From Brachycybe producta (taxonomy: Eukaryota > Arthropoda > Diplopoda > Playtdesmida > Andrognathidae), in the NCBI GenBank assembly GCA_036925085.1, contig JAUPFP010000008.1, positions 6,820,777 through 6,884,776 of the forward strand: DNA of 64,000 nt, written 5' to 3'. Both the position numbers and the translations under genes were made by a program. Below the pieces are notes generated by a model. That model did not search any database and was not told where the DNA came from. It saw only the letters and a list, made by a program, of their open reading frames with translations. This document shows, piece after piece, positions 1 to 64,000 of the stretch (the first letter of the stretch is position 1; each line of letters starts with the position of its first letter).

Positions 1-2004
1 TTTCATAAACAATCATAAAGGAAGGCTAGAAACATTTGTCTGCGTTTGCATGGAGTTCAGTCACTTGCCTCACTGTAACTTGAATTTTATGACGTCAGTG
101 GGGTTAATTTAAAACCTGCATTTAGGTTTGTGTCATTAATGTCCTATACAGAGGAGGGGGGGCTGGGGCACTGCACTTCATTTAAACTGATTTATTTCAA
201 CCAAAAAACAGCACTAAAGCTAACTTATGTAGAGAAATAAGTGAAGCAGGTTATTTTGCTGGTTTATTAATAGACTAAAAGTTTTCTTGTGTGTTAATTT
301 TAGAATGAATGACGTAACATTTCTAAATTAAACATTGTAATATGGAAGAGAGAAAGAGAGAGAGAGAGAAAAGCATCGTGTTTTCTCATTATCTATTCAT
401 AAAATTCAGTTCAAGATCCTTTTTTATATTAAAATAAATTCACTTGTATGAAATTTAAATATTCAATACCAACATAATAAAAATATCTTTTATTATTTAT
501 TACTTTTTCCTATAAAGATAATGAAATCGAATCGAGAGAGAGAGAGAATAATCTTTTAATTACTTTTTAACATATTACATAATAAAATGATATAATAATT
601 AGGTTCCTTAATTTTTTTCTTTTTACTATTGGTGTAGGTCAGATTCGGGAAGTTGTTTTGTTTGTACTTTTTTTTCTCTTGTATTTGATTGAGATTAATC
701 TCCACGCCCTCCCTGTTCAGGTGATTATTTTTAGTGTCTTTAAATTGAGAACATTTTTACCAAAGTAAATATGTCGTATATTGTGTGTTTGTTTATTAGG
801 CCTACTTGTTGTACACATAATGTGTACACACTCCTTCACATTAGAACAATGACATTTCAAGCAAAATTCATTCTCTTTAAAAAAAAAACTGTTTCGTTTT
901 TTCCCTATTAAAACAAAAGAGAGAATAACTTAATTGGCACTCGACTGAAATAACAAGAATTGTTATTTTTTTCAATTGTGTGCATTTTCTAATTTCTAAT
1001 CTTTTCTCTTTTTTTAATGTGTTTTTTTTAGGTGTGGTCTTCTTATAAAAAAACCGTTTTTAAGTAGTTTTTTTATTATGTGTTACATGATATGGATATT
1101 AAAGCAGTTAATAAACGGGAAGATAGAAATTATATAATTAGTGAAGTGTAATTTTTTAGAGCTATTACAATTATTATTATTATTATCACGAGCGTAGATT
1201 TTCAAGGAAAAGAAAAAAAAGGAAACATTTTCAGGAATAGTTTTTAATTCTACAATTTGTCTCATTTTTTTTTTGAATAAATACATTCAGTTAACAAAAT
1301 ACGTTTATCTTATATTTTGAATATAAATTAGAAGATGGGTTTGGACGAAATTAATGACCTTTTGATTGTGTTTTGATGTTTTCAATTGTTTGAGGGCAGC
1401 AATCTCACTAACAGTTTCTACACATTTAAACTAGTAATTTATTATTATGAACTTGTTTTACAATTAAAATTCGTTCTTGTAGTTCAGAGCATAAATTTAC
1501 ATAATTCACGAAAACTTATTTACAAGAACATTAAACACAAAATGATAAATCATCATCTATTTAGAGGGTTTGTCACCTCAGAAGTTGCAAATTCTACGCA
1601 AAAAAACAAGAATGTGTTTAATTTATTGATAAATTTATATTTTACAATATTTTTTTTCTTCTTCGAATAGAAGAAGCCCATTCTAGTTTCTAACAAACGT
1701 TGACATTTTTCTTAGAATTTACCTTTTTTTAATAAAAAGAAACTTTCGATTAAGAGGATGAACAATGTGTACAGAAGAGAGATCTTTTTCACGCCTAACT
1801 AGTTATTAACTTATTAGTAACTATCTTGTCGGCCTGGTACTTTTATTAAAGCAGTTAATTTTGGTTTGACCTGTATTTTTTTGTTTCAAGTTTAGCTTCT
1901 ACTAAAAGCTATAATTTAATCTTATTATTTAGCTGCACAGGAAGGAAGTTAGAAACAAATGCTAAAAAATAGAAAATACATTTTTTTAGAATTGTGCACA
2001 TTGT

Positions 2005-2008
<4 letters not shown>

Positions 2009-2065
<57 letters not shown>
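2009..2065. repeat. (AT)n microsatellite
   Basis: An uninterrupted alternating AT run of about 57 bp. Of no coding meaning; likely length-polymorphic. Confidence 0.95.
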
Positions 2066-2068
<3 letters not shown>

Positions 2069-2748
2069 TATGCATATTGTACAGTTGCTGATTCATGATG
2101 CTCTTATGTTATAACGTGCTTTAATTAACTAATTAATCCTCTTGAAAGGCGGCTCTACACTATTTTTAGTTTCTGATGTTGTGTAATATATGGTCCAAAT
2201 CATTCATCACTTAATTCTGTGATTCATCATCATCATCATATCTCCTCCTCCTTTTTGATGAAATTTTCACGGTCAACCACAATTTATTCCATTTGTAAAT
2301 TGTAATAATATCATAAATACAATTTACAAATTATACAGACACACAAAATATAATTTTGGTGTCACGAGAATTGTACGTTTTGTTCTTTTAATGATATTCT
2401 TATTTTCTGATAATGATACCTTATATTGTTTCCACATCTCTTCAAAAGCTTCAAATTGTTTATTACCTTGTTTTGTGTTACAATACAAAAAAAATATCAG
2501 TTTTATATATACTTAATATAAATGTGTACTACTGTGGTTTTGTTTAAACCACTTTAAAATATGTTAAGTCATATCCGTGTATATCGTGTTTAGCTCAAGT
2601 TTTGAAAAGTACTTTGATGTTGAACAAGTTCTAAGCAACCAAAAAAAAAATAACATTACCTTGGTATCGGCATTTGTCACTCTTAAAGGGTGTAATTAAG
2701 GTGTAATTTATACATGTGATGTGTACTGTTATTAACCTTGGTTTAAAA

Positions 2749-2872
2749 CTTGGTTTAATTGTCCATTACACGAAATATCCGTCCATTTTCACGAAATGAG
2801 CATAAGTTATCCTGATGCAAATCGCGAAATGGACATACATTTCATGTAATGGACAATTACATCAAATGGATG
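2749..2872. mobile_element. Palindromic MITE, family M, copy 1
   Basis: An imperfect inverted repeat whose left arm reads TTGTCCATTACACGAAAT and whose right arm is its near complement, ending ATTACATCAAATGGA. Related copies lie at 21501-21615 and 56543-56650. All three share the inner words CACGAAATG, CATAAGTT or CATAAATT, GGCCTG/CCTGATGCAA and CGCGAAATG. No coding capacity, so presumably a non-autonomous DNA transposon; the superfamily is not identifiable from this copy. Confidence 0.75.
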
Positions 2873-5800
2873 CGAAATATTATACAGTATAACTTTGTAA
2901 CCTGAAGAAAACAATTATTCCTAGTTTCTATTGTAAAAGTTCAATGCTATTAAAAAAAAAGATAACCATAGTTAACTTTATGGCGGAAAAGAAACCATAG
3001 ATGTATTCCAGGGAGTAAAACAGCAGCAATGCAAGGTCAACCAAAGGTCAAATTAAGAGTTGTACATATGATGTTATATGGAGTTGAAAGCCACCTTGCA
3101 TTGCGGTTGCATTGCTTCATGGTACACATTAGGATTTAAGTTTGTTAACAATGAAGTTAACTGCACAACAGGGTTAAGACGTCACTTCCTGTGATGAGCT
3201 TCACAAGTTTTTCTTACAATACAATTAGTTTTAACGCAACATCATTTGCTCCAGTTAAGTGGTTAAAAATGGAAAGACGCCAGAGTGTATACCTTCCTTA
3301 TTCGACTAGTTATTAGTAACCTTGGTTATCTAACTGTAGTTAATTTTTATAATGGAAATGGGTTATTATTAACTTATTAAAGGGTGTGTTGATTAGCTAC
3401 CTTTTTTGTGGCAGATCTGGCCTAAATTTGGATGATTGTGTTGGCCTACAGCTTAACCTTTTTAATTTTTATCTTTTGTGTTCAGGGCAAATTGGTTATT
3501 AGTAAAAACTTTCAAAGGATTGAAGAGAAACTACTTTTTGTTGTTGTTGTAGTTTTTTTTTTTTTGTTTTTGTTGCCACCTTGTCTTCCAAAAGGAGACA
3601 TTCCTGTTTTCTTTTGTGATTTGAGAACACAAGCAAAAAAAGAAAACCCCTTTCTATTTATTATCTATTATATTCTATTCATATTTCTTGTTCTATAATT
3701 CATTCTGTGGACTGTTGTTGTCTATCCTCTAGCAAAACAAGAGAAAGAAAAATGATCGAGATGACGTAATTTCATATTTTTAATAAAAAAAAATAATGAA
3801 AGGGAAGAGAAGGACATTGAAGTCATTTCAATTTTACTGATAAACTGAATAAATTTGACCAACAAAAAATATCTGGTTTCTGTTTTATAGTTTTAATGTT
3901 TTTGTGAACTTCAAAAAAAAAAACTTGATATAAAATTTAATATTTGAAAGTATAAAGTTTTGTTTAAATAGGTTTTCAATTTGATCTTGAAAAATATTTT
4001 ATTCAAAATTAAGAAAGAAAAATAAACCTGGAACCCTACTTTAAAGAGTTGAAATTGATGTTTCAAGTGTTGAGAATTGAAATTATATGAGAACTGCTAC
4101 TTTTTTTTTTTTAAAAAATGAGCTAATTTGAATGTTAAATTTAAGATAAAATTGTTCACTTTTGAATTTTTGGTCAATGTTTTTTTAAAAATATTTTTAG
4201 ACATGAAAGAGTTATACCTTGTACACGCATGAGTTAAATGAATTAAAGTTAAATGTGTTCAGGTGAATTAGACGAAATCCAGTTTAGGACATAAACAAAC
4301 CCAAATAAAAATTGACTTTAATTATTAATATTTTAAATTGAAATTTACTAAATCAATATTTTGTCAATAATTTATTGAATTATATTTAAGTATTGACTCA
4401 ATATTTTTTTCAGATTATTAACTGAATAAATTGAATTCGACATATTGTTTGTCCTTCACATGGCTCTGTAGATGACATTTATTATTTAAATGCATTTAAA
4501 TTATCAGGTGTGTATTTTCTTGAAATCTAAACCAAACTTTAAAAAATATTTAGGCCCTAATTGTGTGTACATATTTTTTTTTTTGCTTTTGTTTTTCTTG
4601 AGTATTAAAATAAAGACAAATAAATTGCCCTCGATTATCCTATGAACTAAAAACCTGATTGAGTTTGGATCTCACGCTGTCTTGTCTTTCTTGTCGTCGA
4701 TCTTTTTTTAAAAAATTTATGTTTATTATATGTTATGAATACAGGATAAATAAAAAAACTGCCATTTTAATATAAAAAATTAGGAATTTTGTCATCAGTA
4801 CCGGGTGTTTCCATATTTCACGACGAAATGACCACATTTTAAGGTCAAACTTGAAATGAAAACGAAAATCAAAGAGTTTGAAATTGCAGAAAAAAATTAA
4901 AAGGTATCAAAATTGAAATTCTCCCGACGTTTTAAGTGTTCATTTTTTAATCTTTTAATTACTAAAATGCTTTCAATTTTTACTCCGATATGAACAGTTT
5001 TTTCTTCTTCGTTAATTTGCATATTTAGCATATTAAAAAATTATTTTAAAATTCTTCTCTCTGTTATCTCATTTGAGAAACAAAATTAAGATGTGTGGTT
5101 GGCATGACAATTGATACTCCATTTCGCTTATTAATTAGTTAATTAATTCATTCAAAGGACTTAAGAGGTGTTAAGACGCATCGCAATTAATCAGATTAAT
5201 TAAGCAAATAGATTTTCACGTTTTGAAAAAAAAAGAAAAAAATCTTTAATAAGTTAGTGATTAATATAGATTATGATGATGTGATTAGTTGACTGATTTA
5301 ATGAATGTGGGAGGAAATGTATGAATTCGAATATATGACGTCGTCGTGAAGAAGAAAACAAAAAGGAAATGAAAATTTCTTCATTTTTTCAAAAAAAAAA
5401 AAACCTTCTCGAATCATAATTCTATTATTATTGTTCATCATCTGAAATTAATTGAGATGTCAGTTTTATTATTATCTTATAAGATTGCTAGACATTTATT
5501 ATTCTATTATTTTACTGCTTCAGATTATGTTTACCCGATAATACGATTATTTTATCTGATAATTGCTGTTCTATTACACAATTTATTATACACACACATT
5601 ATCCGCATATTACAGATAATTTAATCTTTTTTTTTTTGTATTTAGTTCATCAGTTTATTGATTAAATAAATTTGTTACAGTATTGAGTACAGTATTGATT
5701 TATTATTGATCATGTGACAAGTTATGCTTGGATCCCACGTGCATAAAAAAGTAGAAATAAAAAAGATTGGAAAAGTTTTCTCTGTATTTCTGCTTTCCTT

Positions 5801-6687
5801 TGCGTTTAAGGGTTCTTAACAGAAGAGTGGAGAATACGACTTTTAGAGAAGAATCACACCTAAAAAACCAAGCAGAAATTAGAAATAGAAATACAAAATC
5901 TGTATATTGCTATGGTCGGTTACACTGAAAGATATATGGACCTTCTGCTAAATGCCTTACAAAGTGAAATTCAGTGTTGTTTCTTCTCGAATTCTTTTTT
6001 CAGTTGCATTTTCAGATTTTTTTTTCTACATGTGGGATCTTGGCCTTTTTGAAAGAGAAAAAAGGAAAGAAAATGGTTTGAAGGTTAGACTGTCATTGGA
6101 TAATGGGTCCTGTGTATGAGTGTCATTATTAATATCTCTGAGAGATAATTTAGGTTGAATCAACAATACTTATCGTTGAAAGGAAAGGAGAATAATATCA
6201 TTGAAAATGACAGAAATTGACACGTGTTCTTTTTTTTTTTCTTCTTCTTCTTCAAACGTCGTCGTTCACTTTTATTTGCTTTCAAATAAATCATTACATG
6301 GGTTTTTAATAACCAAATATAGTTTGCTTGTGGAGTATATTTACTTGAGAAATTAATGCCAAATTAATTGTCTATCTATGCTTGTTAAGATGTCAGTGAT
6401 TGGCAGAATAGTTCACACATTCAAAAAGGAAACTTGAAACCCATCTGTACAGAACTCAATCTTAATGGCTGATAAAATGTGCAGAATAGAAGTTGAAACA
6501 ATTTCAGCTTTTTTTTTCTGTCTACTTTCTGCCAAGTGATTTTTCAACTAAGTTTTTGATATTCAGTTTTTCATTTTCTTTCAAGACTCCATCCCACTGT
6601 CCTTTTTTTTGTTGGTAATCTTGATTATTGACCCTGGTTAAACTGAAGCAAAATAGAATTTATTGCATGAATCAATCTTTTGGGACT

Positions 6688-7341
6688 GGCTCACTACAGC
6701 TAACTGGGTCACTACAGCTACTAGGCTCACTACAGCTACTAGGGTCACTACAGCTACCAAAAAGAAAATATAGACCTTTATTTCATCAAAAGGGTCACTA
6801 CAGCTACCGAGGGTCACTACAGCTACCAAAAAATATAGGCCTGTTTATTTATCAATATGTTTAGTTTAGATTACATTCGGTTCAGTTAGGTTTCATTATG
6901 TTCAGTAAGGTTCGGTAAGGTTCGGTTAGGATCGGTTAGGTTTGGTTAGGATCGGTTAGGTTTGGTTAGGATCGGTTAGGTTCAGTTAGGTTTGGTTAGG
7001 ATCGGTTAGGTTGTTTAGGATCGGTTAGGTTTGGTTAGGATCGGTTAGGTTCGGTTAGTATCGGTACTTTTTGGTTCGGATCGTTAAGGTTCGGTTAGGT
7101 AAGGTTCGGTAAGGTTTTATTAGGTAAGGTTCCGTTATTTTAGGGAGAAAGAGTTATTTTTTTAGCTGTAGTGACGAAAAAGTGATAAAAAAGGTCTATA
7201 TTTTGTCCCCCTATTTTTTGGTAGCTGTAGTGACCCTTTTGATGAACAAAAGGTCTATTAATTTTTTTGGTAGCTGTAGTGACCCAAGTAGCTGTTCTCC
7301 CCTTAGTAGCGCTTGTGAGCCTTGGTAGCTGTAGTGACCCC
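6688..7341. mobile_element. Foldback-like element 1: inverted minisatellite arms
   Basis: The left arm (6688-6832) has six copies of a TCACTACAGCTA unit, mostly with GGG or GG before it. The right arm (7162-7341) carries the reverse complement, TAGCTGTAGTGA, in four good and about two degenerate copies. Spacer sequence is mirrored too: TATAGACCTTT then TCAAAAGGGTCAC on the left, and GTGACCCTTTTGATGA then AAAGGTCTAT on the right. The loop between them (about 6875-7135) is a GGTTAGG-type tandem repeat. The architecture matches foldback elements, such as the sea urchin TU type, in which tandem repeats form the outer inverted arms. No transposase is present. Confidence 0.7.
6875..7135 (+). repeat. 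GGTTAGG-type tandem repeat, loop of foldback 1
   Basis: Roughly 10-bp units of GGTTAGGATC and GGTTAGGTTT or GGTTAGGTTC alternate, often in 20-bp pairs. The word TTAGG is the arthropod-type telomere repeat, but here it is embedded in a longer unit, so it is an interstitial minisatellite and not a telomere. Confidence 0.85.
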
Positions 7342-8896
7342 CAACCAATCTTTTTTTGGGGGGAGGTTTATTGTGAAGGATAAACAACCCTTGATTAAAT
7401 TCCATTAGATCTCCTCCTGTGATGTTTGATTTATGTTGAGGACGGGAAAGGTGCTTATTAGGCCTACATATTGTGGCCCACATACTTTAAATGTGATGGC
7501 CCTAATATAATATAGTGAGAGTGGAGATTAAATACATACTTAAACTTGATTTATTCAGGACTGCTTATACTGTATATAATGAATTCCGCGGAATAACTGA
7601 CATCGTTTATTATTTTTAATTTATTATACTTCTCTTGTTGTACCCTTCTTATGTTATTATTTTTTTAATTTTAAATTTCTTCTGTCCTTTTATTTTTAGA
7701 ATTTATCAAGGATTTCTTTTTTTTAATGAAAAAGGTTTATGAGGAGAAAAAAAATAAGCAGATATTATAGGAAATAAGTGGAATGTTTTTATTTCACTGT
7801 CCTGATTTCTAATTTTATGATGTTTTTGTTTCTAAATTAGCATTGACTTAATAATTTAAACAAAGATCCTCTACATGTAGAAAAAGCAAACTGAAAAAAA
7901 AAATTTAAATAAATTCTATTTATTTGGCAGAAAAAAAAGATGAAAATTTGTTTCTTTCTCTCCTGACAGTTGAAAATTTTATTTTATCAGCCAATAGGAT
8001 GTGGGCGTATTTCAGACGCTAATATTATTATTTATTGTTTCTAGTTTTTTTTTTTTAAATATTTTCAATTTCTCTTGATAGTTTTTATGCAGATTGTTAT
8101 TCGTCGTATTTAAGGATGTTTTTACATACAAAATAATATGTATGAATAGACAGACTTTTAAAAAAAAGAAGAATCTAGTTTTAAAAGATTCGTTGTTCAC
8201 GATTTTTAGCGTGAAATAATCCGTGTAAAAATCAAAAATCGATGTTGACCTACTGTCGTGTCGAAAAAAAAAAAACCCCTACGCCTAAAAACTACTTTTT
8301 TTTTTACTTTTTGGAACCATTTTTTCTGTTTGATGTGTTTGTGTATTGAATAATATTAAACGTTCCAAATTGCATATACAATGTTAAAAAATCAAAACAC
8401 ACAATTATATTAGAAACAATTTTCACATTTTTGAATTTCTATTTGCATATGTTATAAGTTTTTGCCTTACTTGATCAAATTGATAACCTACTTGAAGGAT
8501 ATGGATACACAAGATTTAAGAGGAAAATGGAGGAAAAAAGTCGATGGAGGATGATGATGATGATGATGGGGATCAACCCTTTTATTCTCCTTAGGCCATG
8601 AAATGAAATATTAAATTAGTCAAATGAAACCATTTTTGAAGAATTGTTTTCATTTGTACAGGGTGATCGTCAAAGAAACAATTAATTTAATAATAGGATA
8701 TTTCACATTATCCTCTCTAGTAGGGTGTTTCTATGAGGCCACTTTGTAATTATTATATCCCCCTTTCCATTTTCTCCTATCTTTTAAGTTTGGGTTACAC
8801 CCATGTTATATGTGTGTGTATTATTTGTTTGGGTCATCTGTGAACAAAATATAACATTATTATTATTATTTTCATAAGATTAGTAACACAAAAACC

Positions 8897-8900
8897 TGAA

Positions 8901-8931
<31 letters not shown>

Positions 8932-8932
8932 T
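8897..8932. repeat. (TTA)n microsatellite
   Basis: A run of TTATTA trinucleotides of about 35 bp. A similar ATT/ATA tract is at 15967-16031. Simple-sequence repeat. Confidence 0.85.
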
Positions 8933-11900
8933 AAACTTTGGATAAGTTTTCGTTTTTAAAAATATAAAAGAGAGAAAGATGACCCCCTTTTTAAAAATCT
9001 GTTGTTGTTTATTGTTGTGCGATATGCTTAAACTCTTTTGTATTTTACTAAAATTGGATGCCCCTTTTAGTTATGGTTATTATTTACAACAATGTTGTAA
9101 TTTAATCGCCTTATTTAATTTGTGTGTTTAGAATATTTGTGTAGCTATGAAATAAAGACCTTAATTTTCCAAACGAATTAATGGAGAATTAGTGTGGATT
9201 ACATATGTCAGTACACGGTAATCCACCAATGTAATCTCCATCTAATTCATCTCTGAAATAAATATCCATCACATTTACGTCATTCTCGAAATTGGGTTTG
9301 GCCACTTCATCTAATTAATACAAGAGACGAGAAATCTGTTGTTACAATTTCAATTACGATTCTACCTCAAAGTCTAGTGTCTTATATTTCTTATAAGGTG
9401 GGTATATCGGTCTCTCTTTTGTTTGGTTGCATGCAGTTTTGTGTGTTTTTTTTTTATCTTGACAACTCTATCGAGTTGTGTATTTAATTTGGGTGGTTTT
9501 ATTTGGATACATTGTGTGATTTAACTTGGATTTGGTTAAGTTGGATTCATTAGACTCAACGATTTGTTGTCAAATGTAGTACAATGGCGCAAAACAAATA
9601 CTTGAAACATTCTTGGGTGTGTGTGTTGTCGAGATAGATTATTAGGACAGAATTTTATTTCTTTTGTCGAGAAGAAGTTGTTTTGCAACTAATCTAGAAT
9701 GTCATTGCAAATTGTCTCATCAAATTGCTTGAGTACAATGTAGTGTGAACATTTTTAAGTTGCGTATCACAGGTTTTGCAACATTTTGTTGAGTAATGTG
9801 AATCCACTCGATTTAGTTTTCTTTCCAAAAGGGTTGATTGGTAAGAGTGATTGTATGGAATTCAAAGTATAAAAATTGTAATGTTAAATGTTTTAAAATT
9901 TATTCTAAGAATTAATTTTTTAAAAAAATCTTTAAATAAGATTTTCTAATCTCGCTTTAAAAACCTCAAATGTTAAAAAAAATTGCAATATTATTCAGTT
10001 ATGTTTTATTTATCGATTTATCTAACAATGTGACGTCACGTCTACAGATAACTAGGAACTTGACGTTACATTAAAATTGTATTAATTATCCAAATAATTA
10101 AGTTATCTGCAATAAATTTATAAAAAGAAAATTCTTGTTAATAAATAGATTCCGTCCAATCGACTGTCTAGATCTTAATAAAAATTTCTTAATGAACTTT
10201 AAAATAAATCCAGGTCTAATTGAGTTTACGAATAAAATAGAACAACGTTATCTTTTGTTTAAGCAAAAAAAATAAATAAATACAATTATCAATTCTGATT
10301 AAGCATGTTTGTTGGGATTTCTTTCTGTTTGTCACAATGTTGGGAATTGTGACGTAACTATTAACGTCATTAGTCAGTCTCCGAGTGACCATTTTTCTTC
10401 ATGATGGTCTAGAATAAGTTTCAGTAGTTTATTTATAGCACTTCTATTTTATTGTGAGCTATTTCTGTGTAATAAACGTAGGAAATGGTATTCCAAATTG
10501 ATATTTTTTTGTTATAATAATGGCTTTCGTAGAAATTGAAAATTTGAACAGCAACAACATGTTCAACAACAAAAAGTCTTACAATGAATTCTTACAAGTT
10601 CCCCCTTCGTGAAAGGCTTTTCCTGTTGGCTTTTTTTTTTCTCTCCCCCTTTCTTTTTTGTATGTTTGGAATCTGTGATCAATTTTGATCAGTTTTTGGT
10701 GTAAATTTTATTTTTGGCCGTTTTCATAGTCCTAACTTAGAGAATAACTTTAGCCTTAAAAACTTATTTTTTTCTCTGTGGTTTATTTAACCAATTATTA
10801 TATTTATTTTTAATTTTAATCAAGAAATCGGATTTTTCTAATTTATGTTTTTAACTGATACAGTTTGGCTAGAGTAAAGTAGCTTGAGTAAAAGGTGAAG
10901 CATTTTCATTGGCTTAAGATTTTTGTTTTTTTCATGAACTGTGGGACCCAAGTTTGAATTAATAAATATCGGCTTCCCTTAGAATGTTTTCAAATGGAAA
11001 TCAATTTAAAAGTCTAGACTCTAGGATGTTTGTTATACAGTAGAGATTTTGTTTTCTTCAAAAGATAATTTGATCTCATCCGGACTTTGATACCTTAACC
11101 TTAACTTAAAAAAGGGTACAAAAGTGAAATGAACTTGTTTATTTATTTTTAAGTTATTTGTGCGGAATTCACAGATAACCATTTTAGTTTTCTATAGGCT
11201 ATTTATGTACTGGCCATTAATTAAAAAAAAATATACTCATAACTATATTATAATGTATCCATGCCATGGTTTTGGTGGCCAGGTGTGACTCACTCATTCA
11301 ACACACTCAATTCGTCCTATTTATTTTTAGAAATGACTTTTCTTTCTTTTTGAAAATAATTGTGACCCAGAACTAGTTTTGCATTTGAGCATATTTTTTT
11401 TGAGAAACTGTGAGAAAAGTAAACTTGCCTCTCTTTTTTTACCTACCTGGCTGGCTACTAGTTTACAAACTTGCTTCCCCCCCCCTCTTACATATATGGG
11501 AAAGTACATTTTTTTTTGGTTTTGTTTCAAGTTCCCGGTCAAAATGTAGGTTTCACTTCACTCATTTCACACACTTATTACCCTTCAAAGCATATATATA
11601 TATATCTTAAATTATAATATATATGCCAACATCATTTGACGAGAACTTGAAAAAAAAATACATGACTTGTTCTGAAGTACATTTTTCTCACAAGAGGTTC
11701 ATTTTGTTCTTTTTGAGAGAAATTGTGATCTGTTTGTATTTTTAGGAAGATAAAGAAGAGGTCTAGGTATATAGGTTAGGCTCTACTATCCTATATTTAG
11801 TATAATATTCTTATCTCATGTCGAGATTACTGGTTGAGTTATGTAAATGAGGAACTACTGCACTAAGTGTGGTTTGCACCAAAAAGATAAATTTATAATG

Positions 11901-13164
11901 GTAAAGCAACTCCATGTTGTCCCCCCCTCCCCTCAAAAAACACATCGAAAATGAGTGATGAATCGTCTGCTTTTTTTTCAAGCTAAAAGGAAGAAAGACA
12001 TCTTGCTTTATTAAGGCCAATGTATTGTAACTGAGAAGACATTTAGTTCTATTGGCCGCATTCACATGTGGCACTAAGTTCCACGTGGCTCCAAGTTGGT
12101 TTGCACTAAAAATTGTTGAGTATAATGAGAACCTGTCAACGATTTTAACTCTCTTGTATATGCTTTTAGGTCATGATTGCCGCCATTTTTAATTTTGACA
12201 AATTATGGCTTTTTTTATGCAGAAATTGCAATCAAAACATGCAAACCCAACGTGCATATCATTTAAAGTTCTTGCATTTTGTTGTGACTCCATGGACATT
12301 GGACACTGTGTATGTGTCTCATATAATAATTAACAAAAGTGGGCAGGACAAAGACAAATAAAGTGGGCAGGTCCCTAATGACTAATCAGTGTTACAGTTA
12401 ATATAAATAAATCAACCAGTAATCTTTAGTTGAGATAGATTGTATAGGTCTAGACGTTTGTTGTTGCAACAAATTTTGATGGTTGAATAGGTCAGAGGGT
12501 TATCAGACCTAATTATTCTGACCAATGTTAATTTACTTTGTTTGTTTTGATCTTCAAATATATTACAACTTGTTTTATCTAAAAAATTAAGTTAATTTTG
12601 GGTATGATTGATTTGTCCCTATGGATATCTACAATTTGTTTATATACTGTATATAAGAATTCAAAAGTATTTTACAATGGGAATTTTTTTTTTTTAAACT
12701 TATAAATTATTATAATTTGTGACAAGAATAATGAAATCAGTTGTAGTTTGTAAAGTTTTAATTGTTCTTTGTTTCAATGAGATGAAAAAGAAGGAGACGC
12801 CGGCAACAACAAAAAATGGAGAAAGATTCTGTTGTTTCTTATGATCTCCCGTGTATTAGTAATTAATGCCATAAATTCCACCGTAATCAAAATATCTACT
12901 CTAATGTGGAATGCGCGTATACCAACTTTCTGTATTAAAACTAATCGAATTAGTAATTTTGTAGATCAGTTTTATTGCATTTTAAGTAATTAAGTTTTCA
13001 GGTGGGTAAAGTAGTTTTTTTTTTTATTAAACTATATTTTGTTATTTCTCTATAGACTAGAATCAAATTCTTCCTGAGAATTACAGGAAGAAAAAAAATG
13101 AAAGTATCATAATCATAATTTTTGTTGCTGTTTTTTTTTGTTGCTAGTAAAAATCGCTGTACGT

Positions 13165-13330
13165 TAATTACTAAGGCCCAAATTCAAGGAAGAAACTTAG
13201 CACTTGAACTTAAATATGAACCATCTTAGTAGGGTTCCAACAGAGAAAAAGTCCTCTAAGTAATCTTTAAGAGGTTCGAACTCTGCTCAGAGGTTCAAGT
13301 GAAAATGTTTCTTCTTGAATTTGGGACTGA
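13165..13330. mobile_element. Palindromic MITE-like repeat
   Basis: The left end reads GGCCCAAATTCAAGGAAGAA followed by CACTTGAAC. The right end is the near complement: GTTCAAGTG, then TTTCTTCTTGAATTTGGGAC. Related half-copies with AAATTCAAGAAGAAAC occur near 28770 and 54128. The inner sequence AGGTTCGAAC/GTTCCAAC adds to the fold. Non-autonomous, no coding capacity. It lies in the intron just upstream of the first visible aquaporin exon. Confidence 0.6.
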
Positions 13331-13560
13331 GTCACTTTCTAGTTTCTACCCTGTGTCTATTGCAAGTGTTTTTAGAAACTAGAAAAAAGACGAAATTGTA
13401 GTTTTTCGATGGCTTTTAGATGAAAAAACTATTTGAAGTTTTTCTGTTGTGGATTTAAAGTTTATTTTAAAAGATATCAAAACCAGAAGTGATTCATTTT
13501 AACACTTTTTAAAAAATAGTACATTTTGAATAATGTTTTTTTTGTCTTATTTCATTTTAG

Positions 13561-13687
13561 GTTTTTGGAGATGCGGCTGTGGCACAAAGTGTCCTTAGTA
13601 AAACGACTGCAGGGACATTTCTGAGCATCAATCTCGGTTGGGGATTGGCTGTTATGTTGGGCGTTTTTGTCAGTGGTGGAATTTCAG
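13561..13687 (+). CDS. Aquaglyceroporin exon a (first visible)
   Basis: Begins in phase 0 after a TTTCATTTTAG acceptor and ends at TTTCAG before GTAAAT, leaving phase 1. It encodes 42 residues from VFGDAAVAQSVLS to GVFVSGGIS: the end of the first helix, loop A and the second helix, leading into the first pore loop. The missing upstream exon should end in phase 0 with the N-terminal helix (family pattern LAEFLGT or similar). Confidence 0.92.
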
Positions 13688-15998
13688 GTAAATTTCAAAT
13701 TGAAGATGATTGAGTAGTGAGTGACATCTTGTGGACGTTTATGATCCAGTTAATTTAATAGGATATGTTTAGGATTCTTTATGCGGCGAAAGTGATCATA
13801 TAATATATTATAAATTATATTTAATTAAATAAAAAATATATATATGAACAAAATTAATAAGGTATTATGGCCCCTCGAACTCTTGATTATTCTGTCTTTC
13901 AGATGCAAATTGAAAAGAAACTTGAATTTTAGAAGCTAGAAGGGTAGCTTAATCACATAAGATGATTGTTTTCATCTTTGATATTTTTCAAAATAAGTTT
14001 TTTATGTTAGTTTTTACAAATGACCCAATTTTAAGCAAATGATATTTTTTCTTAAATTTTTGTCTATAAAAAGTTTATTTTTCATGAAAAATATGTCCTT
14101 CTAGTTTCTAAAACACTTTCTAGTTTCTCTTAATTTTGCACTTCTGAAAAGCTAGATTAAATGAATCAGCTGTTCATAAACCCATCCATGTTAAGCATTG
14201 TAAGTTTACTGATGAGAAGCGCCTCCTTTCAGGTTGTTAGTGAACTACGAGTTGGCATGGTTATTGATTTACTTTCTATATAGTTTCAATTGCAATTTTT
14301 TTTTTCCTTCTCTTATTTTCTTCAATTTTGTTATTCAATTTGTAATAAATAACTTCACATTTTATTTGGATACTTATTTCTAAGAGAGAAAATAGCGGAA
14401 ACGGGAGAGTAGGAGGGTGTGAGGTTTTTTTAAACCGGTTACAACAAATTGTTATTTTTTTTTTGCTTTCCGTGATTTTCATTTCGATTTTCTACATTAT
14501 TTATTTCTTGCAAGATTGAAAATATCCTTTTCTATATATATTTATATTATAAGAACTACAAAAGGATGCAATCTAAATTTAATAATGACCTTTTTCAATG
14601 TAATTTGATCGATTGTTGTTTGTTAAAGCAGAAAGAAGAAGTTAAAGAAATTGAGATAAAAATGAAAAGAATAGAGAATATTAAAATTTTTATTTTATGC
14701 CTTTTTTAATTAAAAAAAATTAACATAAAGAAATGAAAAGATTCGAACATTTGAAAGAAATCATGTCGCACATTTGTAAAAAAAAAGTTACACATAAGTG
14801 GAAAAAAAAAGATCTAAATTTCTCAGAAGTTTTTAAAGGTTTCAATTGAATTTAAATTAATTACTATCGACTTTGCCCTCTAGTCGTTAGTCGTTAATAA
14901 TTGACTTATATTTGTGTCGTTATTCTTGTGCTAACTTTTAGCAAATGAGCGGTGTGTTTTTTTTAAATAACGGAAATTTAGCTTTATTTAATGCTGCTAT
15001 CTAATGCTGAAAAGAAACCTTTAAAAATTCACGTTTATTTAATTACAATTACTTATTTTACAAAGACATTTGAATTACTTTCCAATTACAAGTCAGATGT
15101 TAGATTAAGAGCATTTTAAAATTGCATATAAATTTAAAAAACAAATTATGAAACTGAATATGAAAAGTGATGCACAAATGCACATTTAGTCTTGTTTGAC
15201 AATAATTAGGAATAATTAAAGCAAGTTCAGAGTAGTTCGGAAAACAAAAATAGTTTAAATTACAAAAAAGTAAATGCAGTTTTCATTAGAAAAAATAATT
15301 ATTTACAAGTAGATTACATAGTTACAAAATTAATGTAATGAATTACTTACTGTAGTTTGAAAACTTAATTTATAGTAATTAATTGCTTTTGTTAAATTAC
15401 TTCTTAATATTGTACAAACTTGCGACATCTTTTCGCAAATTTAATGAACATGTGGTCAAACAACAATGTTGTGCAAACAGAAATATTACAAAATGTGTCC
15501 ACATCAAAAGAAGAAACATTTAGTGAACATTCATTTTGTTTTGGACGCATGGTTAGCTTAACAAGACGAGCGCAACAGAACGAGAAACCGAACAGTGGTA
15601 TGGAGATCATTCGGATTCTGTTTCCGTTTGTTGCACCTCGAGCTACTAGTAGGAATATGTCTCTTCAAGCAATAAAAACCTATTGTGCAACATGATCGTG
15701 CAACACCTTTTGGAGTCATGTTGCAGGTTCACTGAAATACTATACTGTATATACTACTTTGCGTTCGGTTCGTCTTTCTGTTGCTCTGCTCTACTGTACC
15801 CAACTTTAAAAGTAACACATCAATTAGGTAAAATTTAAAATAGGTTGCTTAGAGTTTATGAGTGACAAACGAAGACAAAAAGTAGCTCAAATCCTAAATA
15901 AAGATAAGAGAAAGTTTAGAAGAAGAAAAAAAAATGACACTTTTGCTCTTAATTCTACTCTAGTTAGAATAATTATTATTATTATAATAATATTATTA

Positions 15999-16032
<34 letters not shown>

Positions 16033-19000
16033 AGTGGACGTATTAAGCATCATCATTTTTAATGTTGTTTGTTTGAAAAGTTGAGTTGCTATGCCAAACA
16101 AACGAAATAACTTTCATTTTTAGATTATTAACTTTTTAATAATTTTTTTCTGTTAAATTACTTTTCTGAATCCATTTTGACTTATTTGCAATAAAAGGAT
16201 TGATGAGTGGGTCGTCAATAATAAAACATTGAAAGAAGTACATCAGAAAGGAGTTATTTATTTATATTATGTTACCTAGAAATAAACTAATAATATATAT
16301 ATATATATATATACACACACGATATGTATATACTAAATTTGTAATTAGATAAAAAGGGTCGCCATATTTTTTTATGTGTATGTGTTGCTATGGATAATGA
16401 CGGTTTTCTTTAAAGGAGGACGCAGGATGAATAAATTCATTCGAATTATGTTATTATTTTTCTATAGGCTATCTGATTTCTTTATTTTTTTCTATCCGAA
16501 GTAATTTATTTTTCTATGTTTTTCGTGCGTTTTTTCTTCTTCTGTAGGTGGACATATTAATCCGGCTGTTACTGTTGCGTTGGCAACTTGTGGTAAATTT
16601 CCTTGGAGGAAGGTGCCACTTTACATGATTGCTCAATACCTGGGTGCCTTCATGGCTTCAGTTTGCATTTTCTTCGTATATCGAAGTGAGTGGTTTTTAC
16701 TATATATTGTTCGAAGAAGTAGAGGGGGGGGGGGGGGTTTCCAACTACGGCTAGATGCAAAACAAACTTGCTTACAATTTAATACACATGGCCAAATTAA
16801 AGGTTTTGACTATGGTGCATCTGCGAAAAGTAGTGGAGAATACGAGAAGTAGTTGGAAAATATAATCAGATGATGCTGTTTGTTTGTAACCCTTATTGTC
16901 GTTTTCGTTACGTGCAGTATGCACGACGAGTTTCCTAGTACAATAATATTACAATATATACATGAAGATGCAAAATATACTCATATTGAAAGGAAAGTGG
17001 TTCACGTAAAACCTAATATTGGAAAAATCTACATTTTCGTCCAGAATCCAATCTTCTGACCAAATAAAATGAACATTCTCGTCAATGCCTTTGAGCAGTT
17101 TTACAATCATTAGTTGGTTCAATGTGGACACTTGGTTTGAGAAATGTGGCGCAACTTTTTACACTGGATGATTTGTGATTGCAACATGTTTCTCTTGTGT
17201 GGACACAATGTTTTCTTGTATTTTTGCTACATGTTTCATTAATATGAAAACATCCCTGGCAACATAGGTCATTAGAAGTGTATCCACTTGTTGCATTCTT
17301 TGCTTCTTGAAAGAGAAGAAAAGTGGACTAATCAAGTAAAGAAAAGAATTTGACAGAAACTGTAGAAATGGCAATGGAATGTTTCTAATTATTGTTGTTC
17401 AGTAATAATTGCCACAGATTGGAAAAATTCTGTTTTGTTGTACTCAATTTGGTTTATACTACAGTATAAATTATCTTCTGAGTTTCTTTCTTTACTTGCT
17501 ATATGACGATGATACAAATAATCACAAAGAAAAGCAAAAGAAAAGAAGAATTTAGTTGAGAAATAAGCCTTTTTTATATATACTTGGATTATCCTCAGAG
17601 ATCCAATCAATGGATGTTTTTTATTTTCTGCGTTGTCTGATCGAACTGAAAATAGAAGAAAGTATTATCTCTAAATGGCATTTTTCTTATTCAACATTGA
17701 ATTGTTAAGATCTTTTTTTATGGATTATTTGTGTTGTTTTCTTCTTCTGTTAGTTGTGCGAAGGTTTTTTAAAACCTTTTTTTTTCTCTCCACTTTTAAA
17801 GATAATACGTGATGTATGAAGAAAAAGAATGGTGGTGAAAATTTGATGATTGCAAAAATGGTTATGTAGGCAACTTAGTAAACGTTGCATAATGTCTAGC
17901 CTGAAACTAGATTTTTTCGTTTGATTTTTTTTTTTTCTTGCTGTGAAGTTCTTTTTTTTTTCAGCTGTATTTCGGGAAAGTTTTCACCCCAGGTTCTAAT
18001 TGCAAGGATAGTTTTATTTTCTGCAACAACAGCACAAAAAAAATAAGATTCCAAGAAGAAAAGCATCGAGTCATCTTATGTATGAAGTTGTCAAAATTTA
18101 ACCGTTTTTAATATTAGAAATTTATGATGCTTTTGAGGTTGTTTCTTTTTTACTTTTTATGGTAATAGGTTTATAATTTGTCTATTCATGCAGGCAACAA
18201 CAACAACAAAAAAACCGTTTTATAGCATTTTTTATGATATTAGGGTTAGAATCTCTGAAAGTTTGGAGTTTGATTTGGTTCTTATTAGGGCTAAGATCTT
18301 TATGCAATATTTAGCAAATGCTTCTCTTATCTGTGGCATAATGGCCAATTGTGAAGTAACAATCCAGTTTAGATCACCTAGCAATTAATTATGTTTTTTT
18401 TTAATCAAAAACACTGAATAGAGGCTAGAACAAGTTGACAACTGATAGTAATCAGACATTTAGCCTCTATACAGCCTTTTTGATTAGAAAAAACATAATT
18501 GTAGTTGCTCTAATAAAGATGGTTACTTCACATTTGGCACTTGGGCCACAAATTGAGAAACATTTGCTTGGTCTCGTATAAAAATATGAGCCGTATTTAA
18601 GGGCTATCGGCTTTTTTAAGCCTACGTTCCCAAATGTAGAAAAAAAAACTTGAAAATAGAATTTATCTTATTTAAATAATTCTATTCTATTTATTTGGCA
18701 GAAAGTATGCAGGAAAAAAAATGAAAGCAAACTGAAAGCAGAAATTAAGCTGAAACTTTGTTCTGATTTGTAGTTCTATTTCTATATTTTATGATATTTT
18801 TCACGCAAGTGTTCACACATGCAGAAAATAGAAATAGAAATAATAGAAAAATCAGAATTTAGTGTCAAGTCATATTTCTGCATTCTTTCGAACAGCGCAT
18901 GGCTGGAAACTGACGACACACAAGCTTTTTGTGCTGCGCTTTACACAAGACACGCAGCTGAGAATATATGAAAGCTTAAAACATGCGTGTAATTTCTATT

Positions 19001-22000
19001 ATTGCTTTAAAAAAAATTGATGAACGCGCGTTGTGTGTTTCCTTCCGATTTGCGGAAATTGGAAGCTGTTCGCATTTCAATGAATGGCACTTCCTCCTTT
19101 TTTGTTGTTGTGTTCTGTACCTTAGAATTTTTATCTGATATTGATGGAAGGAAAGAAGAAGAAGAAAAAGAAAAAAACAACTTCCTGACTCTTGAGATTG
19201 TATTTTTATCTTTAATCTAAATTTTCTTATACACATTTGGTAGTTCGACACTTTCTGATCGTCTCTCGACTGAATAATTCATGATTATAGTCTTCAGTTG
19301 CAGTACATTTATTTCAAACCGAGTGGCTATCCTTGTCACTTAAAAGAGATTTTCATTCAAAATTTTTAGAACTGGCTTTTCTCGAGTCTCCTCTCCTCTC
19401 TCTTTGTTAAGTCCAGTTTTCTTGTAAAAAAAAAAAGCATATCCACATAATACTTTTACTGTACATGTATGTATGGCAGGTAGCTAAACTCATTCTTATT
19501 ACAAACCTCATTCACTTTTGAAAAGTTATAGTTGATTTTGTTCATTTTTAGAATTTTTATTTGAAAGGGAGAGAAAAAAAAAGCTTGTGTTGGAATTTTA
19601 TGAAGTTTCGTCAGCTTTTGTGAACTTTAGAACTTATTGATGACAGAAGGATCAGAAGAGATTGAGATAGATAATATAATTATTAATTTATTATACTTCA
19701 ATTTGAGTTGAGTTTTTTTTAAACAAAAATGAGACAGCAGAAAAATGGCAAATGGGTTTATTTTTAGAAGAATGCTATTGGAGACACAAAATTTTTCATT
19801 TTGTTTGTCTGAACTTTTTCATAGACACTCGAGTAAATCCTAGTTGATCTACATGAATCGCGTTCTGTTTACCAGTTGCATAAGTGGATCTAGGTAGCAA
19901 CTGTTTTGTAAGCGATTTCATTGGTGTTCTGAACTGTCGGTGACATCTGACTACTGGTTGACACACTGAACACAAAAACGTCCAACTCCCTTGTTACTAC
20001 TTCAGTTTGTGAGGATATATCGCAAAAATGCAGTGGCTGCTGCATTGCATACTTCGCGAGACTGGATTTCGATGTAGGTTTCGATAAAGGGTCAGCAGTA
20101 GTCACTTAGGCCCGGTTTACACATACGTGTAAAATAAGCAGAAAATAGAAATAGAAATTTAAAAAAAATCATGAGAAAAGCACACAACATTTCTGCTTTC
20201 CTTCGCGTAGAGACGTAATAAAGAATCAAAGATGGAGCCATCATAAAGGCTATTGGCCGATTAAATGTAATTTCTACTTGGCAAAATAAAAAAAAAAGTT
20301 TAAACAATTTCAGCTTCTTTTTTTTTTCTGCCACTTTGCAGCCAAATTAATAAAATGCAAATAAATCTGCAAGGATGTTATCTTAAACAATGCATTTAAT
20401 TTCATATTATTCTGGTTTTTTTTAAAAAAAAAAAATTCATAATGATAAATGAAGATTGTTTCCTGTAGAAAATTGATAGAATTTGAGATGCTGTAAGACG
20501 ATAGACGAAGAATGGTGATGTAATTATTTTTTAAAAAAGCAAATTGTTGTTATTATGACGTGTTTGGTTGCATATTTTTCATCTTACATTCTGATTCGTC
20601 AAATGTGCAGTCAATCAGTCGAATTCTTAAGTCAGAATCTTCGTACATGAAGTTAATTTTTTTTTTCTTCCAAATTATTTTCTTGTTCAATACGTACATT
20701 ATGTATAGTATGTCTCAGAATTGATACCCCGCCGTCTGGTTATCAAAGCACACTTGGGTGACACAGTCTATAGTTTTAAAATTGTATTAATATCTCAGAA
20801 ACTGTATAACATGTACATTTCAAACTTAAGGTCGCGTTGCTAATGAGTCGACATATCAATCTGTAATTGTTCAAAAAGTAAAATTAATTGGTAGAAAATT
20901 AAAAAAAAAGTTATTGATTTTTTTTAAAGAAAAACCCGGGTTTAAAAATTTGTTTATTTCAGAAAAACATTATAATTTAATCCTCAATTAAATTAGTCAC
21001 AAATTTATTTAATTTTTTCTTCTGTAGCTTTTGTAGTTTCTGAGATAGTTAATTTTAAACACTAGACTGTGCCATTCAAGTAACGATATACTTTGATATT
21101 AGATTTGGCGTTACTTCTGTGACTAACGACCGTATTCTATCTAAAATATTACTTAAACCAAAGTGAAACTTAATTAAAACACTAAACTTGAAATAAAAAC
21201 TCACTATGGACTTACTATAGAGTCTTTAGTCTTTCGTGATGGTTTAAGTTTAACTTTATTATATGCAATGTTTCTGAATATGGTGGATAATCGCGTTTAA
21301 ATTTGATATAAATGTTTAATAGAGCATAGAAGAGCATTAATTATAAAATATTTTTGTGTTTGAAATATGCTAAGTACTGCGAATTATTTCACCGAGCCTA
21401 TTAAAGCATTTTACACATTTTAAACATATTTTGACAAATAACTTAATCGTGGATTAAAAGTTGAGTTTTACATATACACAAAAGAGATAGGGCCTACAAT
21501 CCATTTGGTGTAATTGTCAATTACACGAAATGTATGTCTATTTTCACGAAATGAACATAAGTTGGCCTGTTGTCACAAAACGCGAAATGGACATACATTT
21601 CGTGTAATTGACATGCAACATGTAGATTGTCTAAACATTCTTTTAATGTGTTTTACTTTTGTTAAATTTGCCTAGCAACATTATTATGAATAATATACAG
21701 TATAATATAGAGAAAGAAAGAGAGAGAAAGAAAATATGTCACCAAACAGATTCTGTATGCAACAACAACAACAACAGCATGTGAGATTAAAGGTTGAGCT
21801 TCTATTAGAATTCCTGGGGTTTATGGTCGTGTAATTGGTTTCATTTACGAGTTTCGAGTTTGGTTCGGTTTTTTTTTTTTTTTGCTTTGAGATTAGGGTG
21901 TTGTTGGTTCATAGAAAATCTAGTTACACATCGGGGTTTTTTTTTTCTCTTTTTCTTTTTCCCTTTTTTGCCGTTTGATTTAGAAAGGACCACCAAATTT

Positions 22001-23373
22001 CCTATAATATAAAACGTGAATTCTAATAAATATTTTTGTTCTGCATTTCAATTTGAAATTGATTCAATTACTGGTGTTTCATTGTGTTTTTTGTGGGAGG
22101 TTTTTTTATGACTTCATTGAGCTTTTTTTTTTCTTCTGAATTTTTAAACTTTTATCTAATAAAGTATGAAACGGCTTGGGTGTGATATTTCGAGCATACA
22201 AACACCATCTTGAGACTTGTTAAGATGTTTTTATTTCCTTCTTTTTGTTTTTGTTTCGTTTTTTTAATGGCAGACGGAATTGTGTACATTAAATTAAGAT
22301 GTCTGCAAGGTTTTTTTTTTTAAAGTACACCAATTGTTTTTAATGTCTGTGTGGTGCAATTTGTGAACCGTTTTGGCCAAAATAGAGAAATATATTTATC
22401 TGAAAGGAATCTTCTAGTCTGGCCAATTAAAAAGCCCTCTTCTAGATGGAGTCGTAACCAATCACAAAAAAATTACCCGTTTTATTAAAGAGAAACTCTA
22501 ATTTCATTTTGTGTTTGGTCATTTTTCACTTAAAAAAAATCAAATTTTTAATTGTGAGAAGATGAACGAAGGTGGTAGAGTACATTATTTGTTCCCGTAA
22601 TTTAAAATAATTATCTAAAACAATTAAAATAATTTTTAATTTCGTTTTCGAATCGGGAAAACTCGCAGTCGTTCGCCAATATTAATTTTTATTGACCAAC
22701 ATTAAAATAGATTAAACTCTTTAATCTCAAGGTTTAAAATTAAATAATTATTTCCATTAAACACTTAGATTACTTGTCTATGGGCTTAGAGCATTTTTCA
22801 CGATGATATTGTTAAGAATAAACTTTTTTTTATGACTTTTTTGACCATTTTTTCAAGCTTGTTTCACAATTTTGAAAATTGTATTTTTATCTTCTAGTTT
22901 GAAAAAAAAATGTATCTTAAAAGTTCTTTTCATAAGTGAATGTGTTTCTTTTGTTTTCTGGAGCATTTTTAAAACTTTACTCATCTTCTTCTTCTTTATG
23001 GATTTCAATTTTATGTACTATTTATTCACATTCAGAAAATATTTAAATCGTTTTCTATGTTTTTTCTCTCTGAACATTGTTCTTTTTTTGTGTCGTTTTT
23101 AAATGGACAGAAATAATGGAATTTCTGTGTTTTAAAATTGCTGAGTGTAAAAAGTTTTTTGTCAAAATGTTCACAATACAAAAAAAAAGACAGATAAATA
23201 ATCTTGAAACTTTTATCTTATTTCTTTCTCTCGTTTGTATATTTTTTTCTTCGGTTTGTTCGAGGGCATTATTCATTATATAAGAACTTTTGCGTTTTAA
23301 TGAATTCAAGTGAAACCCGTCGCTTTTGTATGTTTGCATTATTGATTTTGAGTTGGGTTTGTATTATATACAT

Positions 23374-23455
<82 letters not shown>

Positions 23456-26400
23456 AGCTCTTGATTTTTCGTTTTACCTTCTTCTTTTTCCCTCCAGCCC
23501 TTCAAATAAATTGTACAATTCGTTTACAACTACTACTTCTATATGTTTCTTTTTTTATATATACTCGCATAATACTTGTATATAAAAAAAATAGGAACAG
23601 AATCATGTATTTCACGTTTTGTTGTTGATTTTTCTACTGTTTTGCCTGAAAACTTAATTTCCGCCTTTTGTTGTTGTTCTGCTTTGACAGATGCCCTGAC
23701 TGACTTCAGTGGTGCCGATGATACATTTGCTTTGAACACGGCGGGAATTTTTGCCACCTATCCTAAAGAGTTTTTATCCATTGGCAATGGTTTTGCAGAT
23801 CAGGTAAGAAGAACCTTGTAGAACACAATTTAGGTTGTATGTACACTTCAAAACATCACCTATTGAAAGCATTTTTTGTTGTTGATGATGTTGTTTGCTT
23901 TCTTATATTTATATAACAGCTTGCAACGTCCACAGCTACAAACAGACATTGTAAACATTCACTAGGCAATGTGTGTATTGTTTAGAATCCAGTGGTTTTC
24001 AGACATTTATTGCTCACGGCAGAGTATTTTTTGCCTGGAAAATTCGTGGCACAACTAGTAAAACTCATGGCACACTATAGTAGTGAACCACAAAACAAAA
24101 ACACCCTTTGGAAACTACTTTTTAGTAATACAGGCACACACACACACACACACCTCCTTTGAGAATCACTGGTTTCGAACAACAAAATTTGATATCTCTG
24201 CCGCAGAAGTACATTTTAGGCAGATAATTAGGCAGTAGGTCTTAGAGAAATCCAGTGCTGGGACAAATTACTATAAAAAAAGTAGTTGTAATTTTTAAAA
24301 TAATTTCAAAGTAGTAATTTTGTGTTCAAACAAATTACTTTTGTCACAAAATCACAAGCATTAAGAGAATTACAGAAATAATAGGAAACTGTTGTTTATT
24401 TTTTACAAATTTGTCTAGGGATTTTTCAGAATAACTGATTTTCCACTTTGATGGTGAAATTTGTAGGCTTATATACCATGTTAGTATTGAGGGAGTGAGA
24501 GAAAGAAAAAAAAAATGGCAGTATTTTCATTATTTTGTTTTGCTCTACTTGAAAAATCATCTTTTACAAGACATTTCAAAGGGAGGTGGATGTTTGCCCC
24601 CCCTCACCTCTCCTCACCTCTCCAATGCAATTTATAAGACAGGTGACACCTCCTCCCTCCCCTCTTTCGTTCTATCCAACCTCCCTCTGTGTTCTTTTCA
24701 AATTCTCAATAGATTTCATTAGATATTTTTTTGGTACTCAATTCCAACTGCTTTCAAGAAATCTCAATTTCTTCTGATATCTGATTATGTCATTCTGACT
24801 GCGTTGTTAGCAGTTCTGACGTCATTTGATCAGTGATAAATTTTGAAAAACCGAACAAAATGAGACCCCTAATAAAGTTTGCATGTTATTTTTTACTTAT
24901 TTACCTTATTTTTATGAAAAATAATCATATGGTTTAAGTTGCAGTTCTCCGATGTTTGCTTGCTGAAGAGAATAGAGGATTGTTAGATGACATTTTGACT
25001 AGAAATTTTATTATAAGTAGAAATGGTCATCCGAAGCCAATTAAAGAAATAAAGAGCTAGAAAACTGATGCAGATTTCTAATGATAGATTAGATAAGTTT
25101 CTTTGTTAAGACGATTTCAGTTTGATGCTGATTTCTAAACTTAGTTTAAATGGCAATCATTTGTGATTAGAAATTATTCCCTCTGGACTACAATGGCTCT
25201 CGAGCTCATTGCAGGTGTACTACTGAGTTTTATTTTCATAAAAATGAACAATTTTTTTTAGTATATTTTGGTTTCTTTTTCTGTTTGCATCAAATGGAGA
25301 ATTTCGGTAAACAGTTTTCACATTTTTTTTCAATATTTAAGATCAGGTTTTAGCATCACTCAAAAAACAAGACAATTGACATTGAACGAGTATATTAAAT
25401 TAATTTATACGCTCATGTCTTTTTTTTTTTTTGGAATAAATTTTGTAATCCTATTGAAGTGATGGAATCGGTTTAGAAGGAAAAGAATGAGAAAAAAAAA
25501 AGAAACTGACGCTCATAAATATTGCAAACACTTCTGTCTTTTCGAGCATTTATTTTTCAATTAGAATACATAACGTAAAAGCATTTCCATAAAACAAAAT
25601 TAGTGTTTGATATGTATTTTTCTTTTAAAGCAGCATGAAGGATATGTAATAATGTAATACATGTATACATATTTTTTTAATTAAATTTCAAACACTGAAG
25701 TTAAGTCCTTTTGATAGCAACAGCTAGATTCTATTACGAGTGAGTTTTCCCGAAGTCTTATGAGAGTAACAACAAAAAACGAGACAAGTTTAACGCACAA
25801 AGTTAGAAACAATTTTTATGTTGAGAAAAGTTAGTCTTTTATGTTTGTTATTTATTATTTGAAACAACTATTCAAAGAAGAAAAAAACAAAGTTAATGGA
25901 ATTTATGATGAATTCACTAACTCTTAAATATATAAGCTTGAATAACAGAGAAAAATAGAAGAAGAAAAAATTCAAATAAATATTATCACATTATATTTTC
26001 ATAAGCTTCACAGTCTGTTTGAGATGGGATTGGAGAAAGTTTTGCTTTTATACTTTTAATCAAAGTATCGTTATTTAATGTTTATCAATTTTTTTGTTTC
26101 TTTTCGTTTTCATATTTCAGAATTTCAAACGGAATTTGTAATACTAATTGTGTTTGTTTTTTTGTGCCAATTTTCATGAAAAAAAAAGGTGATGGGAACA
26201 GCTTTATTGGTTGGATGCATATTGGCCATTATAGACAACAAAAACATGAATACCCCTAAAGGAGTAGTGCCCTTTATGATTGGTATGCTAGTGGCAGCCA
26301 TTGGTATGTGCTATGGATACAATTGTGGTTATGCTATCAATCCTGCTCGGGATCTTGGGCCCAGGATTTTTACGTCCGTCGCAGGATGGGGAAAACAGGT

Positions 26401-27798
26401 TTTCAGGTAACTTGGATTATATATACTTTTTTTCTTTTCTATTGTGATTTTTAAAATATACACTTGAACTTCACTATGAACTCTCAGAAAGAACAGGGGG
26501 GGGGGGGGGTTCAAGTGTTTGAAGTTCAATTTACACCAGGTTATTGATTAGATCGGCTGTAAAACTAATTCAGACAAAAGTCGAAAATTAGTTGAAGGTA
26601 ACAACTTAAAGAGTTGAGCCTCAGAAATTATCTTCGACTTAAACGTTGATTGAATCAATCTAAATTGTGTAATGATTTACGATTGAAACGATGACCCTGT
26701 ACCATTAGAAAATTAATTTGTGAATTGGAAAATATGAAGTTATTAATGAAGTTATTAATATTTAATATGCAAACAAGACTGTCATTTAATTGGTTTTTCT
26801 AAATTAAAGTAAAGACACAAAAAATGTATTTTTTAGGTTTAATTTTTTAATTAAAAAACGACTTAAAAATTAAACTGAAAAGAACTAATTTTAACAACAA
26901 ATTTAAAAATGGTTGTTTTTAATATTTAATGTGTTTTAAATGTTGGTCATTGTTCTTTTTTTTTTTTGGTTGTAAAATCGTCTTCATTTTTTTCTTATTT
27001 TTTTTTTGTTCATTTTAGTTTCCGCGATTACAATTGGTGGTGGGTCCCAGTGGTGGCTCCTCACGTTGGTGCAATAATCGGAGCTTGGATTTACCGAATT
27101 ATGATTGAATTGCATTGGCCAGAAGACGAGGACAATAGCTGTCCAGTTGGTAAGTGAACTTTTAGCAATAATACATGTAAACTTTCACTATTGAGTACCA
27201 ATCGTGTAACACGCGCAGCCTGTTGACTCTGGTCTTGGTTCTTCAGCTGCGATTATTGAATAGCGTTTGTCCGTCTCATGGGAATACAGCCTAAGACATG
27301 CATGACATTGAGCACCGTCTAGCTTAATCTAATTCAATAACTTTGTAATAGTTATAGGTTGCTGAAATATCATAGCAAGTCTTAAGGTTGCATTCGAAAA
27401 AGCCTTCGTTTTATTACGTGATAGGTGCTTTTAGTCATAGCGGAATACATGCTGCTGCCAGTCAGAAATAAATTAACCCATGATTCCTAGCAATTGTCTG
27501 CTATATTCTAGTTTGCATTAAGAAATTGTAAATTTTACACCAAATTGATAAGTTATAAATTAAATTGGAGCAATTGGGGGGGGGGGGGAATTGTGGCGCC
27601 ACAGCTCTGCACGCGGGATGGAGAATTTAGTTGTTATTTAAAAAAGGGCGCAATGTGGCGTCGTCTTAACACGCAGAACTTGCAATAGATTAACGCCATA
27701 TGTGCACAGCAATTTGCTACAGAATTTCACTTAAAATGATCTATGCCAATTTTTCTTGAAACTCAGCTAAATTACATCTCTCTCTCTCTCTCTTTTTT

Positions 27799-27843
<45 letters not shown>

Positions 27844-30800
27844 ATCTCTACTGTATATTCAAGTAAAATATCACATTCGAAGCATAATCTCTACTTTAAC
27901 CATTGAGCAAACTTCTGAATGCTCTTTTTAAAGTTAGTTTCTTTTGTTTAAAATTCTTTGTTTGTTCTTTTTCGTATATATTTTGCTGTTTCATCTTTTT
28001 ATTTACAAATGGAAGTTTTTCTTTAAAGAAAAATCCTTTTTCAGATTATATGAATCAATTGTTTAGTCGATGCATAGAAATTCCTGTAGTAGAATTTTCA
28101 AATGCATTCAGACAAATTTTACAGACATTTTTTTTTATCAACTTTATGCTAAAGATTTGTTTTTGATTTGTTGAAAAGGATGTTGGTTTTCCATTAGCCC
28201 ATGAAACGGATTTTGTTTTTTTGAACGTTTTTTTGTTGAAAAAAAAAAGTCATTTATGGTCGCATTGAATATAGGACTAGATTTGAATTTTTTGTTCATC
28301 ATTCTTTATTAATATTGATCACTTTTTTTGTTAGAATCATAAACAGTTTGCACCTTTTGTTGGTGTTTTTTAGACAATGGCTTCATTCGAAAATGATTGT
28401 TTGTTTGAAAACGCCTGCAATCACTTTTTGTAGCATAGGCCTATATGATGTCTCCACTGACTATAAAATGATTCTACAGTATGTGTATGAACGTCAGCAT
28501 CAAGCGGTATGTGTCAGTGATGTGGGTGTGTGCACTTGTCATATGCTGTTGTGTCACCTTGAAACCTTTGTACCAGGATTTAACAACCTAATTCAAGAAG
28601 AACTCTCGGAGTTTTCTATATGTTGAAACCCTGTGACAAGTGTTGAATACTTGTGACAAGTGCGCATATCGTCTGGAGACGCCGTATAAGATGCGTCATG
28701 GGAGGTACAGCGTTATTTTTTTGCACCCAGTGTTTGCAATTCATAAGTAATAGTACTGCTGTTGTTAGGCTCAAATTCAAGAAGAAACTTGATTCCTCTT
28801 TGAGGGCCTTGTCACACAGTTCCGCTTTTCGACTGCAAAATGAAGTCGCAGATGGTTGGACTGTTGTTGCAATGTATTTTCTATTTAAAGACTCTCAAAG
28901 TGGTCGATTTGGGTGACAACCCGACTTCATTTTAGAGCCGAAAAGTGGTCTGTTTGCGAAGGGCCTGAGCATGGTTACAACATAGAAAAACCCTGTTTTA
29001 ATGAGTACCAGAGTTTTCCTGTGTTTATAGGGTTCAAGTAGAAATTAAATTTTCTTGCATGTGTGTTCCTTAGAAGTTGATATTACTCTTAAAAAGTACA
29101 CTCTGCGTCTTAACTGTACAACAAGCGTAGGCGTTCACGAATGAAACTGCAATACTGTGATAGTAAAGCATTTCTGACGTCATTGTTCATTGATTTTTTT
29201 TTCTTGTTTATGTTTTTCGAATCGACAATGAATGAGCGAAGAAGAAGTAGTATATGTTGCAAATGATGATACACTGTTTTATTATAATAGCTGTATGCTT
29301 CGTTTTATTGGTTTCTTAAAAATATTGCTACTCTTTTTTAGTGAAGACGTTACAGTTGTAACGCTTCATTTGAATAAACAAAAGTCCATTTATGCTTGGA
29401 ATAAATGCCTTGGGTGGAGCTGCTTTAAATGCAATATATAATTAGCCTAAGGTAGCAAAATTTGCAATTTGTTTGGTCATGAGTAGACGTAAGTCGTTAC
29501 ATTATGATCACAAGTATTTTTCCTTGTTTCATACTGTGTACATACATGTACATTGGCAAAGGCATGGTTCTTATCCGACAAACTTCCAAAATTACAGAAC
29601 AACGTTACAACAAAAACACAAAAAATTGCATAATTCAAGTAAACACACAATGATGTGAAAATTCGTTTGTCGAAAAAACAAAATTTATAAAAAAAAATTT
29701 CAGTACCAAGTACCAGTTTTTTTTTTGTTTCGGACGCAAAGTTCAAAGGCGCATAAATAAATATAAGCAAAATAAATGATAATACTAAGGGTTAAAGGGG
29801 CGCTAGTTTTATTCTTGCCTCCAGTAGGTAATTAGCTAGCTAGTTATGACTCTGATCCAATGTAAACTCAATGTTAGATTAGAAACATATCTAGTTATTT
29901 TATATTTTTAAGAAAAATCTGGTGTTGGTAACAAGATGACGGCGATAGAATGGAATAAAAGATAGGGAATGTAGGATGGAGAGGAAGTGAGCAGGAGGTA
30001 GAGGACAACATCCTTGCAAATTAAATGGCAATCTTTCTAGTATCCATTATTTTGATTACAAAGGCAATTACAATTGGCAATTGCTTATTTTTTCTTCTTC
30101 AAGTTTGCAGCTGTTTTCATCTGTTTTTAGGGCCTAATTTGTGTGTATTATGTAAATATGTTCTGGAACTTTTTTTATATGAAGTTATGACAAATCAATA
30201 TTAGACTGTAAAGAGTGTGTGTGCGTTAAAACCATGACTACCAACCACCCTTAGGTTTTTCTTCTTTTTCTTGACGTGGGTGGAGGTGAGGGTGAGGATA
30301 TAGAACAAATTCTGATTATCAGAAATGCTTTCTAGTAAGTAGCTTAATGTTGTAAAACTAAATTTTGTCAGAGATCCTTATTGTAATAATTATTGATGAC
30401 ATGATTGTTCCATTTATTCTAAATATGGTTATGCCAACAAGTTACACTTGTTGGATGTTTTTGTTTGAGTCGGTGGTGGTGGTGTTGGTAACTTTAATGT
30501 CGAAAAATAACACTAAGCCCTACATGCTTTTCTTTTGGTATTTTTTATTATTATCAGGAATTCCCAGAACAGTTTTGTTTTGCATGTTTGAGTAATATTA
30601 TATAGGCTCAATCTAGTCTCCCCATACTTCAAAAAAAAAATATATATATTTTTTTGCAGTTTTTTCTTAATGTAAAAGAGATGGATTAAGATAATTTGTA
30701 ATGTCATGTCATTTTTTGTGAAGGGTTTCCATGGAATCACATATTATACAAATGCTAATAGCTGTTAAGGTAGATATTGTCAACCTTATATACTATACAT

Positions 30801-33800
30801 AATATGAGGTTCTTGTTACGCGGTAAATCCTTCTTTCAGGATGCTAAGTTTAATCTTACAACGTGCAGGGTTCCAAAATAATGATGTGGTATTATAATAA
30901 AAATTAAACAAAATCAGAAACGACAATTATAAATGTATGAGATTTCAAATCTATTGATTTAAAATCATATATTTTATTTTTAAATGATAATTTTAAAATA
31001 AACCATTAAGCCAATATTATTTTAAATTATAATTAAAGTAATACGTTTTAATAGGTTAACATTTATTTTTAACAATTGTTAAATTTTTCAAATTAAAAAC
31101 ATACATATTTTTATATGAATGTAAATTAAAGTTTTATTTAATAATTTTAATAAAATTAACAATGATATTATTTTTAGGGTTGTGGGTTTTTAATATATAT
31201 TATTATTATAGTTTTTTTATTGTTGTATACAGATTAGTTTGTTGAACATTGTTGTTTTTGTTTCAACATGACATTCGTCTCTCCCGCTGGGAGAGTTCTG
31301 AAAAAAAAACCCAAGGTTTCTGTTTCTGGGCTCCCCTTTTTGTGTGTGATTTATAGCACTGGCATTTGCTTTAAGCTATAAACGCTTTTGTTTTGTGGCT
31401 AGCGAACAATCGATGTCAATTCCATTTGTGTGTGTGTTTTTCACACAATGGCTTTTTGGTCATTTCTTAAACTTCTTTTTCTATTTGTTTTTTCAACCAT
31501 CTAATGTTTGTATTGGACGTCAAAATAACATTTTTCCAAACTCGCGACAGCTTTTCGGTTTTAAGTACAGGTGTAGAAAAAAGTAAAAAAAAAATCTTTT
31601 CGTTTTTTGTTGAAGTGCTCGCATCACTTAGATCACTTACATTTTTTATAAAGATGTAAGCCACTTCAACACAGTTAACTTTTAAACAAAAACTTCAAGA
31701 AGAAGATGAACATTTATTGTTCTCTGGTCACCAAAGTCATTAGCGACTCAAGAGTCATTTTATTCATTTCTAATTAGTAGCCTAGTAGGGCTCTGGATTT
31801 TTATACCAATATCAAGTAAATGTTTCTCAATTTGTGAATCAATGGCCAATTGTGAAGTAACAATTCCATTTAGATCAAGTTGAAGATCATCCGACAATCA
31901 TGGCTTTTTTAATCAAAAAGACTGGTTAGAGGCTAGAACTCTAGTTGACAGTTGATAGTAACCAGACATCTAGCCTCTAAACAGTCTTTTTCGAATAGAA
32001 AAAACAAACAAACAATATAATTATTGTTGTTCTATTGATGATGATCACTTCATGTTTGGCACTTGGGTCACAAGTTAAGAAAAATTTGCTTGATAATGCA
32101 TAAACATCCGAGTCCTACTAACTAATAGTCACTCGTAACTTAGCAATTGCATTCTATAGTGTCTACACGTCACGTTAGTTGTTTTCAAAGTTACTGCATC
32201 TATTTTCAAACCAACATTCACTGCACTGCATGATTTCGTAAAGTGGCCATTGTAATTTCGACATTCTGAAAATGAAGCAAAAAAAAAAAAAAGGTGATTG
32301 GACATTACTTGCTGTTGAATCAACAATGTTTGGGAGATTGGTGGGTCATCGGCTTAAGTTACTAGGCTACTTACAAACTTAATTAATGGGTCACTTGATT
32401 TTAAGTGGGGATACTGAGCTTTATAGACCTCGAGATTTAATGAAAGGCGCTTTTCTTGGTGTTCAACTGCGAATAGTTTTTTTTTATCAGAATGGTCCAT
32501 GTATTTCACAAGTTTATGGAGCTGATTTCAATCAACGTTCTTCGAGTCAGTGTTGAGTAAATGTGTGCTGGATGTGATGGCAATATGAAGCGCCAATCAT
32601 GACACGAGTGGTAACCACAGCATAACTGTGGTTACATGAGTATGAAGTATATAATGAATACCTTTTGTCTCGGTTTGTTTAAACCACGCTACACACATTT
32701 TTTCATGATGAAATGTCATTGTGTTGACTGGTGAATTTGTAGCTATTTGTATTGTTCACTGTTATTATTGCTGCACAACAAAATACCATTTGTGTAACAC
32801 GCACTCTTTTATTTTCTTTCTTGTGTACTTTTTACTTACTGTCAAAAGCAAACTTCACGCAATGTTCAGATTAGGCCCTAGGTACATTTTTTATATCTAT
32901 TGTTATTCAGGTGATGCAGGTACTTGGACGTCAAATAACTTTAAGAAGAAAAAAAACCTGCAAGTATTTTAGAAACTAGTAGAGCAAATGAACCACTTAA
33001 AATGAATTTTATGTCGATATCTTGAAAAATATTGGGTAAAATTTTGGGTATTGCAAATTTTTTTTTATTTTCGTTCACTTCTTTATATATTTTTGAATTT
33101 AAGGGCCTAAAACTATGAAACAAAAAAATTCGGACTGCGCAATTTTTTTAAATGACACAGTCCTACTGACACAAAGCGTCCAGTAACTATTTGTTTCTCA
33201 AAATTTTTGTCAACATAGTGGCAACTACACAATACTATCAGAGAAACAGTATCAAAATACAGCTGTCAACAGATAACAAACAAGATGCAACTAGTTGCAT
33301 CTCGTTTGTTATCTGTCCACGCTAAAGAAACCATCCGGTGACAGTTGTCACATGTCTGCTGCTTATTGCCGTTATTCCTTTGATTTTCACTGCTCAACTT
33401 TATTTCCAAATCCTATTAAAGTGTCAAAATGTTGCCTCCGTGTGGACAGGGCTGGATATTTTTTTTATGTTTGCATTTTATATGCTGCTGCATTTGGACT
33501 ATTGTCTCTTTGCAACAGGTCTACATGGCTGCTTTTCGAGTAATTATTCAAATTTAGATTCTTGTTTGTATTCGTTACATGAAAGAATGTGCGTTATGAT
33601 TGACATGTTTTTTTTTATTATGCAAAATTCGTCATTGCATGCATTATTTCTAAAACACATTGAGATTTCTTTCATTCTATTATTACATGATGGAATTTGC
33701 ATCGTAACTAATTGTTGTTTTGGAAAATATTCTTATTATGTTTTTGTTTTCTTCCTTTTTTTTTTACAGAAATTGTTGACGTTCGTAAGACCGAGAAACA

Positions 33801-33804
33801 TTAA
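13561..33804 (+). CDS. Aquaglyceroporin (AQP3/7/9/10-like), six exons, 5' partial
   Basis: A membrane channel for glycerol, water and similar small solutes. Exons: 13561-13687, 16548-16685, 23691-23803, 26189-26406, 27019-27149 and 33770-33804. All introns are GT/AG and phases chain as 0, 1, 1, 0, 2, 1. Together they give 762 nt: 253 visible residues plus a TAA stop. Numbering from the first visible residue, the first NPA box (GHINPAVT) is at 47-49 and the second (GYAINPARD) at 177-179. The selectivity-filter Arg is at 180, and the Asp after it (181) marks the aquaglyceroporin branch rather than water-only aquaporins. The NPA spacing of 130 is as expected for this branch, and the AGIFATYP and WWWVP stretches also fit. 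Family members are about 290 residues, so about 40 N-terminal residues (first helix) are missing. The exact paralogue is not resolved. Confidence 0.93.
13688..16547. other. Aquaporin intron between exons a and b
   Basis: About 2.9 kb, GTAAAT donor and TTCTGTAG acceptor. It contains one copy of dispersed repeat R (about 13920-14190), an ATT-rich microsatellite (15967-16031), an AT run at 16293-16313 and otherwise AT-rich unique sequence. Around 15411-15740, words such as TTGCAAC, GTGTCC and ACATGT recur in both orientations, probably an old repeat; no gene is seen. Confidence 0.8.
13920..14190 (-). repeat. Dispersed repeat R, copy 1
   Basis: Its reverse complement matches 55900-56165 over about 260 bp. 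Shared landmarks read on the minus strand are TTTATGAACAG, AAATTAAGAGAAACTAGAAA, TTTTTATAGACAAAAATTTA, TTTGCTTAAA and GATTAAGCTACC. A shorter piece recurs near 60735-60775. It has no coding frame. It could be a SINE, MITE or a LINE 3' tail; I see no clear terminal repeats. Confidence 0.65.
16548..16685 (+). CDS. Aquaglyceroporin exon b, first NPA box
   Basis: Follows a TTCTTCTTCTGTAG acceptor. The first two bases complete a Gly codon, then GHINPAVTVALA forms the first NPA half-helix, followed by KFPWRKVPLYMIAQYLGAF of the third helix. The donor is GTGAGT at 16686, phase 1. Without splicing, the frame reads on into a poly-G tract and stops at about 16852; that extension is intronic. Confidence 0.94.
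18285..18597. mobile_element. TIR element family A, copy 1
   Basis: The termini are complementary: TTAGGGCTAAGATCTTTATG on the left and ATAAAAATATGAGCC on the right. Inside, the left arm has ATGGCCAATTGTGAAGTAAC and the right arm its counterpart, GTTACTTCACATTTGGCAC. The core contains AGAGGCTAGAA and its complement TTTAGCCTCT around a CAACTGATAGTAATCAGAC segment. The same layout recurs at 31783-32120, 43571-43808 (core deleted) and 50910-51200. No coding capacity. Confidence 0.8.
20753..21080. mobile_element. MITE with long terminal inverted repeats
   Basis: Left end: CTTGGGTGACACAGTCTATA, then TTTTAAAATTG and ATATCTCAGAAACT. The right end read in reverse complement is CTTGAATGGCACAGTCTAGT, then TTTAAAATTAA and CTATCTCAGAAACT. 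The inverted repeats therefore extend about 50 bp with scattered mismatches. The centre is AT-rich and non-coding. Lies in the large aquaporin intron. The superfamily cannot be assigned because flanking duplications are not clear. Confidence 0.78.
21501..21615. mobile_element. Palindromic MITE, family M, copy 2
   Basis: The left end CCATTTGGTGTAATTGTCAA continues to TTACACGAAATG. The right arm has ACATACATTTCGTGTAATTG and then diverges, so the outer right terminus is lost. The terminal GTGTAAT-ATTACAC pair forms a small hairpin by itself. Matches copies at 2749 and 56543. Confidence 0.78.
23379..23453. repeat. (TA)n microsatellite
   Basis: About 75 bp of alternating TA within the aquaporin intron, about 240 bp before exon c. 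It produces meaningless Tyr-Ile open frames on both strands. Confidence 0.95.
23691..23803 (+). CDS. Aquaglyceroporin exon c, loop C
   Basis: Acceptor TTTGACAG, donor GTAAGA at 23804, entering in phase 1 and leaving in phase 0. It encodes NALTDFSGADDTFALNTAG then IFATYPKEFLSIGNGFADQ: the extracellular loop C and the start of the fifth helix. The AGIFATYP motif is characteristic of aquaglyceroporins and supports this branch independently of the NPARD box. Confidence 0.94.
23804..26188. other. Aquaporin intron between exons c and d
   Basis: About 2.4 kb. Holds a hAT-like fragment (23991-24172), a repeat piece with AATAACTGATTTT (about 24395-24440) that recurs elsewhere, and AT-rich unique sequence. 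No other exon is seen. Confidence 0.8.
23991..24172. mobile_element. hAT-like non-autonomous element (MITE)
   Basis: Ends read CCAGTGGTTTTCAGAC and GAGAATCACTGG, the CAGTGGTT...TTTGAGAA-CACTG pattern typical of hAT termini. The flanks TTTAGAAT and TTTCGAAC agree at 6 of 8 positions, consistent with a decayed 8-bp target duplication. The interior (GCTCACGGC, TGGCACA, CTCATGGCACACTAT) is shared with a related copy at about 42776-42896, which has GCTCACGGCGCAGTATTTTT and GGGAATCACTG. No transposase. Confidence 0.7.
26189..26406 (+). CDS. Aquaglyceroporin exon d, second NPA box
   Basis: Preceded by a poor tract (A run directly before the AG at 26187-26188) and ended by GTAACT. It encodes 72 residues: the fifth helix, loop with NKNMNTPKG, the sixth-helix region and GYAINPARDLGPRIF with the second NPA half-helix, then AGWGKQVF. 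The acceptor is unusual, with the pyrimidine stretch about 15-30 bases upstream. A competing GT at 26398 would end the exon two codons earlier in the wrong phase for exon e, so 26406 is preferred. Confidence 0.93.
26407..27018. other. Aquaporin intron between exons d and e
   Basis: 612 bp, the shortest intron of the gene. Contains a 13-base G run near 26496-26508 and AT-rich sequence. Nothing else seen. Confidence 0.85.
27019..27149 (+). CDS. Aquaglyceroporin exon e, last helix
   Basis: Acceptor TTCATTTTAG, donor GTAAGT (consensus) at 27150. It encodes [20 protein letters not shown] then the end of the last helix and EDEDNSCPV of the cytoplasmic tail. WWWVP before the last helix is a conserved feature of the family. 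Reading through the donor gives an immediate stop two codons later, so unspliced message would still end sensibly. Confidence 0.94.
27778..27846 (+). repeat. (CT)n microsatellite
   Basis: CT dinucleotides interrupted by short T runs; a homopyrimidine stretch of about 70 bp. Gives a spurious Ser-Leu reading frame. Confidence 0.93.
28800..28968. mobile_element. TIR element, about 170 bp
   Basis: The left side has GGGCCTTGTCACACAGTTCC, then GCTTTTCGACTG and AAAATGAAGTCG. The right side mirrors it with CGACTTCATTTTAGAGC, CGAAAAGTGG and CTGTTTGCGAAGGGCC. The inverted repeats cover about 45 bp each. No coding capacity. Non-autonomous DNA element of unknown superfamily. Confidence 0.75.
31783..32120. 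mobile_element. TIR element family A, copy 2
   Basis: Left terminus TAGTAGGGCTCTGGATTTTT; right terminus read in reverse TAGTAGGACTCGGATG. It shares the inner ATGGCCAATTGTGAAGTAAC and the core GAGGCTAGAA...CTAGCCTCT with copy 1. The flanks resemble each other (AATTAGTAG and AACTAATAG) but are not an exact duplication. Confidence 0.8.
33272..33319. repeat. Near-perfect 48-bp palindrome
   Basis: CAGATAACAAACAAGATG followed by CAACT, then AGTTG and CATCTCGTTTGTTATCTG: two 23-24-bp arms with one mismatch and essentially no loop. It could extrude as a cruciform or be the relic of a palindromic MITE. It lies about 450 bp upstream of the last aquaporin exon. Confidence 0.85.
33770..33804 (+). CDS. 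Aquaglyceroporin terminal coding exon f
   Basis: A 35-nt coding exon after a strong acceptor (CTTCC, long T run, ACAG). Two bases complete a Glu codon started in exon e, then IVDVRKTEKH and TAA at 33802-33804. Family tails in AQP3-type proteins are likewise short, charged and rich in Val, Lys and His, so the phase-correct ending is convincing, though such a short exon 6.6 kb downstream needs transcript proof. The longer open frame spanning this point (33338-33991) is in another phase and runs over the acceptor; it is not the gene. Confidence 0.75.
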
Positions 33805-35527
33805 TGCTGCTGCTGCTTTTACCGTAGTCGTCGTCTTTGTTCTTACGTCGGTTTTCATCGCAAATGACGTCATCATCTACTTCTCGGTGGGTCGTTCCTA
33901 CAAAATCGAACTAACTGTACATATATCGAAAAATGTCCAATCTGTGTCAGTGTGTGTGTGTGTTTTTTTTTGGTTTATATATATTATATAATAAAAAAAA
34001 TACTTGTGACTTTTTACCGGTTGGTTTTTACAAAAGCAAAGAAACCAAGGTTTAGAAACCATTGGTTTCATCTTGTTATTTCTTCCAACGGTTTTTTTTG
34101 TTCTCTTTCTCTCCAATTTTTCTACCGCAACTTCTGCTTTTTTTTGTTTTTGTTTTCTTCTCGCCCACACAACCACAACACAAGCCACAAACGGGACAAA
34201 AGCTCTTTTTATGCATCAGAATATATATATATATATATATTAATATAAATATCACGTTCCTTTTTGTGTTAATTTGCATTTTTTTTTAACCAAAAAGTGC
34301 TTTATCAATATTTTTTGTGTACATTTGAAAACGTATTTTTTTTTTTCACTTCATATTTTGTATTCTCTTTCCTTTTTTGTATTTCTTTAAAAGAAATATT
34401 GTTACTTAATGTAATATTTGTTGGCGAAATTTGTTTGTATAACAACACTCCTCCACATTTGCATCAGTGGAGTTTGTTTTGAAATGTTTTCATAAATTTG
34501 CTTTGAATTGACATTCAAAAGTAAGATTGTACCCAATGTAGTAGGCCTATAACAAAATTTAACTAGTTCTACTTACATTATGATACAGTTAATAGTGTAA
34601 AAAAGAAGTCATTGTGCAAAGTCACAAGTCAATTTGCGAAATCATCAATTTGAAAATCAACCTATACATTGACTAGCATTATTGGCAATGTGTAAAATGC
34701 ATAAAATAAACAAGCCCAAGCGCGTTCAGTTTATGAACGCTTTTGAAACTGTTCTATGAGTTTTTAAATTATTATTTTAAAACAAAACTTGGCCTATCTT
34801 TGGAAGTTGCTTTGTACGTAGCAACTTCCAAAACGCTTGGAAACTGAACGCACTGCACCCTTTATATCGATTGGCTTGTTGATGTAAACCTGTATTTCTA
34901 GTTTTACAAACTGACTAGCGACTTTGCAGAATGACTGATTTTGCAGCTTTGAAAGTATATAAAAATAATAAGCTTAACGCTTATGCTTTTGTGGTCTAAA
35001 TCCTCTTTACATCTTTAGACGGAAGTCTGTATAAACAAGGCAACAATTCGTGTAAATATGTTTGAAAAAAGTAAGGTGTTTTTTAATAATCAATATTTGC
35101 CATTATGAAATTAATAGTATTTTGTTGTTTTTGTTGCATTCTGAATTGAAACATTAACATATTTAATTTTGTTATATTATAAATACAAACGGTAATGCAT
35201 ATTAAATATGCATTAAGCTCTCTCTCTATCTTATTATTAATTATATATGTCACGTGTTCTCTCTATAAAATATTTGAGGTTGTAGATTTTATATGAAAAA
35301 ATATGTTCGTTTAGTTGTTTTATTGCTGTACACAATTGCAGCTACAAATATATCCTTTCAATGAATGAATTTATGGTTAATAAATCACATTTATTCCTCT
35401 TCTATTGTTTTTTTATTCATCTTAATAAAAGGATCCACTCTTTAATGTAGATCTACAAATGTTTGGAGTACATTTTCAGTGTTTTGCTTTGTAGTTAATT
35501 TTAAGTTTGCATTGTTAACTATCACTG
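33805..35527 (+). other. Aquaporin 3' UTR and downstream flank
   Basis: Non-coding. The first AATAAA after the stop is at 33990-33995 and another is near 34705; either could serve as the poly(A) signal. A palindromic unit lies at 34718-34856, with GCGTTCAGTTT and AAACTGAACGC outer arms and the hairpin TTTGGAAGTTGCT/AGCAACTTCCAAA inside. A short repeat with GAATGACTGATTTTG is at about 34905-34955. AT-rich sequence otherwise. Confidence 0.55.
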
Positions 35528-35540
35528 AGTGCGATAATGT
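35528..35540. repeat. Target-site duplication, LINE 3' side
   Basis: AGTGCGATAATGT, identical to 37176-37188. The pair brackets the LINE fragment exactly, as expected from target-primed reverse transcription. Confidence 0.9.
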
Positions 35541-37175
35541 TGCAAATATAACTACGGCCCACCCGCCGATAGGCTTAAGGCCACTTATACCATTTTGTGT
35601 ACGACAGTCTTAACAAGAAGGGTCTTTGCTGCGAAGGTAGACAAGAGCCTATAGGTTCCTACCCCTCCCCGGTACCACCAAAACATAGTATCTCTAGGTT
35701 AGCAGCTAGGGTTTGTGCACAAGGTTGTGATTAACAGGTCTGTGTTATCATAGTTCCAATGTTCAGTTCGGGTGATTTAGACATCATTGTAAGGGAAGCA
35801 GCTAGGGTTTATGCACTAGGTTATAATTAACAGGTCTATTATCATAGTTCTAATGTTCGGTTTGGATGATTTAGTCATCATTGTAAGGGAGAAGCTGAAA
35901 GGGGGTGGTGGCCACTATTATCTCACTAGGAGTTATCACTGTCACTGGCAGAGCTGTTGTCAGTAGTGGCATCATCATGAGAAACAGGGTATCGGAAGAC
36001 TGCTTCATTAGCGAACTCACGCATTGCCTTCAAGTGTTCAGTTTGAAAGAGGACAGCTGGATGGATTGGCCAACTAAGATCAGTTCTAGTGGACCACAAG
36101 ATGAGTCATTCGCGTGCTGCAGTGCGAATGGGAAGCATACAATGGAACAGGATGTGCTGTAGTGTCCTCCTCACCAAGTTCGCATGGGCAACAGCCGTCT
36201 GTAGTAGAGAGCCGAAAATGTTGGAGGTAGCGATTGAACAGACCATGCCCGGTCATCAACAAAACTATTTTCCCTGAGAAGATGTGGTGAGAATGAGAAT
36301 GGTCCAGTTGTGGAAGCAGCTCATGGACTTGACGGCCGGTATTAGAAAGGTTCCACAGCGACTGCCACTCCCGGTGTTCCCTAGCTCGGACTGTTGCCTG
36401 GAAGCTCGATATTGCGCGACTGTGAACTGTCACTGTAAGTGACGTAGTCCATAGCTTGGCAAGTTGGTCGGCATGCTCGTTCCAGGTGTGGCCAGCATGG
36501 GCTTTAATCTAGGCCAAGCGTATCTGCCTGCCATAACTCCCAAAGCGATGTATATCGGCATTTGCATGGTATGAATCAGCATGTGTGCTGGATCCTAATG
36601 ACACAACAGTTAGTGCAGATAATGAGTCAGAGCAGATCATTATGGTTGTCCCTCACGGGGCACGCTCCCCACCCATTTTAATTGTTATCCGGATTGCTAA
36701 GAGCTCAGCCTGAAACACAGTACATTCATCCGGTAGATGGCACCCCCATGAATGAAACTCGTGATTGCGGTTGGTTACTACAAATGCAGAGCCAACCTTA
36801 TTGTCTCGTTTTGATCCATCGGTATAGATGCAGAAATCCACCTGTGTGCTTAATTCTGTAGTCCATTTCTCCACAGGGTATTCTTGCTGGAGTGCGGGGT
36901 GCATGGTATTCTTAATGGTTAAGAGGGTGTCCAGCAGCTCAGCGGATGCCTGGCGATGTTTCCAAAGTATGTGACGGCCGTGTGCAAGGATGAACACAGG
37001 TGGGCAGCCAGAAAGCACCTGAAGCGCCCTTGTCGGTGCTGTGCGAAATGCCTTGATTATTGCCAAAAGAAAGGGCCTCTGGGTAGCATCCAGAAGACGG
37101 GTGAGTGTGACAGTAGATGCTCTGTTACCCCAGACTTCCGCCCCATAAAGCAGCATAGGGGAAGTGCACGCCGAT
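35541..37175 (-). pseudogene. 5'-truncated LINE (I/Nimb-like, RNase H bearing), broken
   Basis: The 3' part of a non-LTR retrotransposon ORF2 on the minus strand. From 37156 down it encodes MLLYGAEVWG (the usual end of the reverse-transcriptase region), then an RNase H domain: Asp in FCIYTDGSK (residue 113 of this frame), Glu in VFQAELLAI (151), Asp in IICSDSLSAL in a second frame, and the closing IKAHAGH...EHADQLAK. A C-terminal LMTGHGLFNRYL plus CCPCELGEED segment follows. Damage: a frameshift with stop just after 36653 and a TAG in place of the usual Trp before IKAH. The 3' UTR is GC-richer than the surroundings and ends near 35541 in TATATTTGCA without a long poly(A). Clade assignment is tentative. 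Confidence 0.9.
35701..35890 (-). repeat. Tandem duplication in the LINE 3' UTR
   Basis: Two adjacent copies of about 95 bp (35701-35796 and 35797-35890). Both begin AGCAGCTAGGGTTT, share GATTAACAGGTCT or AATTAACAGGTCT and TTATCATAGTT, and end CATCATTGTAAGGGA. They are about 85-90% alike by eye. This may be a feature of the LINE family's 3' UTR rather than of this insertion. Confidence 0.85.
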
Positions 37176-37188
37176 AGTGCGATAATGT
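37176..37188. repeat. Target-site duplication, LINE 5' side
   Basis: AGTGCGATAATGT, a perfect 13-bp match to 35528-35540. It marks the 5' truncation point of the LINE copy and shows insertion, not local duplication, placed it here. Confidence 0.9.
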
Positions 37189-37360
37189 GTCACTATTTGT
37201 TGAAAACTTTGTTGCGATCTAAAAAAAATTCCAACTTAAAGCAGAAATGAACTATGAAATTTCGGAATTTTTGTGCCAAACATGATACAAAAAAAACGGT
37301 CAATTATTTCGATTATATTTCAATGTCAATTTTTTTAATGTAAATTTGACCTTAGTCTGT

Positions 37361-37559
37361 TTAGACCATGTATAGGGATAGATGGAGCAAGAGCCATAGG
37401 AGCTGGAGAAAGACAGTGGATCCATTATGACTTAGCAGTTTATCCCAGGAATGTCATGTTTCACAATGAGTATTGCCCACAGTCAAGGGCCAAGTACAGC
37501 TTGTCATGTTGGTCCCAAGGTTAATGCAGGTGCTCCATCTACCCCTATTCATGGTCTAA
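37361..37559. mobile_element. TIR element with 29-bp inverted repeats
   Basis: Left TTAGACCATGTATAGGGATA then GATGGAGCA; the right end reverse-complemented is TTAGACCATGAATAGGGGTA then GATGGAGCA: 27 of 29 positions match. Total length 199 bp, no coding. The near identity of the arms suggests a fairly recent copy. Target duplication not evident. Confidence 0.85.
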
Positions 37560-40500
37560 GAATTTGACGAAAAGAGATTTATTTTGACGCATGAATTTGG
37601 TTGCCAAGAGGTCCGAGATATCATAGTGCAAAACAAGGTAAACACTAAGCACTAGAAGGAACAAAGTGGAAAGAATGGTTGCAAACTACAATGATAAAAA
37701 GTTCTAAAGTAAGCAAACAGGACTGGTGTCAAATACAATGTAAGCCTAATTAATGGTGTCTCGATTGAAAAAAGGGGGTTAAAAACAACAAAACATTTTC
37801 TTTCTTCTGTCTTTTTAATCAAAACGTGGCGCTACTTTATGGCGACACAAAGATCACCACTGAAAACAGTAGAATGTTGACATTATATTCCACTATTATG
37901 ACCTTGATCGCCACCTGTACGTTTCGCCACTTGTGACAGGATTCGCCCACTCTTCACCATTGTTGTGCAAAAACGATGGCTTGTGGAAACACTTCCTTTA
38001 TAATCACTGGTCAGGTAAAACGACCATTTTATGTGGCGACACGAATTGGTTAATTATAATGAAATGATCATTAGATAAATCTAATTTAATAAATTTCGGA
38101 TAAAAATAGAGGTAAATATATATTTACTGGCATGTCTAATTACAGAAAGAATGTATTGAAATCATGATGGTTAAATTTCATTTTTTGATTCGGCGCAAAT
38201 GGTATTGAAGAAGCAATTTAAAAGGTGACCTTCATCAGTGACAAATTCTTTTAACTTTTTTTTATGTGTGTGTGTTTTTTTTTTTTAGATAATTTCAGTT
38301 CGAGTTCAGTTTGATTAATGTTGACTGTGTGACTAGTAATGCAAGTGAGTTTGGCTTAAAACTGGATGGTTTTCTCTTGAGGTTCAGGAATTCCAGTATA
38401 GACTGACTACATTTTGCGTCATTACCCTTATTACATTATGCTTCACTTGGTAAGTTTGTTAAGAAACGTAAAAAAAAATGTTTTTCAGTGTTTTTTTGTT
38501 CAGTGATGAAAATATAAAGAGACACATCCAGTTTATGCAATTTTATTAACAACCTTTAGTAATTAATTACAGACTGAATGATTATTACCATATATGTATT
38601 TGGATAAACTTGTCGTCCAGACGAATTGCATCCAATTATAATTTTTTAAAAATATTCTGACTGACCAGTCATTAATTTGCTTCATATAAATAAATACGTG
38701 ATATGTAAGGGGTATTTCTAAAAGAACACGTCATTTATAATTTAATTAAGTTTTGTAATTTACTAACTTTTAATTAGAGCAACCACAATTATGCTTTTTT
38801 TAATAAAAAAAAAATACTAGTTAAAGGCTAGATAGTTATATTTCTTTAACGAACTAGGTTGTTAGTACATGTAACATAATAAAACAAAAGTGTACAAAAT
38901 TAGAACTACATTAGTTGAAAATTAAAAATGTTATTGGATAAACAAGCCGACAGAACTCGAAATTGTGCAGGTGACGGCCGAGATGTTTGCAAAACTACTG
39001 TTAACTGGAAGGTTTCTGTATAGCTCTTGGAAGCCCCTAGGACCTAAGCAAATAGAAACTGTGAAACCTGCGGGAACTACTCAAAGTTGGCTGGTCCTTG
39101 AGTCTCCAAAATTTATCAGCTGCTTCAATTTCTAACGTGTTCACGTGTTTGTTGCTAAACTGAAAATAATGTTGGTAATTTTTATGGCTCTCTTGGCCAC
39201 TGGATAAAAACATGATTGGGGGGATACTGCCGGATTGGAGCCAGGACCTGCCTGTTTGGGTGGCAAAATACTTCGATAATTAACCGTAGACTCTGATGTT
39301 GGTTCTCAGACAAGACCGTATACAAAATGTTCATTAAATTCACAATCTCTATAATATTTAAAATTTTAAAATATATAATTACGTTCTTTTCGTGTGCTCC
39401 TTTAAATATCATTATTTTTGCTTTATCAACTTTAATAAGCAAGATTTTAGCCTAAAAAAATCAATTCATATTAATCAATAAAAACTTGTAATTTTTTTTT
39501 AAAAATTTCATTTACTTGTTTTTAATATTTTTCTTGTTTTTTTATCTCATTAGTTATTCTTCTTTTTTTCTTTCTTAAGCTTTTTAACCTAACTGGAAGC
39601 ATTTTGTTCAGGGTGGAATTATTACATTTCTGATTATAAAAAACGCACACAAAAGGTTGATTATATACACATGTGATGATGATGATGATGATCCATATTC
39701 ATGTATTTCATATAGGAAGAAGATTTTTTTTTGTTCATATTTTTCTTTTGTTCTTTTTTTTCTCTTATTTTTTTGAAGTCACTTTTTTGTTAGATGCAAA
39801 AAATATTTCTTTTGCAAAATACAGTAGTCGGCATAATGTTTTAAGATTTTAAGATGCAAGAAGAGAAAATCTCAAAGGTACCTTTAATAGGATTATGTTT
39901 TTTTTTAACATACAAATTCACTACCACCTTCACAAAGTTTTCTTTTGAACGTCTTAAAATTCCTTTGCGTATTGTACCGTTAAAATGCATAAAAAATAGG
40001 AATTTCTAAATGAAATTTGTTTGTTCGGTAATCATTTTTACCGGATATGCCCAAGATTATTTTGCTATTGTCACTTATTATGAACAATGGGGTTTTATAA
40101 TTTTTTTTTTCCAAATATTATTGACTGTTGCTCGAACCACTCGGTAGTGACACAAAGTGGCTCGTCTGAAGAAAAAGGTCTTTTAAAACCATTGCTTGCT
40201 GTCTTTGCGGACCACTAGATAGATACATGTAGGCCTATGACCTTAATCACCACCACCGACCAATTAAACCGTGGTCGCCAACTTTTTCAGCGGTTGCGGG
40301 CCGCCATATGCACGTTTGGGAGGGGTATGGTTCATGCAAGAAGTTCGGACAGTAGAAGCGGTCATTTTTGCTGGTGCCCGTCTGTGTTTTAGGGCTATGT
40401 AACGGCCATAGTGTCAGCTCGTTACAAAATTTACAAATTGATATCTTTAAAATTAAAATTTAACATTTTATATAGGGCCTAAACAAGTTGAAAGTTTATT

Positions 40501-42775
40501 TTTTTTATGTTATCAAAAAACTTTTTATTTTAATAAATGTCACTCAGAACTCTTGGTAATTTTTTTGGTTTGAAAGTAATTTTAAGAAAAACATGAGTAT
40601 GTTTTAGAAATTTAACGGAATTTTTTTTAAAATTGATAGGTTTTAAAATATAAACTATGTTATTTGAAAAGGACCAAAAATTAGTTGGCCATATTTTTTT
40701 TACTTTTGATTCAAACTTGAATTGAAAAAAAAAATTTTAATTGTCAAATTCCCAACAAAAGTGTATTTTTAAAGGTATGACAATAAGTATATCCGTAAGA
40801 GATTTATGTAATCTTTTTGCTTCTGGAATTACTTCTAAATGTGCTTCTAGAATGCAGATTAGCTAGAGTTCAATTCCACTGTTTTATTCATTTGCATATT
40901 TTACAGTGGTTGCTTTATAAAACAATAATAAAAAGCTACTGAACTCAGCTTTAAGTAATTTTCAATTGACAAATAAATAGTGCATGCAGATTTAAATGTT
41001 CTTATATTAATTCTGCACATTGCCTAAAAACATTTTCTTTCCTTTTTTTTCTGATTTATTTATTTGTGAAATTGTTTATTTTTCAAATTGTTTAGTGATT
41101 TTGAAGAATAACTGATTTTTTAATTTGTCCATTAAGATAAATGATATTTTAAGCTTTGTTGTTGTTTCTGCTTCAATGAGTCTTCTGGTTAATATATATC
41201 TGTATTATTTTCTTTTATAATGGAATTTCAGTTGGTTTCTAAATTGTTCACTCATTCTTGTTATTAAGTCGGATTCCAATCGTTTTTCTTATTAATCTCT
41301 AGCTCTAATTTATTTCCTTTGTTTCTGTCATAAACTAAAAAGGCAATGGGTGACCAAAAAAATCCTTCATGTATTTTGTCTTCAATGCCTAGAGTAATAG
41401 CTATTATATCATGGTTTCTATGGTTAGTGCAATAACTTAGGGCCCTTATTGATAAGTGACTTTAAGTGCGTTTTTGTTGGTAGCCTTTTTCAGATGAAGT
41501 ATAGTTTTAATAACTGGAAATGATGAATTTCAGTTCTTTTTCCTTTAGTAAAAAAAAAAGAAATTTGAAATACTTGCCTGGAACATTTATAATTGACTCT
41601 GTTGTAATCTTACAATGTTAGAAGTTTTTTTTTGTATAGCTCGTATTTAGTTTGTAGTCAAATTGGGAAATCAATCATTCTGTAGATTAACTAGTCAACT
41701 TGAATTACAATAAATCCGATAGTAAAAAAATGCTAACATTTTATGCATTGTTTTAATGCTTAAAATTCAATATTCAATCTTATACATTTAAATTTTAAGT
41801 TGATTTTTTCTAGAAAAATGTCAAAACGTAGTTCTACTAAAAAATTAAACAAATTAGTAAAGAATTAAAAAAATTATTGATTTTTTCAAAAAGAAAATTG
41901 ATGTTTTAAATTGAACTTTTTTTTAAGTAAAACGATTTTTAATCCTTGTTTTTTTGTTTAACAAAATATTAATGTGTATACTAACTACCGAATTTGTGGT
42001 TTTGCAAATTAACTAGGGCATTTTCGGAATGTCTTATTTCCCTCCCACGACTCTTATTGTATTACATTTTTATATTATAAGCGAAACATTTTCAATTTTA
42101 TTTTTTAATACCTTCGATGAAAATGGCTTTAAAAAATGCTTTCTAACTTCTCGATTTATATTTACAAATTATTTTTTATGGTTCTTGATAAATTAGTTTG
42201 TAATTTTCTGAATGTATAATTTTATTTGCTAAGAAGCTTACATTTTTAAAGAAATAATTTTCATTATAAAAAACCTTGAGGGAAAAAATCCTCTAAATAT
42301 TAAAGCAAGCATTAAATTTAAAAGTGTTGAAAAGATGATGTTAATATTTTTTGCATTTCAATTTCATATACATATAAATAATATTAAATATAGTATAAAT
42401 TATTTTTTTTTAAAAAAAAAGCTTCACTCGTTTATCGTGATTTTATTGATGTTTCTTTGGAGGAGATTTGGGGGTTGAGGAGGTGGCAACAGATTGTACA
42501 ATATTTTTCTTTTCTAATCAATATTTTTTCTTAACTTAATGCTAAAGCACGTATTCATGTATTTGACCAATAACCATGAAAATCAAACTTTTCTTATTTT
42601 CATTCTTTTTTCTTCATTGGAATTTTTTAAAGAAAATCTTCAGTTAAATATTGATGAGCCTTTGAGGGTCACCGTTATTTTCGAAGATTGTTTCCCAAAT
42701 TCTCTGTTATATTTGTCTTATGTATTGAAAACATTGATGAAAAGGCTACAAATATTTTTAATATTTAATGCCACA

Positions 42776-42896
42776 AACTTCCCAATCCTTTTGTGCTCAC
42801 GGCGCAGTATTTTTGCCTTAAGAAATCACGGCACACGTAGCAAAACACATGGCACACTATTGTGTTTTGGTACATCTTTTGGGAATCACTGCTCTA
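42776..42896. mobile_element. hAT-like non-autonomous fragment
   Basis: Contains GCTCACGGCGCAGTATTTTT, AAATCACGGCACACG, ACATGGCACACTATTGTG and ends GGGAATCACTG. This is the same interior as the 23991-24172 element; the left terminus is degraded (CTTCCCAATCC). Confidence 0.65.
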
Positions 42897-43570
42897 ACTC
42901 CTACGTAACATAGAAGGGCTATGATTGAAATTTTTTGGTAAAGTTTTGCTTAAACATACGGTATTTGCGAAGATTCAAATATGTAATTTTCAAATTTTAG
43001 ACGCGCTTTTTTTTAAAGAAGTTTAAAGTTTATTCGAAAGTTGAAAAGTGAAAGGACTGAGTGGTAGCATTTTTTATAATGACATCTTTCAAAATAAACG
43101 TTTTATGGCACTTTGAATAAGGCTAAAATTGTATGTTTTTGAGCACACACTCGATTTCTTTACTCTTCTTTCAAATACACTTTTCTTGGAAGATAACTCT
43201 AAGAAGATAAATACTTGAATCTCTGTACCTATGTTTGATCAAAATTTCCAAATATAAACGCCAGTTTTCCATTATTTTCTATATAGTATGTTTGAGAACC
43301 CAACTCCCCAATGGGTCCAATCTTATTACTAAAGCAGTTTGTCAGTAACTGGTTAAAATGTAGTTTTAGAAAGAAAAAAATTAAACAAATTAATAAAAAA
43401 ATTAAACAAGTTATTATAGTCATTTTAAAAAAAACTGAGGTTTAATTTTCTTTTTTCTTTTTATGGAAACAATTTGAAAACCCTTGGTTTTTAAAATTCA
43501 GTCAGTTTTTTAAAATTAATTATCAGTTTATTTCAATTTTTTTTTGTACGGATACATTTTGATTTTATTA

Positions 43571-43808
43571 CTAGGGCTCGGATTTTTATACATTACAAAA
43601 CAAATGTTTCTCAATCCGTGGCAGAAAGGCCAATTGTAAAATAACAATCCCGTTTAGATCAAGCAATAATTATGGTTTTTTTAGCCTTTTGATTAAAAAA
43701 AAAGCATAATTGCAGTTTTTCTAGTGATGATGATTACTTCATAAGTGGCATATGGGCCACAAATTGAGGAACATGTGCTAGAATATTGCATAAAAATCCG
43801 AGCCCTAG
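43571..43808. mobile_element. TIR element family A, copy 3 (core deleted)
   Basis: Sharp ends: CTAGGGCTCGGATTTTTATA on the left and its complement TAAAAATCCGAGCCCTAG on the right. Both flanks read TTATTA (43565-43570 and 43809-43814), a possible target duplication. Compared with copies at 18285 and 31783 it lacks the GAGGCTAGAA core, so it is an internal-deletion derivative. Confidence 0.85.
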
Positions 43809-46140
43809 TTATTAATAACAAATCTAGTGGTTTCTCAAATGTTTATTTTTAAACGATTTAGCTGCGCCACTTCTTAATTTTTTTAGTAATACATGTAGAT
43901 TGGAATGTTGGTTATGAAACATAACTGTATAAATTGTATTCCTCTGGGACCTTTTTAATTTTTTTTTTTTATTTTATGTTAGTTTTGTACATTATTTTAA
44001 TAGAATCTGTTCTCCAGAAGAACAAAATACTGTCTTCACAAGTTCAGCAAGTTGCCTCATACAATATGGATTAACACCTGTTTGCTGGGATCTTTGTTTT
44101 TTATACAAAATGTAATGAGTTCTTTTTTGTGGCGAACCTTTATTGTAACATGGTTGCGATTACTTATTCTTTTTTTTTTCCTATGGGGATAAATCTATTT
44201 TTTATCGGTGTATGAGATGTCTGTAATATTGGATCTTACAAGAGGAAAGAAAAAAAATTAATGACTTTGTACTTTAAAGACACTCTATTTTACTTTAGAA
44301 ATTGATGAGATCTTGTCCACAAGTATTTTTTTTCTCTCTTCTTTTTTGAACTGTTGAGATGAAAACATTAACAACAGTTGTTTCAAGTGTGGTACATCAA
44401 GCACAGATGTATTTTTATACAGGAATTGAACCTAATCTATACAGCTTTAACAGTGGCTACAAAAATACAGAAATAAAGTTAACTGTGAAGGATTTTTGAC
44501 ATTTTAAGTAGAACCCCACTTTTTGTAAAAAATAAAATATTGAAGCCCTGCCCACAAAAGTTTATAGTGAGCTAGCGCACCAAGCCTATAGGATCTCTCA
44601 GACCATAACACCCACCATGTCCATGAGGCTCACGAGTTGGGTCATTGTGATCAAAGCACATAGGCTTCGATTTTGTATAAACCCAACACGATCATGATTT
44701 CATAAAACCCTCCAAGCCAATGAAGCCCACAAACCCATGACACCCACAGAGCCCAGCAGGTCCGTGATACCAATTGCGTTTGTTTTTCGTTAAATTGTTA
44801 GTCCAGGCACAACCTATTCCAATAGCTTGGCTAACCTTTTGGAAAAGCACATTGGCCCGTGAACTTTATTTTCTAATCTTATGGAAAACACAATAAAGTG
44901 TTTCTAAGAATCACTAAGTATACTTTCACTTGTATGCATATATATGCTAATGAGATTGTGTAGTTTTGTTCTGAATTTGTGTTTAGTAAAATTGCGTTCA
45001 CATATGCCATACACTTAGTTTATTATATGCGGTGTTTTTGAAAATTAGGGAAGTCCTAATGTTGTCATTATTATGAAGCTTTAATGGATTTTTGTCATCA
45101 ACCTTTAATTGCCTTAGGCTAGACCTAGTACGGTGCATATTTTCTAATTGTGGCACAATCTGTAAACAATAAACTACAAGAATTTGAAACAAAAAGAACC
45201 ATTTCAATGTGGTTGTTTTGCTTTGGATATCCTTTAATCAACAAAGAAAAATTATTTTGTAATATGTATTTGAAATGTAGGGGAGGATGAGAAGGTGGTG
45301 TATGCTTGATGTGGTCATTTCTGGTCAATTCAGTGGGATTTAGTTTTAATTGAAAAGTTACAAGGCTTTAGACAGATTAATTTGGATTTATATGGGATCA
45401 CTAAGGAAAAGTTTTTTTTCTTTTTTTGCTAGGCCTCTCTGTTTATGACATTATCTCATCTTCATTTTAATAATCATAATTTGAGATGATATTGAAATTC
45501 TGAATTAAGTTATTAGTGGTCATCAAATGAATGATTGTAATGTGGTTGTTGAATGATGCTTCTACGTGTTTTTATAATGATCGATATGATTGATAATGCA
45601 ATGCACACATACACATAAAATGGACATATAGGAGAAAGTGGAGCAAAATTCAGACATTGGGTAAATTGGAGTACGTGGTGTTTTTTTTTCCCCCACACAC
45701 TCTTTATTTTATCAAGATTGCAATTTTCATAAGTTATACTAAAATTTCAAAGAAAAGTTGAATCTTTCTTTTTAAAGTCGCCTATAGGTAATTAATTACT
45801 CCAAGATAGCTAGCTGCATTTAATAAATGGTAAATTTAGCAAGTTTTTATCCAGAATGGTTGATTTAATGCATGTAAAATTACTTTTAATTATATGTTGT
45901 ATGACGATGAAATCCGGTTGAAGAAATTGTGGGGCAAAATGGGGCATTAACAAGTGGGGCAAAATTAAATATGCCACTACAAATGAGACTTGCACATGCT
46001 AATGATTTGTTTTAACCAGTTATTATATATATAATATCCCAGGTCTGTGTATCTGTGTATCTATCTGTCTTTCTGTCTGAAGTAACGCTGTACAACCATT
46101 GAAGCACATCGGAATTTATATAAATTTAAATAAGTGAAGA

Positions 46141-46200
46141 AATGAACAGCTTTTTTTTTTCTCAAGGTCAACTATATGTTGCACCCTTCTCATCCAAGAA
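46141..46200 (+). repeat. Left flanking direct repeat of foldback 2
   Basis: AATGAACAGC, a T run, CTCAAGGTCAACTATATGTTG and CATCCAAGAA. It matches 47927-47981 (AATGAACTGC, T run, CTCATGGTCAACTTTATGTTG, GATCCAAGAA) in the same orientation with a few mismatches. These copies lie outside the inverted minisatellite arms. Confidence 0.8.
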
Positions 46201-46208
46201 CCCCATGA

Positions 46209-46350
46209 TATTAAATTGGAGAGGGGAAAAGGTTGGAAAGTGTAGAGGGGAGAGAGAGGAAGAGTGAGAGAGAAATGTGAAGGGGGAAAAAGTGGGAGGG
46301 GTGACTGAAATTGAAATGAAAGGAGTAAAAAAGGAACAAACGACGCGCAT
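46209..46350 (+). repeat. Purine-rich tract
   Basis: About 140 bp that is nearly all A and G on the plus strand (GGAGAGGGGAAAAGG, GGGGAGAGAGAGGAAGAG, GGGGGAAAAAGTGGGAGGGG). Long homopurine tracts can adopt triplex (H-DNA) structure. It sits just left of the large inverted minisatellite. Confidence 0.8.
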
Positions 46351-46460
46351 GCGCACACCAGAGAAAATGAAAAACACATTTTCTATTTCAAATATAAAAA
46401 GGGGAGGGGATAATAGTAGCAAAATTAAACTACAGTTTATCACAGGCCATAAAAACAATT

Positions 46461-47905
46461 AACCCTAATGGAACATTTTCCTTAAAACCATTTACCCTAA
46501 TAGAACATTTGCCCGAAAACCACTTGCCCTAAAACCATTTGCCCTAAAACCATTTGCCCTAAAACCATTTGCCCTAAAACTATTTGCCCTCAAGGAACAC
46601 TTGCCCTAAAACCATTCACCCTAAAACTATTTACCCTAATAGAACATTTGCTCTAAAACAACTTGCCCTAAAACCACTTGCCCTTAAAAACATTTACCCT
46701 AAAACTATTTACCCTAATAGAACATTTGCTCTAAAACAACTTGCCCTAAAACCACTTGCCCTTAAAAACATTTGCCCTAAAACTATTTGCCCTCAAAGAA
46801 CACTTGCCCTAAAAACATTTGCCCTAAAACTATTTGCCCTCAAAGAACACTTGCCCTAAAACCATTCACCCTAAAACTAATTACCCTAATAGAACATTTG
46901 CCCTAAAACCACTTGCCCTAAAACCATTTGCCCTAAAACTATTTGCCCTCAAGGAACATTTGCCCTAAAACCAATTACTGTATATTTAGACTACTCATTA
47001 GGGGAACATCCCTTTAGGGCAAATGTTTTTTTAGGGCAAATGTCCCTTTAGGGCAAATGTCCCTTTAGGGCAAATGTCCCTTTAGGGCAAATGTCCCTTT
47101 AGGGCAAATGTCCCTTTAGGGCAAATGTCCCTTTAGGGCAAATGTCCCTTTAGGGCAAATGTCCCTTTAGGGCAAATGTCCCTTTAGGGCAAATGTCCCT
47201 TTAGGGCAAATGTCCCTTTAGGGCAAATGTCCCTTTAGGGCAAATGTCCCTTTAGGGCAAATGTCCCTTTAGGGCAAATGTCTCTAGGGCAAATGTCTCT
47301 AGGGCAAATGTCTCTAGGGCAAATGTCTCTAGGGCAAATGTCTCTAGGGCAAATGTCCCTAGGGCAAATGTATCTAGGGCAAATGTATCTAGGGCAAATG
47401 TCCCTTTAGGGCAAATGTCCCTTTAGGGCAAATGTCCCTTTAGGGCAAATGTCCCTTTAGGGCAAATGTCTCTAGGGCAAATGTCTCTAGGGCAAATGTC
47501 CCTTTAGGGCAAATGTCCCTTTAGGGCAAATGTCCCTTTAGGGCAAATGTCCCTTTAGGGCAAATGTCCCTTTAGGGCAAATGTCCCTTTAGGGCAAATG
47601 TCTTTAGGGCAAATGTCTCTAGGGCAAATGTCTCTAGGGCAAATGTCTCTAGGGCAAATGTCTCTAGGGCAAATGTCTCTAGGGCAAATGTCTCTAGGGC
47701 AAATGTCTCTAGGGCAAATGTCTCTAGGGCAAATGTCTCTAGGGCAAATGTCTCTAGGGCAAATGTCTCTAGGGCAAATGTCTCTAGGGCAAATGTCCCT
47801 AGGGCAAATGTCCCTAGGGCAAATGTCCCTTTAGGGCAAATGGTTTTAGCACAAATGTTTCTTTAGGGCAAATGTTTCTTTAGGGTAAATTGTTTTAGGA
47901 CAAAA
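46461..47905. mobile_element. Foldback-like element 2: giant inverted minisatellite
   Basis: The left arm (46461-46971) is built from 15-bp units of the TTTGCCCTAAAACCA type with variants (TTACCCTAATAGAACA, CTCAAGGAACA). After a short spacer (46972-47009) the right arm (47010-47905) carries the opposite strand: 17-bp TTTAGGGCAAATGTCCC units, then 15-bp TCTCTAGGGCAAATG blocks, alternating, and finally GTTTTAGCACAAATG-type decayed ends. Total arms about 510 and 900 bp. Each unit contains TTAGGG or TAGGG. It encodes nothing real; the 15-bp blocks merely read as repeating MSLGQ. Confidence 0.85.
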
Positions 47906-47926
47906 ACTTAATCAGATTGAAATTTA

Positions 47927-47981
47927 AATGAACTGCTTTTTTCTCATGGTCAACTTTATGTTGCACTCTCCCGATCCAAGA
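47927..47981 (+). repeat. Right flanking direct repeat of foldback 2
   Basis: Second copy of the flanking sequence, about 80-85% like 46141-46200 by eye. Too long and diverged for a fresh target duplication; more like a segment duplication or part of a composite element. Confidence 0.8.
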
Positions 47982-47999
47982 ATCCAAACAATAGTAAGG

Positions 48000-48193
48000 A
48001 CAGGCAAGTAAAGACAGTAAAATACAGTCGTTTTCCCCGCCTTTTTATGAGGGCCAGCAACTTTTAATTATTTTGTTATGTCGTCTGATGTCACATGCCC
48101 CGTTCTTTTCAATTTCCAATTGGTTGATATTTGGTCTGACAGTCATAAATGGGCGGGGCACACGACTGTATCTCCCTGTCTTCACATACCTGT
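48000..48193. mobile_element. 194-bp MITE with about 50-bp TIRs
   Basis: Left ACAGGCAAGTAAAGACAG, then ATACAGTCG, CCCCGCC and TTTATGA. Right end reverse-complemented ACAGGTATGTGAAGACAG, then ATACAGTCG, CCCCGCC and TTTATGA. The flanks are AACAATAGTAAGG (47987-47999) and AACAATATTAAGG (48194-48206), matching at 12 of 13 positions. The centre is non-coding. Confidence 0.85.
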
Positions 48194-48632
48194 AACAATA
48201 TTAAGGTGCTTATAAAAAACACAAGTGGTCAAGGCGAATTGCTTCATGACAACCGGACAGTCACACAAAAAGAAACTAGATGCTCCCATCATTTATGATG
48301 GGTTACCCCACTAGTTTATATATAATGTACATGTAGGTTTAATTGTGAATGATGTAGTGTGTGCACTGTTTGTTCAATCCTGAACATTGTCCAATGCCAG
48401 TTTCACACGTTCATCCACATGTTGCATAGGGTTTCAGGGTTCTATTCAAAGAGTTCTCTTCTATGCTGTATGTAATCCTGTGCGAAGGATTCAACATAAA
48501 AACCTGTGACATCGAGTGGGACTGGGCTAAAACGCTAATAGTTGTGAAGATTTATCGGAATTGGTGGTGCTTTACACTGATCAGTGAATCTGGAAATTCT
48601 TTCAATTCTTTAGGTTGATTTTAATTTAACAA

Positions 48633-49176
48633 TAGGTACTTAGCGAAATTTCGTACGAAATTAAGTTTCACGAAATGTATATATTTAAATTAAGTGATTT
48701 TGTTTTCGTTTCAATTTCGTAATTCTAGTTTGCGAAGCAACCCTAAAACGTAAACGTAATCAAACGTAATCATTCACCTTTATATGGCGATTTGTGTGGT
48801 CATTTTTGACTAATTAATCGCCGCTAAACGTAGATTTTTTTTAATTTTTATTGTTCTGTGCACTTAATATTCTTACCTTAATCCGAAATCTTCCATGTAG
48901 GGTTGGTTATTCTTTTTAAAACGTCGTCGTTTTCCATCGAAGCGGTGGAAAAATGGCGTCGTTTTCAAGTTTTTCAAACGGCGTTAAACCGCTTCTGCGC
49001 ATGCGCGTTTATTTCGTTTCTACGAAATCCAACTACGAAATAATTTTATAATTTCGTAAAGAAATGCCTCATTTTGTACGAAATCTTTGTGTTGTAACGA
49101 AATCAACCGGAAATGACGTCAAAATAATGGATTTCGTAAATAAATTTATTTCGTACGAAATTTCGCTAAGTCCCTA
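48633..49176. mobile_element. 544-bp TIR element with TTCGTACGAA palindromes
   Basis: Left end TAGGTACTTAGCGAAATTTC then GTACGAAAT; right end reverse-complemented TAGGGACTTAGCGAAATTTC then GTACGAAAT. One mismatch in 29 bp, with TA at both outer borders, fitting a TA target duplication. Subterminal copies of TACGAAAT or ATTTCGTA recur at least eight times, such as near 48700, 49020-49090 and 49130. No transposase frame. The interior has a GC-richer segment with GCGCATGCGCG. Confidence 0.85.
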
Positions 49177-50069
49177 ATGTTGTCCAAACTTTGTCTAAAT
49201 GAAAACTAATCATTTACATTTGATAGTTAACTTCCTTTTGTTGGTACATGACTCTCAAGCCGGTTGCAGGTGCATTGGATTGATTCAAATTTATTTTGAT
49301 ATTCAAATAAACAGACACAAACTAAAGCTTCATATTGTGGATATTTTGAAAAAAATGAACTTCACTAAAATAAAACAATAAAATATGTATTTTATTTAAG
49401 TTAATGATTTGCCAAAATGGCAAAAACAAACACAATGACAAGTGGTTATACATAATGGAAAAAAAGGAAGAACAGATGACATATTTTTACATTATACATT
49501 TCGAATGAATTGTAATATATACTGTAGAATATATCGTATAAATATTTACATGTAAATATATTTGTAAAGTATTTTGTTTAAAAGACTTTATGAGCAATTA
49601 ATGGAATAATGTGCAATAATGGATGCCATTTAAAATAAATATATGGTATATAGTTAATATTAATCTTTTTCTTTAGAAATAACATTCGACATTAATTATA
49701 CAATTAATTATAGATTACAAATATGTTAGTTATTTTTCTTTGTGGTAATAAATACTGTCTTAAAGGTTTTCAAAGCTTTTGAGCAAATTCCTTCTTTTTT
49801 TTTGTTTCAAAGGTGGCCATAATAATAATTTTAAATTTAACTAGTTGAATCTACTTTTATAATTACTCAATAATTGTTAAAGTAGTTTTAAGTAATCCCA
49901 TCACAAATTTCAGATTCGAATTTTTTTAGGGTAATATAAACGCTATAATTTCGATTTTTTTAAAAAAAAAGACCAATTAGAGATTATAGTTTTCTAGTCA
50001 AAAAGTGCCTAGTTTAGCTGGTGACTAGAAAACTCTTGCCTCTAATCCATCTTTTAGAAAATGCAATGA

Positions 50070-50210
50070 AAAAGCAGTACAAAAGCAATGCAAGGGCGCT
50101 CTTTACTGCACATGTGCAGAATGTAGTCACCGAAGTATCATTTATTTTGATTGGTGCATTGAAACAATGCTCATGCGCAGTAGAGGAAACATTGCATTGT
50201 GTTACTGTAG
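50070..50210. mobile_element. Short TIR element with GCGCATGxGCA-type arms
   Basis: The left arm has AGCAATGCAAG and TACTGCACATGTGCAGA; the right arm, reversed, has ACAATGCAATGT and TACTGCGCATGAGCATTG. It resembles the 53359-53526 element in its TACTGCGCATG words. Non-coding, about 140 bp. Confidence 0.6.
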
Positions 50211-50909
50211 TCCTTCATAACAGGGTGTGAAAAATAATAATTCTTTGTTATTTTTTAAATTGGTCAACACTAAGAAGTGAAACATGTTTGAACTAATTAG
50301 CTCGTCATATACAACTTAAACTCCGAATTTTTCAATTTTTACAACTTTTTTTTTTAAAAAAAAACTTAAAAATCCAATTTTTTTATAAAATATTTTTTTT
50401 TATTAAAATCGATGTGATTTAAATCAATTCATGATGTGTACGAGGCCTCCAATAATACTTATAGAATAATTTAAGTAGAAATTTAGTGACTTTTGATTTA
50501 ACTAGTATTGTAGTTTAACTACAACCCCCATCTTGGTTTTTAATAATGGTTAGTCGTAGCATAATTAATTACTCGTTGGTGGCTCATTGAAAGAAAAACA
50601 CTGTTCATTGGAAACTAATGACTTTTGTACAAAATGAACTTTTGCTCTTTAGGTCTTATTAGTCTATTGTTCATTGTAGAAACAGGGAATCTGCAATTAG
50701 TGCTAAAGTATCATTTTGAATTTGTTTCTGGCAGATTAATTTTTTTCACCATTGAAGCTAATACAGTATGTCTATAAACACTAACTCCTCAGTCTGTTGA
50801 ATCAAAGTATAAAGAGTGGAGTGGTGCTGCTAAATCGTTTAAAATGAAATATTTCAAAAAAATAATATATTCTATATTAAAGTCGTTGTGAAAATGAAAT
50901 AAATTGGAA

Positions 50910-51200
50910 CGGCTTGGATTATTATGCAGTATGCAGCAAATGTGTCTCAACCTGTGGCCCAAAAGCCAATTGCCAAGTAACAATCCTGTTCTGATCAACC
51001 AAAAAAACACCTTGTTAAAGGCTGGAACTCTTGTTGACAAGTGATAGTTATACGCAAACATCTAGCCTCTCACCAGCCTTTTTTATTAGAGAAAGCGTAA
51101 TTGCAGTTGTGCTAATGATGATGATTACTTCCTAATTGGCACTTGGGCCACAAATTGAGAAACATTTGCTGGATATTGCATAAAAATCCAAGTCTTAGTA
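50910..51200. mobile_element. TIR element family A, copy 4
   Basis: Left end CTTGGATTATTATGCAG; right end TGCATAAAAATCCAAG. Inner arms GCCAATTGCCAAGTAACAAT and GATTACTTCCTAATTGGCAC; core AAAGGCTGGAAC, TTGACAAGTGATAG and CATCTAGCCTCT. Same layout as the copies at 18285 and 31783, including the core. Confidence 0.8.
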
Positions 51201-51638
51201 ATTAATAATATTAGAAAAAAAATCGTTTCCATTCCCAAAAAATACTATTTAATCCTAGAGTTTTTGTAGAACAACAACATTTTGGTATGTTGTAAACATA
51301 CTTCTGAGATATTTAATTTTAAACGATTTTGATAAAAGACTGGAATATTGATTCTGGAACATTCTGTATATATACAGTATGTACATATAGGAGGAGGAGT
51401 ATTTTTTAAGAGATTAGAAGTAGTTAGTGATGAACATGGTTTTTGTTTCTCAATTTGAAAACTCTTTTGTCATTATTTTTCTGATGTGTGACCAGCACAA
51501 ATACATATAGAATATGACGAAAAGATAACTCCTATTTTTTCTGATAGGATTTTTCTCTATAAATAAAACGTATAAGCTGAAATGAAAGAGTCATGTCCAT
51601 TTTTTTTTGGTGGTTGTTATCTTTAATTTTCTTCATTT

Positions 51639-52347
51639 CTATACTTCACTTATGGTTGTTCTAAAACTTTTAATGCGAAATGTTCGTCTCAAGTTGTGTG
51701 GACTTGCCACATGGTTTACTGAAATGGGATAAGCTTTGATGACCAATGTGGCTTGACGACAACAAAGTGTGTGACCCAACTTCCTTCGAAATTTATTGCT
51801 GAAAACGCTATAAAGCAATGGATTTGAGGCTGAAGACGCATAGGCCATAAGTTTAGTAAAAACCAATAGCGACCATGTGTCTTCAAAGGGCATGTTGCTC
51901 GAGAGTGACCTATAAAGTAGAAGAACTTGATTTGGAGAGAAACAGATGAAGTAGACAACCACACCGGCAATGAGCATCTTGACCACTCCTTTTCTTGATC
52001 TCATTGCGTTTGAAAAACGTTGTTTGCCGGACACTGGCTCAATACGTTTTAAAGCATCGGTGTTAAATAATTTTTGTCCAATTCGGACATAAAGGGTTAT
52101 CTGAATGACCAATGGCATCAGGTAGAATACTATGAACTCTGAGTAGTAAAAGGCAGTCTCAGCTGTTTCACTTGGAAAATTGGTGATACAAGGTGTAAAG
52201 TTGGGTTGTACTTGGCTGATGACATTGTACATTATTTGAGGTGTTGCTATTGTCATGGCAACTGGCCATATGCAAATGATGATGATGAGGATTCGTGCTC
52301 TACAACACACTATGTGGGCTTTGATCGGATGTACTATGGCAATGTAC
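51639..52347 (-). CDS. Terminal exon of a TRH-receptor-like peptide GPCR
   Basis: A rhodopsin-class (class A) receptor acting at the plasma membrane, presumably for a neuropeptide. The exon starts at 52347 after a TTTCTTTCAAAG acceptor; the leading G completes the Arg of the DRY/ERY motif (AG|G), followed by YIAIVHPIKAH. It encodes 235 residues plus stop: TM4 with W27-P28, ECL2 with an N-glycosylation site (NFT, 49-51) and the conserved Cys53, TM5 with Pro78, TM6 with CFSP (135-138) where most relatives have CWxP, TM7 with NPLLY (175-179), helix 8 and a palmitoylation-type CysCys (195-196). The YIAI-HPIKA loop, the RK-V-KML entry to TM6 and SLSS-F--W-LL before TM7 resemble thyrotropin-releasing-hormone receptors; the ligand is inference. 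N-terminus and TM1-3 are on exon(s) not found here. Confidence 0.88.
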
Positions 52348-53358
52348 CTTTGAAAGAAAAAAGAAAAATTGACATTAAAAAGAGTTATTTTAAATCAAAA
52401 CGTCACTAGAATTATTTATACCCTTTTTTTTTTGAAACATAAGAAACAAAAAAAACTAGAAGAACTTGATCACGCAAAGAAATTTTGTTGTTGATAACTT
52501 TAAAAATAAATTGTTACGCAAGTTTGACAGTTTTACATAATGATATGACACAGTATGAAACAATTGACATTTAAAAAAATTGTTATTTTAAGTAAAAACG
52601 TTACTACGTCACTAGAACTATTTATATTTTGCTTCTTAAAAACATCTTTTTTAAAAAAAAGTATTGAAAATGATTTATGAACGAAGCAAGAGTGACTGAA
52701 TTCCGCAAATATATTTTTATTTTGACATTTTTAAGTTTTTTTAAAGCTGCTTAAATCGAAAGTTTAAAATTACCATAAATTGTTTATTTTTAAAAACACT
52801 ACGATTAAAAAAATCCCTTAAGTGATTCGTTTATTCTTCTAGTTTCTGAAAAATATAAATGCATTTTTTTAAAAGTTGGTTTTCAAAATGAAGATATGAC
52901 ATTGTTCTCTTTCATTTGCATATTTTACAATGAATACTTATAAAAAGTTTTGAAAGAAACTTTTTTTTTTGCAGAAAGACAAAGAGAAACAAAAAAAACA
53001 CGAGACATTATAATTACACTAATGGAAAAAGACAAGAAGAAAAATTGTTTTATGTAGCTAATTGTTAAAAAGACCCCCATTTATTGTTAAAGACATTGTA
53101 ATGAATTCCAGAGATTAAGAAGCTTTGGTCTCCTAGTGTCACGTTTTTTTTTTGTATTATAACGCCCAAGTGGAAAATCATTTATTTGAGACAGTTACTA
53201 GACAATGTGCAACATCACCAATTTGATGGCTAATCTAGGAACTTCAAATTGAACCCACTAAAAATGGTTTTTTTTAACATTGAAAAAACCTTTTCAAGAG
53301 TATTTCAATAAACCAAGTTTTTTCTAGTTTTTCTCGTGAGTTTCAGTCTGCAGCAAAT

Positions 53359-53526
53359 AAAGCCCTGTTTAGACCATGAAGTACTGCATGTAGCAGAAAT
53401 ACAATATTTTTCTCTACTGCGCATGTGCATTGTCAACAACCAAATTAACTGTCTTTTGCACATGCGCAGTAAAAGTGACCTACTAATGCTGCTGCTACAT
53501 TACTTTACAGTTTGAACCAGACCTTT
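53359..53526. mobile_element. TIR element, 168 bp, with GCGCATGTGC arms
   Basis: Left arm AAAGCCCTGTTTAGACCA, GTACTGCATGTAGCAG, TACTGCGCATGTGCA; right arm reversed AAAGGTCTGGTTCAAAC, GTAATGTAGCAGCAG, TTTACTGCGCATGTGCA. Arms pair over about 75 bp with mismatches, leaving a short loop (ACCAAATTAACTG). Non-coding. Confidence 0.75.
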
Positions 53527-55560
53527 GATGACATAATAATCTAAATTTTTTTGGTATCATAATTTTGCATATATTGTCTAATGATTCTATAGAATGACTG
53601 ATTTTTTACTTTGGCGTATACTGTACATATGTTGTGTAATGGGATCTTTGTTTACATATTATATGTCACATGGAACAATAGTTTTTAAGAAAAGGGAAAG
53701 CTTTTTTTCCCCTTGCTATTTGTTACCACATGTCATTTAAATTTTTTTCTTCTGTAGCTAACAATGCCTTTATATAGAATATAATATGCATTATTGCAGA
53801 TGCATATGAGATTACTTTGGATAAGAAAAAGCGGAAAAAACAAGCAAGCAGCAGCTAAACTTAGGAAAATTAGGATGTGCAAAAGGCATTGTTATACATG
53901 AATATTATTACTATGAATATTCATGAATTGGTTTCAGCTAAACTCTAAAAACTGGAAAAAAGGGAAACTTTTTAAGTTACTTGAGACGCGGTTATAAATG
54001 TAATATAGAAAATGGACTGCATATTTTATGAAACTTGTTTCCTGTCGCAGATTTACTACAGGGTGGTGGATATTTTAAAAAAGTCAAAAGAACATGATTT
54101 CAACTGTTCTGATTTGTCCCTCAAAGGGTCTAAATTCAAGAAGAAACCTTAGCTTTAGACCCTTGACCTTTTTCGCCCATTCTGAGCATGCATACATATT
54201 TTGTTAAAATCGCATTCATGTTAATTCATGGCAATTTGAAAATTTGTTTCTCTAAAAACTAATGTGCAACAGAATATAAACTCGAATTATTTTCAATTTT
54301 TTATAAAAAAAAAAGTTTATTTTTAAAGATATAATAATGGTGTAAATATTTGAATCCCATTCAAGTAATATTCTAGTTCATAACAAATACTTTGAATATT
54401 GTTTCTGAAAAAAGTTAAGATTTACTTATTCGCTTAGATGTTAGTAGTGTTAAGACATAGAAGTGATTGTGTTGATTCACTTAAATCTATCTCATGAGCC
54501 ACTCGCTTGGTTATACACATGTACAATCTTAAAATTTTTAATAGTTTTCAATGGTTGATTTAAATAGAGTAATTTAAATTGAACCTTCTGAATTTTTTAT
54601 GGTTTGCAAGATAAAAAAAATGCTCACAAACGAGAGGTCATTTTTAATGAAATTCTTTTTGTTTGTTATTTTTACCGCAATAACCCAAATATTTTTGTTG
54701 GTTTTAGGTGTTTGTGGGTGAAATTTGAATAGGAAATTTGGTTTTGCATACGAAAGATGAAGGCAAAATTATTTTTCATAATGCAGCCAACTTCTATACA
54801 AATTTGCATGTTAATTGAAATTCTACCTTGCCTTTTTTTAATTGTAACCTTAAACTTTGAACGTTGCTCTCGTGGCTATAAATATTTGACGTATTTCTAA
54901 ACATTGTTCGTATTGAGTATTAAATTAAAGATGAAACTGAAATGAACAGAATTTTGTGTAAATAAGCTGTAAAGTTCAAATGATTACAGCGGCAAATTTA
55001 ATTTGCGCATTCCGTTATCCATCGATTTATTCAGCAGTGTGTCTCACGCTCATGTTTGTCAAAGACACTGATGTCTAAATCAATGAATAACGGAATCCAC
55101 ATGCAATAGTAAGCTTTAGGTTAGGATTATACTGAAGATTAAGCTGCATCTTTTTTTTCTGATGAAAAAGATTTTTTTTTCTTTATTCGATAACTTCTTT
55201 TAATTTTTTATGAATAAATACATTTAATTGATGCATGTTGATATTTTATTAACGACTACCTTAAATTTCAAATGTTTAACACTCACAGTTTCTAAGATGT
55301 GTTCAGTTCTAAACAATATACTGGGCCCTCACCCAAGTAGACTTTAATAATAAACTGAGGCGTTGGTTCTGAAAGATTGCGACATTCCGATAGGCCTACT
55401 GTATATGTTTTACTCAAATTAGTGCTAATTTCATTTAGAACATGTTCAATTTAAAGTTTATTCAGAAACATTATCTGAAATATGAAGAAAAAAATAGGTT
55501 TCATTTTTCATCTCCACAGTTTTTGGTTTCTCTGTAATTTAACAATGGAAATATTTCATT

Positions 55561-55597
55561 GTGCTGGTGGTGGTACGGTGGTGGTGGTGGTGGCTAT
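55561..55597 (+). repeat. (GGT)n microsatellite
   Basis: GGT trinucleotides with one interruption (GTACGGT), about 37 bp. A G-rich single strand of this kind could form a G-quadruplex. Confidence 0.85.
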
Positions 55598-55899
55598 TGT
55601 GTGTGTGTTTCTGTTAAAATTGCACACTCGATTAATTACTTAAGTGTTTACTAAAGTCTTATGTATAAATTCGTTAAGAGAAACTTAGAAACCATGGTTT
55701 CAGCACACGCACAAAAATTCGTTTTATTGAGTACCCTTTAACGGGATTTTTCTATGTTGGAATCTTTTTCAGAGGGTTCAAGTTGACAGGTTTTCGGGTT
55801 CATTTGTAGTAGAGCATTAGTGCATCAATTTAATAAACAAATTTATTAATATGCCATCGGTGATTGCCCCTTTTTCTGGGGTTAAAAACCTCTATGATG

Positions 55900-56165
55900 G
55901 TTTATGAACAGTTGATTTTCGAACTCTGAATGTTGGCTTTCAGGAGTAAAATTAAGAGAAACTAGAAACTAGAAGGTGATGGGCTCAATAATCACTTAAA
56001 TATATTTTTTATGAAAAAATAAACATTTTTATAGACAAAAATTTAAAAAAATATTCGTCTGCTTAAAGTTCGATCATTTTCAAACTCACATACAAAGTTT
56101 ATTTAGAAAGATAACAACATGAAAATACCCTTAAATGATTAAGCTACCATTCTAGTTTTTAAAAA
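55900..56165 (+). repeat. Dispersed repeat R, copy 2
   Basis: Reverse-complement partner of 13920-14190. Landmarks in plus orientation: TTTATGAACAGTTGATT, AAATTAAGAGAAACTAGAAA, TTTTTATAGACAAAAATTTA, GCTTAAAGTTCGATCATTT and GATTAAGCTACCATTCTAG. Small indels distinguish the copies. Confidence 0.65.
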
Positions 56166-56542
56166 CATTCAAATTTTTCATTTTGCACCTATTTTGCACC
56201 TAAAAGACAGAATAATCAGTGTTTTAATGGTGCATTTACACTTTAATACCATTTTGATAAGAATTTCATTATAAACTGTTGAATGAGCAATAAAATGTTG
56301 AATATATATTTTTATCAGTTTTCTTCTTCTTCTTCTTAAATTGCGTGTTTTTAAAGTTTTACGTAACTGTACTGAACACAAAGGTATTTTATTTTTAAAA
56401 TTAGATTCTAAAACTTCAATTTATCACTCTTGTCAGAATACAACATAGCAACAACAACAACTATTAAGTCTACAAAAAGGTTTCCATCTCCCATAGAAAT
56501 AAATGGGGTTAGGGGCTACCGTATACATAATGTATATGTCGC

Positions 56543-56650
56543 ATCCATTTGGTGTAATTGTCCATTACACGAAATGAACATAAATTGGCCTGATGCAATA
56601 CGCGAAATGTACATTCATTTCGTGTATTGGATAATTACACCAAATGGATA
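56543..56650. mobile_element. Palindromic MITE, family M, copy 3
   Basis: The most intact copy: left ATCCATTTGGTGTAATTG, right ATAATTACACCAAATGGAT, so both outer termini survive. Inside are CATTACACGAAATG and CATTTCGTGTATTGG. Length 108 bp. No coding. Confidence 0.85.
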
Positions 56651-58740
56651 TATGGCATATATACAATGTAGTGTTAAATTTGTAGTTTAACCATTTCATT
56701 TTGCACACTTTGTCGTTAACATATTTAAAATGGCTTCTTTGAAACAAGAATGAAAAAAAAAATTAGTGTTAGTTTTTCTAGGTTGGTGAATGAAGACTTG
56801 ATTTTCTTTGCATTACAAATTATCTTTTGTTGGGGCAGTTTAGTTAAAGGGTGGGTGGAATTTGTGCCATACAATATAGGTACACTTCGGATATATATGC
56901 TCTTATATGGTCTTAATAGACTTTGCCTTTTTTTCTTCTTGCAATTTATAATGTGCATGTATGTATTATTTTTTTTTTTTGCTATCTGCATTGCAGATAT
57001 TTTCTCGTTAAAATTATTGACAAAAACCAGCAAAAAAATGTCATTGATAGTCAATTGAAATTTCGCAAATGAAAAATGAATCATTTTTCTGAAATTTTTG
57101 TTGTTGTTTGTATTTACTGTATTTATGAAATCTGTGAATATAAAAAATAAAATGTGTGGTATTATTAAATTTAAATATGCCTTTTTAGTCAACAAACTGT
57201 TTAGAGGCTATAATTTTTATTATTAATTTAAGGTCGGATATCGTCGGATATAGAAGTATGCAACCTTGCAATTAAGTATGTTGCAATTAACCGCATTGAA
57301 TGAAAAATGCGAATTCCATTGGCCTTAGTTGTTATCAATTAATTAGCGTTTAATATCTTTTAAAGAATAGTTAACATAAATTGGCAGTAATACATTATAG
57401 GTTTTTAAAGAATGTACAGTATATATTTCCATTTTATCAAGCATATTTTGTAAGTTTTAATGCATATTTTCAAATTTTTTTTAAGTAAGTGCATATAAAT
57501 GTCGTATTCTTAATGATTTTGCAACTTTCTGTATGTAGCACCAGTTTTACTTTAGTAATCATTAAGAATACAACCCATAATTTCCATAAACCGATTCTCT
57601 AGTTCTGACATGTATAATTAAAAAAATTCTTTATTAAATGAATATAATGCCTATAGGATATTTATCATGATTTTTCTATGATAAACCTTTGTATTTCTAA
57701 TACGGTATAGGATGTAATTAGCCTGATTATCTATTGATTTGAAATTCGTTTAATAGGCCTTACATGTCAAACACCCGAGGCATATTCTGGCCACACAAAA
57801 GACCAATTTCACATAGTGTCATATAAGGTTACTTGTAAAAGTTATCAAATAAGAAAATAAAATATTATAAAAGTTTTCATTCATGCGTGTGGGAAGTTGA
57901 TATTGGAAAATTTAGTTAGTAATTAATAGTCTTTAGGCTTAATGATTAGTGGATCAAAAGGAGTGGAAAAAAAGGTTGACAGTTGGATGATGATGAGATT
58001 CTGTTGTTAAGTTTATTGAGTAGATGCTAGTAGGATATATAATTATCTATATTTTTTTCATAAAAATGAAATTGATCTTGGCAACCAGATAACGGAAGTA
58101 TTTGTTGTTGTTGTTGTTATTATATTTTCCTGTTCCTTGTTATCTTTTGTGTCTGTTAAAGTTTAAAAAAAAAATTTTTTTTGCCCGTTATCCAATTGCT
58201 TTAATTGAAATGGAAATACATGTATGTATTCAAAATTGAAATTGACTTTGTATTGTTACATTTTTCTTTTCATGATTTCTCATGAGTAAATTTTCTAGTG
58301 TTTTTTTTTTTTTGGTTCAAATTTCAGTTCTTTTTTGTTGAATTTCTAATACAAAAGTTACAAATGATTTTTTTATACATGTATAGGAAATATTAGCAAT
58401 TTGTTGAAAATACACTGTAAGATGTTATTCTCTTGCTTCTGGGCTTTAATATTGATGCACATTATTATAAAATGGATTGTTATAAACTCAAATGATGTGT
58501 CAAATTACACTATTTTTCAGTATTTTCATTGGAAATTATTTTTTTAATTTAAAAATTAGTTCTAGATTATTATTTTTTTTAATTTGTATAAATCGAGATT
58601 GACTTTAAAGATGAACTGAAGTCATTGCAAATCACATTCTTATTGGTAAATCTTTTAAGCCATCAAATGTTGCTTATGTGCATTTCGTTTGTTGCTTTTA
58701 TGTGGTTTCTCTTTAGTGCAATTTGCAACTGCAATTCAAG

Positions 58741-59132
58741 AAGCGCCAAACTGAACAAGCGCCAAATAGAACAAGCGCCAAAATGGGTGAACGTCAAAAT
58801 GACTTGTTAAGGTTGACTAAAAATACTAATTATTAGTAATCATTTAGCATCTAATGATGCGGCGCGTGCATGAGCACTTCTGCGCAAATGGCTTGCAATA
58901 AGGTAAAAAGCTTTACATGGAGGCTGAATTGAACGAAGATCTTTTACAAACATGCTCGACGGCTCAATCTAGAAAATGAAACAAGTGCCAAACGGAATAA
59001 TTGCCAATAGGGATTTGCGCCAAGTTTAACTAACTCCAAACTGAATAAACACCAAAAATGTGAAAGTTAGTCGATTTGACGTTTGCTTAATTTTGACACT
59101 TGTTCATTTTGGCGTTCATTCAGTTTGGCCCT
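58741..59132. mobile_element. Foldback-like element 3: inverted GCGCCAAA minisatellite
   Basis: Forward units of about 16 bp, AAGCGCCAAACTGAAC and variants, at 58741-58804 and again, more decayed, at 58977-59062 (GTGCCAAACGGAAT, CTCCAAACTGAATAA, CACCAAAAATG). The opposite orientation is at 59071-59132: TTGACACTTGTTC, ATTTTGGCGTTCATTC, AGTTTGGC. Same design as the elements at 6.7 and 46.5 kb but an unrelated unit. No transposase. Confidence 0.72.
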
Positions 59133-60734
59133 TTAATTTCATGTCTTATTTGGATCATGCAACACGTTTTAGTAATGTTTTGTGATTTTGTGGTTTTCTC
59201 TGATTTTCGAAAAATCTTGTAATTTTTTGATATTCTAGTGTAAGATCGATTCTCTATTTTTCATTAACAATGTAAGTTTATGAAACAATAGAGGAAACTT
59301 GTGATCACAAAATTCTTTTGCTGGAACAATTCAAGTTTTCAGCCAAATTAATGTGAATTGTCACTTTTTTTCAAAAGAATTATTAATTTTATTATTACTA
59401 TTCAATGACTTTGTATCTTTGTCATCTTTAATTTTTTATGCAAAACAAACTTCAATATGTGGTTTGTAATAATAACCCTTCAGTTTGAATTGTGTGTATC
59501 TTCTACTCCATCTTTTGTAATTTAATTGTTTGTGATGAAACTTTCTTAAAGAAACAAGAATATAAGAATTAAATTTCATTGATATATTATCATACTATAC
59601 TAGCCTATAATGTCATACTAGACTAGTATTTATTTATATCATATTGCAAGAGAATTTAATTGTCCAAAAGAAACTCATAAGAATTGTAATCATTTTCTTT
59701 TTTGAAAAGGAAAAAAAAAGCTTGTTCTTGGAGGTTTTGTTTTTTTTGTGGTCAAAATAAATGTTTGTCTTTCTCTCTCTCTAATAATATACAATTTCTA
59801 TTAGAAACATTGGACACTTCGTTTTTTTTTTTTTTGAAATACATAATAACAGATCCTACAATTGTACATCTTGAGTGGGATTTAAGAAGCATTCATTAGT
59901 GACATATGAAAGAGTCTTCTAATGAGAAGAGATAGAGAAGAAGAGCAATGGTAAATTAGCTTAGTGGAGTCTTATACTAAATACTCTTACTTCTTTTTCC
60001 TTTCTTCCTTCATTTCTTTCCTTATTTCCAATGTTTCACTATTGATTTTAACGCCCCAAAGTCTTATATATAGGCTCATTCACAAAAAAGGACTACTGTG
60101 TGTGAGTGTATTTAGTAAAGCGTTAATTGAATTTCACGCAACGATTCTTTACAACCCATATGTCCAAATAGTTTAATAATGAACAACTTCAAACTTATAT
60201 CCATTAGAAAAAGCAACTTAAGTGTGTATGCGTGTTTTTTTTATTTGTTGAAAAATTCACTTTTCTTCTAGTTCATTTGAATATATAGAGAGAAATCTTA
60301 GTAAAATATTTTATTTATTTAATTAGAGGTTGACAAAATGTAAGATAATTGCGAATTTACGACGTGTTTTGAATTTAATAATTTATTTTTGCATTTGCGG
60401 TCGCAAAAAAGAAAGTGATTTCTCTTTTTTTCTTTCTCCCTTTTTCAGTGAGATATATACATTATAATATACAGACAAGTGTGTAATTTAATGGTAGACA
60501 TTAATTAATAATTAGTTATAATTTAAAAGTGTGTATTCAGTTGTCAAGAGATGGTGGGTTTTGGCTTTTAGCAAATGAAAAAATAAGATAGAAAATGAGA
60601 TAACAAAAAATAAAGATGATGAGATAGAAAATAATTATGTTTATATAGATAGAGTGGGTTATTTTGAAAACCCGCTGTGAAACTCGTCGGTTTCAATGTC
60701 ATTCACTTTTGACTTTAATTTCAAGCTCATTTTT

Positions 60735-60775
60735 ATAGATTTTTGTTTTTAAAAAAATTCGTTTGCTTAAAAATA
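60735..60775 (+). repeat. Fragment of dispersed repeat R
   Basis: TTTTTATAGATTTTTGTTTT, an A run, then TTCGTTTGCTTAAAAATAG matches the centre of the copies at 13920 and 55900. Only about 40-50 bp is recognisable. Confidence 0.45.
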
Positions 60776-61884
60776 GCATTGGTGAGAGACGGACGGAAAG
60801 TGAATAATTTACTTTTATTTCAGAAAATGTACAAAAAATAGATTTGTATTTAATTGGACCGAGTAATCAGGCGCTCCAAATTGGCTTTCATTGAATTCAG
60901 AGTTTTTTTAGTAAAAAAAATCAATAATCTTTAAGTAAATAAGACTTTGAACAAACTTGTTCATTATTAAAGTACAGTGCATTCAATTGAGAATTTTTTT
61001 TTTTCATTTTGAATGATTAAAAATCTAACAGGTTGTCAACTAGACTTAATAATATTTTTGTAACTTTTTTGGGAACTTTTTTTTTCATGTTTATTTAGCG
61101 GTTTACTTGATGAATGATGTATTGATGAATAATGGTTCATTAGACTTCGAAATTAACTGAGATGCTTGCAGTGATTGCCTTACCACAGGGGGCGACGATC
61201 GTTCATTCTATAAAGACCTGTTGCAAATCCAAATTATATGCTTAGTTATTTATCTTATATAGCTTATATTACTAGGTTATTGATACGAAAGAACTAGTTC
61301 TAATGACCCTAAAAGCCTGAATCCTCACGTACGTGAAAAAATTCAATCAGAAAAATTTTCTTCATATTTTTGCTTTACTTGTTTTTAATGGTTAATGATT
61401 TCATTGTTAAATGTCAAATAATAAGTATTGTTCTCAAATTCTCTTGTTTTCTTAGATTATTTGCAAAACTTTTTTTTTGTAAATGTTTTTTTTTGCTTGT
61501 TTGTTTTTTCTTAGAATTGTATTATTAATTTATTATAATGTCAATCTCTAATTACTGAGCTTATAAAATTAAATAATACCTTAAAGAAAATAAGAAATAC
61601 CTCTATTTCTTGTAGTTTCCATGCATTCAAATGAAAAATAATAATCTTCATTATATATGTACTGAAGTACAAAGTTCTTTTTTTGCTGTTTTTTTACTTA
61701 GAAATCCTTTTAAAAAATAAATTGACATAATAATTGCTTATAATATAAAACTCATACATGGTACGTGTATCCTCAATGGAAGATACGTTTAAAATATATT
61801 GTTTCAGTGATTATAAATGAAATGATAGTAAAATGTCAATGTGGTTAAAAAAAAATTTCGTAATTATTATTGGAATTTTTTTTA

Positions 61885-62168
61885 TATATATGTGTATATA
61901 TGTGTATATATATGTATATATATGTATATATATGTATATATATGTATATATATGTATATATATGTATATATATGTATATATATGTATATATATGTATATA
62001 TATGTATATATATGTATATATATATATGTATATGTATATGTATGTGTATATGTATGTATATATATATGTATATATATATATGTATATATATATATGTATA
62101 TATTTATATGTATATATATATATGTATATATATATATGTATGTATATATATATGTATATATATATATA
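61885..62168. repeat. (TATATG)n-type microsatellite
   Basis: About 285 bp of TATATG and TATATATATG units, with TGTATG variants in the middle. It gives long Tyr-Ile frames on both strands that are not genes. It ends about 50 bp before the LTR, so the retroelement inserted next to a simple-sequence block. Confidence 0.95.
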
Positions 62169-62220
62169 CGAAGGAAAAAAAATTCAATCAAGTAAGGTCT
62201 TTCGAATTAGATATGCACTT

Positions 62221-62986
62221 TGTAACAACCCGGCTGGGTCGTTACAATACCCACAGTAAATTTTAACCAACTTACCGTCGCTTGACCTCTTTGGGACGGG
62301 TCGAAGCGCTGGCCAGCCCTCTTCTTGCACCCGTCCGTGTCCACGGGTAGCGCCGGACGGAGGTTCCCACGCCGCACGTCGACGGACGAGTGGCCGCCGA
62401 ACAAGACGTAGAATCCACGGTAAATCCCCGATGGATCTTACCGTGGATAAACCGTGCGCGAAGCACCGGCCGACACGATGACAAACATGCTGGAAACAGG
62501 ACGGTGGTGGGCGGCAACCCCTGCCGACAACCCCCACCCTCCCCGTGGTAACTTCCCCAGTATTATTACTAAATAATGACACGGACACCAGTGTAGAGTG
62601 AAAATAATAAAGTAGATAATTTATTCAGAGATAAATTATATAAAAAACACTCACTGAAAGAGATGAGTCTCCTGGCTAATTCAGCCAGGAGAGGAGGTCA
62701 TTGACCTCTATCACACAAAGGAAAAGATGAATGGTGGCCATCTTGGCCACCTGCTGAATTGATGAGAGCAACAAAGATCCACACTCAAGCATCAAGGGTT
62801 CACTCTCCACTGCCCAGATATAATGGCCGCCGCCATATATATCACCCCCAGGCTGCTCCACCTGGGGGAGGACAGGGACCCTTGCTGGCCATTTTGTCGT
62901 CTGCCTGGCAACCAATTTATAAGTGCCTAGCAGACGACATGGGAATTTAGTTCTGCTCCCAAAAGGAGCAGAACTGGGTCGTCACA
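62221..62986 (-). mobile_element. Probable 3' LTR of a retroelement
   Basis: Read on the minus strand it starts TGTGACGACCCAG (62986) and ends GGTTGTTACA (62221): TG...CA borders with short inverted ends. A purine-rich GGGAAGTTGAGAGGAT lies directly before the start, in the polypurine-tract position. Inside, in order, are a GATATATATGGC box (about 62835-62846), which could be a TATA box, and AATAAA near 62620 as a poly(A) signal. Hairpins: GTTCTGCTCC/GGAGCAGAAC (62950-62974) and GTCGTCTGC/GCAGACGAC. GC-rich, unlike the flank. The second LTR and right target duplication are outside the window. Confidence 0.68.
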
Positions 62987-63066
62987 ATCCTCTCAACTTC
63001 CCTGATCCGCCCCGGGATCAGGTCGGTCGAGCCAGCAAGGATTGCGCCCATGACCCCCACTCAGTT
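62987..63066 (-). other. Spacer with polypurine tract
   Basis: 80 bp between the ORF stop and the LTR. The minus-strand sequence next to the LTR is GGGAAGTTGAGAGGAT, mostly purine. The plus strand past the LTR shows no tRNA-complementary TGG motif, which argues against a plus-strand element with its 5' LTR here. Confidence 0.5.
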
Positions 63067-64000
63067 TCAGACTGATTTCTTCGGTGGTGGATTCATCGGA
63101 GCCACCATCCACTCCGACATCCACAGATGTATCCACCACGAACACATCCGGGTGTTTCTCCACCCGAGCCCGAGATCAAAATCAGTCCCCCTGAGTCTTA
63201 ACGCCTCTTGCTGTCGAAACGCTTCAACGGCAAGAGTGTCAAGTTGTGGACTCTGACGAAGAGTCCGACTTGTCAGAAGGTCTACGAGGGCAGCCGCGGG
63301 ATCGGACATGCTACCTTGTAGAGGGTGGGTGACAAATTCCCCCACCATTCCTTTTAAGTCGCAGCCAAGAAGACGCTGGATGTATGGGACCGCGAGCTGG
63401 GCTACACGTACTAGTCCAGCTCCTGTCCCCACCACGTCTAAAACAGCAAAGCATCTCCTTACCGGGTTGACGACCAGCAACACCGGATAGTCCGTCTTGC
63501 CAAATGCCAGCACATATCGCATGGCAAATGACGGCAATGACGGCGTCCACGGAACTGGGAGTGGCTCCCCCAGACGATAGTATCCGTGGTATTGGTACCC
63601 CTCCATTCCCGGCTGGTCCTGCCACAGACCAAACCGGTAATTCAGAAAGACCTCTCCTTCTGAATACGGAGGCTCTGCACCAAAGCGTCGACCCTCGCCC
63701 TCGGGCTCAGGAGACTTGGCTCTTTCTTCCAGTCCTAGGGCCGCAAAGACCCCATCATCGGGACCCGGAGAGAAGGGTGTCCTTCCTACGGAAGGCACGG
63801 GACCATGTTTGGCGGGAACGTCATTTTTCCCTGCCGGGCTGCCCCCACCGCTAGGTAACGGTGAGCTGACCCGGTGGAGAGTTCCCACCGACCGGACTGA
63901 TAAGTTCGGTACTGCCACCACCTTCGGGGAGGATGAAGGTATACCGAGAACAACGTCTTGCATTGACCTATCATCCATCTGCACCGTCTTACTCTGACGG
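63067..64000 (-). CDS. Unrecognised retroelement 3' ORF, 5' partial
   Basis: Open without a stop from the window edge to 63067 (more than 310 codons), in GC-rich sequence. I do not recognise the family. The N-terminal part visible is Pro/Ser/Gly-rich and probably disordered. The middle is ordered and hydrophobic: YHGYYRLGEPLPVPWTPS, FAMRYVLAFGKTDYPVLLVV, FAVLDVVGTGAGLVRVAQLA. The end is LGLGWRNTRMCSWWIHLWMS then PPPKKSV. No zinc knuckle, protease, RT or integrase motif and no signal peptide are seen. Position just before the 3' LTR suggests the C-terminal end of the polyprotein or an extra third ORF. Confidence 0.6.
   Translation of the reverse strand, partial: RQSKTVQMDDRSMQDVVLGIPSSSPKVVAVPNLSVRSVGTLHRVSSPLPSGGGSPAGKNDVPAKHGPVPSVGRTPFSPGPDDGVFAALGLEERAKSPEPEGEGRRFGAEPPYSEGEVFLNYRFGLWQDQPGMEGYQYHGYYRLGEPLPVPWTPSLPSFAMRYVLAFGKTDYPVLLVVNPVRRCFAVLDVVGTGAGLVRVAQLAVPYIQRLLGCDLKGMVGEFVTHPLQGSMSDPAAALVDLLTSRTLRQSPQLDTLAVEAFRQQEALRLRGTDFDLGLGWRNTRMCSWWIHLWMSEWMVAPMNPPPKKSV

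Follow-up and report, generated by a model that had tools for sequence, protein, structure and literature searches.

The tandem units that face each other at three places, A, B and C, in a 64,000-nt stretch of Brachycybe producta DNA probably belong to mobile elements of two separate kinds: A and C to two non-autonomous cut-and-paste families of the Mutator/Foldback kind, and B to a Helitron-like element with an internal palindrome made of one minisatellite. (This whole stretch, contig JAUPFP010000008.1, 6,820,777–6,884,776 of the forward strand, is termed the window, and all coordinates are positions in it.) Direct observation covers the ends, the target duplications, the paralogous unoccupied sites, the dispersal, the conserved order of arrays and the MULE ORFs of the genome. 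Facing units are present at A (6682–7346), B (arrays at 46474–47904) and C (58738–59136, degenerate), as the original prediction had it, and its statement that the three share no unit sequence holds for the arms; the unit length it gave, 12–17 bp, was measured as 15–18 bp. Each of the three is a member of a dispersed family by exact-copy counts in the genome, which were 211 for a 36-bp left end of A, 193 for a 36-bp end of the C family and 27 for the spacer of B, with zero for the reversed-pattern control of each.

The window copy of A (locus L009), GGGACTGGC...CCCCCAACC at 6682–7346 on the + strand, is complete at 665 bp. It is a non-autonomous foldback element with ends common to L009–L038, and it lies between a left (6674–6681) and a right (7347–7354) target duplication AATCTTTT. 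Its left arm (6688–6837, + strand), delimited by tandem-repeat and arm match, is composed of 18-bp units (range 16–19 bp), (G)GGTCACTACAGCTAC, and the right arm (7163–7346, − strand) of the same units inverted; the inverted match between arms is 82.8% over 122 bp. The outer motifs, GGGACTGGC versus GGTTGGGGG, are asymmetric and outside the inverted repeat. Between the arms is a TTAGG-type core array (TTAGG/TTCGG/ATCGG) at 6879–7132 on the + strand; this 5/10-bp array was absent from the original prediction.

The window copy of C is weaker. Its 16-bp units (with up to 5 mismatches allowed, five are forward and four reverse) comprise forward units (AACAAGCGCCAAACTG) at 58738–58785 (+ strand), a second, degenerate forward set at 58980–59043 (+ strand), both from the unit search with shuffles, and degenerate reverse units at 59072–59136 (− strand), from arm match and unit search. 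At least 495 of 500 shuffles, among the eight commonest outcomes listed, gave 3 units or fewer in all. The inverted match between its arms is 76.9% over 65 bp. Neither recognisable ends nor a target duplication is present for this copy in the window. The outer motifs of the C family, GGTGGCGCTGATC versus GGGGCGACTGAAT, are also asymmetric and outside the inverted repeat.

Transposition of both families is supported by what adjoins their ends. Of the 28 distinct end pairs of A, 21 have a perfect duplication (8 bp in 17, 9 bp in 4) and a further two have one with a single mismatch; in the displaced control there were 2 duplications in 2,296. For C, a perfect 8-bp duplication was present at 13 of 20 distinct end pairs and a one-mismatch duplication at another two (displaced control, 1 in 1,640). 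The remaining five A and five C pairs had none, and some pairs combine ends of different copies. Matching unoccupied sites, paralogous and not allelic, were found for seven distinct insertions, six of A and one of C; 23 of 41 joined-flank queries had no unoccupied site in the loci compared, and 10 of the remaining 18 gave an ambiguous result. The absence of target duplications and of empty sites, named in the original prediction as evidence against it, is thus contradicted for A and C, with empty sites that are paralogous, and the duplications and unoccupied sites together identify A and C as foldback-type mobile elements with minisatellite arms. In annotation, facing minisatellites are worth reading as possible transposon arms, and short target duplications worth looking for. 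The target words have a weak G...C preference: G opens 14 of the 30 words (uncorrected P 1.3e-4) and C closes 12 of them (uncorrected P 6e-4).

The facing units of A and C would then make up the arms of their long terminal inverted repeats. A transposase provided in trans, putatively that of a MULE, would cut at the GG... ends and insert the element with duplication of 8–9 bp of target. The repeated arm units would most likely offer the transposase multiple binding sites, and their number would change by slippage.

That fold-back replication instead generated an inverted duplication in place, with expansion of units afterwards and no transposition, is improbable. Inverted dimers do arise, an example being L084, in which two A bodies are joined at their right ends; a MULE locus forms a palindrome of 99.8%, and in short relatives of B the place of the arrays is taken by a plain palindrome. 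However, A and C have fixed ends, 8–9-bp duplications, unoccupied sites and ends identical by the hundreds (211 and 193), and L084 itself has GTACAAAC on both sides. A pure in-place origin of individual A and C copies is refuted by the duplications and unoccupied sites. For B, the arrays may have grown in place, because its short relatives have the plain palindrome there.

Placement of A and C as Mutator/Foldback elements is by analogy, from tandem arm units, asymmetric outer motifs and 8–9-bp duplications as in Tm1. Tandem units in inverted arms are familiar from the two elements that the original prediction named, sea urchin TU and Drosophila FB, to which A and C may be likened by description, not by sequence. 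As far as its published description goes here, Tm1 is a Mutator/Foldback family of root-knot nematodes that has a linked MULE transposase (the loci read have none between A or C ends), tandem arm units of ~14 bp whose number varies, short asymmetric motifs beyond the inverted repeat, mostly MITE-like copies and duplications of 8–10 bp, those of A and C being mostly 8 and not 9 bp (PMC3169594). A and C differ from it in their unrelated sequence, their 16–18-bp units and their TTAGG-type core. Tetris, a foldback element of Drosophila virilis assigned by its authors to Mutator on duplication length, is described as similarly non-coding, with tandem repeats in long inverted arms and 8–10-bp duplications (PMC4079207); its arms are larger (up to 1,735 bp), few of its copies are structurally complete and its sequence is unrelated. 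With Tm1, Tetris and Galileo already described, in the accounts available here, as having tandem units in inverted arms, the proposal of an undescribed class does not stand.

A smaller though appreciable possibility is that the foldback elements A and C belong to a different superfamily, namely P, hAT or Merlin. Duplications of 8 bp also suit hAT and P and those of 8–9 bp suit Merlin, and the A and C duplications have these lengths; the weak G...C preference of the target words points in the same direction. The four 9-bp duplications of A suit hAT and P less well, however, and hAT and P ends are usually CA, unlike the GG of A and C. Galileo shows that a foldback-like element can have a P-type transposase and long, internally repeated inverted arms like those of A and C, but in the descriptions available its duplications are of 7 bp and its units, in the F subfamily, ~210 bp (PMC3688188, PMC3573991).

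A domain search gave MULE domains at 21 places in the genome, and MULE identity was confirmed in all five ORFs tested. At the locus of one of these five, uninterrupted MULE transposase ORFs sit in a palindrome, the one of 99.8%, whose outer parts contain minisatellite arrays; a MULE gene so placed between inverted arms lends support to the idea that foldback arms develop on elements of the Mutator type. In the short flanks read at seven MULE loci there were no A or C ends (0/7), and these loci were set aside as carriers of such ends. Because none of the loci read has a transposase between A or C ends, the enzyme mobilising both in trans is one that we infer. Stretches between two facing left ends were considered as autonomous partners and rejected: the facing ends belong to neighbouring C copies in L080 and L081, to neighbouring or nested A copies in L082 and L083, and to the inverted A dimer in L084. 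Array read-through aside, the ORFs seen in L080–L082 are of 96–131 aa, and no ORF longer than 90 aa was observed in L083 or L084.

Element B (46024–48315, + strand), with 5′ TATATATATAATATCCCAGG and 3′ CTAGT, has a left array of a 15-bp unit (CATTTGCCCTAAAAC) at 46474–46973 (+ strand), a 35-bp spacer at 46974–47008 (+ strand; 91–100% identity in the 12 copies examined), and a right array at 47009–47904 (− strand) in which the left-array unit is inverted, with 15/17-bp periods (TTTAGGGCAAATG...). Helitrons end 3′ in a hairpin followed by CTRRT, and the CTAGT that follows the B hairpin (48285–48302, within the 3′ end at 48285–48315, + strand) matches this motif. Copies of B have the hairpin and CTAGT in common and are unlike beyond; head-to-tail copies occur at L008 and L036, and at least one clean unoccupied site is known (L005 versus L057), in that case with no long duplication. 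On these features B is Helitron-like with an inverted-minisatellite palindrome inside, and would move by a rolling circle. The central tandem repeats and 3′ palindrome by which Helentrons and HINEs are recognised are present. Subterminal inverted repeats above chance were not found in the window copy, whose best match was equalled in 67 of 500 shuffles. Cg_HINE/Pearl (oyster non-autonomous Helentrons) and DINE-1, as far as their descriptions extend here, resemble B in a microsatellite-like stretch close to the 5′ end, tandem repeats in the centre, a 3′ palindrome and T/A-rich targets (PMC7492417, PMC4067079); B differs in that its central repeats are an inverted pair, in its CTAGT end and in its subterminal inverted repeats being not above chance.

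All three would form a single class if the inverted arrays of B were a foldback transposon that had inserted into a Helitron-like carrier. The array palindrome does have edges of its own (about 46447–47905) and is absent from the short carrier relatives, but the array module is in the same context, with the same order of arrays, in 12 of 12 copies examined, the window copy included, and by eye there is no 8–9-bp duplication at its edges. Such nesting is unlikely. With B internally palindromic and Helitron-like in ends and context, and A and C terminal-inverted-repeat transposons, the single architecture originally predicted gives way; A, B and C did not reach one architecture by one route because B is Helitron-like, and the single class is rejected on the same ends and context. 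A scan of 313 kb gave inverted array pairs of the A, B and C families only, if variants of the A arm and the core of A are included with them, but says little on further families because most of that DNA was picked for carrying these three.

The TTAGG-type core array is common, in fixed orientation, to A and C, whose families are otherwise unrelated. Since (TTAGG)n is apparently the telomere repeat of the host, the core of both foldback families looks like the host's own chromosome-end repeat, which was unexpected. It is conceivable, though doubtful, that A and C were built around that repeat. They would have originated where a chromosome end had broken or was healing, by capture of telomeric sequence or its folding back between inverted arms, and a single MULE acting in trans would then have dispersed them, leaving telomere-like arrays at hundreds of interstitial positions, oriented one way with respect to the arms. 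A literature search on telomere repeats in such elements yielded, among the titles listed, none describing the core of A and C, and a published account may still exist; one proposal mentioned in a review, as far as it was available here, is that transposon insertion may leave behind short stretches of interstitial telomere sequence. Should the core prove telomeric, interstitial telomere sequence would have a source open to testing in two foldback families that are otherwise unrelated. Among copies with target duplications (at most one mismatch allowed in the duplication), the core is present in 23 of 23 for A and 9 of 15 for C.

Comparison of arrays and arms within the window confirms the facing tandem units of all three structures, A (6682-7346), B (arrays at 46474-47904) and C (58738-59136). 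The original prediction, that the three belong to one possibly undescribed class, fares less well. As target duplications and sites lacking the insertion attest, both A and C are mobile elements of the foldback type (transposons with long inverted arms), and their arms are minisatellites. They are not of an undescribed kind, since the structural features tested agree with those of Tm1 in the available part of its description (PMC3169594). Tm1, according to the same part, has a linked transposase, whereas none was found for A or C. B does not join them and is Helitron-like.

The complete A element is 665 bp long with AATCTTTT flanking it on either side. Of 701 candidates in the genome search, 40 were scored; 29 copies besides the window's were cut out as loci and have 85-98% identity to the query across the matched parts. 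The genome has 211 exact copies of the 36-bp left end (reversed control, 0). Seventy-two fetched loci (L001-L072) contain 34 A end pairs, 28 of them distinct by their flanks. The duplications proposed as a check on transposition are perfect at 21 of these 28 (8 bp at 17, 9 bp at four); two others have one mismatch and five have none, some of the latter joining ends of different copies. Displaced controls gave 2 perfect cases in 2,296. One locus (L084:66-1349) is an inverted dimer in which two A bodies are fused right end to right end (CCCCCATGGGGG), with the left motif at either outer end and GTACAAAC flanking both sides. Because of this dimer it is clear that fold-back events occur, and they may reshape the elements.

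The window's C is a degenerate copy with nine units, five forward and four reverse (in 495 of 500 shuffles the total was three or fewer), ordered forward, forward, reverse, and neither recognisable ends nor a duplication were found for it. The C search scored 40 of 648 candidates, and the relatives among the matches listed are partial matches to the window copy only, at 70-93% identity. These relatives are better preserved, with ends GGTGGCGCTGATCAAGCGCC and GGCGCTTATTCAGTCGCCCC, and the exact 36-bp end is present in 193 genomic copies. In two of the relatives (L050 and L055) a forward array is followed by a TTAGG-type core, a short unique stretch, a second forward array and a reverse array. 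Of 26 C end pairs, 20 are distinct, and these show a perfect 8-bp duplication in 13 cases, one mismatch in two and none in five (control, 1 perfect in 1,640).

To look for unoccupied sites, the two flanks of each of 41 copies with a duplication, a set with some redundancy, were joined and compared with sampled DNA, and two matches per query were read. A spanning match was absent from the sampled DNA for 23. Eight of the other 18 read as sites where the duplicated word is present once; the remaining ten matches are gapped or lie within arms or tandem repeats. The eight comprise six for A (L018, L020, L021, L032, L035 and L036, a small gap adjoining the last) and two for C (L048 and L049, one insertion on two near-identical contigs). 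One L032 match is the window's own B element (46100-46347). Empty sites, which had been proposed as a check between individuals, exist for both families; all are paralogous, none allelic. Among the 30 perfect 8-bp duplications of A and C, G is first in 14 (P 1.3e-4) and C last in 12 (P 6e-4), each exceeding base-content expectation, with P uncorrected for positions examined.

The core common to A and C is the aspect worth following. In A the TTAGG-type array is at 6879-7132. Among distinct-flank copies with an 8- or 9-bp duplication of at most one mismatch, a (TTAGG)n match is present in all 23 from A and in 9 of the 15 from C, identically oriented relative to the left end in every matching copy; the six C copies without one, at 208-384 bp, are shorter than any C copy that has it. 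Scores are 28-172 in matching copies, no more than 12 in 87 background stretches of the window, and 6 in the window's C, which is without such a core; the best anagram repeat scores below (TTAGG)n in each matching copy. Allowing up to one mismatch, a TTAGG run of 15 bases occurs in 33 of 33 A and 22 of 32 C loci, in 0 of 12 B and 0 of 9 MULE (Mutator-like transposase) loci, and within the window inside A only. One of 307 such matches is away from arms, the A and C loci having been chosen for their elements. The exact C arm/core junction has 223 genomic copies.

The window (G000:C8:6820777-6884776) is part of a 295-Mb genome of 442 contigs, about 30% GC, in which a 50-base (TTAGG)n run has 7,466 overlapping matches. 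All of the matches listed fall at 5001-5545 of C1, a 22-Mb contig, close to its start and on the expected strand for that end; no match to (TTAGGG)8 is present in the genome. The host telomere repeat is, from sequence, apparently (TTAGG)n, a repeat common in insects and also present in other arthropods according to the relevant part of one account (PMC9693754). Two unrelated foldback families share a one-orientation core of the type of the apparent host telomere repeat. The A core is impure, TTAGG being mixed with TTCGG, ATCGG and others, and so the core may instead be a 5-bp microsatellite of other origin.

As to a candidate source of transposase, the MULE domain has 21 genomic matches, and all five ORFs tested pass the Pfam cut-off, that of L078 barely (28.9 vs 27.6 bits). 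Ends of A or C, at up to five mismatches, are in none of the seven MULE loci fetched, which have short flanks only. A palindrome at C5:5400000-5409000 (L078, L085, L086) holds a MULE with a 1,088-aa ORF; its arms, 99.8% identical, extend for at least 4.2 kb, and its outer part contains minisatellite arrays of periods 10-48. Protein search found inverted pairs of the same MULE ORF on contigs C2, C5 and C38, four full-length ORFs being uninterrupted and two shorter partners having one stop apiece. A MULE gene is therefore located between minisatellite-bearing inverted arms in this genome. Beside another MULE ORF is a 21-bp tandem array (L074:3962-4501; ATGTTGAGATACTAAGTCAAC) with GGTTAGGTTAGG-type stretches within, perhaps another family of the kind. 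Tetris, with 8-10-bp duplications, was assigned to Mutator on that basis in the part of its description available (PMC4079207), and Galileo, of the P superfamily (PMC3688188, PMC3573991), shows that transposase can be bound by tandem units in the arms.

In B, a 500-bp array is opposite an 896-bp array with 35 bp between. The order left array, spacer, right array holds in all 12 copies examined (L001, which is the window's, L002-L008 and L069-L072), and the 3′ end CCCGTCATTTATGACGGGTTACCCCACTAGT is common to copies while the bases beyond differ. The search scored 40 of 4,467 candidates, and the right flank (47905 to about 48315-48329) has 93-99% identity in the 39 other long matches scored. Short relatives of about 535 bp retain B's 5′ part and 3′ end with, by eye, a plain palindrome in place of the arrays. 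Head-to-tail copies are present in L008 and L036, and among the matches listed there is one clean unoccupied site without a long duplication (L005 vs L057). Assignment as a Helitron-like element, to that level only, is supported. In the window copy subterminal inverted repeats, a Helentron trait, do not exceed chance (as good a match in 67 of 500 shuffles). The closest systems seen, from the parts of the sources available, are oyster Cg_HINE elements and DINE-1 (PMC7492417, PMC4067079).

The searches with A, B and C also gave several near-identical match pairs, similarly spaced on contigs G000:C47 and G000:C48, a pattern that suggests two haplotypes or else a large duplication. Elsewhere in the window, on the minus strand, a GC-rich stretch (36086-37189) has two ORFs resembling putative retrotransposon remnants, and a 251-aa ORF (51639-52394) resembles part of a putative G-protein-coupled receptor. 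A further dispersed repeat has at least four window copies, partly in both orientations (18283-18599, 31783-32127, 43564-43818 and 50911-51208).
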